From Bolinopsis microptera (lineage: Eukaryota; Ctenophora; Tentaculata; Lobata; Bolinopsidae), in contig NC_087074.1 in the NCBI RefSeq assembly GCF_026151205.1, positions 14,283,167-14,347,166 of the forward strand: a DNA stretch of 64,000 bases, read 5' to 3'. Each line of letters opens with the position of its first letter. The first letter of the stretch is position 1. The position numbers and the translations under genes are program-made. The notes beneath the pieces are model-generated. The model was not told where the DNA came from. It was given only the letters and a program-made list of their open reading frames with translations, and ran no database searches. Shown here in pieces: positions 1 to 64,000 of the stretch.

Positions 1-205
1 TAACATTAACAGTACGTTGACACTCTACTATTAGTCAAGCTATGAGCATCATATAAGATTAAACTTAATTTAAAAAGTTGCAATTCGGACATAATAATAT
101 TAACACTATGATGTTAATAAGATAATATTACAGAGCTAGAGAAATATTTAACATAAACAATAAGTAAGATGGTGATCGTTACAGTATTGGGAAACTCTTT
201 TGTAC

Positions 206-2600
206 TTATAGTCCAGGTTTAAGCATTATGAACGCGTATGTCGAGATCAGAGCAATAATCACAGCAGCTATGATAAAACCGGCCCGGTATAAAAGCTTTC
301 TCGGGTTGTTTAAAGTAAGGATTTCAGACACATTCACAATGTTTTTATTCAAACCAGGGCGCTTATAACGATCCAGTCCAGCTTGGCTCCTATGCCCGGT
401 GCGGGCCATGATAACACGATCATCAACCCCGTGCTGATTCAAGCGAGTAGTTACAGTGGCTCGTAGCGATCGTAGTGAGAACTTTCCTTTCTCTGAGTCT
501 AATCCAGCGCGTTCGAAGTACTTCTTCTACTAGTAATTACGTCCGAGAGGTTTCTTAGTTCCGTACCTGTAATATAACTAACATAAAATTCATGAAAAAC
601 CTTTTGCGTGTGTGAAAATTCAAAAAGAATACAGAAACTATTAGTAAGATAAGATTCAATTCAAATGCTGTATCAAAGAATGCTATGAATTTGGTAAACA
701 TTTCAACAGGTAAATACAAAATGAAATACGATCATGAGTATTAAAAGACTGCTTAAAATTGTTGGGAGAGAACGTACCATACTAGATCTGTTGATGGATC
801 TGCTCTCCTAAGAGGATGTTGAAACAGTCTCAGCGTAGAAGAGTTCCTCATTTCTGGAGGGCAGCGGTCAAGATAGAAGTGATAGTAGAAGTAGAACGTT
901 TCTGTGTCGCTTTTCTTGCTGATATGGGTGACAGTCCTGCGTTTGTGGTGTATGTTTTTCAGACCAGGTTGACGATTTTTGGCCGCGTTCTCAACGTAAG
1001 TTGTGTCCACTGTTCTGTCTCCGATTGTGAAGGTAAAGCTCGCAGGGGTCATGTTGTTTAATTCCGTACCGCCTCTGAAAAATTTCAAAATTAGCACATT
1101 GCATAGCAGTAAATCAAAATTGTAGTTCGAAACTGAGTGCATGAAATGTGAAATTCCAACCAACATGTATGTTGAAGGAGAGCTCAGCTAATGTACCTGT
1201 TACACCTCAGAGTGAGTAGACGGCTTTATTTCAGCATTGGAAAGCGAGGTTATCAAAGAAGAAGATTCGAATGCAAAAGTTACCTCAATGCGAATGTGTA
1301 GGTTGTATAGAATATGAGAGAAGCCAACAGCTGCTCGGGATCAGAAGTGCCAAGTACGCTGAGGAGTCTTGCTGTATCGTCTTCAGACAGGTGGTCAGCT
1401 TGAGTGTTGGTAGGGGCTTTCATCGTGTACTGTTTCTGCTTCACGTATCCGTCATAGACGAGTTGAAAGGGGCGAAATCTTCGGTGCTTAAAGATGTTAT
1501 AATCTTCCCCGATGTTCAGATCGTCACATCTTGCACGTAAGACACGATTCAACCCTGAAGCAGAGGCATTTGTTTATCGCGGTAAATTGTGCCGAATTTG
1601 GTCCAATACCGGAATTATTGAAATACCGGAATAATTGAAATTGAAGTTTGAAAGAGGATTTGAATCAGAGAGAACATGAGCCTAAAATTTACAGAAAAAA
1701 AACTATTGATTGGAGTTAAAAAGAAAGACGACCAAATAATTCCTAACCTCCTAGGAGTCCGTGGAAGGTGACCTGGTCATAATCCTTCCCTTTAGATGCA
1801 ACATAGCGGACGAGACCGTTCGGCATTCTACTCAGTGGCATGACCTCCCAGCGAGTCTGCACCGTGGAATCCTCTTTAGCAAAGTCAGCGAAGGCGTTCA
1901 AAGCTGTCTGATTCTTTTTGAGGGTGTTCTCGGGGACAGTATTTGATAGATATCCCGTAACCGTCTTCTCAAGTTCACGATCGAGGTCAGTGCGAGGAGT
2001 AGTCTTCGATGAACCGGGGGTAGCTGGGTCACTTCCATACAGTATGTTGCTGATGGAGAACTGATGTAGAAGAGGATCGACATCAGCTTCGTCGAGGAGG
2101 CGGCAAGAGCGATTATGAGCTGATTCTGCAGATCGGGTCCGGGTCGTCCTCGGGGTGTCCACACTGTTGCTCTGGGTCCGTGCTGAATCTGAAGATCGGG
2201 TCCGGGTCGTCCTCAGGGTGTCCACACTGTTGCTCTGGGTCCGTGCCGAATCTGAAGATCGGGTCCGGGTTGTCCTCGGGGTGTCCACACTGTTGCTCTG
2301 GGTCCGTGCTGAATCTGAAGATCGGGTCCGGGTCGTCCTCAGGGTGTCCACACTGTTGCTCTGGGTCCGTGCTGAATCTGAAGATCGGGTCCGGGTCGTC
2401 GTACGAGTATCATTGCTGTTGCTCTGAGTCTGTGGTATAAGGTCTTCGATTCCGACATCAAAGTTTCCATATATGTCAATATCCGCGTCAAAATCATCGC
2501 TGGATTGAAAACTGTCGCTGGAGTCAAAATTATCCCTGGAGTTTCCATCTGTTAGCTGCGACGGAGTTGGAAAGTAATCTGGGTCATCATCCGCGGACAT
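206..2600 (-). pseudogene. DUF3504/Crypton-like tyrosine recombinase, four exons, with two in-frame stops
   Basis: Exons read on the minus strand are 2600-1748, 1554-1284, 1074-778 and 566-206. All junctions are GT-AG and the phases add up to 594 codons including the stop. Residues 1-190 are Ser/Thr/Arg-rich and repetitive. An N-terminal SAM-like region follows (about 205-370), then the tyrosine-recombinase core: FALRGGTELNN carries the first catalytic Arg (residue 375, split by an intron), then a KPLG.N box, SLRATVTTRL, TGHRS and the nucleophile region LDRYKR. This resembles the KIAA1958/ZMYM/QRICH1-type domain derived from Crypton transposons. Two features argue against activity: consecutive TAG TAG codons at 527-532, inside the conserved domain, and Arg where the HxxR His is expected (RSLR). 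After the Tyr the frame ends in a hydrophobic stretch (RAGFIIAAVIIALIS) resembling a membrane anchor, which is unusual. The family call is secure; the pseudogene status is inferred, since a sequencing error or stop readthrough is possible. Confidence 0.8.
2124..2420 (-). repeat. 60-bp tandem repeat inside recombinase exon 1
   Basis: About five copies of a 60-bp unit are in frame with the recombinase and encode a 20-residue Ser/Thr/Arg/Asp-rich repeat (TRTRSSDSARTQSNSVDTLR). Copies differ by a few substitutions, for example Leu or Pro near the end of the unit. Because the period is a multiple of three, copy-number change keeps the frame. The region is predicted to be disordered linker. Confidence 0.85.
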
Positions 2601-2983
2601 GGTGAAAAATTAAACACCCCTGCCAAAGATGTCAATATTAGTTGCTATCAGTAATTAAGACATTGAAAGAAAACTTGAGAAAATATCAACGGATAATACA
2701 TGTTCGCTAAAATAGGCAACTGTAAGTTTTTAGATGACATTGGTCCTATTCCCGACAAGCAGCAATATATTTTCAGATTATGCATAAACTTGAGCAAAAA
2801 GTGTCCTATAAAGAGGTAAACTTCAAACATTTTCTGCCCTTTGATCCGATCAGGTCACAGTGCGATGTGCATCATTGGTTAAAAAGTTTAATCTACCATT
2901 GGGAATTACAAAAGTGAGTGGCAACGTTGAGAAAAGCAAAGCAAATTTCTCGGGAGCGAAAAGTTCAGGTTCAAGAACAATAA

Positions 2984-3241
2984 ACTAACAGGGCAGCAGA
3001 CCAGCTTGAAGCTCGACAAGAATATCTGACCAGAGCTCAGGAATCGTGGTGGCTCGGACAGGAAATGAGGACATTGTTTCCTGGTGCAGCGGAACAGAAA
3101 GTTGAAAGTGAAAGCGATTTACCGGACACCATATTCCTCGATACCCGTTTGCAGTTCATAGTGGCCTATGAACTGCAAACGGGTCGGAAGACGTTTCAAA
3201 AGGTCACATGTGCGCCCGCATGTGTTAGTCACGTGACGTGA
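2984..3241 (+). other. Unrecognised open frame, possible orphan exon
   Basis: This frame lacks a usable ATG but follows a CTAACAG that could be a splice acceptor. It encodes a charged, helix-prone segment (DQLEARQEYLTRAQESWWLG) followed by QEMRTLFPGAAEQ. It overlaps the perfect hairpin at 3143-3184, whose sequence it reads through. The composition looks like protein rather than random AT-rich DNA, but I do not recognise the family and see no clear partner exon. It may be a relic of a gene or transposon, or chance. Confidence 0.25.
3143..3184. repeat. Perfect short hairpin
   Basis: Two 18-19-bp arms (ACCCGTTTGCAGTTCATA and its complement) are separated by about 4 nt. Identity is perfect, which suggests a recent origin or a constrained structure. 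It lies about 560 bp upstream of the putative kinase TATA box. Confidence 0.85.
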
Positions 3242-3707
3242 TTCCTGTCGTATTGAAGCAAGGATAGCGCGCTGAACAAATCACGTGACACACGCAGTTT
3301 GGCACGTGTTTGGATAGTGAAACTTTTCTCATGAGAAACTGCTCGCAAACAGTTGCACGATTACAATTCCTTCCTCCCCAGACACTGAACGGTAATTTAG
3401 AAACAGAAACTACAGTCTACACTAATTAGCTCACTGTACGATTATTGCAATTGAATTCATCGTTAATGAATTAAACCGGTTTCAACTATAGTTCTAAGTA
3501 ACTTGTAAGTTGTTGTCTTATGGAATTTCACATGCAGAGACGATACAGAAACTGAAAATGTTTTAGAGAACTCCGGGCTATATTGCTACTGGTCAAATTA
3601 AATGTCACTTGTTATCGGGCTATATCATGAGCGGGCTGTAGAGATATTGGGCCCTTTGACAGCGGGCTGGTGAGAGCCCGCTATGCGAAAAAGCGCACGC
3701 TGGTGGA

Positions 3708-3715
3708 TATATAAG
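3708..3715 (+). promoter_or_regulatory. TATA box of the CaMKK-like gene
   Basis: TATATAAG lies about 30 bp upstream of a plausible start near 3738-3745. A GC-rich hairpin with AGCGGGCT arms lies just upstream (3659-3682). A strong donor-like GTAAGTG at 3777 could end a short 5' UTR exon. There is no expression evidence. Confidence 0.45.
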
Positions 3716-3864
3716 ACCGGAGTGACGGACAAATATTTCTCTTCGTTACTGTGAATTTCGTTTGACTTGTCCGTCAGTAAGTGTTGTATTATAGTTGTTG
3801 AGTTGTCATAGTTTTGTGTTTTAGCTTTGTTGGAGGTGGAGGAGGAGTTTGATTGTCTTTCCTT

Positions 3865-6800
3865 ATGTCGGATGTTCAAGTACGATAGTGAACAACTTTT
3901 TAGACTTACTTTACTAGAATATAATATGAAGTTTGTTACTGTTGTCTGTTAGTAATATGAACACTTGTTAGGTATACTTCAACAATTGTAGACCTCATTG
4001 AAAGTAGGTTTTGACGCGCAACATAAGGTTTCATTTTCGGCTGCAAAGTGCGAACTATTAACCTGGTGTTTTGTTTCAGGAATACGAGCAGCTGAACAAC
4101 TACATTTTGAAAGAGGTGCTTGGTAACGGCTCCTATGGGATTGTGAAACACTGTACTGATCAGTCAACAAATGTGGACTACGCCATCAAGATCATCAGCA
4201 AGAAACGTATCAAAGCAAAAGCTGGATTTTCAGGTATCTGCCAATAGTGTCCTCTTTTATTAGTACCTAATTGTATAATTTTCCTCTGTTAACATCGAAC
4301 ATTGGACTGTAAACCAGCAAAGAGATTGTGTAGTATCATCATAGTACAGAGTTTAAATCTTCGCATCATGATATTGATTATATCCAACTGTACAGTGTAC
4401 ATTGAACTGAAGAATGGGGTAGTCCCCCAACTTTACATGTTACCCATGAGCCTAGAGGAGGGGTTTTTGAAAATTACACTAATGTATTTTTTACGCAACA
4501 GCTACGTGTAAACTGTAAAGTGGCTTAGTACGGGGTGGGGAGTGGGCTCTAAAGTGGCCAAAGTTATAGGCTTACGTAATATGAGAATAAACACATATTC
4601 CTTAGACTAACCCTCTATCCCCATCAGTTCTAACCCTCCAACCCCACCAGTTCTAACCCTCTAACCCCACCAGTTCTAACCCTCCTACCCCACCAATTCT
4701 AACCCTCTAACCCCACCAGTTCTAACCCTCCTACCCCACCAATTCTAACCCTCCTACCCCACCAATTCTAACCCTCCAACCCCACCAGTTCTAACCCTCT
4801 AACCCCACCAGTTCTAACCCTCCAACCCCACCAGTTCTAACCCTGCTACCCCACCAATTCTAACCCTCCAACCCCACCAATTCTAACCCTCCAACCCCAC
4901 CAGTTCTAACCCTCCAGCCCCACCAGTTCTAACCCTCCAACCCCACCAGTTCTAACCCTCCTACCCCACCAATTATAACCCTCCTACCCCACCAATTCTA
5001 ACCCTCCAACCCCACCAGTTCTAACCCTCCAACCCCACCAATTCTAACCCTCCAACCCCACCAGTTCTAACCCTCCAACCCCACCAGTTCTAACCCTCCA
5101 ACCCCACCAGTTCTAACCCTCCTACCCCACCAATTCTAACCCTCCTACCCCACCAATTCTAACCCTCCAACCCCACCAGTTCTAACCCTCTAACCCCACC
5201 AATTCTAACCCTCTAACCCCACCAATTCTAACCCTCTAACCCCACCAATTCTAACCCTCCAACCCCACCAGTTCTAACCCTCCAACCCCACCAGTTCTAA
5301 CCCTCCAACCCCACCAGTTCTAACCCTCCAACCCCACCAGTTCTAACCCTCCAACTCCACCAGGACGATCATTAAAAGGTCCCCCCAGAAGGCAGCCCCC
5401 AGGAAGGAAACCAAGCGCCAGCAGCAATCCTCTCGACAAGATCCACATGGAGATAGCCATCCTGAAGAAGTGCGAACACGATAACATCGTGTGTATGAAG
5501 GAAGTAATAGATGACACTCAGTCTCCGGAACAGAATATCTATCTAGTCTTCGAACTCATGTCCAACGGACAGGTAAGTTGGGAGCTTTCTATTTTCATTT
5601 TCTTATTATTAACTACTTAAAGTTCTGGCAGGTATTAGCGTTTTACAAAGGTAGAGTGAAATGTTTAATCTTTTTAGAATGCCACTAATGTTTGTTTTAC
5701 TTTGCGAGTTGTCTTTTGATCAGATTTTAACTATAACCTCCCAAAAGGTGATGGAGGAACCGAATATGGGATCAAAAGCTCAAGTTAACCCCCTGCCAGA
5801 GCAAACATGTAAACGATTCTTCAGGCATCTCCTCCTAGGACTCGAGTACTGTGCGTCCAATCTCTATTTGTTTAGCTAATTTTCTTTTCAAATTCATCAA
5901 AACCACCAAAGTTCTGTTTACTTGATATTTTTCTACTATTTGATCTTAATTCTTAATGCGACTAATGATTCATGTTTCAGTGCACTATCAAAAGATTATT
6001 CACCGAGACATCAAGCCCTCTAATTTACTGTTAGGAAGCAATGGGGAACTTAAAATAGCAGGTAATAATAAGAGTCATAAGACTGAGAGGAACAGCACAG
6101 TGTTATACTTATAAATGGCGAGAACAAAAGGGATAAGGGAAAATAAGGATGAAGTTTTGTGTTTAGTATACTACATTTTATGAAGCATACTTTGTTAACG
6201 ACAGCTAACCAACCCCAGATTTCGGAGTATCCGAGATATTTGAAGGAGACAGAGCTGTTGTAAAGAACTCAGCCGGATCCCCCGCATTCCTCCCCCCAGA
6301 AGCTGTGGACCCCGACATCACCAGTTTTGACGGCCAGTTACTGGATATCTGGGCCTGTGGGGTGACACTTTGGATATTCTGTTTCGGGAGGGTTCCGTTC
6401 AGGGGTGATAGTATCCTGAAGCTTCATGAGAATATTAGAGAAGCAAAGTGAGTAGCTTTATTTGTGTGAGTCTTTAGGTGCTTATGTTAGGACTTGCCCT
6501 TCGCTCTTTGTAACCTTTGTCAGCTTTTTATTTTATCTTATTTTGATTATGGTGAACATTGTTCATGTCTCATAGTATTGAGAAACATCTTATATTTACA
6601 ACGATCAACGACATTTATCTCCTTCGTACAAGTGTGCTATAATTGTACTCATCATTATCAGGTTAGTGTTTCCAGAGAGTGACATGCTAAACGATGATCT
6701 AAAAGACCTCTTCCAGAGACTTATGGCCAAGGTATACCTTTCTCTTCAATTTTGGAAAATCCAGGGTTTTGAGAAAGTGGACAAAATATCATTTCATTTC

Positions 6801-9389
6801 TATCTCGTACGAGACCCATTCACGGGTTCCACTGACCAATCGTCAAGTACCTCTTGAAATAGACTGCAAAACAAAAACTGGTGTTGATTTTTGCCTGCAA
6901 TTATTCCCAAATTTGAGTGACTCTTACTACTTTACTATAATAGTGCTACTATGGACAATACCCCTCTTTGAAGCTTCGTTACTTTATTGACAATATTTAA
7001 AAAAACTGAGTGATATAAACCATGTCACAGCATGTTGATATTTTAATAGATGTATAAATTCTAACAGATGTATAGACTCGCTCTCTTCAGAATGTAGATG
7101 ACCGCATCAGCATAGAGGAGGCAAAGTCCCACCCGTGGGTGACGGATAACGGACAGATAACGCTGAAAACCAGCGCTCAGAACTGTAACTTGGTGGAGGT
7201 TAGCGATGCAGAGATCGCCAACGCTGTCACCTGCATCAAGTGGGGAACCATGGTGAGTTACCAATACCGTTCACCAAGTTACCAAGTTACCTAGTTACCT
7301 AGTTACCAAGTTACCTAGTTACCAAGTTACCAAGTTACCAAGTTACCTAGTTACCAAGTTACATAGTTACCAAGTTAACTAGTTACCTAGTTACCTAGTT
7401 ACCAATTTACTTAGTTACCTAGTTACCTAGTTACCTAGTTACCTAGTTACCTAATTACCTAGTTACCAAGTTACTTAGTTACCTAGTTACCTAGTTACCT
7501 AGTTACCAAGTTACCTAGTTACCTAGTTACCTAGTTACCAAGTTACCTAGTTACCTAGTTACCTAGTTACTTAGTTACCTAGTTACCAGAGGCACATATT
7601 AGGTGCGGTAAAAAAATCGAAATTATGCGGTACCGCACCCGACTATAAAGGTTAAATGTGCGGTAAGGTGCGGTAAATTTTTACCAATTATGCGGCAAAT
7701 GTGCGGCGATTTTTTCGAAATTTGTGCGGGAATTGAGCGGTTTTCCTTTGCATTTTTTCAAGGACTTTGGAAATTCTAAACGTATAACCGCCGCTCTTAT
7801 CAAAAATAGGTCTGTTTATGTGTTACTGAAGGTGTAGTTCTTTACTAAGACCATGATTGAACCTAATATTGAGATTCAGTTATCTGAGAAAAGTGACTTG
7901 ATCTGGTAGAGATCAGGAAACAGTTATTTGAAGACGCCTCTTGATAGAGTCGATCAGATCCCATGCAGGTATCTTCTGTTTCTTGTGTGGTGAACTGGAT
8001 GATGGGTCACTGTCTGTAGCTGTTCGTTTCTTTAGGAAACGGTCCATGACGTTGTGATGTGATATAGAGTAAGCAGATGATGTGGTGAAGTTACGAATGA
8101 TAACTGATACACTATAATCGAAGTACGGTAATGACGAGGGTTCTATAACAGCCTGGGTCACGGTCCCGAAAGGGCCTGGGTCACGGTCCCGAAAGGGCCT
8201 GGGTAACGGTCCCGAAAGGGCCTGGGTCACGGTTCCGAAAAGGCCTGGGTCACGTGGTAACCGGGTCACGTGGCCTAGGCATGAGTTCCAAAAGGGCCTG
8301 GGTAACGGTCCCGAAAGGGCCTGGGTCAGGGTCCCGAAAGGGCCTGGGTCAGGGTCCCGAAAGGGCCTGGGTCACGTGGTAACTGGGTCACGTGGCCTAA
8401 GTATGAGTTCCAAAAGGGCCTGGGTCACGGTCCCGAAAGGGCCTGGGTCAGGGTCCCGAAAGGGCCTGGGTCAGGGTCCCGAAAGGGCCTGGGTCAGGGT
8501 CCCGAAAGGGCCTGAGTCACGGTCCCGAAAGGGCCTGAGTCACGGTCCTAAAAGACCCCGACTTTTAAAATATTTTGGTTTTTACACTCGAAAATCTTAA
8601 CGCGAAAATTTCAAAATTATGCGAAATTACGCGGAAAATTCTAGATTATGCGGAAATATGCAGAAAATTACAAAATGTGCAGAAATGTGCGGAAAACAAT
8701 AAATTATGCGGAAATGCGCGGAAAACGGTAAATTGTGCGATCCCGCACCCATCGCACCTAATATGTGCCTCTGCTAGTTACCTAGTTACCAATTTACTTA
8801 GTTACCTAGTTACCTAGTTACCTAGTTACCAAGTTACTTAGTTACCTAGTTACCTAGTTACCAAGTTACTTAGTTACCTAGTTACCAAGTTACTTAGTTA
8901 CCTAGTTACCTAGTTACCAAGTTACTTAGTTACCTAGTTACCTAGTTACCTAGTTACCTAGTTACCAAGTTACTTAGTTGGTCACCGTAGTTAGTATCCA
9001 GGCTGCTAGACAAGTTACCAGGCTTATAAACAAGTTATTATGGTGGGTAATCTGGAAATTCTTGTGCAACAAACTTGAGATAAACCACCTAATGAATCTT
9101 TCGTTTCAGATGAGAATTTACAACATCGCAAGGAACAGATCATTTAAACTCCGTTCTGACAGAAAATCCCGCTCCCTTCCAAAGTAAGCTGTGTTTCGCT
9201 TGTTACATACAGCCATAGAGATAACTAATTCAATCTCCCCGTTCTGTTTACCATTTTAGATTTTATTCGGATAATTCTACTAATGCAACCCCGGCCCCTA
9301 ATCACGACCTTCATTTTCTCAGAACACCCGCGGACAATGTCCAGAACTCCATGGGAGAGTTACATATAGAGGAACCCACAGTAACTTGA
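3865..9389 (+). CDS. Calcium/calmodulin-dependent protein kinase kinase (CaMKK)-like Ser/Thr kinase
   Basis: Exons: 3865-3879 (tentative start exon), 4080-4233, 5364-5572, 5748-5850, 5981-6061, 6219-6447, 6662-6731, 7091-7252, 9110-9183 and 9260-9389. Phases are consistent and give 408 aa. Kinase motifs in order: glycine loop GNGSYG (about 20-25), YAIK Lys42, the Arg/Pro insert RSLKGPPRRQPPGRKPSA that is diagnostic of CaMKK, HRDIKPSN (168-175), DFG (188-190), GSPAFLPPE and DIWACGVTL. After the kinase domain, IKWGTMMRIYNIARNRSFK (about 336-354) matches the autoinhibitory/calmodulin-binding segment of CAMKK1/2. Known family role: a cytosolic kinase that phosphorylates CaMKI, CaMKIV and AMPK when bound by Ca2+/calmodulin. 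Oddity: the N-terminal extension is only about 12 residues, against well over 100 in vertebrates, so the first exon may be wrong; ATG 3865 is chosen because it splices in phase 0. The acceptor at 9259 could be replaced by an in-frame AG near 9320. Confidence 0.9.
4612..5363 (+). repeat. 23-bp minisatellite ending at a 3' splice site (kinase)
   Basis: About 32 copies of TTCTAACCCTCCAACCCCAC followed by CAG or CAA fill the intron before exon 5364. The last copy supplies the real acceptor (CCACCAG before GACGATC). Each unit has a CTAAC branch-point-like motif 16-17 nt from its AG, with pyrimidine-rich DNA between. Many copies keep CAG; others carry CAA. Confidence 0.95.
7913..8047 (-). pseudogene. 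Possible hAT transposase N-terminal remnant
   Basis: A 44-residue frame starts MDRFLKKRTATDS and continues through a Ser-rich, Lys/Arg-rich stretch to HKKQKIPAWDLIDSIKRRL. Short basic starts of this kind are common in hAT transposases. It lies inside an element with hAT-type ends and target duplication, and nothing of the catalytic domain remains. The assignment rests mainly on context. Confidence 0.4.
8150..8560. repeat. 22-23-bp minisatellite inside the hAT element
   Basis: About 16 imperfect copies of GGGCCTGGGTCACGGTCCCG plus AAA. Two longer composite units contain CACGTGGTAACTGGGTCACG. The repeat is GC-rich against the AT-rich element. Open frames across it are repeat artefacts. Confidence 0.9.
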
Positions 9390-12300
9390 GGATGATCTTT
9401 CCTACTGTAATTGAAACTAGGGAGATGTCAGCCGTCTCACTGCTTGGAGATATCCATCAAGAGATGAAAACAAAGAATTTGTGTCAGACCGGGGTTATCT
9501 GAAGATCTGAGGTGTGGCTTCTTCGTGTCGGTTGAAAAATGAGGATACGACACTAAAATGACGTGGATTGACTAGCTCCGGACACATGTGCTGTGTTCCT
9601 GAGCTGAATTTTTATATCAGTTATGTTTCACTTTGTGTCATTTCTTTTTGCTTTGACAAGATAACTTTAGGACTGAGCGTGTTTAGCGTTTTGGCTTGAC
9701 TAGAAAAATTTTGTTGAGAGTTTGTTTTTGTTTTTATGTAAATATGGGGCAGATGATCATACTAGTACTACAAATACAAAGTTGAAGACAATTTTCGTGT
9801 ATAACGTTTCCAATCTAATTACAGTGCTGGCAAGCACGACCGTTAAAATGTATAATAGTACTTCATACAACATGAACATGTGCACAAAATATGAGAATAT
9901 TTACAAAGAAAGTCTTTCTTTGACTCCTCATTGAACTTTGACTGGGACCCTCGAACTTTCAGAGCCATAAACATCCCTTTCTCATACCTAATTAGGTTTT
10001 TCATCACAATTGATGATTGATTGTACACTAGGTTTCCCAAAAGCAACCCTACGAAATATCGACAGAGTGTAATTGATGTGATAAACTTGACATACGTTGC
10101 ATGCCACTTTTCGCGCGCGAAGCCTGATATTTGGGATACGTAACATGTATCAATGATAAACCTAAACGTTTAACTCGCTACAATTTTCAGGCCGTGAATG
10201 AATGGGAAAACTAAAAGGTAGCGAATGATTTTAGTCTCTGTATCATTTTGTGTTTGGGAACAGTAATCTAAATTCATAAAATTTCTTTTCAATTGAAAGA
10301 AAGAGATACTGGTAGTGGTCACGGTCCGCTTTCTTTTTTGGGCGCGTCGACAAAAAATCACAACTTGATAAATGATAATTAAATTTAAATTAGTAACAGC
10401 ATTGATGGTCAAAGAATATAATATCAGAATGCGCAGTTTATATCTCCACAGAAAGCACACTCCCCAAATTTCACGCATTGCAGAAACTTTTTTCAAACTT
10501 CATAAATCGAGATGAAATACAAAATATTTTGCAATGTATTCAGAATCAATAAATACCATTACCATTATAAAAATAACTTGGAATACTTTTGAAAGAGAAT
10601 GGCAAACTCAAAATGATCGCTACTGTCTTATTTTTTCCGTAAAAAGCACAATAGCGTGAGTAGCGTTTGTCAGGGTGTCTCGAAAGTGATCCCCGGTCAA
10701 TTTTGGTCAGGACAGGTTAACTTATTGCAGAATCAGGCAAGCTATAGAACAACTTCATCCGTATCAAATTGGATGTGCTTTCTGTGGAGATACAATCTCT
10801 TATAGCGGTAAAATATCTCAACAGCCTTGGTCCAGAAGAGCTGTAAGGTCTGGACTCCGGAGTAAAACTGTTAGTGTTGAGGAACTAAGCTAGGTCTGCG
10901 TCAGCTCCCGCCATCATGATAGGGCCCAGCATTCCTGGTGAATTTTTGCCATTATATTTATACATACTTAAACTTTCAAAATGAAAATATTGAACTAGCT
11001 TCTCTTTTCACGACCGTACGAGAAAAACTATAAAAATTGCGAATAAATGATAGAGAAATAAATGTAATGACAGTAGAAAATTTGCACCGTTAATTATATT
11101 TATAAATATACCTTCATCTTCGTTACTCGAGAACACTATCGCTGATTCCTCGTTTACTGCTTTGCTCCACACTAAAAAAGAAATATTGAAGAAATTTCGG
11201 CATTAAATGTTAAAATTCAAAACATGTGGGGCCAGATCAACAGTTAAGTTTAACCTATTTTGTTTTTGTACGACTAAAAATCTTAAATTTACTATACCTG
11301 TGAGAATAAGAATGGCAAAGAACAAAAATCTGACGAATAGGTTGAATCCGGAAATGGTGGACATTATTAACTCGGATTTGTCTCTAGATGTGATCGTGAA
11401 GAAATGTTATTAGAATTGAATGAAAGTTATATTTTTGGTATTTTTATGTTAACAAGCATTAACCTAATCGTTTAAATTTAATCATACTCATAGTATCAGA
11501 AATACGAACGTAAGAGTACGAAGCCAATACTAATACTATTACTAATAGTAATAGCCTTCAGCTTGCAGAAATTGGGCCGTTATTTGTAATTGTACCGACT
11601 GCATTCAGAATCAAAAGATCAATTGAACTTAGCCATTAGTTTAACTTTATATTTAAAAATAGTGCTGCGGTGTAAACGAAAAAGAATTCTGATAGCCAGC
11701 TTGGATATCGTAATAGTAATACCAATAGTAATTACATCTCAATCAGCAATCTGTAGATGTACTGCAATCACTGCACCATTAACTTGGCATTTTGAATATC
11801 CGAATTCCCTGAAATTATCATGAAAATGGGGCAGTCATAAAAAGTTTAAACGAGAAATCTTGTTCTGAAGAACAGCTTGAGATTCTGTATTTGTACTGCA
11901 ATCACCAGAACCAGCCATTTTAAATATTCAAATCCACAGACCTTAAAATCAGTCCAGGTCTCCTGATAATTAATACGCTTAAAATAGTCAAAGGGGTAAA
12001 TTACAACGATGACAATGGCTGCAGCACAATTAGAGGTCAAAAAGTGGCCCTAAATTTTAACGCTTTCAATAATGAATTGCTTCTCTTTCATTTTAGATTT
12101 CTTTATTTGCGTTAAGGGCATTGTGACAAAATTGTGATTACCATTTTTATTCAGACGCCTGCACCGCTGTTCGAGTGCACGAAATCGATTTCAAATTAGG
12201 TAACGCGGCACTTAATGATAATTATCTGTTTTAAATCAAAGCATTGTTTGTTCTGGCAAACAGCATGCACCATGACCATGCAGACTAGCAACCTGAATAC

Positions 12301-13290
12301 AAAATAACCAAGCACAACGAACAATAGCCGATAGGGAATAAATTTGAATAATATTTATCCCTCGTGTGATGCAGTTCACTTAGGCACTGACTGGTGCGAT
12401 TAGTTGACAACAGAGGTATAAACCATAAGAGGACTAAGTTTACAGAAGTTATATGCTGATAGAGCATGACATATGAATATGATCAATCATGCATGAAGTC
12501 TATGACTTTTTATAATTCCTGTGGATCAAAGGCTTGAACGTTAACTCAGGTTATTATTACCCCACGTCGCATGCTCTAAACCGGGTTACCACTACGTCTG
12601 TGTAAAGATTAGCCACAAATTCAGCAGCTCCACCCTAATTGTGGGAGTGAGTGACAAATGAGGAGACACGCTAGCGTCTATTTCTCAATCTAATTCTAAA
12701 TCTTATCGCGAATCTTTGGAAAATCAAGCGTCAAGGGACAAAATTAGGTCAATTGAAGCGGCCCTTCGAATTTAAGCTTCTATGCGTCTGGTTAAGCAAT
12801 GACGACATATTGTAAATGTTGCGAAATAATAATGATATTGAATTCCAATGGCCAGCATGACGAGGATGGTTACAATGTGATGGCTAATACTAAAATAGGA
12901 ACTTAACTGTTAACCATCATAATATTATATCACTATCAAATATTAAGGATTGATTGATTGGGAACTGGGTTTTACTACCCCAGTTAATGTTTACTAAAAT
13001 AGATATTGAACAGCAATTTAATAAGATAAAAATCGTACCAGCGTACTTTAAAATCTGTATGATTCCTGAAATTAAAAGTAGCTATGACCATTAAGAGTTA
13101 AATATATTGTTTATATTCCCCATCATGGACTAGTGGCTCAACAAAACTGCGTCGGAAATTAAAGCTCAGCTAAAGCCTGAAGACTATTCAGTCTTGTTTA
13201 GAAAATAACTACAGCTACCAATATGTCCCTCACAAACATGGTCCAAAACATATCAAAACAGCACACGAAACACACACTCAAAAAAAGTTG
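9390..13290. other. Anonymous AT-rich intergenic DNA
   Basis: I see no exon with recognisable protein content on either strand. Small structures include a GCGCGCG-centred palindrome near 10110, a hairpin built on CTATTACTAATAGTAATAG near 11536-11556, and an AATAAA near 10549. Interspersed ancient repeats are likely but I could not define boundaries. Confidence 0.6.
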
Positions 13291-14154
13291 TCAACCGTTG
13301 CTCTCATCGGCACAATAAATTTGCCCGTTCTTTATGTAAAACTTTTTGGTCGGTTCTGCAAGTGCCCGCTTCTTCATGTCTTGTACCAGATCTTTCCGGA
13401 GCTTCCTCTGTTCGACAGACCGATCAGGGCTCAAGAAAACTGTCTTAAACTTCTCACTCTGCCGCAGGTTCCTGGCATTCCTCAGAATCTGATCAACGAT
13501 GAGCGAGTTTGAGGTAATAACTTTAACTGGTCGCGTTGAGTCAACCGTTTTCTTTTTTCCTATTCTCTGAGCCTCTACTTTTGGCTTTATGCCAATAGTT
13601 TCCAGAACTTCACTGACTTGAGATTCGAGCTTCTCTTCTTTTTCCTCAGGCAGACCGAAGATAAGAAGGTTCCTGCTGCGGTCCTCCTCTGCAACAATAG
13701 TCTTGACTACAGACGTCAATGCTTCTGGGCTGATTACTGGAGACTGTGCTGGAAAACTTTGAACGATAGAGCTGTAAGATTGGAACTCCGCTTTCACTGA
13801 ATCAGCAACTGAACTTGACACAGTTTTCTTCATCGCTTCAAGTTTCTCAGTCTTGCAAGCTGATAGCTCGGCCTGAACACTGATAACCTGCTCTTGCTTT
13901 TCAATTAACCGACCCTGAAGTCTGGTCAACACATTCTTATACGCTTCAACGGTCTCCATAAGATAGTTCGTATACTCAAAAGATCGACCACACACATCGA
14001 CAATCTCCGGCTTATTCAGTCTGTTGAAGTTCTTAGCGTCCGCAATGTCCTTTAACTTTCCGTACGGCTTGCCAAATTTCTTCAGAGTCTCTTTGCTCCA
14101 GGTGAACATCTCATTCCACATGTAATTGATACTTTCCAAGTCCAAATCTGCCAT
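13291..14154 (-). CDS. LINE ORF1p-like protein, no adjacent ORF2
   Basis: An intact frame of 287 aa is counted from MADLDLESIN (an upstream in-frame ATG at 14169 adds five residues). The N-terminal half is helical with a predicted coiled coil (about residues 75-130). It is followed by an RRM-like start (RSRNLLIFGLPEEKEEKLES) and a C-terminal part with RIGKKK, RPVKV, ILRNARNLR, FLSPDRSVEQRKLRK and FYIKNGQIYC. This order matches ORF1 proteins of L1/CR1-like non-LTR retrotransposons, which bind RNA as nucleic-acid chaperones. Downstream on the minus strand (below 13290) I find no reverse transcriptase or endonuclease frame, so this is an ORF1-only copy or an element truncated at its 3' side. Upstream lie 28-bp repeats that could be 5' UTR monomers. 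A domesticated gene is possible because the frame is unbroken. Confidence 0.65.
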   Translation of the reverse strand: MADLDLESINYMWNEMFTWSKETLKKFGKPYGKLKDIADAKNFNRLNKPEIVDVCGRSFEYTNYLMETVEAYKNVLTRLQGRLIEKQEQVISVQAELSACKTEKLEAMKKTVSSSVADSVKAEFQSYSSIVQSFPAQSPVISPEALTSVVKTIVAEEDRSRNLLIFGLPEEKEEKLESQVSEVLETIGIKPKVEAQRIGKKKTVDSTRPVKVITSNSLIVDQILRNARNLRQSEKFKTVFLSPDRSVEQRKLRKDLVQDMKKRALAEPTKKFYIKNGQIYCADESNG

Positions 14155-14245
14155 CGTAAAGATCAGCACAACAAGCTAGCAGCGCAGTAGCGGTGCAATT
14201 ATCAAGAGATAAGCAGTGCGATAACGAGAGCTAACAAATTTAAAA

Positions 14246-14375
14246 CGGCAGTGAGAGTGTATTATCAAATAATGACAGTGAGAGTGTATTATCAAATAAT
14301 GACAGTGAGAGTGTATTATCAAATAATGGGTGAGAGTGTATTATCAAATAATGAGTGAGAGTGTATTATTTAAGT
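14246..14375. repeat. 25-28-bp tandem repeat upstream of the ORF1 frame
   Basis: Five copies of CAGTGAGAGTGTATTATCAA plus ATAATGA; the last two are shortened. The position just 5' of the LINE-like ORF1 suggests 5' UTR monomers, but this is inference. Confidence 0.8.
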
Positions 14376-14570
14376 GTATTCCTAGCGGAAAATTGTCGGG
14401 CAACCTGGTAATATTAAAACTAAAAGTAATAACAGTGAAGGTTGTCACGTTTAAGAACCGTTAAAATTGCAGTAACTCTACTTGAGTACTTGAATGGCGT
14501 GCAGTAATTGGATTCAAGCTACAAGTACAATCAGTTCAGCGAATAGAATGATTTTTGACAGTAGATTTCC

Positions 14571-15477
14571 TGGTATTCCTTGGTATTCCTTGGTATTACT
14601 TGGTATTCCTTGGTATTCCTTGGTATTCCTTGGTATTCCTTGGTATTCCTTGGTATTCCTTGGTATTCCTTGGTATTCCTTGGTATTCCTTGGTATTCCT
14701 TGGTATTCCTTGGTATTCCTTGGTATTCCTTGGTATTCCTTGGTATTCCTTGGTATTCCTTGGTATTCCTTGGTATTCCTTGGTATTCCTTGGTATTCCT
14801 TGGTATTCCTTGGTATTCCTTGGTATTCCTTGGTATTCCTTGGTATTCCTTGGTATTCCTTGGTATTCCTTGGTATTCCTTGGTATTCCTTGGTATTCCT
14901 TGGTATTCCTTGGTATTCCTTGGTATTCCTTGGTATTCCTTGGTATTCCTTGGTATTCCTTGGTATTCCTTGGTATTCCTTGGTATTCCTTGGTATTCCT
15001 TGGTATTCCTTGGTATTCCTTGGTATTCCTTGGTATTCCTTGGTATTCCTTGGTATTCCTTGGTATTCCTTGGTATTCCTTGGTATTCCTTGGTATTCCT
15101 TGGTATTCCTTGGTATTCCTTGGTATTCCTTGGTATTCCTTGGTATTCCTTGGTATTCCTTGGTATTCCTTGGTATTCCTTGGTATTCCTTGGTATTCCT
15201 TGGTATTCCTTGGTATTCCTTGGTATTCCTTGGTATTCCTTGGTATTCCTTGGTATTCCTTGGTATTCCTTGGTATTCCTTGGTATTCCTTGGTATTCCT
15301 TGGTATTCCTTGGTATTCCTTGGTATTCCTTGGTATTCCTTGGTATTCCTTGGTATTCCTTGGTATTCCTTGGTATTCCTTGGTATTCCTTGGTATTCCT
15401 TGGTATTCCTTGGTATTCCTTGGTATTCCTTGGTATTCCTTGGTATTCCTTGGTATTCTTTGGTATTCCTTGGTATA
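14571..15477. repeat. 10-bp satellite (TGGTATTCCT), about 90 copies
   Basis: Ninety consecutive 10-bp units run without any indel; only two differ (TGGTATTACT at 14591, TGGTATTCTT at 15451). The array is open in most frames on both strands (GIPWYSLVFL-type peptides), which is a consequence of the repeat and not evidence of a gene. Confidence 0.98.
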
Positions 15478-16271
15478 ACCCGCGATAAAATTCATAATCA
15501 GATTGAGAAATAGACGTAAAGTTAAACGTGTTTCCTCATTTTTCACTCACTCCCAAATTAAGTGACAAATGCTCCAGTCGTGATTAATCCAGGGTAACGT
15601 CAACGATACACTGCAACAACGTAACGGTGGTGGACCTCTTGATGTCATCATCTTCTTGAGATAAGAATGATTGGAGCTCGAGCTACAATGAAGAAATGGC
15701 AAAGTTCAGATTCTGTACCTGCGACACCGCCTCTCACTGAGCGGCGCTTAGCCTGTCATTCCGCCGAATCTCTATTCCGCATATATGTTTATGAACATAA
15801 TAGCCTTGGGTCCCCAGGTAACACAGCCTCTCACTCCTACTACTATGCTAATTTACGAACTGATGGTGGAAAGTGGCTGGAGTGATTTTGAAGACTGATC
15901 AACAGACTGCTGTCTGCCCTAAGCCTAAGCCCGACTGCTGGGAAATATGATCCGGATAAGGTTTAGAAATTGCACCGATCCAGCACCCCGAAGCTATCCA
16001 TAACCCTAACCACAACCTTAACCTTAACCGGAATCAGAGCCGGAATTTTATAACCCTACGTCCAAAAATACACCGAATTAAATCATAAATTACTTTTATA
16101 CCCTCAGGGCCTTTTGACAAGAATTTTCTTAAAATTTGGGGGAGCGATTTAGTGGGAACTGGGAGTGGCTTATGGTGGAGCTGAATGCCACGGAGAAAGC
16201 TCAAAAACTCAAAATTGCAGCAATTGCTCCTGCCCAGGAAAATTCACGCAAAAGATAATAAGCTAATCTAC

Positions 16272-16466
16272 TAAAATTAAAGTAAAATTAGCAATATTGA
16301 GAACCATTTAAACGTAAATCTAGCTTTAGTAGTATGTCTCTGTTATACTTATTATATACTTATTTATATTATATAGTTAAAGTATAAGTATAACAGAGAA
16401 ATTGGAAATACTAATATTAGATTTACGTTTAAACGGTCCTCATTAATGCTTTTACTTTAATTTTAT
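16272..16466. repeat. Nested imperfect palindrome
   Basis: Arms centred near 16369 share AAAATTAAAGTAAAA, CGTAAATCTA and TCTCTGTTATACTTAT in inverted orientation, with several mismatches. It is probably a short MITE inserted in the larger element. Confidence 0.7.
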
Positions 16467-16584
16467 GAAAGGCGAATTGTCCCAAATTTGAGTAACAGGC
16501 AACAGTTGGCCATTTAATCGTTTTAACGGGTGATCATACTCGTAAAACATTTGTTCCAAATATTAATATTCATGTCGCGCGCGA

Positions 16585-16755
16585 CAGCAGCAGTTAGCAG
16601 CAGTAAGCAGCGGTCAGCAGCAGTCAGCAGCAGTTAGCAGCAGTCAGCAGCAGTTAGCAGCAGTCAGCAGCAGTTAACAGCAGTCAGCAGCAGTTAGCAG
16701 CAGTCAGCAGCAGTTAGCAGCAGTTAGCAGCAGTCAGCAGCAGTTAGCAGCAGTT
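16585..16755. repeat. 10-bp minisatellite (CAGCAGTTAG/CAGCAGTCAG)
   Basis: About 17 tandem 10-bp units alternate mostly between TTAG and TCAG endings. It lies inside the inverted-repeat element. Confidence 0.9.
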
Positions 16756-16999
16756 TCTTTGCACTTTAGTCTCCTTACCTGGGGACCCCAGGCTATTATG
16801 TTCATAAACATAAAGATTCGGCGGAATGACAGGCTGAGCGCCGCCCAGTAATAGTCTCCCTGTGCATGTCATGTGTCAAGGGCAACAAAATAGTTATACT
16901 TGGTTGTGACATTCCATAGTCTGCTCAGCACGATCCAAAAAAACTGTTTCAGTCACGTGATAAACGTAAATTCCACTGTTCGGGTTCTAGGGTTAACTT

Positions 17000-17500
17000 T
17001 AAGGGTTACAGTAACAGTTACAGTAACCCCAATACAATCAGGATTGTATTGGGGTTACTGTTACTGTTACTGTTACTGTTACTGTTACTGTTACTGTTAC
17101 TGTTACTGTTACTGTTACTGTTACTGTTACTGTTACTGTTACTGTTACTGTTACTGTTACTGTTACTGTTACTGTTACTGTTACTGTTACTGTTACTGTT
17201 ACTGTTACTGTTACTGTTACTGTTACTGTTACTGTTACTGTTACTGTTACTGTTACTGTTACTGTTACTGTTACTGTTACTGTTACTGTTACTGTTACTG
17301 TTACTGTTACTGTTACTGTTACTGTTACTGTTACTGTTACTGTTACTGTTACTGTTACTGTTACTGTTACTGTTACTGTTACTGTTACTGTTACTGTTAC
17401 TGTTACTGTTACTGTTACTGTTACTGTTACTGTTACTGTTACTGTTACTGTTACTGTTACTGTTACTGTTACTGTTACTGTAACTGTTACTGTTACTGTT
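17000..17500. repeat. Hexanucleotide satellite (GTTACT)n with an inverted start
   Basis: About 74 copies of GTTACT run from 17053 to 17500 with one interruption (GTAACT near 17480). At the left edge the same motif appears inverted (CAGTAACAGTTACAGTAACC) and forms a hairpin through AATACAATC/GATTGTATT. Long frames here (poly-Leu, Tyr-Cys, Asn-Ser) are repeat artefacts. Confidence 0.97.
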
Positions 17501-18343
17501 AAATACCGAAATCAACGTGTATGAACCTACACAAAGTGGTCCGATTTTAATCGCCAGCGGCATAATTGACTAATGAAATGATCTTGGAAGCTTGAAGTTG
17601 AAATATAACCATCATACGAACAAAATGATCGAGATAGCAGTTATGGCAAGAGGTGATTTCGTTCCAACTGATAAGGATACAAAATGTTCATTCCAAATAA
17701 AATATTAAAAACGGGATTGGGGATGAACAACTTTGCTCAAAAAACCAGAAAACCGCGTTATGTGAACACATTTGGACCAGCCGATAACGCGTTAGAAATA
17801 TTGGTTTAAATTAAAGGATTGGATCAGTGCGTGGTGCAAAATTAAAAGTTACCCACGTGTTGACTCAGTTGTCCAACAGTTCAACTATAGTCCAACTGCT
17901 AATGAACTATCGGTTCGATGAGATTGTCATTGCATTACTATTTTTTATAATAGTTTAGAGATTAGAGATTCGATGCTTTTAATTCTCAAAGACAGCTGAT
18001 GTGGCCGAGCTATGCAAAGAACGACGGGTACAAATTTCAATCAGCTTGCGCTTTGTGGTCAATGTTATATTCTTTTAGATTTTAGTTAAAAAGAGGTGGC
18101 AACTGCAAAGAAACTGTATTTTTATTACTATTACTATTAGCAACAGTGTTCAAGCCTCCGGCCCGTGATCAAGTCTCCTGAAAGAAAATTCAGAAAATAT
18201 TATCAGACGCTGCCCCGGGCCGGTTGAAGGGGTGCATGCGAAGCCGTACAAAGAAAATATATCTATAAATGTCTGTTACACTTACACAAATGCAGAGGCT
18301 ATTTTGTGGTTAATACTTGTATATGTATATATATATATTTATA

Positions 18344-18793
18344 TTTCATGGCCCTTCAGCTTTAAATGGTATATATACAGGGTGGGCCAAAAGTCAGTAC
18401 CCATACGTTGGACTTTATAGCTCAGTCACTGAGGTCTGAGTGCCCAATTTAAATACTTCCTTCTGGTATGACTTAGTACCACCACTGGTTCGAGGAATTT
18501 GTCAACTCGAAAAATATTCGCGTTCATTTTTTCTAATAGAAGTTCATTTCAAATTTATTTGATAGTTTGGATAGTCGGATCAAGCTAAATGTTATTGAAT
18601 TGTGTGTTGGCCATTCGAATTACGTTTGTCCTGAAAGAATTAGAACTGTAGCTTCTCAGATGACCGAGATATGAAGCATAATGAGTTTATTCATTACGTG
18701 TGATCAGGTGATTGGTTTACCTAATCACGTGATAAGGTGACCCCGTTAACTACCCCGTTAAACATTATGGGAAAAAGCTGAAGGGCCATGAAA
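18344..18793. mobile_element. MITE with TA target duplication, about 450 bp
   Basis: Terminal inverted repeats TTTCATGGCCCTTCAGCTTT and complement are bordered by TA at 18342-18343 and 18794-18795, as in Tc1/mariner-type elements. There is no coding capacity. The interior has CAGGGTGGGCCAAAAGTCAG, which resembles mariner-type termini and might mark a nested insertion. Confidence 0.8.
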
Positions 18794-19114
18794 TATCATC
18801 ACCAAAATTAAAAGTTAATAATATGTTGCTAAAAGTAAACCGATAGGATTAATTTGCTGCACGGCCAATTAAACAGTAACTAAAACAAAGCAATTCAAAA
18901 CCAAAACCATATTTAGCAACAGCGTTGTTAAAGAATTATCAAATTTTTTCCACGAAAGGATCAACGAAACAAACCTGTAAATGTCCTCCAGCTTTTATAG
19001 AAAAAGGTGCGGTTGTTTTATAATCAATCAATTTTATAAACAATACATAATTGATAGCAATAATATATATACTTAATTATTCGATCTGATGACTGGACCT
19101 TGGAAGGAAACTAT

Positions 19115-19348
19115 ATGGTAAATCTCCTTAAACCCTGCTTTAGCGTAATTTCAATTACCCTTTTATCTATGGTATTCGTGTGTGTGCCAGACTCTGGTTT
19201 CTCAAAGTTCCTAATTCTTGAGGAGGCAAAGCTGAAAGTGCAAGAGTCCAATACCCGGACGTTTTTTCATAAAGCCACCTCAACGTCCGAAAAGCTTGGT
19301 CTTATACAAGTTACAAGCGAATCAATTCATGATGAAGATTATTGTTAA
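19115..19348 (+). CDS. Small putative secreted protein, unrecognised
   Basis: A 77-residue frame begins MVNLLKPCFSVISITLLSM and has a hydrophobic core typical of a signal peptide, probably cleaved near CVPDSG. A mostly polar mature part ends in HDEDYC. It lies about 1.1 kb upstream of the semaphorin promoter on the same strand. I see no promoter motif, dibasic processing sites or homologue I recognise. It could be a small secreted peptide gene or a chance frame. Confidence 0.2.
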   Translation: MVNLLKPCFSVISITLLSMVFVCVPDSGFSKFLILEEAKLKVQESNTRTFFHKATSTSEKLGLIQVTSESIHDEDYC

Positions 19349-20394
19349 TATAACAGCTAATACAAACTACAAATATTAGAGAAGTAATTCGATTACAGAT
19401 CGAAAACAAAATCAATCCAGTTTTCAAGTCTCAACCAGGTCTTCGAGTAGTTGTTTATTACCGTTGTTACTGTTAGTAATAAATCATGAATAGTATAGTA
19501 ATTATAGTAATTATACTTAGTAATTGTGGGTTGAAAGATTGCTAATGTTTACACAGTACACACTCTCGAGCTGAACCCTATAACTTCTGGAAAACGATAA
19601 ATTTGGAAGCGCGAGCGTATCTGCATACAGGACCACCATCAATGCAGACGTTCATGTCTAGCCTCCCACACAGTTAAACTTATGACTTATGAAATTATAG
19701 ACTTTAGTTTGTGGCTGTTGAACTTTACAAACGACATGGTTGATGCTGCGGTTCTTAAATTCAGTATACCATTGAACCCGGCTGACAATTGCCATTGGAA
19801 AGTTACAACACCTGGCCTCGCACTCATGACTCATGAGTCTGAGAGAAATCACCACATACCCAAGATTACCAGCAGGATATTTATTTTTATTGAATTTTGA
19901 GTTTCTTATTCGTACTCAAGGGCGTCAACAGTCAAGGTCAGTTGATCGCACTTTGACTTATTAAATTAAACTTAAAATCAATCAATAATAATAATAATAA
20001 TTACACCGGATGTCTCGTGCCAGTTTTCCCATAGCAGGGAGGAAATTTGTCAGCGCTGTCTCTATGCCGAGGCGGATGCGGTGTTCTGTGATTGTAGCAA
20101 TGACTGTTATCAAAATGACAAATTAATCAAGAGAGAAGCAATAAAAATAATCACAAAATATAATTATATCATTCACCTTTGATTATCATATTTATCGCTA
20201 ATGGTCTCATAATTCAATTTAAACCTAAGATTTAAGAAGCGATCAACACGATCACAAAGTAACCTGTCCACCCCATCATTCCGTCATCAATTATACGTTC
20301 CCAATCCTATTTTAAAACACGCGTATCTGACTGTGAGATTGCCGCGAGTGTGTATTTTCGTATAGCCCGCCGAGTCACGTTGCGCGCACTCTAT

Positions 20395-20433
20395 CACGTG
20401 ACCATGGTGTCAGCTGTGACGTCACGTATATAA
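20395..20433 (+). promoter_or_regulatory. Semaphorin core promoter: E-box, CRE and TATA
   Basis: A CACGTG E-box (20395-20400), a full palindromic CRE TGACGTCA (20417-20424) and TATATAA (20427-20433) are tightly spaced. A start is expected near 20457-20462 (CTTCAAAC), giving a 5' UTR of about 100 nt before ATG 20560. The region is locally more CG-rich than its surroundings. Regulation by bHLH-ZIP and CREB/ATF factors is inferred from motifs alone. Confidence 0.55.
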
Positions 20434-20559
20434 CGCGACGCGCACTCCTCCTTCAAACACACTATATCTGTAACCAACCTTCTCACGTTTCGGCTCATGA
20501 TGCGCTAGTTCAGTACCGCTATTTGCTAAAACTTTTATTTTAACCAGACGATTTCTATT

Positions 20560-23500
20560 ATGCTTTGTTTGTTCCTGACTCTGCTTGTCGAACTATTCAA
20601 CGGCGGAGAGAGTGCCCGCTACGCCAGATTTCAGGAGAACTATGTGCCAGCTATAGGAGACTTTGCCACCAACGGCAATGTCGTGTATTTGGGAGCCAAA
20701 AGCAAGATACTGAAGCTTCATTTCGCCCGGAGAGAATTTGTTGCCCAGTTTGAGGTTCTGAGCTCAAAATGCCCGCTCGGAGATGACTCCTGTAGCGATT
20801 ATACTCAACATGTTATCTTAGCCGATGGCAGAATATTTGGGGTAAGTTACATACATCCTCTCAAATTATCACAATCACAGATTATTAGTCACCAGTCTTT
20901 GTAAAAATTTACATTCTATCAACACCGTTAGAAAAACTCCTCTTGAGTTGATTAGATCAGAAGATATTCTAATCCCTTGACATTTCACAAGTTTCTTGTA
21001 ATGATTCACCGAGAAAAGAGGATTCACAGGTTTCCTCACTTTCTCCACCTCTCACCTGGTTAATCTTGTTACCTTCCTATCACCATATTATCGTGTATAT
21101 TGTCTGCACACTTGTAACCATATATATATTAAACCATTTTGTACATTATCGTGTACATAGTAATCTCAAAATATGTTGCTATCCAACCTCTCCACAACAC
21201 TTCACCACAATTTCAATCTGACATATACCTTCACCTCAGTCGAGCTGTTATTGTAATACTATAACTTGTATGTGGTCAAGCCAAGGAAGTTTATAAAAGT
21301 ATTTACATGCTCACAGTTAATGTAGCTCCCAATCTGTATACACCCGAAATTTCCTGTCTCTCCCGCACACAACCGGATAACATAGTAACACATATCACTG
21401 GGTATGTAATCCAGTTTGCTCCATTCATTACCACCAATATTGAACGTCTGAGCGATTCATTTCACGATGAATTTAGACCCCTGAATCTGCTCTAACATGA
21501 ACAATGAGGCTAGCCTTTGATCTGTGAAGCCACCTGAAGCCCAAAGTTACTGGGGTTAGAATTTGTTTAGGGTTATAGAACTGTGAGACACCCTTCTTGA
21601 GAGCATGCTACTAAATCCACATATTTTATGAGTCTCCGACGTTTTAATTAGATTTTCATGGACTTAAATTGCATACTACATTAAATCCGGGGAACAATCA
21701 TACTACTTAACCGGTCAGGTGAGCGTGTGTGTAGAGACTCAGTGTATAATATATTTGAAACGACGGACTGTTAATTTTAAGGTTATTAGAGGTATGAAAA
21801 ACCTTCAGCTCCGACGCATTATTACTGGTGCTAAACTAGGAAGCCCTCTTTCCTAGAATTTACTGAACATAGCATGACCAATTTGTCTCGCTCGTAATCA
21901 TCCTATCCCCTTTCAAACCGTTGATCAGGCTATCCACCAGCTCACTAATACCGTATTGAGAGTGATCTAACAATACAGGCCAACACAACACGTTTTTAGC
22001 CCCTTCTAATGGTACACAGGAGGTGTTATTATTATTATGACCGGTTATTAGTTCCCTACTAGTTCCCCCAGTTAACGAGTAACGATCCCAGTGAGGTCAT
22101 TAGTCTCCAGGATAACACCGCACTTTTCTCACCCAACAACTGGGGTCGTCTACCCCGAAACTCTGACAAATCTCGGGGGTATTTCCCGAACTCTAATCGT
22201 TCTTACAAATTGCATCAATTCTAAAATTACTAAATTACGGTCTTGCAGGTAGGTAAGTAGCTATCTTGGGCCGGGATCTTTATCAGGCTAGATTTGATGA
22301 GGGCAGCAAGTTTTTGACAAATTGAAACGTTTTACGGCACGATCCAGGAAGGTGTATCCCAGAAGAAGTCTGTTGGGAGAGGTTGAGGATTTTTTTTGGA
22401 AAATTTCGTCATTTGGGGAGTATGCTGAAAATAGGCAGATCCTCAATTGGGGCTGAGGGGTGAGTCGAGGGGTTAACGTTAAATTTTCAAAACTTTGGCT
22501 TGGATCACGCCACTTGTTTACCAGCAATGAGATAAATTGGGCGTTTCTTAGCAGGTGTGCCAATAATTGGGCTTTTTTCTTTTGTTGAAGAACAGACTCC
22601 GAGTTCCGACTTTGACTGATTAGAAGGTGGCACATTTTCCCGGATATAATTTAGTGTCCTAATGGGAGAAATGCTTGTCTAATTAGGCAAAAATATCGGG
22701 TTTGGGTTTCAATTGATTGTCAATTGTTCTCTTTCGTCACAAGGTTGGACCGTTAGCAGCTACTCGAGTACAGCCGGAAACGCCCTCGGGCCCTTTGTCA
22801 TTAAAATATCTCTCAATATGTTGCATATGAGACTCATAGAAGGATGTAAAGGTGAAGTGTGCACTTCATAAAGAGTGTGCTTATGAATATATATTAATAC
22901 ATTATGATGCATAACAGCCACTGAGCTCCCTTGCGTGTAAAAATTCCGCAAGTTTTGGAGGTAGTAAAAACTCTAAAAACAACATGTCCGTGTGCACAGT
23001 GCACTTTACTCTGATAATAATACTATGAGCAGAAGGTTAAGTTTGCCGAATATACACGGCAGTTGTCCTCAATCTCACGTCATCACCTCTCTTATCAAAA
23101 GTGAGAAGCAATTAATCACACAGCTGTGTGCAGCTGATATGATGATGTAACAATACGGTGACATATGTTGTGGTACATCATAACAATCGTCACGAGGCAT
23201 AATCCCACGAACCACCCTCCTGTCCACCGTCATCAGGTAGCCGAGTGTACTTAGTCTAACCAACCCTTCTCCACACAGCGTCATCAGGTAGTCCCTCCAA
23301 CCACCCCTTTTTTCACCGTCACCAGGTAAACTTAGTCTTACACTCCCTCCCACCCGACAGCGTCACTCCTAATCTAGACAAACAGTGCCCTATATAAGGA
23401 AAGATAGGAAAGTCAGGCCTGAACCCGTATATTGGGTGGCTGGTTTTAAGGTTATTTTTATCAGAGTCAAAGTACACCGATTGGGAGAATTAAGAAGTGT

Positions 23501-26500
23501 AAGTATCTCAGTAATATTATGTTAGAGGTAAGTTATGTGCATAATCCTTGATTACATACGACATCAAAGCCGGAGCCATGCTCGTAATGGCAAGGAACTC
23601 TTAGGACTAAGTACCAAAAATGTGATTACTTAAATCCTAATTTATTGATCTGTATGTACCTACCAAGAGTTACTGAATGGTGGTCGGGCCAACTTTTTAC
23701 TGTGTCAAGTAGTATATATTATGTTAGTGTTTACTTATGCGCTGTATCACGAATGTAAACAGTGTAATACCTACCATTTTAGACTGTTAAAATAGACTTT
23801 AACAAGCATGAGGATGTGATGTGTAGAGGTGTATAAGTGTTGGTTAACTGGACTGATTGTTTTAATTGGGCGACTAGACTGAAGAGCAAGTTTTTACCCG
23901 GTTTTAATCCTGTTTGTCTGGTCACCAAACACCGAAACCTCGAGGTTTGTCTGGTCACCAAATTGAAATACCGATAGGTTTTTCCGATGCCACGTAAAAA
24001 GGCTTTCAGTCATCACATTATATAAATGTAAGCCAAATATTAAGTCTATAAATTGAATATTGTCTAATCTCACGGGGCCGGGGGTGTGTGGTTGTTAGTT
24101 CACACTCTAGCTAGCTACACTAGGACAGTAGGACAGTAACTTATAATCTCACTAATTCTCAATATATTGGTTTTACTGAATATGTTGCTCAGTAGTCAGT
24201 AGTTGTCAAACTTGTAGCATCCGTGTCACAAAAATTATAGTATGTTATTAAAACTTTAAACATTTTAATTTTTAAATCAACCCAACGGGGTGAGTCTGGG
24301 AAAATACTGAGTTTTCAGCCGTTGAATTATATTGCCGACCAGCCTTCCAAGCCATTAATTTGATTCTTATGGGCGTATTTGGATAAAGTTATGGAGAATT
24401 ATCACAGAGTCGAGGGAGAACATACTTTTAAATCTCATGATAGATGGCATAATATTATCGTATAAGTATAATGATGGTATATATACCATGTGTAATAATG
24501 TTTATAAACATTATTACACATGCTAAACTAATTAGGCATACCGTCCTCTCCTTAAGATCGAGCTTACGCACAAAACTAGGTTTTCCTTTTATTAAATAGT
24601 GATTATTAAAATTATAATAATATTAATAAAATTATAATACCATCCAGATGCTGAGATGGGTGAGAATATGGTGATGATATCTTAAATTCCTTAAATTTCG
24701 TAGTAAGACTCAAATGCCGTTTATAAATCTTGTTTCATGCCATTAATCTGAAATTTGAGACGGAATTTCTCGGATTAAAAATATGTGAGCATAGAATTTA
24801 AAGTAAAAAAGTTGGTGACGTTTGGAGAAATATGTTCAGTGATCGTGTCTCCCGATAAAGGACAAACAGCTAATTCTCATGGCCATTAACGTATCATTTG
24901 ATAATAATAATACCACACCTGATAACAAATGAACCGTGCTTGATGTGTCATAAAACGTCAAAAGGTTCCGTTATTAGGTAATGTGTACCTGTTTTCCTGC
25001 TAATGACAACAATTCCCTGACAATAACACCTCAGATCCACCTAACAGCCATTGTCTGTCAGCTTCAGACTGTTTACGGGATACAAAGGGATCTGTTAATT
25101 AATTAATTAATTAGATAAGTACCCCACTAATCTGTCAAATACTCCACTTCCAACAAACTAGAACTTTATGGGAGTCATTGTTCATAAGTGGTGAGAGATC
25201 AGCGGCTGAGTCCTTTCAAAGAAGTGCAATGTTTTAAGTCTCAGCTAAAATTGATGATGATGACACTTGATCGTTATGCTGTTTACTCTTATCATCTTAT
25301 CACCTCCAGAATCTTAATATCAACCTCTTAAATTAAAGTTTTGGTCGTTATCAATATCGTTACCTTTCAACAGGAAGCTAACGACTTGCTGACAAAATCC
25401 CTAAAATGATCTTGAAAATTTGAAAATTGTCCCATTCTGTCCGATAAATCAAGTCATGAATCAAATTGAAACAAAGCAAAATCTTTGTCATATATTCCCT
25501 ACGCCCAAGATGAAGAGCAATTATGTTGTCAGGGGTCGTCTATCAAAATGTAGCTGTCATATTTAACCTGCCCCTCTAACCGCAAACGGACAGGTTTCCG
25601 TGGTAATTTCAGACCTTTGGTATCATTATATTGAGCAAAAAACGCAAAAAAATGGCGAGAAGTTCGGCTTTGCATTTATTGAGAGTACTAACATTTTTTG
25701 GTCGACTTTGAGACGTCTATCTTTTCTGGTCTACCTCAGGATCACGAAGTTTTACACTGGGCGTCTATCGAGTACTCTAAATTAAAACTTACAATTAGTG
25801 ACCGACGTCCTCAATTTGTCATCCTAAGTCATGAATGACTGTGGTGACCTGGGTTTCTCTGCATCCTAATTTGATTGCCCTACTCCGGCAACATTTACAT
25901 TTGTCATAACATCGGTAATTAGGAGCTTTAAAGTTGACCAGGATGCCAGAAGAGGGCATGTTATGGGATTAGAATGATGACGCTCAGAATGACATGTCAA
26001 TATTTGACAAATGGGTAACCCACCTCCCATTGCTGGAGCGTATGATACTCGGGGCTAGCTTAGAGGCGTGGTATTAGCTGGCGTGGTAAGGTATTCGTCT
26101 TGCCGTGTCAATAATTTAGCTTTTGAGGCGATAATTAATAAGTTTATCGTAAATAAGGAATATTTGGAGGACAAGAATTTTGGAAACATACCATTGATAT
26201 TATCAATGGTATGTTCAAGTGTTAAACGGCAGGATAAAGTGTCAGGGCTGACCCGTGCCAGTTGTTAACAGATGCCAAGATTCCAATATTGCACTATCAA
26301 TGCATATTTAACCGGGTCTAACATGGTTTAACAGTTGCTTTTTTCGTAATTGAAATGAAACTATGGTAAGAATAGACTTTTTCCTATATATATATCGGAC
26401 CTTCGTTCTCGATTAGGCTAGCTCTTCTACGAAGCCTCGCCAGTCAAATATCTTGACCTAAACTGCTTTAAGTTATAAATTCTCTTCCACCAGACCCGGA

Positions 26501-29500
26501 CATAACCTTGAAGGGAAAATGTAATCTGGTGGTTAGCAATTCATTTACCAAACCGTACTGTATTACCTCGCCCACCTGCCTTACACGGTACATTATTATT
26601 GGTAGGTCTATAACATTAGTGGGATTAACCATTATAATACAAAAATGTTATTATATTTGATGGGATAATCTTAATCTAGCGGTTGAAATCGAATCCTCCC
26701 GAAAACCCAAAATACCCCTTCATGTCTTATGTTTCACCGTTAACCTGATTCCACCCCCTCAACATACCCTCAACATACCCACATTTCTCGTCTGATATAT
26801 TTACATATGATCGGAGAGAAAAGAAACCAGCCGCTCCCACATACAATTAGTTGCGAACAGCAGGCTCTCTCCAGATAATTAAATGCTAGACAATAAGTTG
26901 CGAGAGACAAGTCTCCAGACATGAAAACTCGCCTAGACGCCAGACTTTTCGGCGACAGAACATTGATGACAGCTCTCTTGCTTAGCTGGAGATATAGTGT
27001 CTGAGTAGACCAGGAGCGTATAAATTAAATCATCTGGATTCTTGTGACACCCCCTGCATGTTGGGGAGTTATACCGAACCATGGGGAGCCGGGGAGAGGG
27101 AATTGCCGGGGGTGTCGCACATAAATCAAAGCGAAAACACCAGTTAGTGTACCTTCAACGTGGTGGTATTAGGATACTTGAGCAGTAAAATATAAACGAA
27201 TTTTAATAAATATGTACTCGTCAAGTTTACCAACTTAATGAGTATGTTTTAAATATAAGCTATTGCCGTAGAAAAATAAAATATATTCATGCTTTTCATA
27301 CAAGTTACAACAAAGTCTTCATGTTATGTATCCTGGGTTTCATGATTAAATATTATATAATATAATGACATTTTAATTTGACTACAATCATACTTTCTTA
27401 GTTAAGAATATCGCTACAGTTATTTTATTCAGTTACCCATGACATGAGGGTTTTAAAGGCCCTTTGAGCAGTTTTTAAAATGATTTTACATGCAATAAAC
27501 GTAACGTGGGAAATGGGAATATAATAGTCATTAAATTTGTCACATGTTATGATATGTTGACCTTACAGTGCAGTGCCACACTAATAGTAGTAGCACTCCC
27601 TTCAAACTCACATACAGGAAAAGGATAATAATACACGTGACTCTTTGCAGAGAATTTAGTAACAATAAGATATGGAGAACTATTGTGTTTTGTCAATGCA
27701 GTCTGCAGATGAATAATGCCTGGAAATTGGAAACTAAGCTGCATAAAACGATAGAAGCAGCAAATTAGCCGTCTCCGGAATATAAAAACTAGATAATGCA
27801 TTTTGTCAATCCACTCAATTGATTTAATTCCTGTAAACGTTACTAGTAGCGGTTAGAAAGATTAAACTGATTGAATGTAAGGAGGTTTATAATTCGCTCT
27901 AACTGTCTCCGGACTACAGCGTTTAGGGGTTTTAAACAAAACTTGTCGCTCACTTTGAGAAACACAAAGCATGAAAATTAGAATCAGTTATTATCGCACC
28001 ATGCGTTTTCTAAATATAGTTCCGTCAAATTGTTTCGAATCTTGAAAATATGCACACAGATAACAGCTCAACACATACCATGTTCAATCATCCTTGATTT
28101 TATTTTGTACACTAATTTCCGGAATAGTACGATCCAGATTATAGTGTTGGTGATTGTGGCAACCCACAAAACACACTCAGATCCCCAATTCCGACACACT
28201 AATAAATCACCGGTTAATAAATCAACTGACCCATAACCCCACCCTATCCCCAGGCAGAACAAGATAAGGTGTGTGTAACCTGTGGAACACACGGAGGCAG
28301 ACCCAGATGCGTGATAAGAGACCTGGGCCTCCTCAACGTCATCAGAGAAGTTAGACCTCTACAGTTCGCTTCAGCGGCCCACCCCGGACTCACGAGCCTC
28401 GCTGAGGTTCACGGTAAGTTGTCTCTATATCTCTATATCTAGCTTTACGTTAACCGAGTTTACAGATTGAACAGATAGACTGGACAGTATAGATATATTT
28501 TCCTAATATTATCTGTTATATATGGCCGGAAGTAAACCTATCTTAAGCCTCGTGCCCCGACTTACTCCAGCATATTTGCGCTTAATCTTCCGTGTTTTAC
28601 CGTCCAGAAATCCTGAAATATTAAATTAAGATCCTCCTTCCTCCTTCTCCTCTTCCCCTACTTGTGTGTTGAGAGGAGAGCTCTAAATCGTGCTGGCTCG
28701 TGCTGCTTGTTTTAAAAATACTTCCACTCTACCTCCCAACCCTCCCAAATTAGAGTTTTAAAACCAGGTCCCCATTGCATGTTTGAGAGGTGTGGTACCC
28801 TCGTTTTACACAAAACATTTCCATCTAAATCCTTGCTCCGTCTCCAAATAGTCTAGATGAGGGGGTCCTGTGCGCAATCACGCCAACTTCTGGTTTGGTC
28901 TCTACTTGCTTGTACCTGGCACTGCTCAACTCTCACTGCTTATAATGCTTGTGCTGTCTTGAAGTTTTACATTTGCAGATTTCACACCCTTCCAAACACA
29001 CCCCATTTAAACAAAATTTAAATATGCATCCCCAGCAGTGCAAATTACAGAACCTTTAAAAAATACGGCTCGTAATAATTATGTGAATTATTAAACAATT
29101 GTTTTGTGTGAAAACTATAATTTAACAATGTTAAACTAACACAATATGTTAAATTAACATGTGTCCTACCCCCTGCAGATAACGCGTTCTACTACACTTC
29201 CTACGTTACCAACGACACGTCCCACCCTATCCTGGGCATGTACAGTCAGCACAAACAGCTTACCACCAAACTGGATGACAAGTGGTTCAACAGTGAGTGT
29301 TTTTCTTTTTCTTTCTTTCTTAACATGGTATTTTTAACATATATAACTGTACATTTAACTTGAAAAACTTGACATAGCCGTTGACCATGCAAACTTGAAA
29401 CTTTAAAATTTAATAGTTGTCTAAGTAATGTGCAGTACACTAATCGAAAGAACTAAGCACTGTTGGCTTTAATAAAGTTTTAAAGTTAGCGTTTAGAAAG

Positions 29501-32500
29501 TTTAGGACCTGCGGTGCTTTAGTCGCCCATGAACACGAGCGCTTTACAGACTTATCAATCTTCTCGATCCTGTTTTAAAGCTATCCTTTTGCGCTGTTAC
29601 AATCTTTACGTTTTTAAATTATCATATTTCTGTCTCTGGCTACAATTCCTTAATTTTCTGAGAAATTCAAACTTTTAGTCTATACGAAAAATTTATAGTT
29701 GAACTTAACAAAAATTTAAAGTAGAATAATTTTAAAGGTAACATTCTCGAGGCTTCCCTGTCAGGTTTTTGCACCACATAAGAATGTGAAGACCTGTAGT
29801 GCGTCTCCCACCCTCCCAAATTCCAAACATCATATCCCCAGACTCATCACCCTTTGCCAGAATCTGCTAATGCAGCTGCCAGCTTTCAGTACTCATTAAA
29901 CTATTAACACGTACATGTGATGTCGTTTAAAAACAATCAACCAACTGCCAAGAAGTCACCTAAAAATCATCACCATACCTCATAGAAAACCAAGCTAATT
30001 CTAAAGTTTATCCATTCTTCATTCCTCATGCATCACCTCTTATAGTTATATACAAACCACACTAAGTCCCTGAATCCTGACTGGAGACTATTCACCTTAT
30101 CTCCTCCTCAATAAGTCCCTGTACCCCTAAGTCCTAACATCTTGTCTCCTCCTCAATAAGTCCCTGAACCCCTAAGTCCTAACATCTTGTCTCCTCCTCA
30201 ATAAGTCCCTGAACCCCTAAGTCCTAACATCTTGTCTCCTCCTCAATAAGTCCCTGAACCACTAAGTCCTAACATCTTGTCTCCTCCTCAATAAGTCCCT
30301 GAACCCCTAAGTCCTAACATCTTGTCTCCTCCTCAATAAGTCCCTGAACCCCTAAGTCCTAACATCTTGTCTCCTCCTCAATAAGTCCCTGAACCACTAA
30401 GTCCTAACATCTTGTCTCCTCCTCAATAAGTCCCTGAACCACTAAGTCCTAACATCTTGTCTCCTCCTCAATAAGTCCCTGAACCACTAAGTCCTAACAT
30501 CTTGTCTCCTCCTCAATAAGTCCCTGAACCACTAAGTCCTAACATCTTGTCTCCTCCTCAATAAGTCCCTGAACCCCTAACATTTTATCTCCTCCTCAAT
30601 AAGTCCCTGAACCCCTAAGTCCTAACATCTTGTCTCCTCCTCAATAAGTCCCTGAACCCCTAAGTCCTAACATCTTGTCTCCTCCTCAATAAGTCCCTGA
30701 ACCACTAAGTCCTAACATCTTGTCTCCTCCTCAATAAGTCCCTGAACCACTAAGTCCTAACATCTTGTCTCCTCCTCAATAAGTCCCTGGACCCCTAAGT
30801 CCTAACATCTTGTCTCCTCCTCAGATGCCCAGTTCGTGTCAGTGATCCCAATTGACCGTCATCTGTACGTGTTCTATAAGGAACTCACATTTGACTACCC
30901 CAGTCCCATTCTGACTTCCAGAGTAGCTAGAGTCTGTCTCACAGATCCCGGCGGTAACAAGTAAGTTTATTTGCTAATTAATATTTTAATAATTTTATAT
31001 GCTAATAAAATAATTCGTATTTTAAAACATTCCGTATCATTTATATGTTTTGAAAGAATCCCCCCTCCGAGTCTAGTTATGTGTCTGTCTATTTTTGTGT
31101 GTAGGAGTATTGAGTAAGTATTAACAATCCTGGCGATAAATAATATATCAAATAGTTAGTTGGTTACGTGCTGTCTGTCTCTTTGTGCAACATTCTAACC
31201 TTACAAAGTATTCTAACGTTTCATTAACCAGCATACCATTCTGTCATAACTTGATTTTTTGTCATACCAGATTTGCCTCGTTAAGATTTTAGAGTTTTCT
31301 GTGGTATTCGTCTCTGGAAGTCCTAAAGTTCTAAACTTGTTCCATTTTTCTGGGTCATCATCTGAGCGTCATTTTAGACAATTTAATGTTGACCACGTAA
31401 ATATCACTACGTAAATATTTGAAGCGGAGAGAAATTACTCCATCGCCAAGTCTGCATACCTGTCTGGCATCTCCGGACACCAAATTAATGTAGAATTCAG
31501 GAATTATAAACCCCGTTTCAAACTGTTTTCAAGTCTGCCGGTTGAAATATTGTCGGCAGACAGTAATTCCGAAGTTCCTGATTGTTAAAGTTGCAGTTCT
31601 TGGGTGGTCAGGTTGCAGCCTGCTGCTCTCCAGCAAGCTGACATGTAACACGTGACAGTTACAGTAAGTTACAGTATCACACTGTTTCACATGATCCACA
31701 CGACTACAAACAAGCATCACAGCCCTGATCTAACTTTCCTGCTTGCTATTTAATTTAGTTTAATTACAGCACGAGTATATCTTGTGTTCCTCTCCTGCCA
31801 CCACGGGGCAGACTCTTCAGACTTACTTTAGTGGTATCACGTACAATAATAAGGTCCCTCCCTGTAGGACCCTCCCTAGGGTGGAAGTACGGTGGTGGAA
31901 GTAGTGCTCGTCTTGTAGTATGTGGTCACTAACGTCTAACACAATAGGGGGGCTACAAGACCTAATTTGTGGTAACGCCCCAGTTTCAGACACGATATTA
32001 AATCCTTAATTGAGACATTTGAGAAGTGGCCTGTCAATTATTGAGCACCTTGAGACACATACCAATGAGACACCCACCAAGCTTTCCATCCTGTCAGATT
32101 CACTGCCCTTTCAGTCTACATTCCACTCACAATGCCATATTCTTGACACAATGATGTCTCAGCTGAATACTCTCTCCTCCCCACTGCAGCACATCGGGTG
32201 AAGTTTATCAAGTATGTAAACCAGTTTCCTTGCACTTGAAGAAGCCTTACTTGGTATTTATGGTAGCAGTGTTTGTGGGCACAATGTGGAAATTCAGGAG
32301 AGATGTTCCAAACCAGACGTGTTTAACACAGTTAACTACATTCTTAACAATTATTAGACTGTCTCACTTCACCTCGCCTTCACCCCAGTTTACCGTGTTC
32401 TGTACAACGTGCTACATATTCTATTATGCCTACTCCCTGACGGTACAAATATCTCAAGTCAAGCATAATTAATAATTCCTCCAACGAAAATAAACATTAA

Positions 32501-35500
32501 TTAAACTATGTAGAGCTAAGGGGCTGGCGTTGTAAGCAGCGATCAAAGCAGACAAGATATTCCACAATTCAGGTTTATTAGAACTATCTATCAGTCTTGC
32601 AATTGACAACAATATCTCACTAAACTGCTGTTCCGGGTATGATCCAGGCTGTGGTCTCCACCCTCTCCCACCGGGGAGTCTCCAACCAGTCCCCACCCTC
32701 AGCTGGTGGGTGGGGTCCTGCTTGTTTGTCTTATACTCACGAGCTGGGAGACCCAGGATGGAGAGTGGTAGTTTTATCCAAACAGGACTCCTGGCAGACT
32801 GTGTGGTTATGAAGGAGAGAGAGAGAGCTCTAACTTTGTCCTCTTCCTCCAGACAGTCTTACCTTTTTTTCCAGGGTTCGCGCTTCGAGACTTTTGGTGT
32901 CAATTTTTTGTCCCAGCTCAGCAGAAGGACAATTAGAATGACAGATTTTGAGAAATGATGTGTCTACCTTTTTAGATATCATGTCTTAAAGTTTATAGGT
33001 CTCTCTAAGGTGTCTCAGTTTCTAAGGTAAACCAATAATAACACTAGATATACATTATCAACTCGTATGTTTATTTCTATAGAAGCTAATACATCTCCTA
33101 TCTAAACTCAATATAGCGCTGTACTAACCCTGGAACAGATTTGTATCAGTATATTACACTACTATATCAGGTATTACAATTGGGTGCTGTGGTAGCCCCA
33201 GATCTCACGTTAATGCACTTTTTTAATGTTCATGGTATCTCCTTATCTTAATGATCAGTATTTCCTATATCTTGACCTTATCCGGGGGGGGGGGGGGGGG
33301 GGGGGGGGGTGGGGGGGGTCATAAGATAGGGAGTCTTCAAGATAAAAACAGTGATAAACATGAAGATTAACCCCTCCACTCACATTCCTGTAGTAAACTA
33401 ACGGTATCTTGAAATTCTTGATTTGCAGCCTAATATTCTGATATTTACGATTCTCGAAAGCTCGGCACCGGGTGTCCTCCCTTTTACATCGGATCCTAAA
33501 TGTCTATTTATTTCTTGATCGAAGATACAAATTACTGTTGTCATGTAAACTTCGCGGGTAGAGTTGTTACCGGTTCCTGTATAGTCTAGAACAAGATAAC
33601 CAATGATACCTGAATAGTTGGCGCCATAATACCACTTTCCTTGCCGTGGGGAGGCGTGCTTCTAACAGCAGCCCACATTAAATTAGATAGGAGTTAGTGA
33701 GGTCTGCTATCAAACTAAATACAGAAGTAGGGCACCAAGGCCGGGAGGCACAGTTGAAGCGAGGCTATCTTCCCTTAATACTGAGACTTTACGGTTACTT
33801 CCGTGCTACCAATCCGGCCATGCAGATAGCTGTAATTATTTATCTTGTCGCTGTCCCTAGACTGGAAGATACCGGTAAAATATACTTTTTAGCGATGAAT
33901 CGGTATTCATCGTTCATGACACATTGGACATTTCTCAATCTTTCTGCCTTCATCACCGCTCACTTTTTGTTTGATGGGCTTTGTTTGAGCGCTTAGCGAC
34001 AGAAAATCATGACAGGAAAGTTTGCAGAAACATCTATCAGAAAATTAGTGCAATTTTGTGATACGATTATAATTTCTATCACTGGGTGCATATTGATATA
34101 TACGGAGGATAAATTGATCACGTTTGCAACTATTTTAAAAGTGTTGCAGAAGTAAGGTGAAACTTGGTCTTTGGCAAAACAGTACGTATTGTGTGTCCGG
34201 TTTGTCTGCCGACCGAATTTGATTACAATTTCAGGTGAATATATGCCTGCTCTTCATACAGACACTTTAATTAAATGGACAATAACGGACCTTGGTGGTA
34301 ATTGATGGTATGTTCATCACATTTCCTGTCAACTTGAGGTCTAACCAGACTGTGGGTCGTCCAAGCGGTATTCAAGTCTTCATTCGTATCTCACACTTTT
34401 ATTTAACGACACTAAATAATCCCACCCACCCCCACAAGTTATAATGTCCTGTCTTGATAGAATCCGTTAACTCTTAATTCTATAATTGTACTCACTAACT
34501 CACCTGAAGAATAGTCTTGATCCGTTTTAGATTTTACTAGAACGAGCTGCTGGAAGGTTCATATCTTCTAAAATTAAAATATTTACAGAGCAGCTACAAA
34601 TTTATGAACCTTCCCTTCGGGGGTGGGTTGTGGAGACACAAAAAGTATAAGTGTGAATAGCGTATCTCGGGAGAGATAATGTGAGAAACTAGACTGTGCT
34701 AACTCTACAAATTTTCAGGCTGCTCCTTCACAAACATTTCCGGACGTTCACCAAGGCGACGATCTCGTGTACATCACCCAGTACAATGTCCGGAGTTCCC
34801 GACTATTCGTACAACTTTATAGACGGTGTAGCCATGCCCCACGACAGCCTCACCGATCCAAGCAGAGCTGGTAAGTACCATGGCTACTTTATTTATTCTA
34901 TTAGATCACAACGACTGAGTTTCTAAAAAAAACACCCAGTAAATCAATTTCTGGTCACTTTTACAATGGGTCATTGTGGGTCATTAGTCGTGTCAGGTTA
35001 TTTGTTAGTTTTTTTCTCTTCACAAAACGTAAGGTTACAAGTACTTGTGCCGAGCAATGCTGAGCTTTCTCCAAATAGTACCAGACTGCTGAGTCGCAGG
35101 GTCACTTGTAACCTTGGGACTGTTTTTATTCACAATGGAGAACTTTCGAGCTGTCAGCAATCATCGGTATTATTATCACCCCTAGCAACAAAAACGGAAG
35201 TATTTAATTCAGAGAGACTGAGAAAGCACATCATCAGGTGGTGATGACTTCTCCAAAACACCATCTTGCCACCATCTGATCACTATGTGATCTCAATTTA
35301 ATAAGACTAATAGCTAACCACAGCATCCTGCCTAGAAACCAGCTCCTAACTCCGCTTAACACCCTAGTTTCTCTTCATTAGTGCGAATGAGATCAGATAA
35401 GCTCATATAAACACACCTGTTTGGGTTGGATTGCTATTTGTTATCCCTGTCATGCTCACAGCTGATTATCTCCTCCAAATAACACATGACCGAGACTAAT

Positions 35501-38500
35501 AGCGATCCTTGCATCCTGATTGTTACCCCGATCCAAGGTCCGCTCTATTCGCCAGGTAGCATCAGATAATTGCGTCACCCGAAATACATTGGTGAAGAAG
35601 AAGCATTACTCATAGTGCTGACATCTGAGCATTGTTCTGCCACCACGTATAAAGGGTCCGGCGTGAGGTGCAGATATTATAGAAACGATCTGTCCGTCCA
35701 CAAACCGACGGTTATTTTAGACATTTCAGTCTTGACTGGAAGGTAACTCCTGGTGTTGCCTCGCCACAGATGTGTCCGATTCGTGCCGGGCTAATTATTC
35801 ACCCGGGAACTAGCTCCGAATCGATTAATGGACTAGGCATCCTCCCGTCCTAAATGTAGAAATGTTTCCTGATCTACGGCGTGCCAATGAGTATTTTTAC
35901 CGTGCCATTGCCTGAATGTCAGAGAAATGGGCAGGCCCGGGAATTCTTTACTGATTCAATCAGGGTTTAATTGAAAGTGCGATAAAATTTAGGTTAGCTT
36001 CATGGGACGAGACTAAATTTGCCGAATCTGACAGCAGATGTCACCAAATAATTATAATAATGCGGATAGATTCTCATTTCTCCAACTCTGGACATGCATG
36101 AATAGCCAACCAGAACGCCACAATATTGTATTATTAATCTCGGGGGTCTAATATCCTATTTTTCATCGGTAACTTTGACTTAATCAGCTCAGGTTGATCA
36201 ACCCTGCATAACCAGAATATTTTGTAAGTAAGTGGTTTTGCGTTTCGAAATCACGAATTATATTTGTTGTCGCGGTCAGAGGGCTGTGCCCGTATTTGAA
36301 AAAGTATAGCCATTAGCCATGGTTTCACTGGTTCCAAATCCCATGAAAAGACCCTGATTTTAATTTCACTGGGATGGAGTGATGCAGACAAACTTAGTTA
36401 CTGCATTCAACTCCAATAAATTGTGAAATATTAATGCCATTAATCATGTAATACTAGATCAGTAAAATTCTCGACACCGAAACCTTGGTCCTTCGGTGAT
36501 AAAATGATTTAAAAATTAAATTTTGGACTAATATATGTCTGGAATCCGGCCCTATTCATAAAAAAGTACAAGCATGATTATTAGACAACCGTCCATTTAT
36601 CACTTAAGAAAGCGATGATCAGGCCGATAACGATCTGATAATAAACTTAACCCACTGTTCCACAAACTAAAGACGCCTACCCGATATTTACCCTCGTCAG
36701 TAATATATCTTTTCTCCTAACCACCCCTTTATTTCAGATCGGATGATGTACGCAATCTTCTCCAACATTCCCAACGGGCCGTGCTCTGCGTCAGCCGTGT
36801 GCGCTTACAACGTGGCGGACGTCCACAGCAACTTTACCTCGGACAAGTTCGTCCGTCTGGATCATGGGACCACCACCCAGCACACAGTCTCCTCTGTAAA
36901 GTGAGTCAATCAACAGTTCTTCAGAGAAATTAGCCCAATTATAGCCAGCAAGGATTTTTGGCATTCCGTTAAAGTGGCGATGTCGCGGGCGTCCTCAGCA
37001 TTATTTTTCTCACAATTATTAAGTGTGATAAATTTAAGAAAACTCTTTTTAAACTTTTCCAAATGGAGCACTGCAGTCTACTGTTTAATTTATTCACACG
37101 TTCAGTTTAAATGAGTGTAATAAGGCTTCAGCTAGTTTCCTGTTTACTTCCACCTTTACTCACGGCTGCAGGTTCAAATGTCAGATAATTCAAATTGCAA
37201 ACGCACTTCACACTTTCACCTCTAAATGTTGGCTCCACCTGACCGTCCCGTACTTGATAGGCTTAAGTAGCCCCACTTACCTTGATTAATTTAATATCCT
37301 CCTTCCACGATACTCAACTAGATAAGATCAATGAGGCCTTGATAGTAACTTGACCCACTCAATACCTCGCATTAATCCCTTTTCTAATCCGGGGGAACGT
37401 GTTAGGAGGATGGATAACTGCCAGGGAGAGTAAGATAAAAACACCTGATAGACCTGGCCTTTAAATCGTCCCTTGATTTTAAATTAGGCCGTGTGATTAG
37501 TCCTGTAAATTAGTCCTGTAAATTAGTCCTGTAAATTTTATATCTCTGGCTCGAAACATAATTTTATGCAGACTTTTTTTGTTCATTGCAAGATCAGCGA
37601 CAAAATTGAATTTACTGCGACACGAATATAACATTATAGAACATTATAACAAGTCACTTCAAATTAGGCGAGTCGAAAACTAATCTTTGAAATCTCCTTT
37701 TTAGGTAAAATCCGCTTTATGAAATTGTGGAATTTTTTGTGGCCGTCAAAAAATAAACGTTTAAACAGCTGGAGACTGGACATAGAGAGCAAATATTTTC
37801 TAGCACATTCTGAAGAGTAAACATTGTTTTTTTTGGCAATCTATCCATTCAACCTACTAATTCACACCTAGCCTATCTAGTTCGAAGGCTTCATACTTAA
37901 TTAAGATAAGTCATTACATGATATGCCTGTCTGTTTTTGACTCCGAGACAATTATTTATATTTATAAGTATGATAAGTATAATTAACCGAGTTTAGTTTC
38001 CTTGCACGATTAACAATCCATATGCGATGGCACCAGATGACACAAACAATAGTATATTAAGTATCGATATTTTCTACTAGATATAAAGTAGACACTTGTC
38101 TAGAACCCCTCATATTCAGTGAGCCTGGTTGATGCTTCGGGTAGCTCAGTGGCTAGAACCCTCTCGTTTCAAGTCTCTAGAGGGAGGTTGTGGGTTCGAA
38201 ACTCAGTACTTTTTTGTCAGGGTTAAGCCTCGCTGACGGCTCTCGTTATTTGCCGGTTGGCGGTTGACCCGGCCCTGTAACAATACGGCTGCAGGGCAAC
38301 TGAAGCAAAATTAATCTATAGATATAAAATCATCAGTACCCCTCACTGACCCCATAACTAATTCCTTGTATTTTCAGTTCAGAATCATGCGAACAGCCCC
38401 GGTCTCTGTACGACGCCCACAAGTACAACTTCCTCAGAGATCCAGTGAAACATACCCATGATGGGCCCCTGAACACAGCCCAGTGTAGGAGATACACTGC

Positions 38501-41500
38501 TATTGCTGCTGATAGGATCAACGGTATTGACGTTCTCTTCATCGCTACTGGTGAGTGATCCCTGTGTTTAGCTGTGATGGGGAGATGGCGTGCCGTGAGA
38601 GATCGCGTGCCGCTGGTTTATTTGTTTTCATTCCTCATGTTGTGTAAACTTAAGGGGAGATACACCAAAACCGTTTTTGCTCCGAACATCGATTTTATTT
38701 TATATTATTTTTAAATAGACAAAAAAATAAGATTGTACACCTTCAAACATTTTTAAAAATATTCCCTCATCGAGAAAAAAAATATTTTTCTTTTTCGAAA
38801 ATTTTTAAAATTTGGAGAAGTCTGTCACTGTAATACCGATAGTTCGGCCATTTAAAAAGTTTTTTGGCTGATTGTTTTACTGAACATTACTTACACTCCG
38901 TACTAGAAGCCATTGAAAGGATTATATAATTGAACAATAAATGACCAAGTTACAGACCGAACAAGGTGAAAAAAGAAAAATTGGGATTTTTGCCTACCAC
39001 CAAAGTTGTACATTTCACCACCCGCCCAGGTCATCAGATATCGCTTCAAAAATTCTTGTGAGTGTATTTGATGATCATGGCAAGCTTTTTGGAACCGGAT
39101 TTCTCTCAATTTTGAGTTTTAAGCTATGCAATGTGGCCTCAAACGACTTAGTAAAATTCATCGTAAAAAAGGGCAAAAAAGGCAGATTTAAGGCTTAAAA
39201 TGCCTATAACTCAAAAATTATCAGGTTTTTTGAAATAATTTTTACAGGATCGTAATCAGCTTGGTAAGACGAATCTTTTAGTACCAAATAGGTGCTTTTA
39301 GAAGACAAATTGTCTTAAATAATTTTCTAGCTCGAACACAAGGGTCCCCCCTTGTATAAATTTTGTACAAATTGTACACATTTTTTTACAAATTTTGTGG
39401 CTTTGAATATTATAAATGTCGTACTAAAAGATTCGTCTTACCAAGCTGATTACGATCCTGTAAAAATTATTTCAAAAAAACTGACACTTTTTGAGTTATA
39501 GGCATTTTAAGCCTTAAATCTGCCTTTTTTGCCCTTTTTTACGATGAATTTTACTAAGTCGTTTGAGGCCACATTGCATAGCTTAAAACTCAAAATTGAG
39601 AGAAATCCGGTTCCGAAAAGCTTGCCATGATCATCAACTACACTCACAAGAATTTTTGAAGCGATATCTGATGACCTGGGCGGGTGGTGAAATGTACAAC
39701 TTTGGTGGTAGGCAAAAATCCCAATTTTTCTTTTTTCACCTTGTTCGGTCTGTAACTTGGTCATTTATTGTTCAATTATATAATCCTTTCAATGGCTTCT
39801 AGTACGGAGTGTAAGTAATGTTCAGTAAAACAATCAGCCAAAAAACTTTTTAAATGGCCGAACTATCGGTATTACAGTGACAGACTTCTCCAAATTTTAA
39901 AAATTTTCGAAAAAGAAAAATATTTTTTTTCTCGATGAGGGAATATTTTTAAAAATGTTTGAAGGTGTACAATCTTATTTTTTTGTCTATTTAAAAATAA
40001 TATAAAATAAAATCGATGTTCGGAGCAAAAACGGTTTTGGTGTATCTCCCCTTAATGGGCTCGCTAAACTTGCAAGAAAACTTGAATATTTCTACTGTTA
40101 AGTTTAAAAACAACGTACGTTGTAAAACCTGGCTCACTCAAACTTTAGGACATTTTTTGTTACTAAAAATTAGAAGTAGACATTTAAACTTTCAAATTCT
40201 CGCGAATAGGTGGCTAAAATATGTGCAGTCTACAAATCCTGCCCTTTACACGTCAATGAGGGCCCCTGTCCTCCATTCCACTCACATTCTGACGCTTTTA
40301 TTAAATCGAGGATTATTTGCAAACGTTATATTTTCTGCTTGAGTAATTCTGTGAAATGTAGCCTTGTTGTGGTTACGGGACGTGATCCGGCACGCTTTCC
40401 AGACTGTGAATATCCACAGTTCACTGTTCAGTGAAACTGTAGGACTTGTGCTGCGTTGTTTTCTATTAAATCATTCATTTTCCTTTAACAACGTTGGTAA
40501 CACCATGCAAAAGTCGGCGAATAGTCTACACTCCACAGCATATAGAAGCAAGGACCATATTTTTTAACACTTTTTTAGAAAGTCTATTTCTTGCAACTTT
40601 CTAAAATTGCTAAATTCTGGCACGTCTCAAGACTTCCTTAAAACTCGTTAATTGTAAGAATAACCTGGTGTTACAGAGCCCTTGAAAATAATTCTGTTTT
40701 CAGATGACATGACGTTTATCAAGATGGCAGTGAACGGCGGAGTTGCATACCAAGTCGACTCCTTCAGGGTCCGTAAGGAGACGAACCCCATCACCAAGAT
40801 TGTGGTCGCGCCAAATGCTGTAAGTGCCTTATTATAAGTATCAAATCATATATCGCCAGGAATTTTAATCTTATTGTGTAAGTTTGGTCATTTTGTGGTC
40901 GGGTCTCAGTTTAAGTCAGCTGTTCGCATGTTTGAGAAATGCTTGGTTAATTTCCAGGCTCATTTTCTAGAGAATGCGAAGACCCAAGCGCTGTCTCGAG
41001 TTACACTTTAACAATCAAATCACATTTTAAACAGTCAAATTTGATTTTCTAACAATTTACCCATCAAAAACTTCAAAACAAAGGGATAATGAAATGAACA
41101 GTCACCGAAGATAAACGCTTTTTTCCTGAATTTTAAAATTGCATATTGATAAGCCTCCACGGTACGTTGATTCTGATACGCCCATATAGCGCTTCTTTCT
41201 TAATTGCAGTTTTCAGGCATCTTGAAAACATCTTCCCCCAGAGTTCCCCAAAACATGCTCCAAACATCTGGAATTTGAACAATTTATTAGACTGACATAT
41301 TCACGATTTAGAGGGATAACATACAAGTATCGCACCCGTTTATCGAATTAGGGAGGTTTCACATTTTAAAAGGGTCCCGATAACAAAGTTAACAACGTTA
41401 GATGATTTTGATACTGTAATAAAGTGGTCCGGTCCCAGATAAAGCTCGGTCCACTAACAGCCTCCTTTATGATGACAGTCTCAATTTCGACCTCGCCTCC

Positions 41501-44500
41501 AGTATATGTGGGATGTGCACCTCACGGATAGAAATCGTGCTAATTTGGGTAATTTCCCTCGAATTGGTTTTAGTGGTGTCATAGACTATTTTGATGGGAG
41601 ACCGAACTGTACGCGATTAGATTGTGGGGATGATTGTTAGTACTACTCGTAGAGTAAGTTAAGGAGATGATTTAGTATTTAGAGCGTAGTCATGGTGACA
41701 GTTACAAATACTAACATCAATACTATAAGTTACAGTGTACTGATAATTGGGTTTTGATTCCGTTAAATAACCTCGTTACTGCAAATCAAAACACAACTAA
41801 ACCTTGTTATCTCCGTAAACCAGCTCGAGTCGTTCTTCCGTGAATCTCATTTTCTACCCCTCGTCTGCAAAAAATTACTTTTCTGTATCTAATTAAAATT
41901 GGGGCAATATTCCCCTCGATACGGTCACCGTCAATGAAGGAAAAAAGGCTTTTACTAACCGAACATAAGTGATGGTACTAAGTATATAACACTGATGATT
42001 TTAATAAGTATTCAATACGACGGTCGCCGTGATCATTGTTACTGAAAACCTCATCTTCCTTAATATAATTACAAAATAGAATTATCATAAATATCAAATT
42101 AAGCTATAAAAAGCCTGGGTCTCTGAGTATAATAATACTATTATATATACTAGTACGTGGTTGTTTTATGTAACTAATGAGCATAAATAATCATTTTAAA
42201 TCGGTGCAGCAGCCAGCAGCATCATGTCGATTATAGTATGGTGTTATTTTTGGCTGTCATCAAAAAGTTGCGTTAAATTCCTGAAGGATGCCGGTCCGGC
42301 AGCTCGTGACTCTAGTATTGTGACTTCAAGTGACTTGTGAAAAATGTTGTCCTCGAATGTCCGCACTATTCAGACAAGAGACTTTAGATTAAGGATTCAC
42401 TTTAGGGGGTAGTTCAAACAAGAAATTAACCCGTTTCCACTTATTAGGATTAGTGGCAAGTGCAAGATGAGTTTTAAACAACTCTCCGGGATATAGTCGG
42501 TATTTTCTGGCTTGTATCCAAGTCTTTATAGTGCAGCAGTAGTGCAGCAGGCTTGTTAGGAAACCTTACAAATTCACTTATCGGTGTTGTCATCGAAAGT
42601 GAAGAGTGCAAACACAGTGCTACCAACAACGAATCTTGTTTGAGGTGTTCGATTTTAAATCCGAAAAAAAAGGAATATGGGCCAAATTGTGGTAGAAAAA
42701 TAAAAAGAAGTAGATTAACCTAGACTAACTTTTTATTGCGGATATCAGCGAGGTCCTAATTTTAGGTATTATAAGCAGCTATCAGTATGTGTAAGGTAAT
42801 GGAATGTAATGTTTAAAATAGTTATGGTTACCAGAATATTAGTACCAGCACACCGTGGTTTACTATAAGTTGATTTCCCTAACGAGTTTATAAAGATCCG
42901 TAACCGTAGTACTCCATTATTATCACCTCAACTCCGGCTCTGCAAGTTTAAAACCCCAAACTCCATCTACCAACTTAACAACATTATGTAGATTTAACTG
43001 CTTTCTGTCTCCTACTTAATTTGTAAATCCCAAATGTCTTCTAAAACTTTCACATAAGCTCACCATACGAGAATGAAACATAAATTCTCCAATCCGAGTG
43101 ATGTATGTAACGAGATGACTGATTGAAGGGTATGCAGACGGTGGCTGTGTAATACGGCTGTGTAATAGTAATACGGCTATAATACGGTATAATACGGCTG
43201 TGTTACACTGGTAGACAGTATCGGTTGAATAATCAGGAAGTTATTTGAACTTTTAGACGCACAGTTTGTCACTTTGGTCAGCAAACCAATTCATATGGCT
43301 GATCCTTCGTCACACCATACTTTGGATTAGGGATTGAATCAGATCAGATTTGGTGGATATTCCCCTGATAAATTGCCTCAGGCTCATCTACATGATTCGC
43401 TCATACAATGTTTATATTCGTGTAAATAATTCCTATTTAATAATACTTCACATTAAAGTATCGTTAGATAATCCTCCAAGTTGGGAGACACAAATATTTT
43501 ACACTATCTTTGAAACTATGATCTAAAGTGGGTAATTCCATTTAATCAGTAGCTACCGTTACGGTAATCAGGGCTATTGATACTTCACACTTATTTCCGG
43601 GCAGCCCTAACTTCTAGTAAAATCGGTGACGTAACCTTAGTCCCAGACGCTCTGTCACCAGGTCCGGACACCCTTACTTTTCCCTGACCACCTTTTATAG
43701 TAGGGCAGTATAATACACTATACAAGGTAACAGCTACCTTGTATAGCTGTAAGGTAGCTGTAAATGTGAGAACATCTCCCCCATAAACCCGCTAAACGCT
43801 TTGCGTGTACACAACATATTAATTGAATAAAGTATATGTTGCATGCCGATTGATTTAGCAGGGTACGAGCGAGGGGATCTGGTTAGCAACAGCCCCCTGA
43901 TTTATTATACCTCGGAGAAGGAGCTTAGTGTTTAGTGACAGATTTAAAAAGTTGTTTAAAAGAGATGAGATCTGTATGAGAGTGGAGAGATCTGGTGTGA
44001 CATGGCATTATCAGCAGTGCCCTCCGTCTCACCATTATTGGAGTGCAACCTGGGGAATGTGGGGAGGAATGTGGGAATGTGTGCAGCCACTTGTAAAATC
44101 ATTGTTCTCTGTCTCGCTATTAGCTTGTTCGTGAGACTTAGTCAGGTTATTAGAATTTATTCAGAACTTTTAAAGTGTCGATGACATGATTTCAGATCAT
44201 CAGGGTTATGATAATTGCGCGAAAACCTTACATGTGCATCACTTGGAATATTTGGCTTAATCTTAGCTAGATGACGGATCTTCAAAACCTTGTCAGATAA
44301 AGCTTCGTATTTTGAGAAGTGAGGGGTGTGTGACACGCATCTCCATCCTAAAATAGAGGTTTAGATCTAGATTTGTACTCTTTCCTTATTCCTATGCCCA
44401 GGAGGATCTAGATGTGTACTCTTTCCTGTTTCTTAGTCCTATGCTCAGGAACTTGGTAAAGACAAAAAGGAACACTTCCATGTCTGTGTCGGCCTCTTTA

Positions 44501-46350
44501 GTTGTTGATTAAATTAAGTGCTCCTCGTTCATACAGGACTTTCACTAAAGATCTAATCATCATTCACCAAATCTTCAGGTCCATCTATATCGGACTCAAT
44601 TTAGTCCGTTTTTTAATCACGATCGAACACTCGTTAACTGTGGAATGAGGCCCATGACTTGCAATAACAGTCGAGCTTACAATCCGACTTATGTCTGATC
44701 CCTTTTAAGGATTAAGATGGTAGACGTACAGGGTGAAGGATGAAATTTCCTGAAAACTAAAGTTCAAGATAGCTTAGTTTGCGTTTAGAGCAGGATTGGG
44801 TTTCAAATACCGTGCTATACTGAGATAGACTAATGGTGATTGGACCTACAATTTTCTACAGCGAATTTTTGAATTTAAAGAATTTCTTTGAACTCAACTC
44901 TTTGACATTTGTACGCCAAATTCTGCGAATCATCAATCGTCAAAGTTATTGACCCGGCAGCAATTACTGAGAATATGTTATTGCGGTTGACTACTCGCTC
45001 TTTTTAAAAGTTTCCAGGATTTAAAGCATGTGTCCTCGCCAATTTGATTTGTTCAAAGTTTTAAAAGGGAGCAATTTTCTAAAAATAGCCATCCTCTCAT
45101 CGATTTAAGATACGGCGAGTTTCTTTCATTATCTCCTGTCACACACACTGCGACAAACGGCTCTTTATCAATTCTCATGGTCCGCCCTTCTTAAGTAGAT
45201 AAAACTACCGGTACACTTCTTAAATTGAGTTGACATTGATAGACCACGGTTAAAACCTTCGACCAGTCCTGAGGTAATCTTATTAACTGACTTCAAATTC
45301 AAGGGAATTTAAAATTTAGTACTGCACCTCAGCGAGGCAGTTGGACACATTTTTACTCTCATGCATTCAAACCTTAAACATCGTACCAGGGACTGCCATT
45401 GAACAGAATCAATAACCTTTGTTATATTAAGCGAGAAATCATTCAAGTCATCTTGGAAATCCGTGATTCTACGGACTACAATCAATTAGTACCGCTATTG
45501 GTATGAGATATCTAAAAGTAAAACTGGCATAAATACGATACCACTAACTCCCAAATCAATTGTGTTCACTTTCCATGGAAAGTGAATTGGAATGTCAATG
45601 ACCACAAAATAATTGAGCTTTTATTAAGATTGAAGACGGAGGTTCAAGATTATATAATGCATTATCATTAATCAACCCACTAGACGAACGGGAAAGCCTG
45701 TAAACTAACCGTTACTATTCTCAGAAAACCTGTAACCTAACCGTTACTATTCTCAGAAAACCTGTAACCTAACCGTTACTATTTTCAGAAAACCTGTAAA
45801 CTAACCGTTACTATTTTCAGAAAACCTGTAATACGTACTATTTTCAGAAAACCTGTAAACTAACCGTTACTATTCTCAGAAAACCAGTAAACTAACCGTT
45901 ACTATTTTCAGAAAACCTGTAAACTAACCGTTACTATTTTCAGAAAACCTGTAAACTAACCTTTACTATTTCCAGAAAACCTGTAAACTAACCGTTACTA
46001 TTCTCAGAAAACCTGTAAACTAACCGTTACTATTCTCAGAAAACCTGTAAACTAACCGTTACTATTTTCAGAACTACGTGCTAGCTAGCGGACCAGACTA
46101 CCTGCTCCGTATCCCCATCTCGCAGTGCAAGCGGTTCAACGACTGTAACTCGTGCGTGGCATCACGTGACCCATACTGTGGCTGGTGTCCGACCTACAAT
46201 TCGTGTGTAGCCACCGTGTCCTGCCCCAAACCCGTCACCAACTACTTGGAGGAGTTCGAGACAGCCAACATGTGCTACCACTACCAGAAGCTGAACAATA
46301 ACAATACTCGGAGGGTTAAGAAGATTAAGAGGAGGAAGAGGAGGAAATGA
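20560..46350 (+). CDS. Secreted semaphorin (sema + PSI + basic tail), nine exons
   Basis: Exons: 20560-20841, 28254-28413, 29179-29292, 30825-30960, 34719-34870, 36738-36900, 38378-38550, 40704-40819 and 46072-46350. All are GT-AG, phases are consistent, and the product is 524 aa. A signal peptide (MLCLFLTLLVELFNGGESA) is followed by a sema beta-propeller domain with family landmarks: NVVYLGAKSKILKL, CGTHGGRPRC, the WFNNAQFVSVIP-to-YKEL stretch, ARVCLTDPGG, FRTFTKATISC, and YAIFSNI with SAVCAY. A PSI domain (about 451-505) contains CNSCVASRDPYCGWC. The tail ends in a cluster of Arg/Lys (about 512-524), as in class 3 semaphorins. There is no transmembrane segment and no Ig domain, so the product should be a secreted ligand; plexins are the usual receptors. 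AATAAA lies at 46423. About 24 kb is intronic and hosts arrays, a SINE-like copy and a foldback element. The semaphorin call is firm; the subclass is not. Confidence 0.95.
20842..28253. other. Semaphorin intron 1 (7.4 kb), no gene seen
   Basis: No convincing exon is visible. It holds two perfect short palindromes: 24487-24522 (36 bp, CATGTGTAATAATGTTTA and complement) and 26185-26215 (15-bp arms, 1-nt spacer). A degenerate repeat rich in CGTCATCAGGTAG lies at 23210-23370, and a TTAA run near 25097. Confidence 0.7.
30060..30824 (+). repeat. 45-bp minisatellite ending at a 3' splice site (semaphorin exon 4)
   Basis: About 16 copies of a 45-bp unit (AATAAGTCCCTGAACCMCTA then AGTCCTAACATCTTGTCTCC then TCCTC) fill the 3' half of the intron. 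The last unit runs directly into the acceptor CTCCTCCTCAG before ATGCCC. Each unit has CTAAC 19-20 nt before the position of the AG. Internal copies read TCCTCAATAAG where the terminal copy reads TCCTCAG. Confidence 0.95.
33284..33318 (+). repeat. Homopolymeric G tract in semaphorin intron 4
   Basis: Twenty-six G, one T, then eight G. It is a strong G-quadruplex candidate on the transcribed (+) sense. The length is likely to be polymorphic or misassembled. Confidence 0.9.
38137..38215 (+). mobile_element. tRNA-derived SINE-like head
   Basis: An A box (TAGCTCAGTGG, 38142-38152) and a B box (GGTTCGAAAC, 38193-38202) have tRNA-like spacing, and a T6 run at 38210-38215 could terminate Pol III. 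The acceptor stem does not pair, so it is not a functional tRNA. TAGATATAAA occurs at 38078-38087 and 38319-38328 and might be a target duplication, but it starts about 50 bp before the head, so the boundary is uncertain. It lies in semaphorin intron 6. Confidence 0.6.
38650..40055. mobile_element. Foldback element with 635-bp inverted arms
   Basis: Arms 38650-39284 and 39421-40055 are the same length and nearly identical in inverted orientation, around a 136-bp spacer. The ends read TTAAGGGGAGATACACC and complement, so the target duplication is either TTAA or TA. Both arms contain the same open frame of about 85 codons (MTKLQTEQGEKRKIG start), differing by about one residue, with no recognisable domain. 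It is inserted in semaphorin intron 7. Near-identity suggests recent activity or arm conversion. Confidence 0.9.
40820..45690. other. Semaphorin intron 8, non-repetitive part
   Basis: No coding exon is recognised. A small hairpin (CTATACAAGGTA arms, 43718-43746) and a degenerate TAATACGGCTGTG cluster near 43150-43205 are the only clear structures before the array at the 3' end. Confidence 0.6.
45692..46071 (+). repeat. 32-bp minisatellite ending at a 3' splice site (semaphorin exon 9)
   Basis: Twelve copies of AAAACCTGTAAACTAACCGT followed by TACTATTTTCAG; one copy has a 5-bp deletion. The last copy is the true acceptor before AACTACGTG. All twelve keep a Y-rich tract plus CAG, and nearly all keep CTAAC 16 nt upstream. 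Each also has CCTGTAAAC, which resembles a donor. Confidence 0.97.
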
Positions 46351-46422
46351 AGAGACAGTGAGGAAAATTTAACTTATCTTCGTTGAAGAAGATTACGCGC
46401 GAGCTGCACGAGCTGGTACTGG

Positions 46423-46428
46423 AATAAA
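46423..46428 (+). terminator. Semaphorin polyadenylation signal
   Basis: AATAAA lies 73 nt after the stop codon, giving a short 3' UTR if used. Confidence 0.5.
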
Positions 46429-46429
46429 G

Positions 46430-48480
46430 GACAAAAGAGAATTCGTAGCGTAGCTTATGATTTCAGGAAATGTTAAGACTGACTGAGGACTGGTCTCTGA
46501 GGTCTGGTTTCAGTGACAGTGCCAGAGAGAGATACCGTGGCTGTTACTCCAGCCAAATAAGAGACACAAGTCCGTGCATGGTCCCCATTTTAACTTATAT
46601 TGTGAGATAAGAGATAAAGATGCTAAGACATTTTGTTTTGTTTCCAACTGCTGGCATTTATTTTTCTGTGTTTGAGTTTCGCTCTTGAAAAGAGTTTATG
46701 ATTATTGCATGATGATGAAATGGCTGGATAAAAAGTTTTTGTATGTTCATATTTTCAGCAATATTATTATGCGGTTCATCCGATTGCAAGGCTCAACAAA
46801 TCTTAGGGGGATTAGGCTTATTTTTAATATGTCCATGGTGACCTCAATTATTAAAACAATATTTTTGTAGTACATGCAGCTGCGAATAATCTGTCGGCTG
46901 GTTGGCAATTATTAGATATTAGTGTCAGTCCTTCAGCTTTAAATTTTATAAAGTTATTTGTTTGTTTTAATAAGCATGTTTTCAAAAAAGGTGAAACTAG
47001 GGTTTTAAGTTTGAAGATGCGGTTGTAGTATTCTTTTATTGTTCTGTATTTTATATGAACCCTCATTGTTTATTTTGTCATGATATTCACAGTTGGATTT
47101 TACTGTATATTTGTGACATATATTGTATTGTTTTCACCCTGTCAAAAAGTTTATAGGTTACATTTTCATTGTTGATGTTATGTTCCTATAATTTAAATGT
47201 TTTTAATTATCCTTTAACCGTTCATTTCATTTTGAGATCTAGAAAAATATCAAAATTTACGTTCATCTGGGGACCTCAGGCTAAGTTCACCGAAGGTCCG
47301 GCGTAGAGAGAGGCTATGGAGCCGTTCGATTACTTTACTTGCGGCCTTCAAACTGTCAATTTAGTTCACATTACTATAACACCCACTATAAATGTAATAA
47401 AAAGGGTAGCAAATAAAATTAAGAATAATCCAAAACGTGAATTCCTACTCATAATGCCAATTAAAGTAGTTAAAAAACGATTATTCACAGATTTTGATTT
47501 TGAGGTTGAAATGAAACGAATTCTCGACACCAACAAATCATTAGTCCAACAAAGAATCATTAGGATCCAGGAATCGTGCTGGTTACCACAAAAATTTACA
47601 GTTAATAAATGGACTTTGTTTAACTTAATACGACGACAATAAAAGCGTAATAACTTAACCGGCAATCGCGTCAACATTTGTGGTAAAAACTACCACCGAC
47701 CAAACTGGTTAATAATAATATCGTGGTTTGTGTTGTCTCATGTCATTGTCTGTAACATAAAAATGATAAAGCTTCGTCATTTATAATTATATTATTATAT
47801 GGTTTTCGCCGTATGAGTATCAATTTATAAAAATTCCCTGTTAAATCTTGACGCCGTTTGTATTAAATTTTGATGGTGCGAATTAAAAAAACCGAGTTTG
47901 TTTTTGTCGTGTGTTATACTTATACTATAGATTAAGATAATTAACTTCTCTTAAACGTGCCTCTCCGGTGCAAATTCCTAGCTGTAGATGAAAATAGTTT
48001 TAACGGATAAAAATAGTAATTAGTCCAGTTGTTTGAAATACATACGGTAACATGCACGGTTTCAGTTGAATTATTTTGTGTTGGTACAACATTACAACTT
48101 TACAAGTTGATGGTTTTGCTCATATAGCTGAGGTAACGCCAATCGAGCAAACAGTCAAGTTTAACTTTATAACCAAACGTTCATTTTGTATCTATCAGAA
48201 CTTATACCAACTCCAATTAGAATAGCCACACGACATCCCATCGGGTCACCAAGTACGCACTGGGGAGACGTACTAAATCACTCTACAGTCGATCTTCGAG
48301 ATTGTTCTAAAAAGGCCCCCGACAGTTGAAACCAACTTCAATCGATGTATTTTCGGACGCTGATTCCGAATCACCCCCCCCCCATGACATAGGGTTAAAA
48401 TGCTCCCCTGACGAGATATAGGCGAAAAACTGTCTCGATCACGTGATATGACCGTATAAGGAAGTTAGTCTAATTTCTCG
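46430..48480. other. Intergenic DNA after the semaphorin gene
   Basis: AT-rich, with no recognised gene. A 108-codon frame at 47316-47642 is open on both strands and has no recognised domain. A C-rich run with CCCCCCCCCCC lies near 48375. Confidence 0.5.
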
Positions 48481-48563
48481 TTAGGGTTAGGGTTTCAGCA
48501 TATGCTTTTGTTAAGGATTGGGTTAGGGTTAGGGTTGGGATCAGATAAGAGGGTTAGGGTTTC
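48481..48563. repeat. Interstitial telomere-like repeats (TTAGGG)
   Basis: Three short clusters of (TTAGGG) units, about six in total, are separated by unrelated 15-30-bp stretches. The motif is the usual metazoan telomere repeat. Confidence 0.7.
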
Positions 48564-49698
48564 GAATAGTCGTTCAAGGCCAGCTAGAGAACGGGTTGAA
48601 AAAGTCACGTGACAGTCGAGTGTAGAGTGATTAATTATCATCCCGCACTGGGCCCTGCTGGGGGTGTTTCAACTTCTAGACTCGTGTCCATACTTCTAGT
48701 GTTCCTATTGTTCATTTTGTACCGAGTACGGCTACGCTTTCCTTTAAGTTAAACCATGTCTTTAAGTTAAACCATGTAAGATGTAAATCAGAGAGAGAGA
48801 CACAGTACCGACCGACACATATTTCCAAACTTAAACTTTTAGTTTGCCAACTATTTCAATTTTTACAGTAAATAAAAGAATAAATATCAAACACTGCTAA
48901 TACAGCTTGAGCTAACATATTATACCGATCTGAGATAAGGATCAGAATATTACTGCAAAAACTGTGTGATATCATATTTCATTTTTAGTGTTAAACCAGG
49001 TTGAAACTAAGAGTAAGACTGTTAAAGATATGATACAGTTGTTATTTTATCATTAGTGGCGGCGAGAGTATTATAAGACAGTTGTTATTTTATCATTAGT
49101 GGCGGCGCCTACTTTAGTTATATCATTTTTTACAGTTATATCATTTTTCATTCTGATTTTACGGTTCATTAGTAAGATTTAGTCATTTTTTCTCATAGGT
49201 GTTTTTATAATTCTTTGAAGGAGAGAAAAAAAGATTTTCCTTAATAAATTAAAATATATAATTTTAACTGTCTTTGCCTGCTCGTCATTATCCTCAAACT
49301 CATGAAAAACCAAATAATGGTGTTCAAAACTTTTAAGTATATAATTATAACCAATAACTATACAGTCAACAGTGTCACTTACAGTATTGTAGTTGTACCA
49401 CTAAAATGAAGAGTAAAGACGATATATACCCTGAACAAGTTCAAGGCAGTACATAACACTTGCACTAACAGCTTGATAGCGTTCTACGTTGTACTTGTAG
49501 GTTTATAATTAATAGCCTATCATGTATCAACTAGACGCGCGCCGAGTTCGACTCGTCGACGGTCTTGTCTAATATTTGAAACAAATATTTTACGAGTATC
49601 ACCCGTTAACGCTCTAAGGCTACGCACTCCTAATAACTCCTTTAACACTGCTTTTGGTTACAGTTACACCGGGGTAAACGAAAATTCTCTGTTGGAAT

Positions 49699-49919
49699 GG
49701 GGCCGTTCACATATTACGTAATTAATTTTTGGTCAATTTTTAACCGCCCTCCCCCTCCGTAATCATTTTTACACATAGCTATTGTGTTAAAATAACACTA
49801 GCGTAATCATTTTTACACATAGCTAGCTATATTGTGTCAAAATTACACTTATAAGTTATAGCGTAATCATTTGGAAACCCCCTCCCCCTCGGCTGATTAC
49901 GTAATATGTGAACGACCTC
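49699..49919. mobile_element. MITE, about 220 bp, termini GGGGCCGTTCACATATTACG
   Basis: Inverted ends GGGGCCGTTCACATATTACG and GAGGTCGTTCACATATTACG enclose three internal copies of GCGTAATCATTTTTACACA. Flanks read AAT on both sides, a possible 3-bp target duplication. No coding capacity. Confidence 0.75.
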
Positions 49920-50442
49920 AATGGGCTGGTAGCAAGAGTTAATAATTTGTAGTTGTATTTATCAACTAATTGTCAGCTATTTATTAACAATTTAACAACT
50001 ATTTATCAACTATTTATCAACTGCTATATCTACGCGTTGGCGCCTGGCAGTGGAGATACTCGATAATATCTTGACAGGTGAGATCAGATCTATAATTTAG
50101 CTGATTCAGCTCAAGGAACCCAAGGTAAGTAGTATCTCACTAGAATAAGGTCTCGTATTTGTTGCGTCCGATAACTTCTGACTCTGTAGCATGTAGAAAT
50201 GTTAAGTCTGACTAAATTTTGGCTTATACTTGACACTGTATGGTATTCAGGTAAAACTTCTTGGCAACATATTAAACTTTTTGTAAATCACACCTCGGTC
50301 TTGATCATGAATTATAAATTCGCACAATGCCGAGACAGGGTAAAATATGTAAACTTGAATTTATTATATAGTTGACGTGCGATGAAAGAATTTTAATGTT
50401 AGGTTAAAATTGATACTCGTTTTATCAATTTTTAACTACATA

Positions 50443-50796
50443 CCTTATCGGTCATATAAATTATCACGGACATTACTTTCACGCTGAAGACCTTAGCGTG
50501 AATAATCATGTCCGTGAAAATAATGTCTGTGGCATTAAGGTCCGTGAATAATAAAATTTGGTAATTATTTCCATTAATTTTAGTGTGTGTGTCCCTACAT
50601 ATGCATAGATAATTTAGATATGTGTTTAGCCGATTACTATATTAGCTTATTAGTATAACTAATACTATACTAGGACAAATATAATCACTCCTCAGTCACA
50701 TTCTAATTCTATAGCGTGGTCATTAGCGTGAATAATTATGTCCGTGAAAAATTTGGTCCGCAAAAAACTTGTCCGTGACAATTATGTTCGATAAGG
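50443..50796. mobile_element. Pogo-type MITE with CCTTATCGG ends
   Basis: Ends CCTTATCGG and CGATAAGG, preceded by TA on the left (AA on the right), with repeated subterminal GTCCGTGA motifs. The outer 8-9 bp match the larger pogo-like element at 52883-53762, whereas the subterminal motif differs (GTCCGTTCAA there). Confidence 0.65.
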
Positions 50797-51007
50797 AATG
50801 TGTTTTCTAAATGCATCATTATTGATGATTATTTTCACAATCGTAGCATGTTTTCACTTCCATTGCCGCGATTGTCATACATTTTTCATTTATTTCATTA
50901 GTTCAAATTAACTACCAATGATACATTTTATGCATTTGTACGAAACCGGCTTCTTCTTAAGTTTCTTCCTTTTAAGAGTGCAAGTGCAGTGCCCTTGTGA
51001 GGGATTA

Positions 51008-51335
51008 TTAATATTTGTATTATATATTTGTTAAGATTAAACTTGGTCATTAGAACCACCCGAGCACCGTTTCGGTTTACAATCAAATCTAACCCTTTGA
51101 ATAATGGAGGTAGAAACAATCATTATTTGTATTATATATTTGTTAAGATTAAACTTGGTCATTAGAACCACCCGAGCACCGTTTCGGTTTACAATCAAAT
51201 CTAACCCTTTGAATAATGGAGGTAAAAACAATCATTATTTGTATAATATATTTGTTAAGATTAAACCACCCGAGCACCGTTTCGGTTTACATAATTACAA
51301 TCAAATCTAACCCTTTGAATGATGGAGGTAAAAAC
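51008..51335. repeat. 109-bp tandem triplication
   Basis: Three copies containing ATATTTGTTAAGATTAAAC, CGAGCACCGTTTCGGTTTAC and CTAACCCTTTGAATAATGGA. The first two are almost identical with a 109-bp period; the third has a deletion and a small insertion. Short frames repeated within it are artefacts. Confidence 0.9.
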
Positions 51336-51679
51336 AATAAACACCATTACCAGAGACTATATGACATATGGTACCATTAACAGTCTTTACTTTTACTTTG
51401 GTATACAAATAAATTATACGCTGCAGCCTGTTGTCAAGAGTTTGCTTAAACGTTTTCTTTTAACTTTACGTTTTTTCTAGCCATGAACACTTTTGACAAT
51501 GGTCAATCAAAGTAAAAAACGTGGCGGCACGATGTCAGTACGTCCTAGGAATCAATCGACCTGGATTCATTTGATATTAAATCACATACATCTATAGATA
51601 TAAAACATTAACTTAAATAGTAAATACCCGCTGTCAAGATTTGTTTAAACGTTTTCTTTGAGCTTTACTTTTTATCATA

Positions 51680-52109
51680 GTTGGTTCGTGCGTCAATTTT
51701 TCGGGAAAAGTACGTAAAGTGCGTTTGAATTATTTCGTGCGTTAAAAGTGCGTTTAAGTACGTTTACCGTTGAATTCACCACATTTTCTGTAGACTGTAG
51801 CAGTAGAGACAAACAATTAAAACACATGAATAACGTTCTTAAAGATTACATAGCGAATAAATTACATTTATTTCTTTTACATTTTATAGTTTCACGCACA
51901 CAGGCATTCCAAAAATAGCTACTGTAAGGCTCACCAATGACAGTTTATATGAAATCTTGGAAATAACACTGTCTGATGTTTTGAACTGTGTATTCAAAAA
52001 TGAAAAAACCGCAAATGGCCCAGCGAGGGTAGGTAAAAGTGCGTTTTACGTTTTTTCGTACGTTAAGTGCGTTATGTTTTAAAAGTACGTTAAGTGCGCA
52101 CGAACCAAC
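51680..52109. mobile_element. TA-flanked MITE, 430 bp (GTTGGTTCGTGCG ends)
   Basis: Terminal inverted repeats GTTGGTTCGTGCG and complement are bordered by TA at both ends. Subterminal GTGCGTT and GTACGTTAAG motifs are clustered at both ends. It sits between two diverged copies of a host repeat (about 51437-51590 and 52112-52205) containing TTTGACAATGG and GTGGCGG, so it interrupted one copy. Confidence 0.8.
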
Positions 52110-52336
52110 TATGCTTTTTATCAAGCCATCATTACTTTTGTCTTTGACAATGGTTATTGGTTACTGTTAATCAAAGTCAAAGATGTGGCGGCCTGATTTT
52201 GGTGGCTGTGATCCTGGAATCGTGTCATATTAAGTTATTTTAAAAGTTAAATTAAATGGTTGAGTGTTAATTCATCACAATGCTGAACATTTGGTGGCCT
52301 AGATCAGCAAGACATCAGCAAGACACAATTTATAAT

Positions 52337-52868
52337 CTAAGATGGCAAGTACGTACGGTACAGGGCTTTAAGTACGTACGGTACAGCTACTTTTAAAGGT
52401 ACGTACCGTACAGGCACTGTAAGGTACAATTTTTTCAAATTTTTAGAATTAACTTCAGTGAATTACTTGCAATTTTTGATTAGTATTATCATCATAATTT
52501 TTGAGATAGAAGTCGAAAAGAAACACAGTGGTTAAAACAATAAAAGATTTAAGAGGAAAATTTGTGTACCAGATCGCTCTTAACCGGTACTACACTACTA
52601 CTACTTGTAATTATCGTTAAACTCGAAGCTTCATCCTTTTGTTGCAGTATGCGAACACCAGCTTTTCAGCTAGCTCAGGTCGCAACCTTAATCTACGCTT
52701 GTCCATTATATACTCGTAGTCCCTAAAATTGGTCTCACAAATTGACGAAGAACTTAAAACACTGAAATCCATTGCTAGCAACTGGATTTGTACCTTTCAG
52801 CCTACTTTATTAAGTACGTACCGCACAGCTAATTTAAAGGTACGTACCGTACGTACTTGCCATCTTAG
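52337..52868. mobile_element. hAT-derived element with 8-bp target duplication
   Basis: Ends CTAAGATGGCAAGTACGTAC and complement are flanked by TTTATAAT at 52329-52336 and 52869-52876. Repeated GTACGTACGGTAC motifs lie near both ends. The interior carries a decayed hAT C-terminal coding fragment on the minus strand, so this is probably an internally deleted copy. Confidence 0.85.
52617..52772 (-). pseudogene. hAT transposase C-terminal (dimerisation) fragment
   Basis: The frame reads MDFSVLSSSSICETNFRDYE, then MDKRRLRLRPELAEKLVF and YCNKRMKL before a stop. The order Ser-rich block, C-E-x-x-F, K-R-x-R-L-x-P-E and L-V-F-x-Y-x-N is that of the hAT family C-terminal domain. Upstream catalytic parts are absent. 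The enclosing element has hAT-type 8-bp target duplications, which supports the call. Confidence 0.75.
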
Positions 52869-52882
52869 TTTATAATGTACTA

Positions 52883-53762
52883 CCTTATCGGACCTTATTT
52901 GAACGGACATTACTTGAACGCTGGAGGCCCTAGCGTTCATCTTAATGTCCGTTCAAATAAAGTCCGTTCAATTAATGTCCGTCCAAGTTAAAGTCCGTTG
53001 AAATTTTTTCAAAAATTTTTCCATTTCGAACTTTTTGTCCAGAATATTGTGCCGTAAGTTAACGACGGAAAGTTTCTCCTTGGTCTGCTGGAGGCACAGA
53101 AAACTCTACTAGTATATGATGTTTTCAAGGGTCACTTGGCGGAAAAAAGTCAACAAAATTATGGCACTCAACAACATAGTTCATGAGCTAGTCCCCGCCA
53201 ACATGACAAACTTGTTCCAGCCTCTAGATATTACGGTAAATCGTGTTGCCAAGGACATTGTCCGACGTTGTTATAGTTCATATTACTGAGGGGAGGTAAT
53301 GAAACAGTGCCAGGAAAGCTCTACGTGATGTTATGGTTAACTTAAAGTTGTCTAAGATAAAACCACTTCACGCCGAATGGCTTGTAAAAGTTAACAAAGA
53401 AATGCAGGACCGGGGTAGTTTGATAAAAAAAGGTTTCCACATAAAGCTAGAAATCACTGATGCTTGTTTAAGCATGGACTATTTCATGCACGAAAACCCA
53501 TTTAATGAAGATGATATGTGATATTAGACACTGATCATGTACACATATTTTAACATTTTTACTGCTTAATGACTGCTTTTCTTACTTACTGTATGAAAAA
53601 TGGATTAAAAAATCATTTGCTGAAATTAAAAAAAGTCAAAAAATTGAAAAAAATTCGGATTTTTTATGGTTTTGAATGCCTTCGAGCGTTCATATTATTA
53701 TTAATGTCCGTTCACAATTATGTCCGTTCATGTAATGTCCGTCCAAATAAGGTCCGATAAGG
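52883..53762. mobile_element. Pogo-like (Tc1/mariner superfamily) transposon, decayed
   Basis: Inverted ends begin CCTTATCGGACCTTATTTGA (right end differs at one position) and are bounded by TA at 52881-52882 and 53763-53764. Subterminal repeats of TGTCCGTTCAA occur on both sides. It starts six bp after the target duplication of the adjacent hAT-derived element. It contains a broken transposase fragment. Confidence 0.85.
53100..53522 (+). pseudogene. Pogo/Tc1-like DDE transposase C-terminal fragment, frameshifted
   Basis: Recognisable pieces in order are YDVFKGHLAE, then in another frame VPANMTNLFQPLDITVNRVA, then KLSKIKPLHAEWLVKVNKEM with KKGFHIKLEITDAC. These match the end of pogo-type transposases (the DVFKGQ, VPxNxTxxFQPLD and IKPxHAxW stretches). 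A frame change near the A-run at about 53143 and a TGA at 53287-53289 break it. It lies within an element with pogo-type termini. Not functional. Confidence 0.8.
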
Positions 53763-53946
53763 TATATCTTTTGATTGAAGTTCCCTCGACAGATTGCACG
53801 CGTCTTTGTACGTGTCTTCTCCAAGCAAGGAGCAGTGACATGAGTGATGAGCCGTTAGAACTTTAAAAGTGTTTTAAATTCACAAATGTACAAAGTTTTC
53901 CTTTAATACTAAATTAAAATAAGGGAGGCAAAACTAATCGTTTAGA

Positions 53947-55262
53947 ATGTTGGATGATACTGTTCCACTTTACGATGAGGAGGGATATAACAACGTGACT
54001 TCAGTCCCCCATGAGAGTTCTTTCTACGCATTCTTCCTCCTCACTGGAAATTGCATAGGTATGAGCTGTTACTTTTTAGTTTTTATGTTACCCTGACATT
54101 CATAGCGAAACTTGTGAATTGAAAAATATTGGAATAAACCAAAATTTGAAGTTAAACATCAATAAGATTTTACAATTGTCCATTTGATCTCATTAAGTCA
54201 TTACACTATTACACAATTATATTACCAGGTTTGGTTGGGAACACATTTGTCATATACGCCTCAATGAGATACGATGCTTTTGGTATGGACTATGCAACCG
54301 TCCATCTCATCCAACAACTGGCAGCAGCAGACTTGATCTTCATCATAATGTACCTGGTGCCAATGATGGTGACTCATCTGGCTCACGGCTGGATCCTCGG
54401 AGAAACCCTATGTGTGGTTACAGGAATGTTCTGTTCGGTACCAGTGCTAGCGAATATTAATTTCATCCTCGCTGTTTCCATACACAGGTACGCCAGGTGT
54501 AAGTTTCCTCTAGATATAGCTTGGTTGAATAAGAAGAGAGTCAGATATCTTTGCCTGGGACTCTGGATATACTCCTGCCTCTTCATTGTTTACGTCTATA
54601 TTTCGAAAGCGAAGGTTTCATTTCAACCCAAACTAGGAGGATGTCAGTTCAACTTTTCCACCTCAGTCTGGAATTTACTCGTTATTTTATTCACCACGGT
54701 GGTTCCTTTCCTTGTTATCTTAACACTGAACGTGGGGTTGTGGCTATTTGTCCGGAATGTGGTTAAGAAGACGAGGAGAAGGTCAGGGTGTGTGGATTGT
54801 TCAGATAAACGAAACAAGAAGAACTCAAAGTGTCGGACGAGTCACCAAGCTCTTGTTATGACGTCTTGTATCACTGCTTTCTTCATCGTCTGCTGGTTCC
54901 CAACTCTTATCAGATTTGTTCTGTCAGCAGTTATAGGAGAGGAGAACATTCCCACTTTTCTAGAGAGGATAAGGTATGTTTATTTCGTCGGGACCTACGG
55001 GAACCCCATCCTTTACACCACCGTAAGCAAGAAGTTCCGCAACTTCTTGTGGCAACACTTGAGGAGGATGTTTAGGGAGAAATGTTCTGAAGAAGCTGCA
55101 ACACATTCTCTAGCGTCATTACAACACCACACATTGAGGTCACCTCTCCCCGGTTTTATGAGAAGAAATGGTGCTGATACTCGGTCCTTGAAGGGGACCC
55201 CTCCTGCTGATAGAAAACGAGATTTACTTAGTCCTCTACCTCCCAGATGTAGAAGCAGGTAG
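53947..55262 (+). CDS. Class A (rhodopsin-like) GPCR, orphan, 381 aa
   Basis: Two exons, 53947-54058 and 54229-55262; the intron splits a Gly codon in TM1 (phase 1). The short extracellular N-terminus has one N-glycosylation site (NVTS). TM1 has GLVGNTFVIY, TM2 LAAADLIF with the conserved Asp, and the ECL1 Cys sits in LGETLCVV. The TM3 end reads SIHRYARC, that is HRY in place of DRY. TM6 has FFIVCWFP and TM7 GNPILY (NPxxY), followed by a basic helix 8 region. IC3 is short and basic with Cys (RRRSGCVDCSDKRNKKNSKC). TM7 lacks the retinal-binding Lys position of opsins, so it is not an opsin. AATAAA follows at 55286. Ligand unknown. The pseudogene at 58907 is a close relative. Confidence 0.92.
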
Positions 55263-55307
55263 TTGGGAATCAGACAAATTAGTGAAATAAAAGATGTTGA
55301 GAATTTT

Positions 55308-55460
55308 GGTTCTTTTGCGATAGTCTAAACGCGATGGTTAGCCCTAGTTAGCCCTAGTTAGCGCTAGATTGTGCTAGCTATCGAAAGGTAACGCTAGTTA
55401 GCGCTAACTGCATTCCGCAATAACCATTAACCATCGCTTTGAGACTATCGCAAAACAACC
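55308..55460. mobile_element. Short MITE just after the GPCR stop
   Basis: Ends GGTTCTTTTGCGATAGTCT and an imperfect complement (GGTTGTTTTGCGATAGTCT) enclose a core of TTAGCGCTAG-type repeats. No target duplication is evident. It lies 46 bp past the stop codon and 17 bp after the AATAAA, so it may affect 3' end formation. Confidence 0.7.
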
Positions 55461-55906
55461 ATAATGTTTGCGTGGTTTAAGTTTAACTTTTATCACATAC
55501 ACAACTCATTAATTATGAAGTTCAGCAAAACGCTCGATAACCTAGTTGTTCTGATACTTTTATTACAAAATATTCAAGATATTATAGACTAAAAGAAATG
55601 TTGAATGATGCAATCAATCTCAGTGGAGGTAAAAAGGGGAACGTATTCTCGACGTTATTTGCTTTATTCACTTGGTTGTGTTTGTACTAACAATTGTGCT
55701 GTGTTTGCATTTCTTTATAGTGAAGACTTTTGCTGCTTTGTTATCGTGTTCGTACACGTGCTCTGTAGTCTGTATCAGTATGTGCTTTATGGAAAATATT
55801 GTTTCATTCTTAAAACAAAATATATACTGATGTTCAAAAATTCCAATGTAGCCCAGCCCGGCTGTTCAATGTGCCTGATACTTCCAAAAATTTAAAAAGT
55901 TTGTTT

Positions 55907-56043
55907 CATTGTGATATTTAGTTGAGAGCATTACAGCTCTCGACAGAACTAATGAACTTGGAAAAAATGGGACAAGGCAAATATTTTCCCAGGTATTTGC
56001 CTTGCATCATGTGGTACCTGGTAAAAAACTAAATATCACAATG
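55907..56043. mobile_element. MITE, 137 bp, CATTGTGATATTTAGTT ends
   Basis: Perfect 17-bp terminal inverted repeats CATTGTGATATTTAGTT/AACTAAATATCACAATG. Inner shorter hairpins (GAGAGCATTACAGCTCTC; GGCAAATA..TATTTGCC) are also present. No coding capacity. Confidence 0.8.
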
Positions 56044-56049
56044 TCCTTA

Positions 56050-58906
56050 AGAATTCAGCCAATATATTTAATATGTTTACAGATTAGCCGACCAAGTTGG
56101 CTTATACCGTTGCAGTATTGTGTCAGAGTGAGCTTCAACATCATTATCCACTTTGCAGTGACATAATGTTGCCTGTTGGCGCCCCCCCCCCCCCCCGCCG
56201 AAAATGCGCCCCCTTGTTGGCGCCCCCTCCCCAGTTGGCACCCCTCCCTAAAATTGAACAACTTAGGTGATTTTAGAGGATACACCGGTAAAATCTCTAA
56301 AAAAGTGTGTTTCTAGAGCAAAACGCGCAGTTTTGCTAGTACCTCAGTTAAGGTTTTCAAAATTGTCCCACATTCATACGACGATTTTGCGCCCCCTAAG
56401 ATGGCGCCCCTCCCCCCACTGCCACTTTGTATCAATTCACAATTGCAGTAATTGTCATTATAGTTCAAAAAACGCACAGCAAGAACTTTTAAAACTTATT
56501 AAGTATTTTGATTTCCACAGCAGTTTATTTATTTCATACAGCCGATAAAGTAAAAGTAAATAATTGTATTAACTATCTTAATTTGCTCAACTAATTGCAA
56601 TGTTCATCAATCATTTAAATACTCGTGATTAATAATTTGGTCATATGTTTTGTATAATTTGTCTCAAACTGTACTTAATTACATTATAAGAAAATTTAAT
56701 TAAGAAAATTTAACTACCGAACTGAAGGTATAACTGAATATTCAACCTTTTAAAGAAATTTTGCCGAACCGTTCAACAACTTGTCCTACAGGCTATAAAA
56801 ATGTTTAGATATCAAAAAATGTCATATCAATTTCCAATGGTCAACTCTTTCTGTCGATAAATTTTACCGGTAATTTGTATTGTACTACACATTTACTTTA
56901 AGATGAATAATTATCATTGTCAATTATTTAAGATAGTTACGCTAACTCTAAGTATAGCAGTACTAAGCAGTAAGCAGTAACCACAGAATAGCTTGTACAA
57001 ACATTGTACAGAATTTATATAGCTGATTCTAACATGAGCATTGTCAATTTGTGTCATGAGCTTCTGACAGGTGCGCTCTTTTTCCAACAGCTGTAATTAG
57101 TTCTTGAGTTTTAGCCGAACGCCTATTGTCACTGACCAGTTTTAGATATTACTAATTCGTTGGTTTTATTTCATGTCTCAGTAACAATGACAGGTTACAA
57201 TTACCTGTTTACAGACTATAAGTATTATAGTATAACTGTTGCATATCATCTGTCTGGAGCATGAAGACGAATAATCGCTCCATTACAAAGTATGCAGTAC
57301 AAACCACAGCAGAATGGGTAGATTTATTAGTCTTTCATATTTATTCACCAGCTGGTCGGCTTTAAAGTTGGCAAATGGCAGATGACAGAACGTTACTAAA
57401 TTTCTGCCCTGTTTCTGAGGTGTAAGGACTGGAGTCGCTTTGTTTTTCAAGCCAGCTGCTGATCTAAAATACCAATTTCTAGGTCACTTGCAGCACTTGT
57501 CCTTCGTCAGTTAAGTACTAAACTGCTAAAATAGAAAAACTTTGCAATTTGTGGAACTGAAGTCTGAACTCTCGCATATTAGTACTTCATACTTGCTTTA
57601 TGAAATTCGTGAAATTCGATTAACTTCAAGATCCTTTCATTATATTTTGATCACTGTTTTAGTGGGAATAGAAAAATTGAATAGTCGAAAGTAAAAGAAT
57701 TTTCGGTCGTTACCTACTACCTAGTTCATTTTTAACTTTGTTCAAGGAAATTATCATTAATTATTGTACAATTAGTCGATTGCGCACGCTCACCAATTAA
57801 TCCAGCAAATTTGTCATTAAACGAGCAGTATATCAGATACCATATCTCACGGGATAAAAGTTAATGTGGTAATTTGTTCAGTTATAACCAGACCGTACCG
57901 TGGTTAATCCTACATTAGTAATATATTAATATAGCATTGCACTATGTGCATGTGGGAGTAAACTGACATTTACTGTATATATAGTAGTACACTTACACTT
58001 ATTATACAACTGAAGTGTAATTAGTAGCAGCGCCGTTATTATCACTAATCGCACTCTTCGGTTTTTTAGGCCGGTGTTAGGCATAATAGGCAAGTGTGTA
58101 CGATAATGTTTAATATTGAAACTCACTCGCCAAACTCGTTCGCTTGATTATTGCAGTACAAGGTCGTAATATTATCGTATACTGTTACAGTATTGATCTT
58201 GGCTAAGAATAATTCTGCATCTCTATATTATTGTATATTGACGTTTCCTATAATATTAGTGATATGAGCTTTATTAATATTACCACACTTTTAACGGCAA
58301 CTGATTTTAGATAACATTAGCTAAGTATACAATAAACCGAAACGCATTTCATAAACGGAAACAATAGATACAAGATAATTCAAATTAATGCAAACCGCGA
58401 CCTCGCAAAATCCGCAGTTTTGGTTTTATTTTTATCTAGACAAAAAAGTGCATTTTTCGATGCGTTCTATTTGAATCTTGACTGACTAGTTGGTAGTTGG
58501 ACTTTTTCTATCAATATCATTCCTATCGGTACGTGATGTGTCCAAGATCATACAAACTAGAGACGAATAGTATGATCTCTTAATTAGCGAGTCTACATTT
58601 TAATCCCGTATACTTATAGCAAACTATGGTCAAATCAAGCTGAAAAATTAAAATGTTCATGTTTTGCATTTTGCAACCTAATAAAGGTGGTATGATAATT
58701 ATATATAATATAATGTTAGAAACAAATTTGTTTTAAGGGCGCCTGGAGAAAATATGCTCTTTTAATTCCATGCTTTGAATTGAATGTTTTAATTCTTTAT
58801 TTTCCATCTATCAATCAACTCAATAATTATATAATTAAATTGGATACTTGTATATGATTAACAATTCCATTACCAGCTCAGAGTAGTGTAAAAATGTGAC
58901 TAAACA
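56050..58906. other. Intergenic DNA between the two GPCR loci
   Basis: AT-rich and without a recognised gene. It contains a C15 run at about 56182 within GGCGCCCC-type low-complexity DNA (56170-56420). Nothing else with clear structure. Confidence 0.6.
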
Positions 58907-59809
58907 ATGGATGTTGTCAGACCGGAGGATTACGGGGCGGAGTATGAAGAGGTTCACACTTTAGTAGAGAGTGTGATATGGGGCACCCTCTTGACAATGG
59001 GCAACATTTTGGGACTTATTGGGAATTCTCTCGTTATATTTGCGTCCCTCAAATATGGAACTTTTAAAATGGATGGAGCGACGATCGTTTTTGTGAGGAA
59101 CATTGCCATTTCAGACATGGTGGTTATACTGATGTATGGAATTCCCATTGGGATAACCAACATCGCCCGGACTTGGGTATTTGGTGGGACAATGTGCAAA
59201 ATAATTGGTTACGCTGTATCTATCCCAGCTTTCGCTAGCATCAACTTTATCTTGATCGTTTCAATACATCGATATCTTAGGTGCCGATATCCAAACTCTG
59301 CTATAACAGGCATTGGTCACAAAAAAGCGAATATTATTGCTGTCATTGTTTGGTTTTTCTCTTGCATCTTCATCGCCTATACTCTGATCGTCCACGGTAA
59401 ATCTGATTTCAATGCCAAACTTGCTGTTTGCTCTTTTATATACGGACGAGACATTCCCAACCTCGTTATTATGAGTCTTCTCACCCTGGTCCCGTTTACC
59501 GTAATCACCGTCATTAACATAGTCCTGTGGGCCTATGTGAGTACGTATTTAAAGTCACATACGGACACTCCACTCAGACCACCACAGCCCTGGTCACAAC
59601 CGCGGCGGTTACAGGTCTCTTCTGGGTGATGTGGTGTCCTACTGCGGTATACGGTTCCACCTCTTTGCTATAAAAGGGGAAGACTGGATACCGGCATGGC
59701 TGGAAAAATGCGGTATCTCTACATCTTATTGTTGGGAGCGTACCTAAACCCGTTTATCTATACCTTGACATTTTTTCATCGCCTCAATCAATTCTTTAAA
59801 AATCTATAG
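58907..59809 (+). pseudogene. Class A GPCR pseudogene, frameshifted after TM5, intronless
   Basis: The first 216 or so codons are open and intact: N-terminus, TM1 (GLIGNSLVIFASLKYG), TM2 with ISDMVVILMYG, ECL1 Cys (GGTMCKIIG), TM3 ending SIHRYLRC, TM4 and TM5. The frame then drifts into a stop near 59627-59629. Receptor-like sequence continues in other frames: TM6 (VTGLFWVMWCPTAVYG) in one, ECL3 (FAIKGEDWIPAWLEK) in a second, and TM7 (ILLLGAYLNPFIYTL) back in the original one. That needs three small indels, near 59548-59554, 59645-59655 and the A-run at 59704-59708. The HRY motif and overall layout match the intact GPCR at 53947, but there is no intron at the TM1 position. Sequencing error is possible; three shifts in under 200 bp favour decay. 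Confidence 0.85.
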
Positions 59810-59876
59810 ATGCAATGCCCGAGGCTGCATGCTGCAGCAGTAGCCGCAACAGCAACTAAAGACACCACGATAAAAA

Positions 59877-60136
59877 TTTATTAAATACAGAATAAATGTT
59901 TATTAATCCACGAATCAACGCTCGCGGATCGCGCTTTCTCACAAATCAACGCTCTCTTACTGATCAGGATCTTATTCTTAGTGCTTAGTCTTACAAAGTT
60001 ATTTTTCGATACAGCATCAAACATGGAATAATTGCTATTGATCAAATTATATTATTTTGCTGAGTGGTGTATCTTAAAAATAATATCTTCAAGAACGCGA
60101 GCGTTGATTCGTGTATTTATTCTGTATTTGATAAAC
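59877..60136. mobile_element. Inverted-repeat element of about 260 bp downstream of the GPCR pseudogene
   Basis: Arms share AAATACAGAATAAAT and CACGAATCAACGCTCGCG in inverted orientation; the left arm has a 12-bp insertion (GTTTATTAATCC). No target duplication was identified. Confidence 0.7.
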
Positions 60137-60276
60137 TATCTTAGATATAGGGCAGTCGAGTTTTATTCTTCTTTCTTTCAACGCTGGACAGCACTCGTGC
60201 ATACCGAATTTTTGGCAGTCCTCGAAAATTAGTGCCATGACAAGAATTAGGAGCCATTTAATAATAGGAATATTAA

Positions 60277-60603
60277 TTTGACCAAAACCCATAATCATGG
60301 GTAGAGTGTACCGCTGCCAGTGTCTCTCTTTTCCAAACAAAAGGAAATGATATAAATTTGAGGAACAGTCCGCTAATGCAAATTGATACCGAGAATGAAA
60401 TCGGTCGCTCGCTTTTTCAAATCAATAAGCTTTATTACAATTCGTGAGCCGTGATCGAATTGAAAAAGCGAGCGACCGATTTCATTCTCGGTATCAATTT
60501 GCATTAGCGGACTGTTCCTCAAATTTATATCATTTCCTTTTGTTTGGAAAAGAGAGACACTGGCAGCGGTACACTCTACCCATGATTATGGGTTTTGGTC
60601 AAA
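60277..60603. repeat. Long hairpin, copy 1 (about 147-bp arms)
   Basis: The arms begin TTTGACCAAAACCCATAATC and run to CGGTCGCTCGCTTTTTCAA, with a spacer of about 33 bp. Arms are almost perfectly complementary. It heads a roughly 1.35-kb unit that is repeated in tandem. Confidence 0.92.
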
Positions 60604-63158
60604 TATCATCTCTTTTTGATTATAATGTCAGGATAATTTACACAGCTAGTCGAAACTTCATTAACAAGGAGGTAATTTCGACGATTTCGAAATTCTGCCT
60701 TTGAAAACGTTTCCTTGTGTTTAGTTAGGTATATCTGTCGATAACCGACTGAATATGGCACTTTTTACTCATTCAAGTTGGCATTAAATTCATATATAAT
60801 GCCATTTAAATATCGTGGAAAGCAGAATATATTCGAAATCACGAGTGAGCAAAATTCTCACCTTTCGCACGTGCAAACTTTGAGCGGACGTTGCGTGCGC
60901 ATAAAATATTGAATCACCGTAAATTTTTGTATAGTGGTATTTAATATATAGTTTGATAAGCATGCAAAGTTTCAGAAGATTTCAAAAAGAACTTGGATCA
61001 CAACGGGACTCCAAAGTTGATAAAAATCGTGAAAATCAAAATTTTTAGTGATTTTAGCTATTTTAAATCAATTTGGGCGTGTCCCCACGTGTGCAACTTT
61101 TCGATTTTTAACTTTAAAACTAGCCTATAACACAATTTACACCTTTAAGAAGCAAAATTGAGCTCCACAACCCAAGGGATGGCCCAACACCAGAGAATAC
61201 TAATTCACAACTTTTGTGTTTTTATAAAATTATTCTTCAAAAAAGCACTAACTTCAATAGCAAATATCTTTATGAAGGAGTAAGGTAGGAAACTTTTCCG
61301 GTAGATTTTCAGAATGCTTGAACAATTATCTAAGATAGAAATGTCCTCAGATTTTGAATAAAATTACTCCTTAATGGTGTAAAATCGATTTGAAAAGTTG
61401 TTATTTTGTCAAAAATCAAGTTTTAAAAACACTTAAATTGATGACGTCATCAAGTGATGATGATGATGATAAATTATTTTTCAATATAAAGTAAACTAAA
61501 GTATAAACGATTATCTTTAAAACCTGTGGTTCGAAATGACTGTATCTTTTATACTTTTGAATCTACGGACACTTAAATGTAGGCTACAATTGACTGCAAA
61601 AAGCGTCTATACATATTATTATATATTTGACCAAAACCCATAATCATGGGTAGAGTGGACCGCTGCCAGTGTCTCTCTTTCCCAAACAAAAGGAAATGAT
61701 ATTAATTTGATTGACCGTGCTCAAATGCAAAATGATACCGAGAATGAAATCGGTCGCTCGCTTTTCCCATTCATTCACGGCTTACGAATTGTAATAAGTT
61801 TCGATTGATTACATCAATCAGATGCTGTAAAAATCTCTTTGGGTTGCGTTCGGGTCGATACCTAGTATTTCGGGGTAAGGGTGGTAGTTATTAGTATTAC
61901 TTATTGAATAAGCTGAAGTTTATTGAATCTTTATTGCCGAGTACAGCTGCCTTTGGATAGTTCTTCTTAATCTATTACAATTGTAAATGAATGGGAAAAG
62001 CGAGCGACCGATTTCATTCTCGGTATCATTTTGCATTTGAGCACGGTCAATCAAATTAATATCATTTCCTTTTGTTTGGGAAAGAGAGACACTGGCAGCG
62101 GTCCACTCTACCCATGATTATGGGTTTTGGTCAAATATCATCTCTTTTTGATTATAATATCAGGGTACTTTATAAAGTTGAAATATACACTGATATCTTC
62201 ATTAATAAGGAGGAAGTTTCAACGATTTCGAAATTTTTCCTTTGAAAACATTTCCTTGTGTTTAGGGAAGCATATCGGTCGATCACTGACTGAATATGCC
62301 ACTTAATACTCATTCAAGTTGGCATTAAATTCATATATAATGACATTAAACTGTCGTGGCAAAGCAGAATTTGTTGGAAATCACGAATGAGCAAATTCTC
62401 ACCTTTCGCACGTGCAAACTTTGAGCGGACGTTGCGTGCGCATTGAATATTGAATCGCCGTAAATTTTAGCATGTAATTGTTTTATATATAACTTGATAA
62501 GCATGCAAAGTTTCAAAGTATTTCAAGAAGAATTGTAATCACAACGGGACTCTAAAGTTGACAGAAAATGACGAAAACAGCAATTTACAGTGATTTTAGT
62601 AATTTTCTATCAATTTGGGCGTGTCCCCACGTGTGCAACTTTTCGATTTTTAACTTTAAAACTAGCCTAATGCACAATTTATACCTATAGGAAGCAGAAC
62701 TGAGCTCCACAACCCAAGGCATGGCCCAACACTAGAGAATACTAAATCGCAAAATTGACGTTTTTATAAAATAATTCTTCAAAAAAGCACAAACTTCAAT
62801 GACGAATATCTTTATGAAGGAGCAAGCTAGAAAAATTTTCCGGTAGATTTTCAGAATGCTTGAACAATTATCTAAGATGAAAATTTCCTCATATTTTGAA
62901 TACAATTACTTTTTAATGGTGTAAAATCATTTTTAAAAGTTATTACTTTGTCAAAAATCAAGTTTTAAAAACGGTTAACTTGATGACGTCATCAAGGGGT
63001 GTTCATGACGTCAAATAATTTGTTTATAAATGTTAACTAAAGTGTAAACAATTATTTTCAAGACCTGTGGTCGGAAATGGCTGTATCTTTTATACTTTAG
63101 AATCTATGGACAATTAAATACAGGCTACAATTGACTGGCAAAGCGTCTATCCCTGAAT
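60604..63158. repeat. Tandemly duplicated 1-kb tail after each hairpin
   Basis: 60604-61625 and 62136-63158 are diverged direct copies. They share TATCATCTCTTTTTGATTAT at the start, TTTCGCACGTGCAAACTTTG, GGGCGTGTCCCCACGTGTGC and TTGATGACGTCATCAAG. No coding potential is seen in either. Together with the hairpins they form a two-unit tandem array. Confidence 0.9.
61626..62135. repeat. Long hairpin, copy 2 (about 150-bp arms)
   Basis: Same family as the hairpin at 60277, with matching arms 61626-61775 and 61986-62135 and a longer spacer of about 210 bp. Its arms match each other better than they match copy 1 (for example TGACCGTGCTCAAATGCAA versus GGAACAGTCCGCTAATGCAA). Confidence 0.92.
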
Positions 63159-63169
63159 ATATATGTATG

Positions 63170-64000
63170 TATATATCACGACAATCTATCGTAAAACATG
63201 GGTTCTAGAAAACCCACTTCCCGATGCTCCTGAAACCTGGAACTTTTTTTGCAGTCGATTTGGTCAACGTCTAGACGCCCTGAAAAATTTCAGATCTCTA
63301 ACTCAATTTTAACATGGTTTTTAAAGCACCTGAATATGGCGATTTTGGGTTTTTTACCGAATTTCGTATAACAGTGCTGGCGAGTATTTTATGCAAATTT
63401 CTTAAAAATCTCAACATAACTATTTTTTATTCCTGTCATCTTTGACATCAAATTAGAATGTTTTGAACTAAAAATAAATCTGCTGAACGACTTCCGATGA
63501 GTCTTAATGCCTGAAAAACTCCTGCCGGAGGCAGGAAAAGAGAAAGAGGCTTGTAACGTGTACCAAAGGGGGTATAATAGTATTAGTAAAGGGGGTATAA
63601 CAGTAAATGGGGTACATAGTATACCCACAATAAATGCAACGGTCGTGCTTGCCAGCACTGTGATCTTCACGACAATCTGTTGTAAAAGAGGGGTTCCAGA
63701 AAACCCACTTCCCGATACTCCTGAAACATGAAATTTTTTTCACTGTCGATTTGGACAAGGTCTAGACGCCCTGCAAAGTTTCAGATCTCTAACTCAATTT
63801 TAACATGGTTTTTAAGGCACCTGAATATGGCGATTTTGGGTTTTTTACCTAATTTCGTATAACATGCTGGCGCGAATTTTGCGAAAATTTCTTAAAAACC
63901 TCCATATAACTATTTCTTATTCCTGTCATCTTTAACATTGAATTAGAATGTTTTGAACTTAAATGTACCTGCTGAACTACTTTCGAAAGAGTTTTAATGC
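63170..64000. repeat. 491-bp tandem repeat running off the window
   Basis: A unit starting near 63177 (CACGACAATCT) repeats at 63668 with modest divergence. Shared landmarks are AAAACCCACTTCCCGAT, GGTCTAGACGCCCTG/CGTCTAGACGCCCTG and CACCTGAATATGGCGATTTT. The window ends inside the second copy. Short frames inside it are repeat-derived. Confidence 0.88.

Follow-up and report, generated by a model that had tools for sequence, protein, structure and literature searches.

Two conserved genes carrying tandem repeats in their introns lie on the forward strand of the window, that is, the whole 64-kb stretch of Bolinopsis microptera DNA that was analysed, situated on contig C3. Gene models were built as frame-checked chains of exons that are bordered by AG and GT and free of stop codons. 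The first gene forms a single unbroken chain, in which the first exon modelled (4080..4233) is followed, through the acceptor at 5364, by the exon 5364..5572; its product is a CaM kinase kinase, with a phmmer match to CaMKK2 at E 1.5e-83 and a Pkinase domain. The second gene encodes a semaphorin, identified by its Sema and PSI domains and by alignment to homologues, and can be read as two unbroken variants that differ at the boundary of exons 1 and 2 only, so that the acceptors at 30825 and 46072 occur in both. Exons 29179..29292 and 30825..30960 flank one of its array-bearing introns, and exons 40704..40819 and 46072..46349 the other, the latter being the last exon and carrying the PSI domain (E 1e-8). 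Alignments with CaMKK2 and with semaphorins cross all three array junctions, with a 3-residue gap near 5364. Given the unbroken chains and the matches to homologues, both reading frame and homology support the predicted acceptors 5364, 30825 and 46072, and the last copy of each array, which the earlier note took for the real acceptor, is in all three cases the one that keeps the frame. Two frames for rhodopsin-type 7TM receptors (PF00001, E 6e-30 and 3e-21) are found farther along the same strand, at 54156-55262 and 58904-59629.

One intron of the CaMKK gene and two of the semaphorin gene hold the arrays, whose units of 23, 45 and 32 bp, as first described, are recovered by TRF. Array 1 (4605..5363; TRF 4607-5363, 23 bp x 32.9) consists of 33 copies and ends exactly at the functional AG. 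Array 2 (30066..30823; TRF 30096-30823, 45 bp x 16.3) is made up of 16 upstream copies, of which the first is diverged, one measures 38 bp and the others 45 bp, and of a last copy of 45 bp. Array 3 (45692..46073; TRF 32 bp x 12.1) has 12 copies and runs 2 nt into the exon. Relative to the AG the three arrays thus end 0, 0 and 2 nt past it. Within arrays the copies are 93-96% similar (TRF). Counted from the G of the real AG, the A of CTAAC is 16-19 nt upstream, close to the 16-20 nt that had been given for every unit, with the qualification that in array 3 CTAAC is present in 11 of the 12 copies; the same pentamer precedes the array-free acceptors at 34719 and 36738, as had been claimed.

The arrays had also been thought to repeat complete 3' splice sites and so to leave 12-32 competing acceptors in each intron, and neither statement holds throughout. 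Array 3 does have YYYCAG in all 12 copies (11/11 of those upstream). In array 1 an AG is found in 20 of the 33 copies, the functional one included, and AA in the other 13, so that among the 32 upstream copies the acceptor position has AG in 19 and lacks it in 13. None of the 16 upstream copies of array 2 has AG at that position: all read CTCAATAAG, CTCAG occurs in the last copy alone, and the repeated unit, from which the final G is missing, comprises the branch point and the pyrimidines of the site but no acceptor AG. Those upstream AGs that were tabulated (19 in array 1, 13 in array 2 and those in 6 of 11 copies of array 3) all lead to a stop codon within the array or the exon, and only the last AG leaves the downstream exon open.

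Were each array placed at random within its own intron, an end no more than 3 nt from the AG would be expected with P = 0.011, 0.005 and 0.0008, respectively. The joint value of about 4e-8 for three AG-ending arrays is post hoc and serves as a guide, as the window was chosen on account of this very feature. Acceptor arrays occur here at 3 of the 17 acceptors modelled, which makes the window richer than the acceptors sampled elsewhere.

That such arrays recur beyond the window, as the earlier note had proposed, is borne out by a search of the 264.65-Mb assembly, about 97.5% of which is made up by contigs C1-C13 (13 scaffolds are reported to carry 97.23% of its bases; PMC10232365). A strict motif, requiring two occurrences of CTAAC-N8-YYYYCAG within 32 nt, gave 108 matches genome-wide (65 + 43) against none (0 + 0) for the reversed motif, a control for composition rather than for genic context; two looser tandem forms gave 2579 versus 85 and 1827 versus 499 matches. 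The matches count copies rather than loci, and 9 of the 108 are copy pairs of array 3. Among the matches listed (all but about 8 of the 108) there are 14 loci, on C1, C3, C4, C5, C7, C8, C9, C11, C12 and C13, namely array 3 of the window, locus L055 and 12 others that were examined on their 3' side. The end of the array was reached at 13 of the 14, the exception being L075/L084. Since L077 and L078, on C11 and C12, are segmental paralogues (95% identity over 915 aligned columns), they were counted once, L078, which has a short open frame only, being omitted. Each of the resulting 12 independent loci, among the matches listed, runs into an AG followed by an open frame.

Homology stands behind 7 of these 12 exons and the reading frame alone behind the other 5. 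Besides the semaphorin exon of array 3, the matches are to sushi (E 8e-11), I-set Ig (E 2e-7) and TMEM106 (E 3e-5) sequences, to a dynein heavy chain (E 3e-6, narrowly below the Pfam curated cut-off), to a P4-ATPase (E 2e-4) and Piwi (E 0.001). One of the 5 exons identified by frame has a weak glutamate-receptor match (E 0.21). An open frame is by itself weak evidence, as 54% of control YYYYCAG sites are followed by at least 96 open nucleotides. Other patterns, outside the strict set, revealed arrays before exons for a RanBP2 zinc finger, for laminin EGF (the match starting 26 residues past the AG) and for a papain-like protease. At L074 (C8:1027520-1027900) a glutamate-receptor-like exon has a frame shift 3' of the acceptor array, indicating either a pseudogene or a sequence error.

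Recurrence of this kind might be produced by a mobile element or an introner-like insertion that brings an acceptor array to new sites. One 39-bp array, found on C11 and on C12 ahead of downstream sequences that are unlike each other, looks like such a case, but its upstream flanks are 95% identical over those 915 aligned columns, exons included, so that for this pair a segmental duplication replaces the mobile array, and it is the only unit shared between strict-set loci. All other units differ from locus to locus, as had been noted for the window, and the same element was not found at unrelated sites among the strict-set loci. A mobile origin is accordingly scarcely credible. As a separate observation, the two paralogous stretches (C11:2200380-2200760 and C12:50460-50840) have common upstream exons and the 39-bp acceptor array and differ downstream, which suggests a breakpoint at the array, and the two arrays themselves differ from each other.

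Fifteen C1 stretches drawn from looser patterns (L054-L068) were read by eye. Arrays anchored at an acceptor were seen at L055, L056 and L059 and one anchored at a donor at L054; at L063 the branch-point side alone is repeated, ahead of a candidate acceptor, the array of L067 ends about 47 nt before an acceptor, and L062 is coding. At six of the 15 (L057, L058, L060, L061, L065 and L066) no junction was recognised by eye. The end of the array lies outside the stretch at L064 and L068, the former being donor-anchored on the other strand, as seen from L092. An array on C12 (13527141-13527676), retrieved by its relatedness to array 1, was set aside as a coding repeat on inspection by eye.

The position of the array end relative to the exon was scored for 17 acceptor arrays: the three of the window, those of 11 other strict-set loci, and L056, L059 and L118. 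In 10 of the 17 the repeat enters the exon by 5-33 nt: 14 nt at L055, 31 at L069, 12 at L070, 32 at L071, 11 at L072, 10 at L073/L083, about 26 at L074, 30 at L076, 5-7 at L080 and 33 at L118. In the other seven, among them those of the window, it does so by 0-3 nt, with 1 nt at L056, 2-3 at L059, 2 at L077 and 0 at L079. These values come from alignment, except that those of L059, L070 and L074 were taken by eye, as the automatic comparison had no preceding copy to work with (for L070 it gave 1), and that the value for L118 was deduced from the 53-bp spacing and the final 10 nt of the preceding copy. As 10 of the 17 arrays extend at least 5 nt into the exon, the AG is no fixed array end; the claim that the arrays stop exactly at the AG holds to within 2 nt in the window, and elsewhere the ends are often off the AG.

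Donor sites were searched as well. A donor pattern, AGGTAAGT repeated within 8-38 nt, yielded 1515 matches vs 38 genome-wide, and of 12 listed loci examined three are anchored at an exon, five are not, in three the start of the array was not reached and one is ambiguous. At L089, L092 and L093 the array begins at the end of the exon, followed by GTAAGT, and L054 supplies an additional donor-anchored array; all four were read from frame and by eye. Pfam gives nothing above its curated cut-off for the exons at L092 (no match) and L093 (one match, below it). By these readings donor junctions are amplified as well as acceptors. The mechanism implied by the earlier note, an acceptor-specific process that amplifies exactly the segment from branch point to AG, for example via an RNA or lariat intermediate, would fit the array ends in the window (0, 0 and 2 nt beyond the AG), those at L056, L059 and L077 (1-3 nt beyond it) and that at L079, which falls on the AG itself. 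It does not fit the units that extend 5-33 nt into exons at 10 of 17 acceptors, the amplification of donors, or the unit of array 2, which leaves out the G of the AG. With exon-containing units and donor arrays on record, no process specific to that segment is needed, and acceptor-specific amplification was rejected as very improbable.

A simpler account would be that tandem arrays are so common in this genome that some overlap junctions by pure coincidence, with no preference whatsoever. A random sample of 20 stretches, each 10 kb long and together 200 kb, contained 124 non-overlapping TRF arrays; as exons there are unannotated, this sample is useful for array density only, and by eye no array in it clearly ended at an acceptor. 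The single motif CTAAC-N8-YYYYCAG has 1294 matches genome-wide against 300 for its reverse, and the first 100 listed (C1 to 15.5 Mb) represent 2 arrays and 51 other places, 6 of which are one dispersed repeat, which extrapolates to about 870 such places in the genome. With the array density of the random sample and the number of loci projected from those 15.5 Mb, uniform seeding predicts 4.1 motif-bearing arrays of at least 1.9 copies (95% range 1.7-7.3), against the 12 observed among the matches listed, and 2.1 arrays of at least 3 copies (0.4-4.3), against about 10 by eye among the same matches. Twelve loci have P of about 0.001 at an expectation of 4 and 0.02 at 6. The excess of motif-bearing arrays amounts to 3- to 5-fold at the mean expectation and is weak at the upper end of the range.

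Acceptors chosen independently of arrays show how sparse these structures are. No array of at least 3 copies reaching the AG was found in 20 stretches before kinase exons chosen by homology (with an AG at the start of the match in about 14, by eye), at about 18 TCP-1 acceptors, or in 37 myosin stretches, two of which (L129 and L130) are near-identical. Among the myosin stretches L104 has 2.3 copies up to the AG, the 2.5 copies of L125 stop about 15 nt short of it, the 12-bp array of L131 ends about 43 nt before it, and arrays lie farther upstream in L103, L107, L108, L121 and L134. A 30-bp array of 61 copies was encountered in a TCP-1 gene picked regardless of arrays (L050); it repeats the branch-point side only, 19 nt before the acceptor, its last CTAAC preceding that acceptor, and includes neither the polypyrimidine tract nor the AG. 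Acceptor arrays are thus uncommon per acceptor, of the order of 1-2% by the motif count.

Coincidence draws support from the 124 arrays per 200 kb and from the kinase, TCP-1 and myosin stretches devoid of such arrays; against it stand the 108 strict-motif matches versus none for the reversed motif, the 12 loci where 4.1 were expected, and the three AG-ending arrays of one window. On balance it is rather unlikely. Junctions may be favoured to some degree over other places, for which support is moderate, and a stronger formulation, in which splice junctions are the preferred birthplaces of minisatellites in this genome by several-fold, with arrays at perhaps 1-2% of acceptors, is offered tentatively, as a possibility that we would sooner doubt than accept.

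The reading that we consider probable is that each array is a minisatellite which grew from a short tandem duplication across an exon-intron junction, the equivalent of the 'mirages' of amphioxus. Its basis is that the unit carries junction signals, that the exon-adjacent copy keeps the frame, and that acceptor and donor arrays are present on several contigs. Such a duplication would arise through slippage or through unequal exchange, the genome being very rich in tandem repeats. The spliceosome would then take the exon-proximal copy, which is the last acceptor or the first donor, with exon definition as the simplest cause; exon definition would also account for the success of the last of several near-identical acceptors. 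If the exon-proximal copy is used, the surplus copies would be intronic, spliced out and tolerated. The intronic copies may then expand and homogenise while purifying selection holds the edge of the exon, and since homogenisation within the intron would be halted by selection on the exon, the repeat would come to end at or near the AG. Arrays that include 10-33 nt of exon would on this account probably be younger, and those ending at the AG older.

One could also imagine that the arrays are retained by selection, many branch points or acceptors serving splicing by providing a stronger or regulated acceptor or alternative exon starts. The similarity of copies within arrays (93-96%), the 3- to 5-fold ratio of motif-bearing arrays to the uniform-seeding mean, and the repetition at L050 of the branch-point side alone, 19 nt before the acceptor, are in keeping with such a role. 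Yet the AG is missing from 16/16 upstream copies of array 2 and 13/32 of array 1, the use of upstream AGs leads to stops, and amphioxus mirages reportedly leave regular splicing undisturbed (PMC3902484), all of which makes a selected function distinctly unlikely.

The earlier note knew of no named class of repeat with these properties, and such a class does exist: the mirages of amphioxus are minisatellite-like duplications of intron-exon boundaries, reported from Adh3 and the globins BflGb6 and BflGb9 (PMC3087553) and from TnC and PGBD5 (PMC3902484), with units of 10-72 bp in Adh3 and of 150-160 bp in the globins (PMC3087553, PMC3902484). They are described as having duplicated AG/GT signals and as undergoing concerted evolution inside the cluster from which boundary copies are excluded. 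In the excerpts of these papers the mirages span the boundary, whereas the arrays of the window carry 0-2 nt of exon; the present arrays moreover belong to another phylum, the Ctenophora, were recovered at 12 independent loci from one strict motif, and had their junctions read from DNA alone. Minisatellites with units averaging 30 bp likewise touch exon-intron boundaries and affect gene structure in human segmental-duplication genes; as far as the excerpt of that study goes, those genes are recent paralogs with new introns or retained repeats, whereas here two conserved genes are involved whose junctions align to homologues (PMC2812944). Tandem repeats are similarly enriched toward intron ends in plants and green algae, a result that, in the part of the report available, is a positional statistic on motifs including dinucleotides, with no repeated complete acceptors (PMC3887541). 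Splice signals are multiplied too in the model of Rogers (1989, cited in PMC3087553), in which tandem duplication of an AG/GT proto-splice site leads to intron gain; as outlined there, duplication makes a new intron, whereas here a pre-existing intron grows. A limited search, judged by titles and the beginnings of abstracts, found no description of junction arrays in ctenophores. The novelty lies in the taxon, in how abundant the arrays are and in their count at the level of the motif, the class itself being already named.

By these observations mirages, known from lancelets, become a class that occurs throughout the genome of a distantly related animal, a comb jelly. Arrays of near-identical acceptors constitute a natural test of 3' splice-site choice, and because local sequence cannot explain the choice among near-identical acceptors, mapping by RNA-seq or of lariats could be used to carry it out. 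If junctions are indeed preferred sites, only proximity to the exon would decide between competing copies, and the arrays would allow a test between exon definition and scanning from 5' to 3' in an animal of an early-branching lineage. In addition, the copies of an acceptor that precede an exon provide raw material for new exons or introns, and so bear on both the growth and the gain of introns.

Several other repeats of the window may be recorded. A later intron of the CaMKK gene (7253..9109, forward strand) contains an 8-bp array that starts about 20 nt past the donor and is split into two parts (7273-7587 and 8774-8979) by an insertion. This insertion (7586-8774) has terminal inverted repeats of 24 nt, and the flanking CTAGTTAC resembles an 8-bp target duplication, yet it is also the unit of the array; its CAGAGG ends are reminiscent of hAT elements. 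In a semaphorin intron, at 38650-40055, a 640-nt inverted repeat whose arms are 99% complementary and 126 nt apart forms an element of the foldback type. Finally, a 63-bp tandem repeat at 2119-2400, in an open frame of the minus strand with SARTQSNSVDTLRTTRTRSSD repeats, has the appearance of a coding minisatellite.
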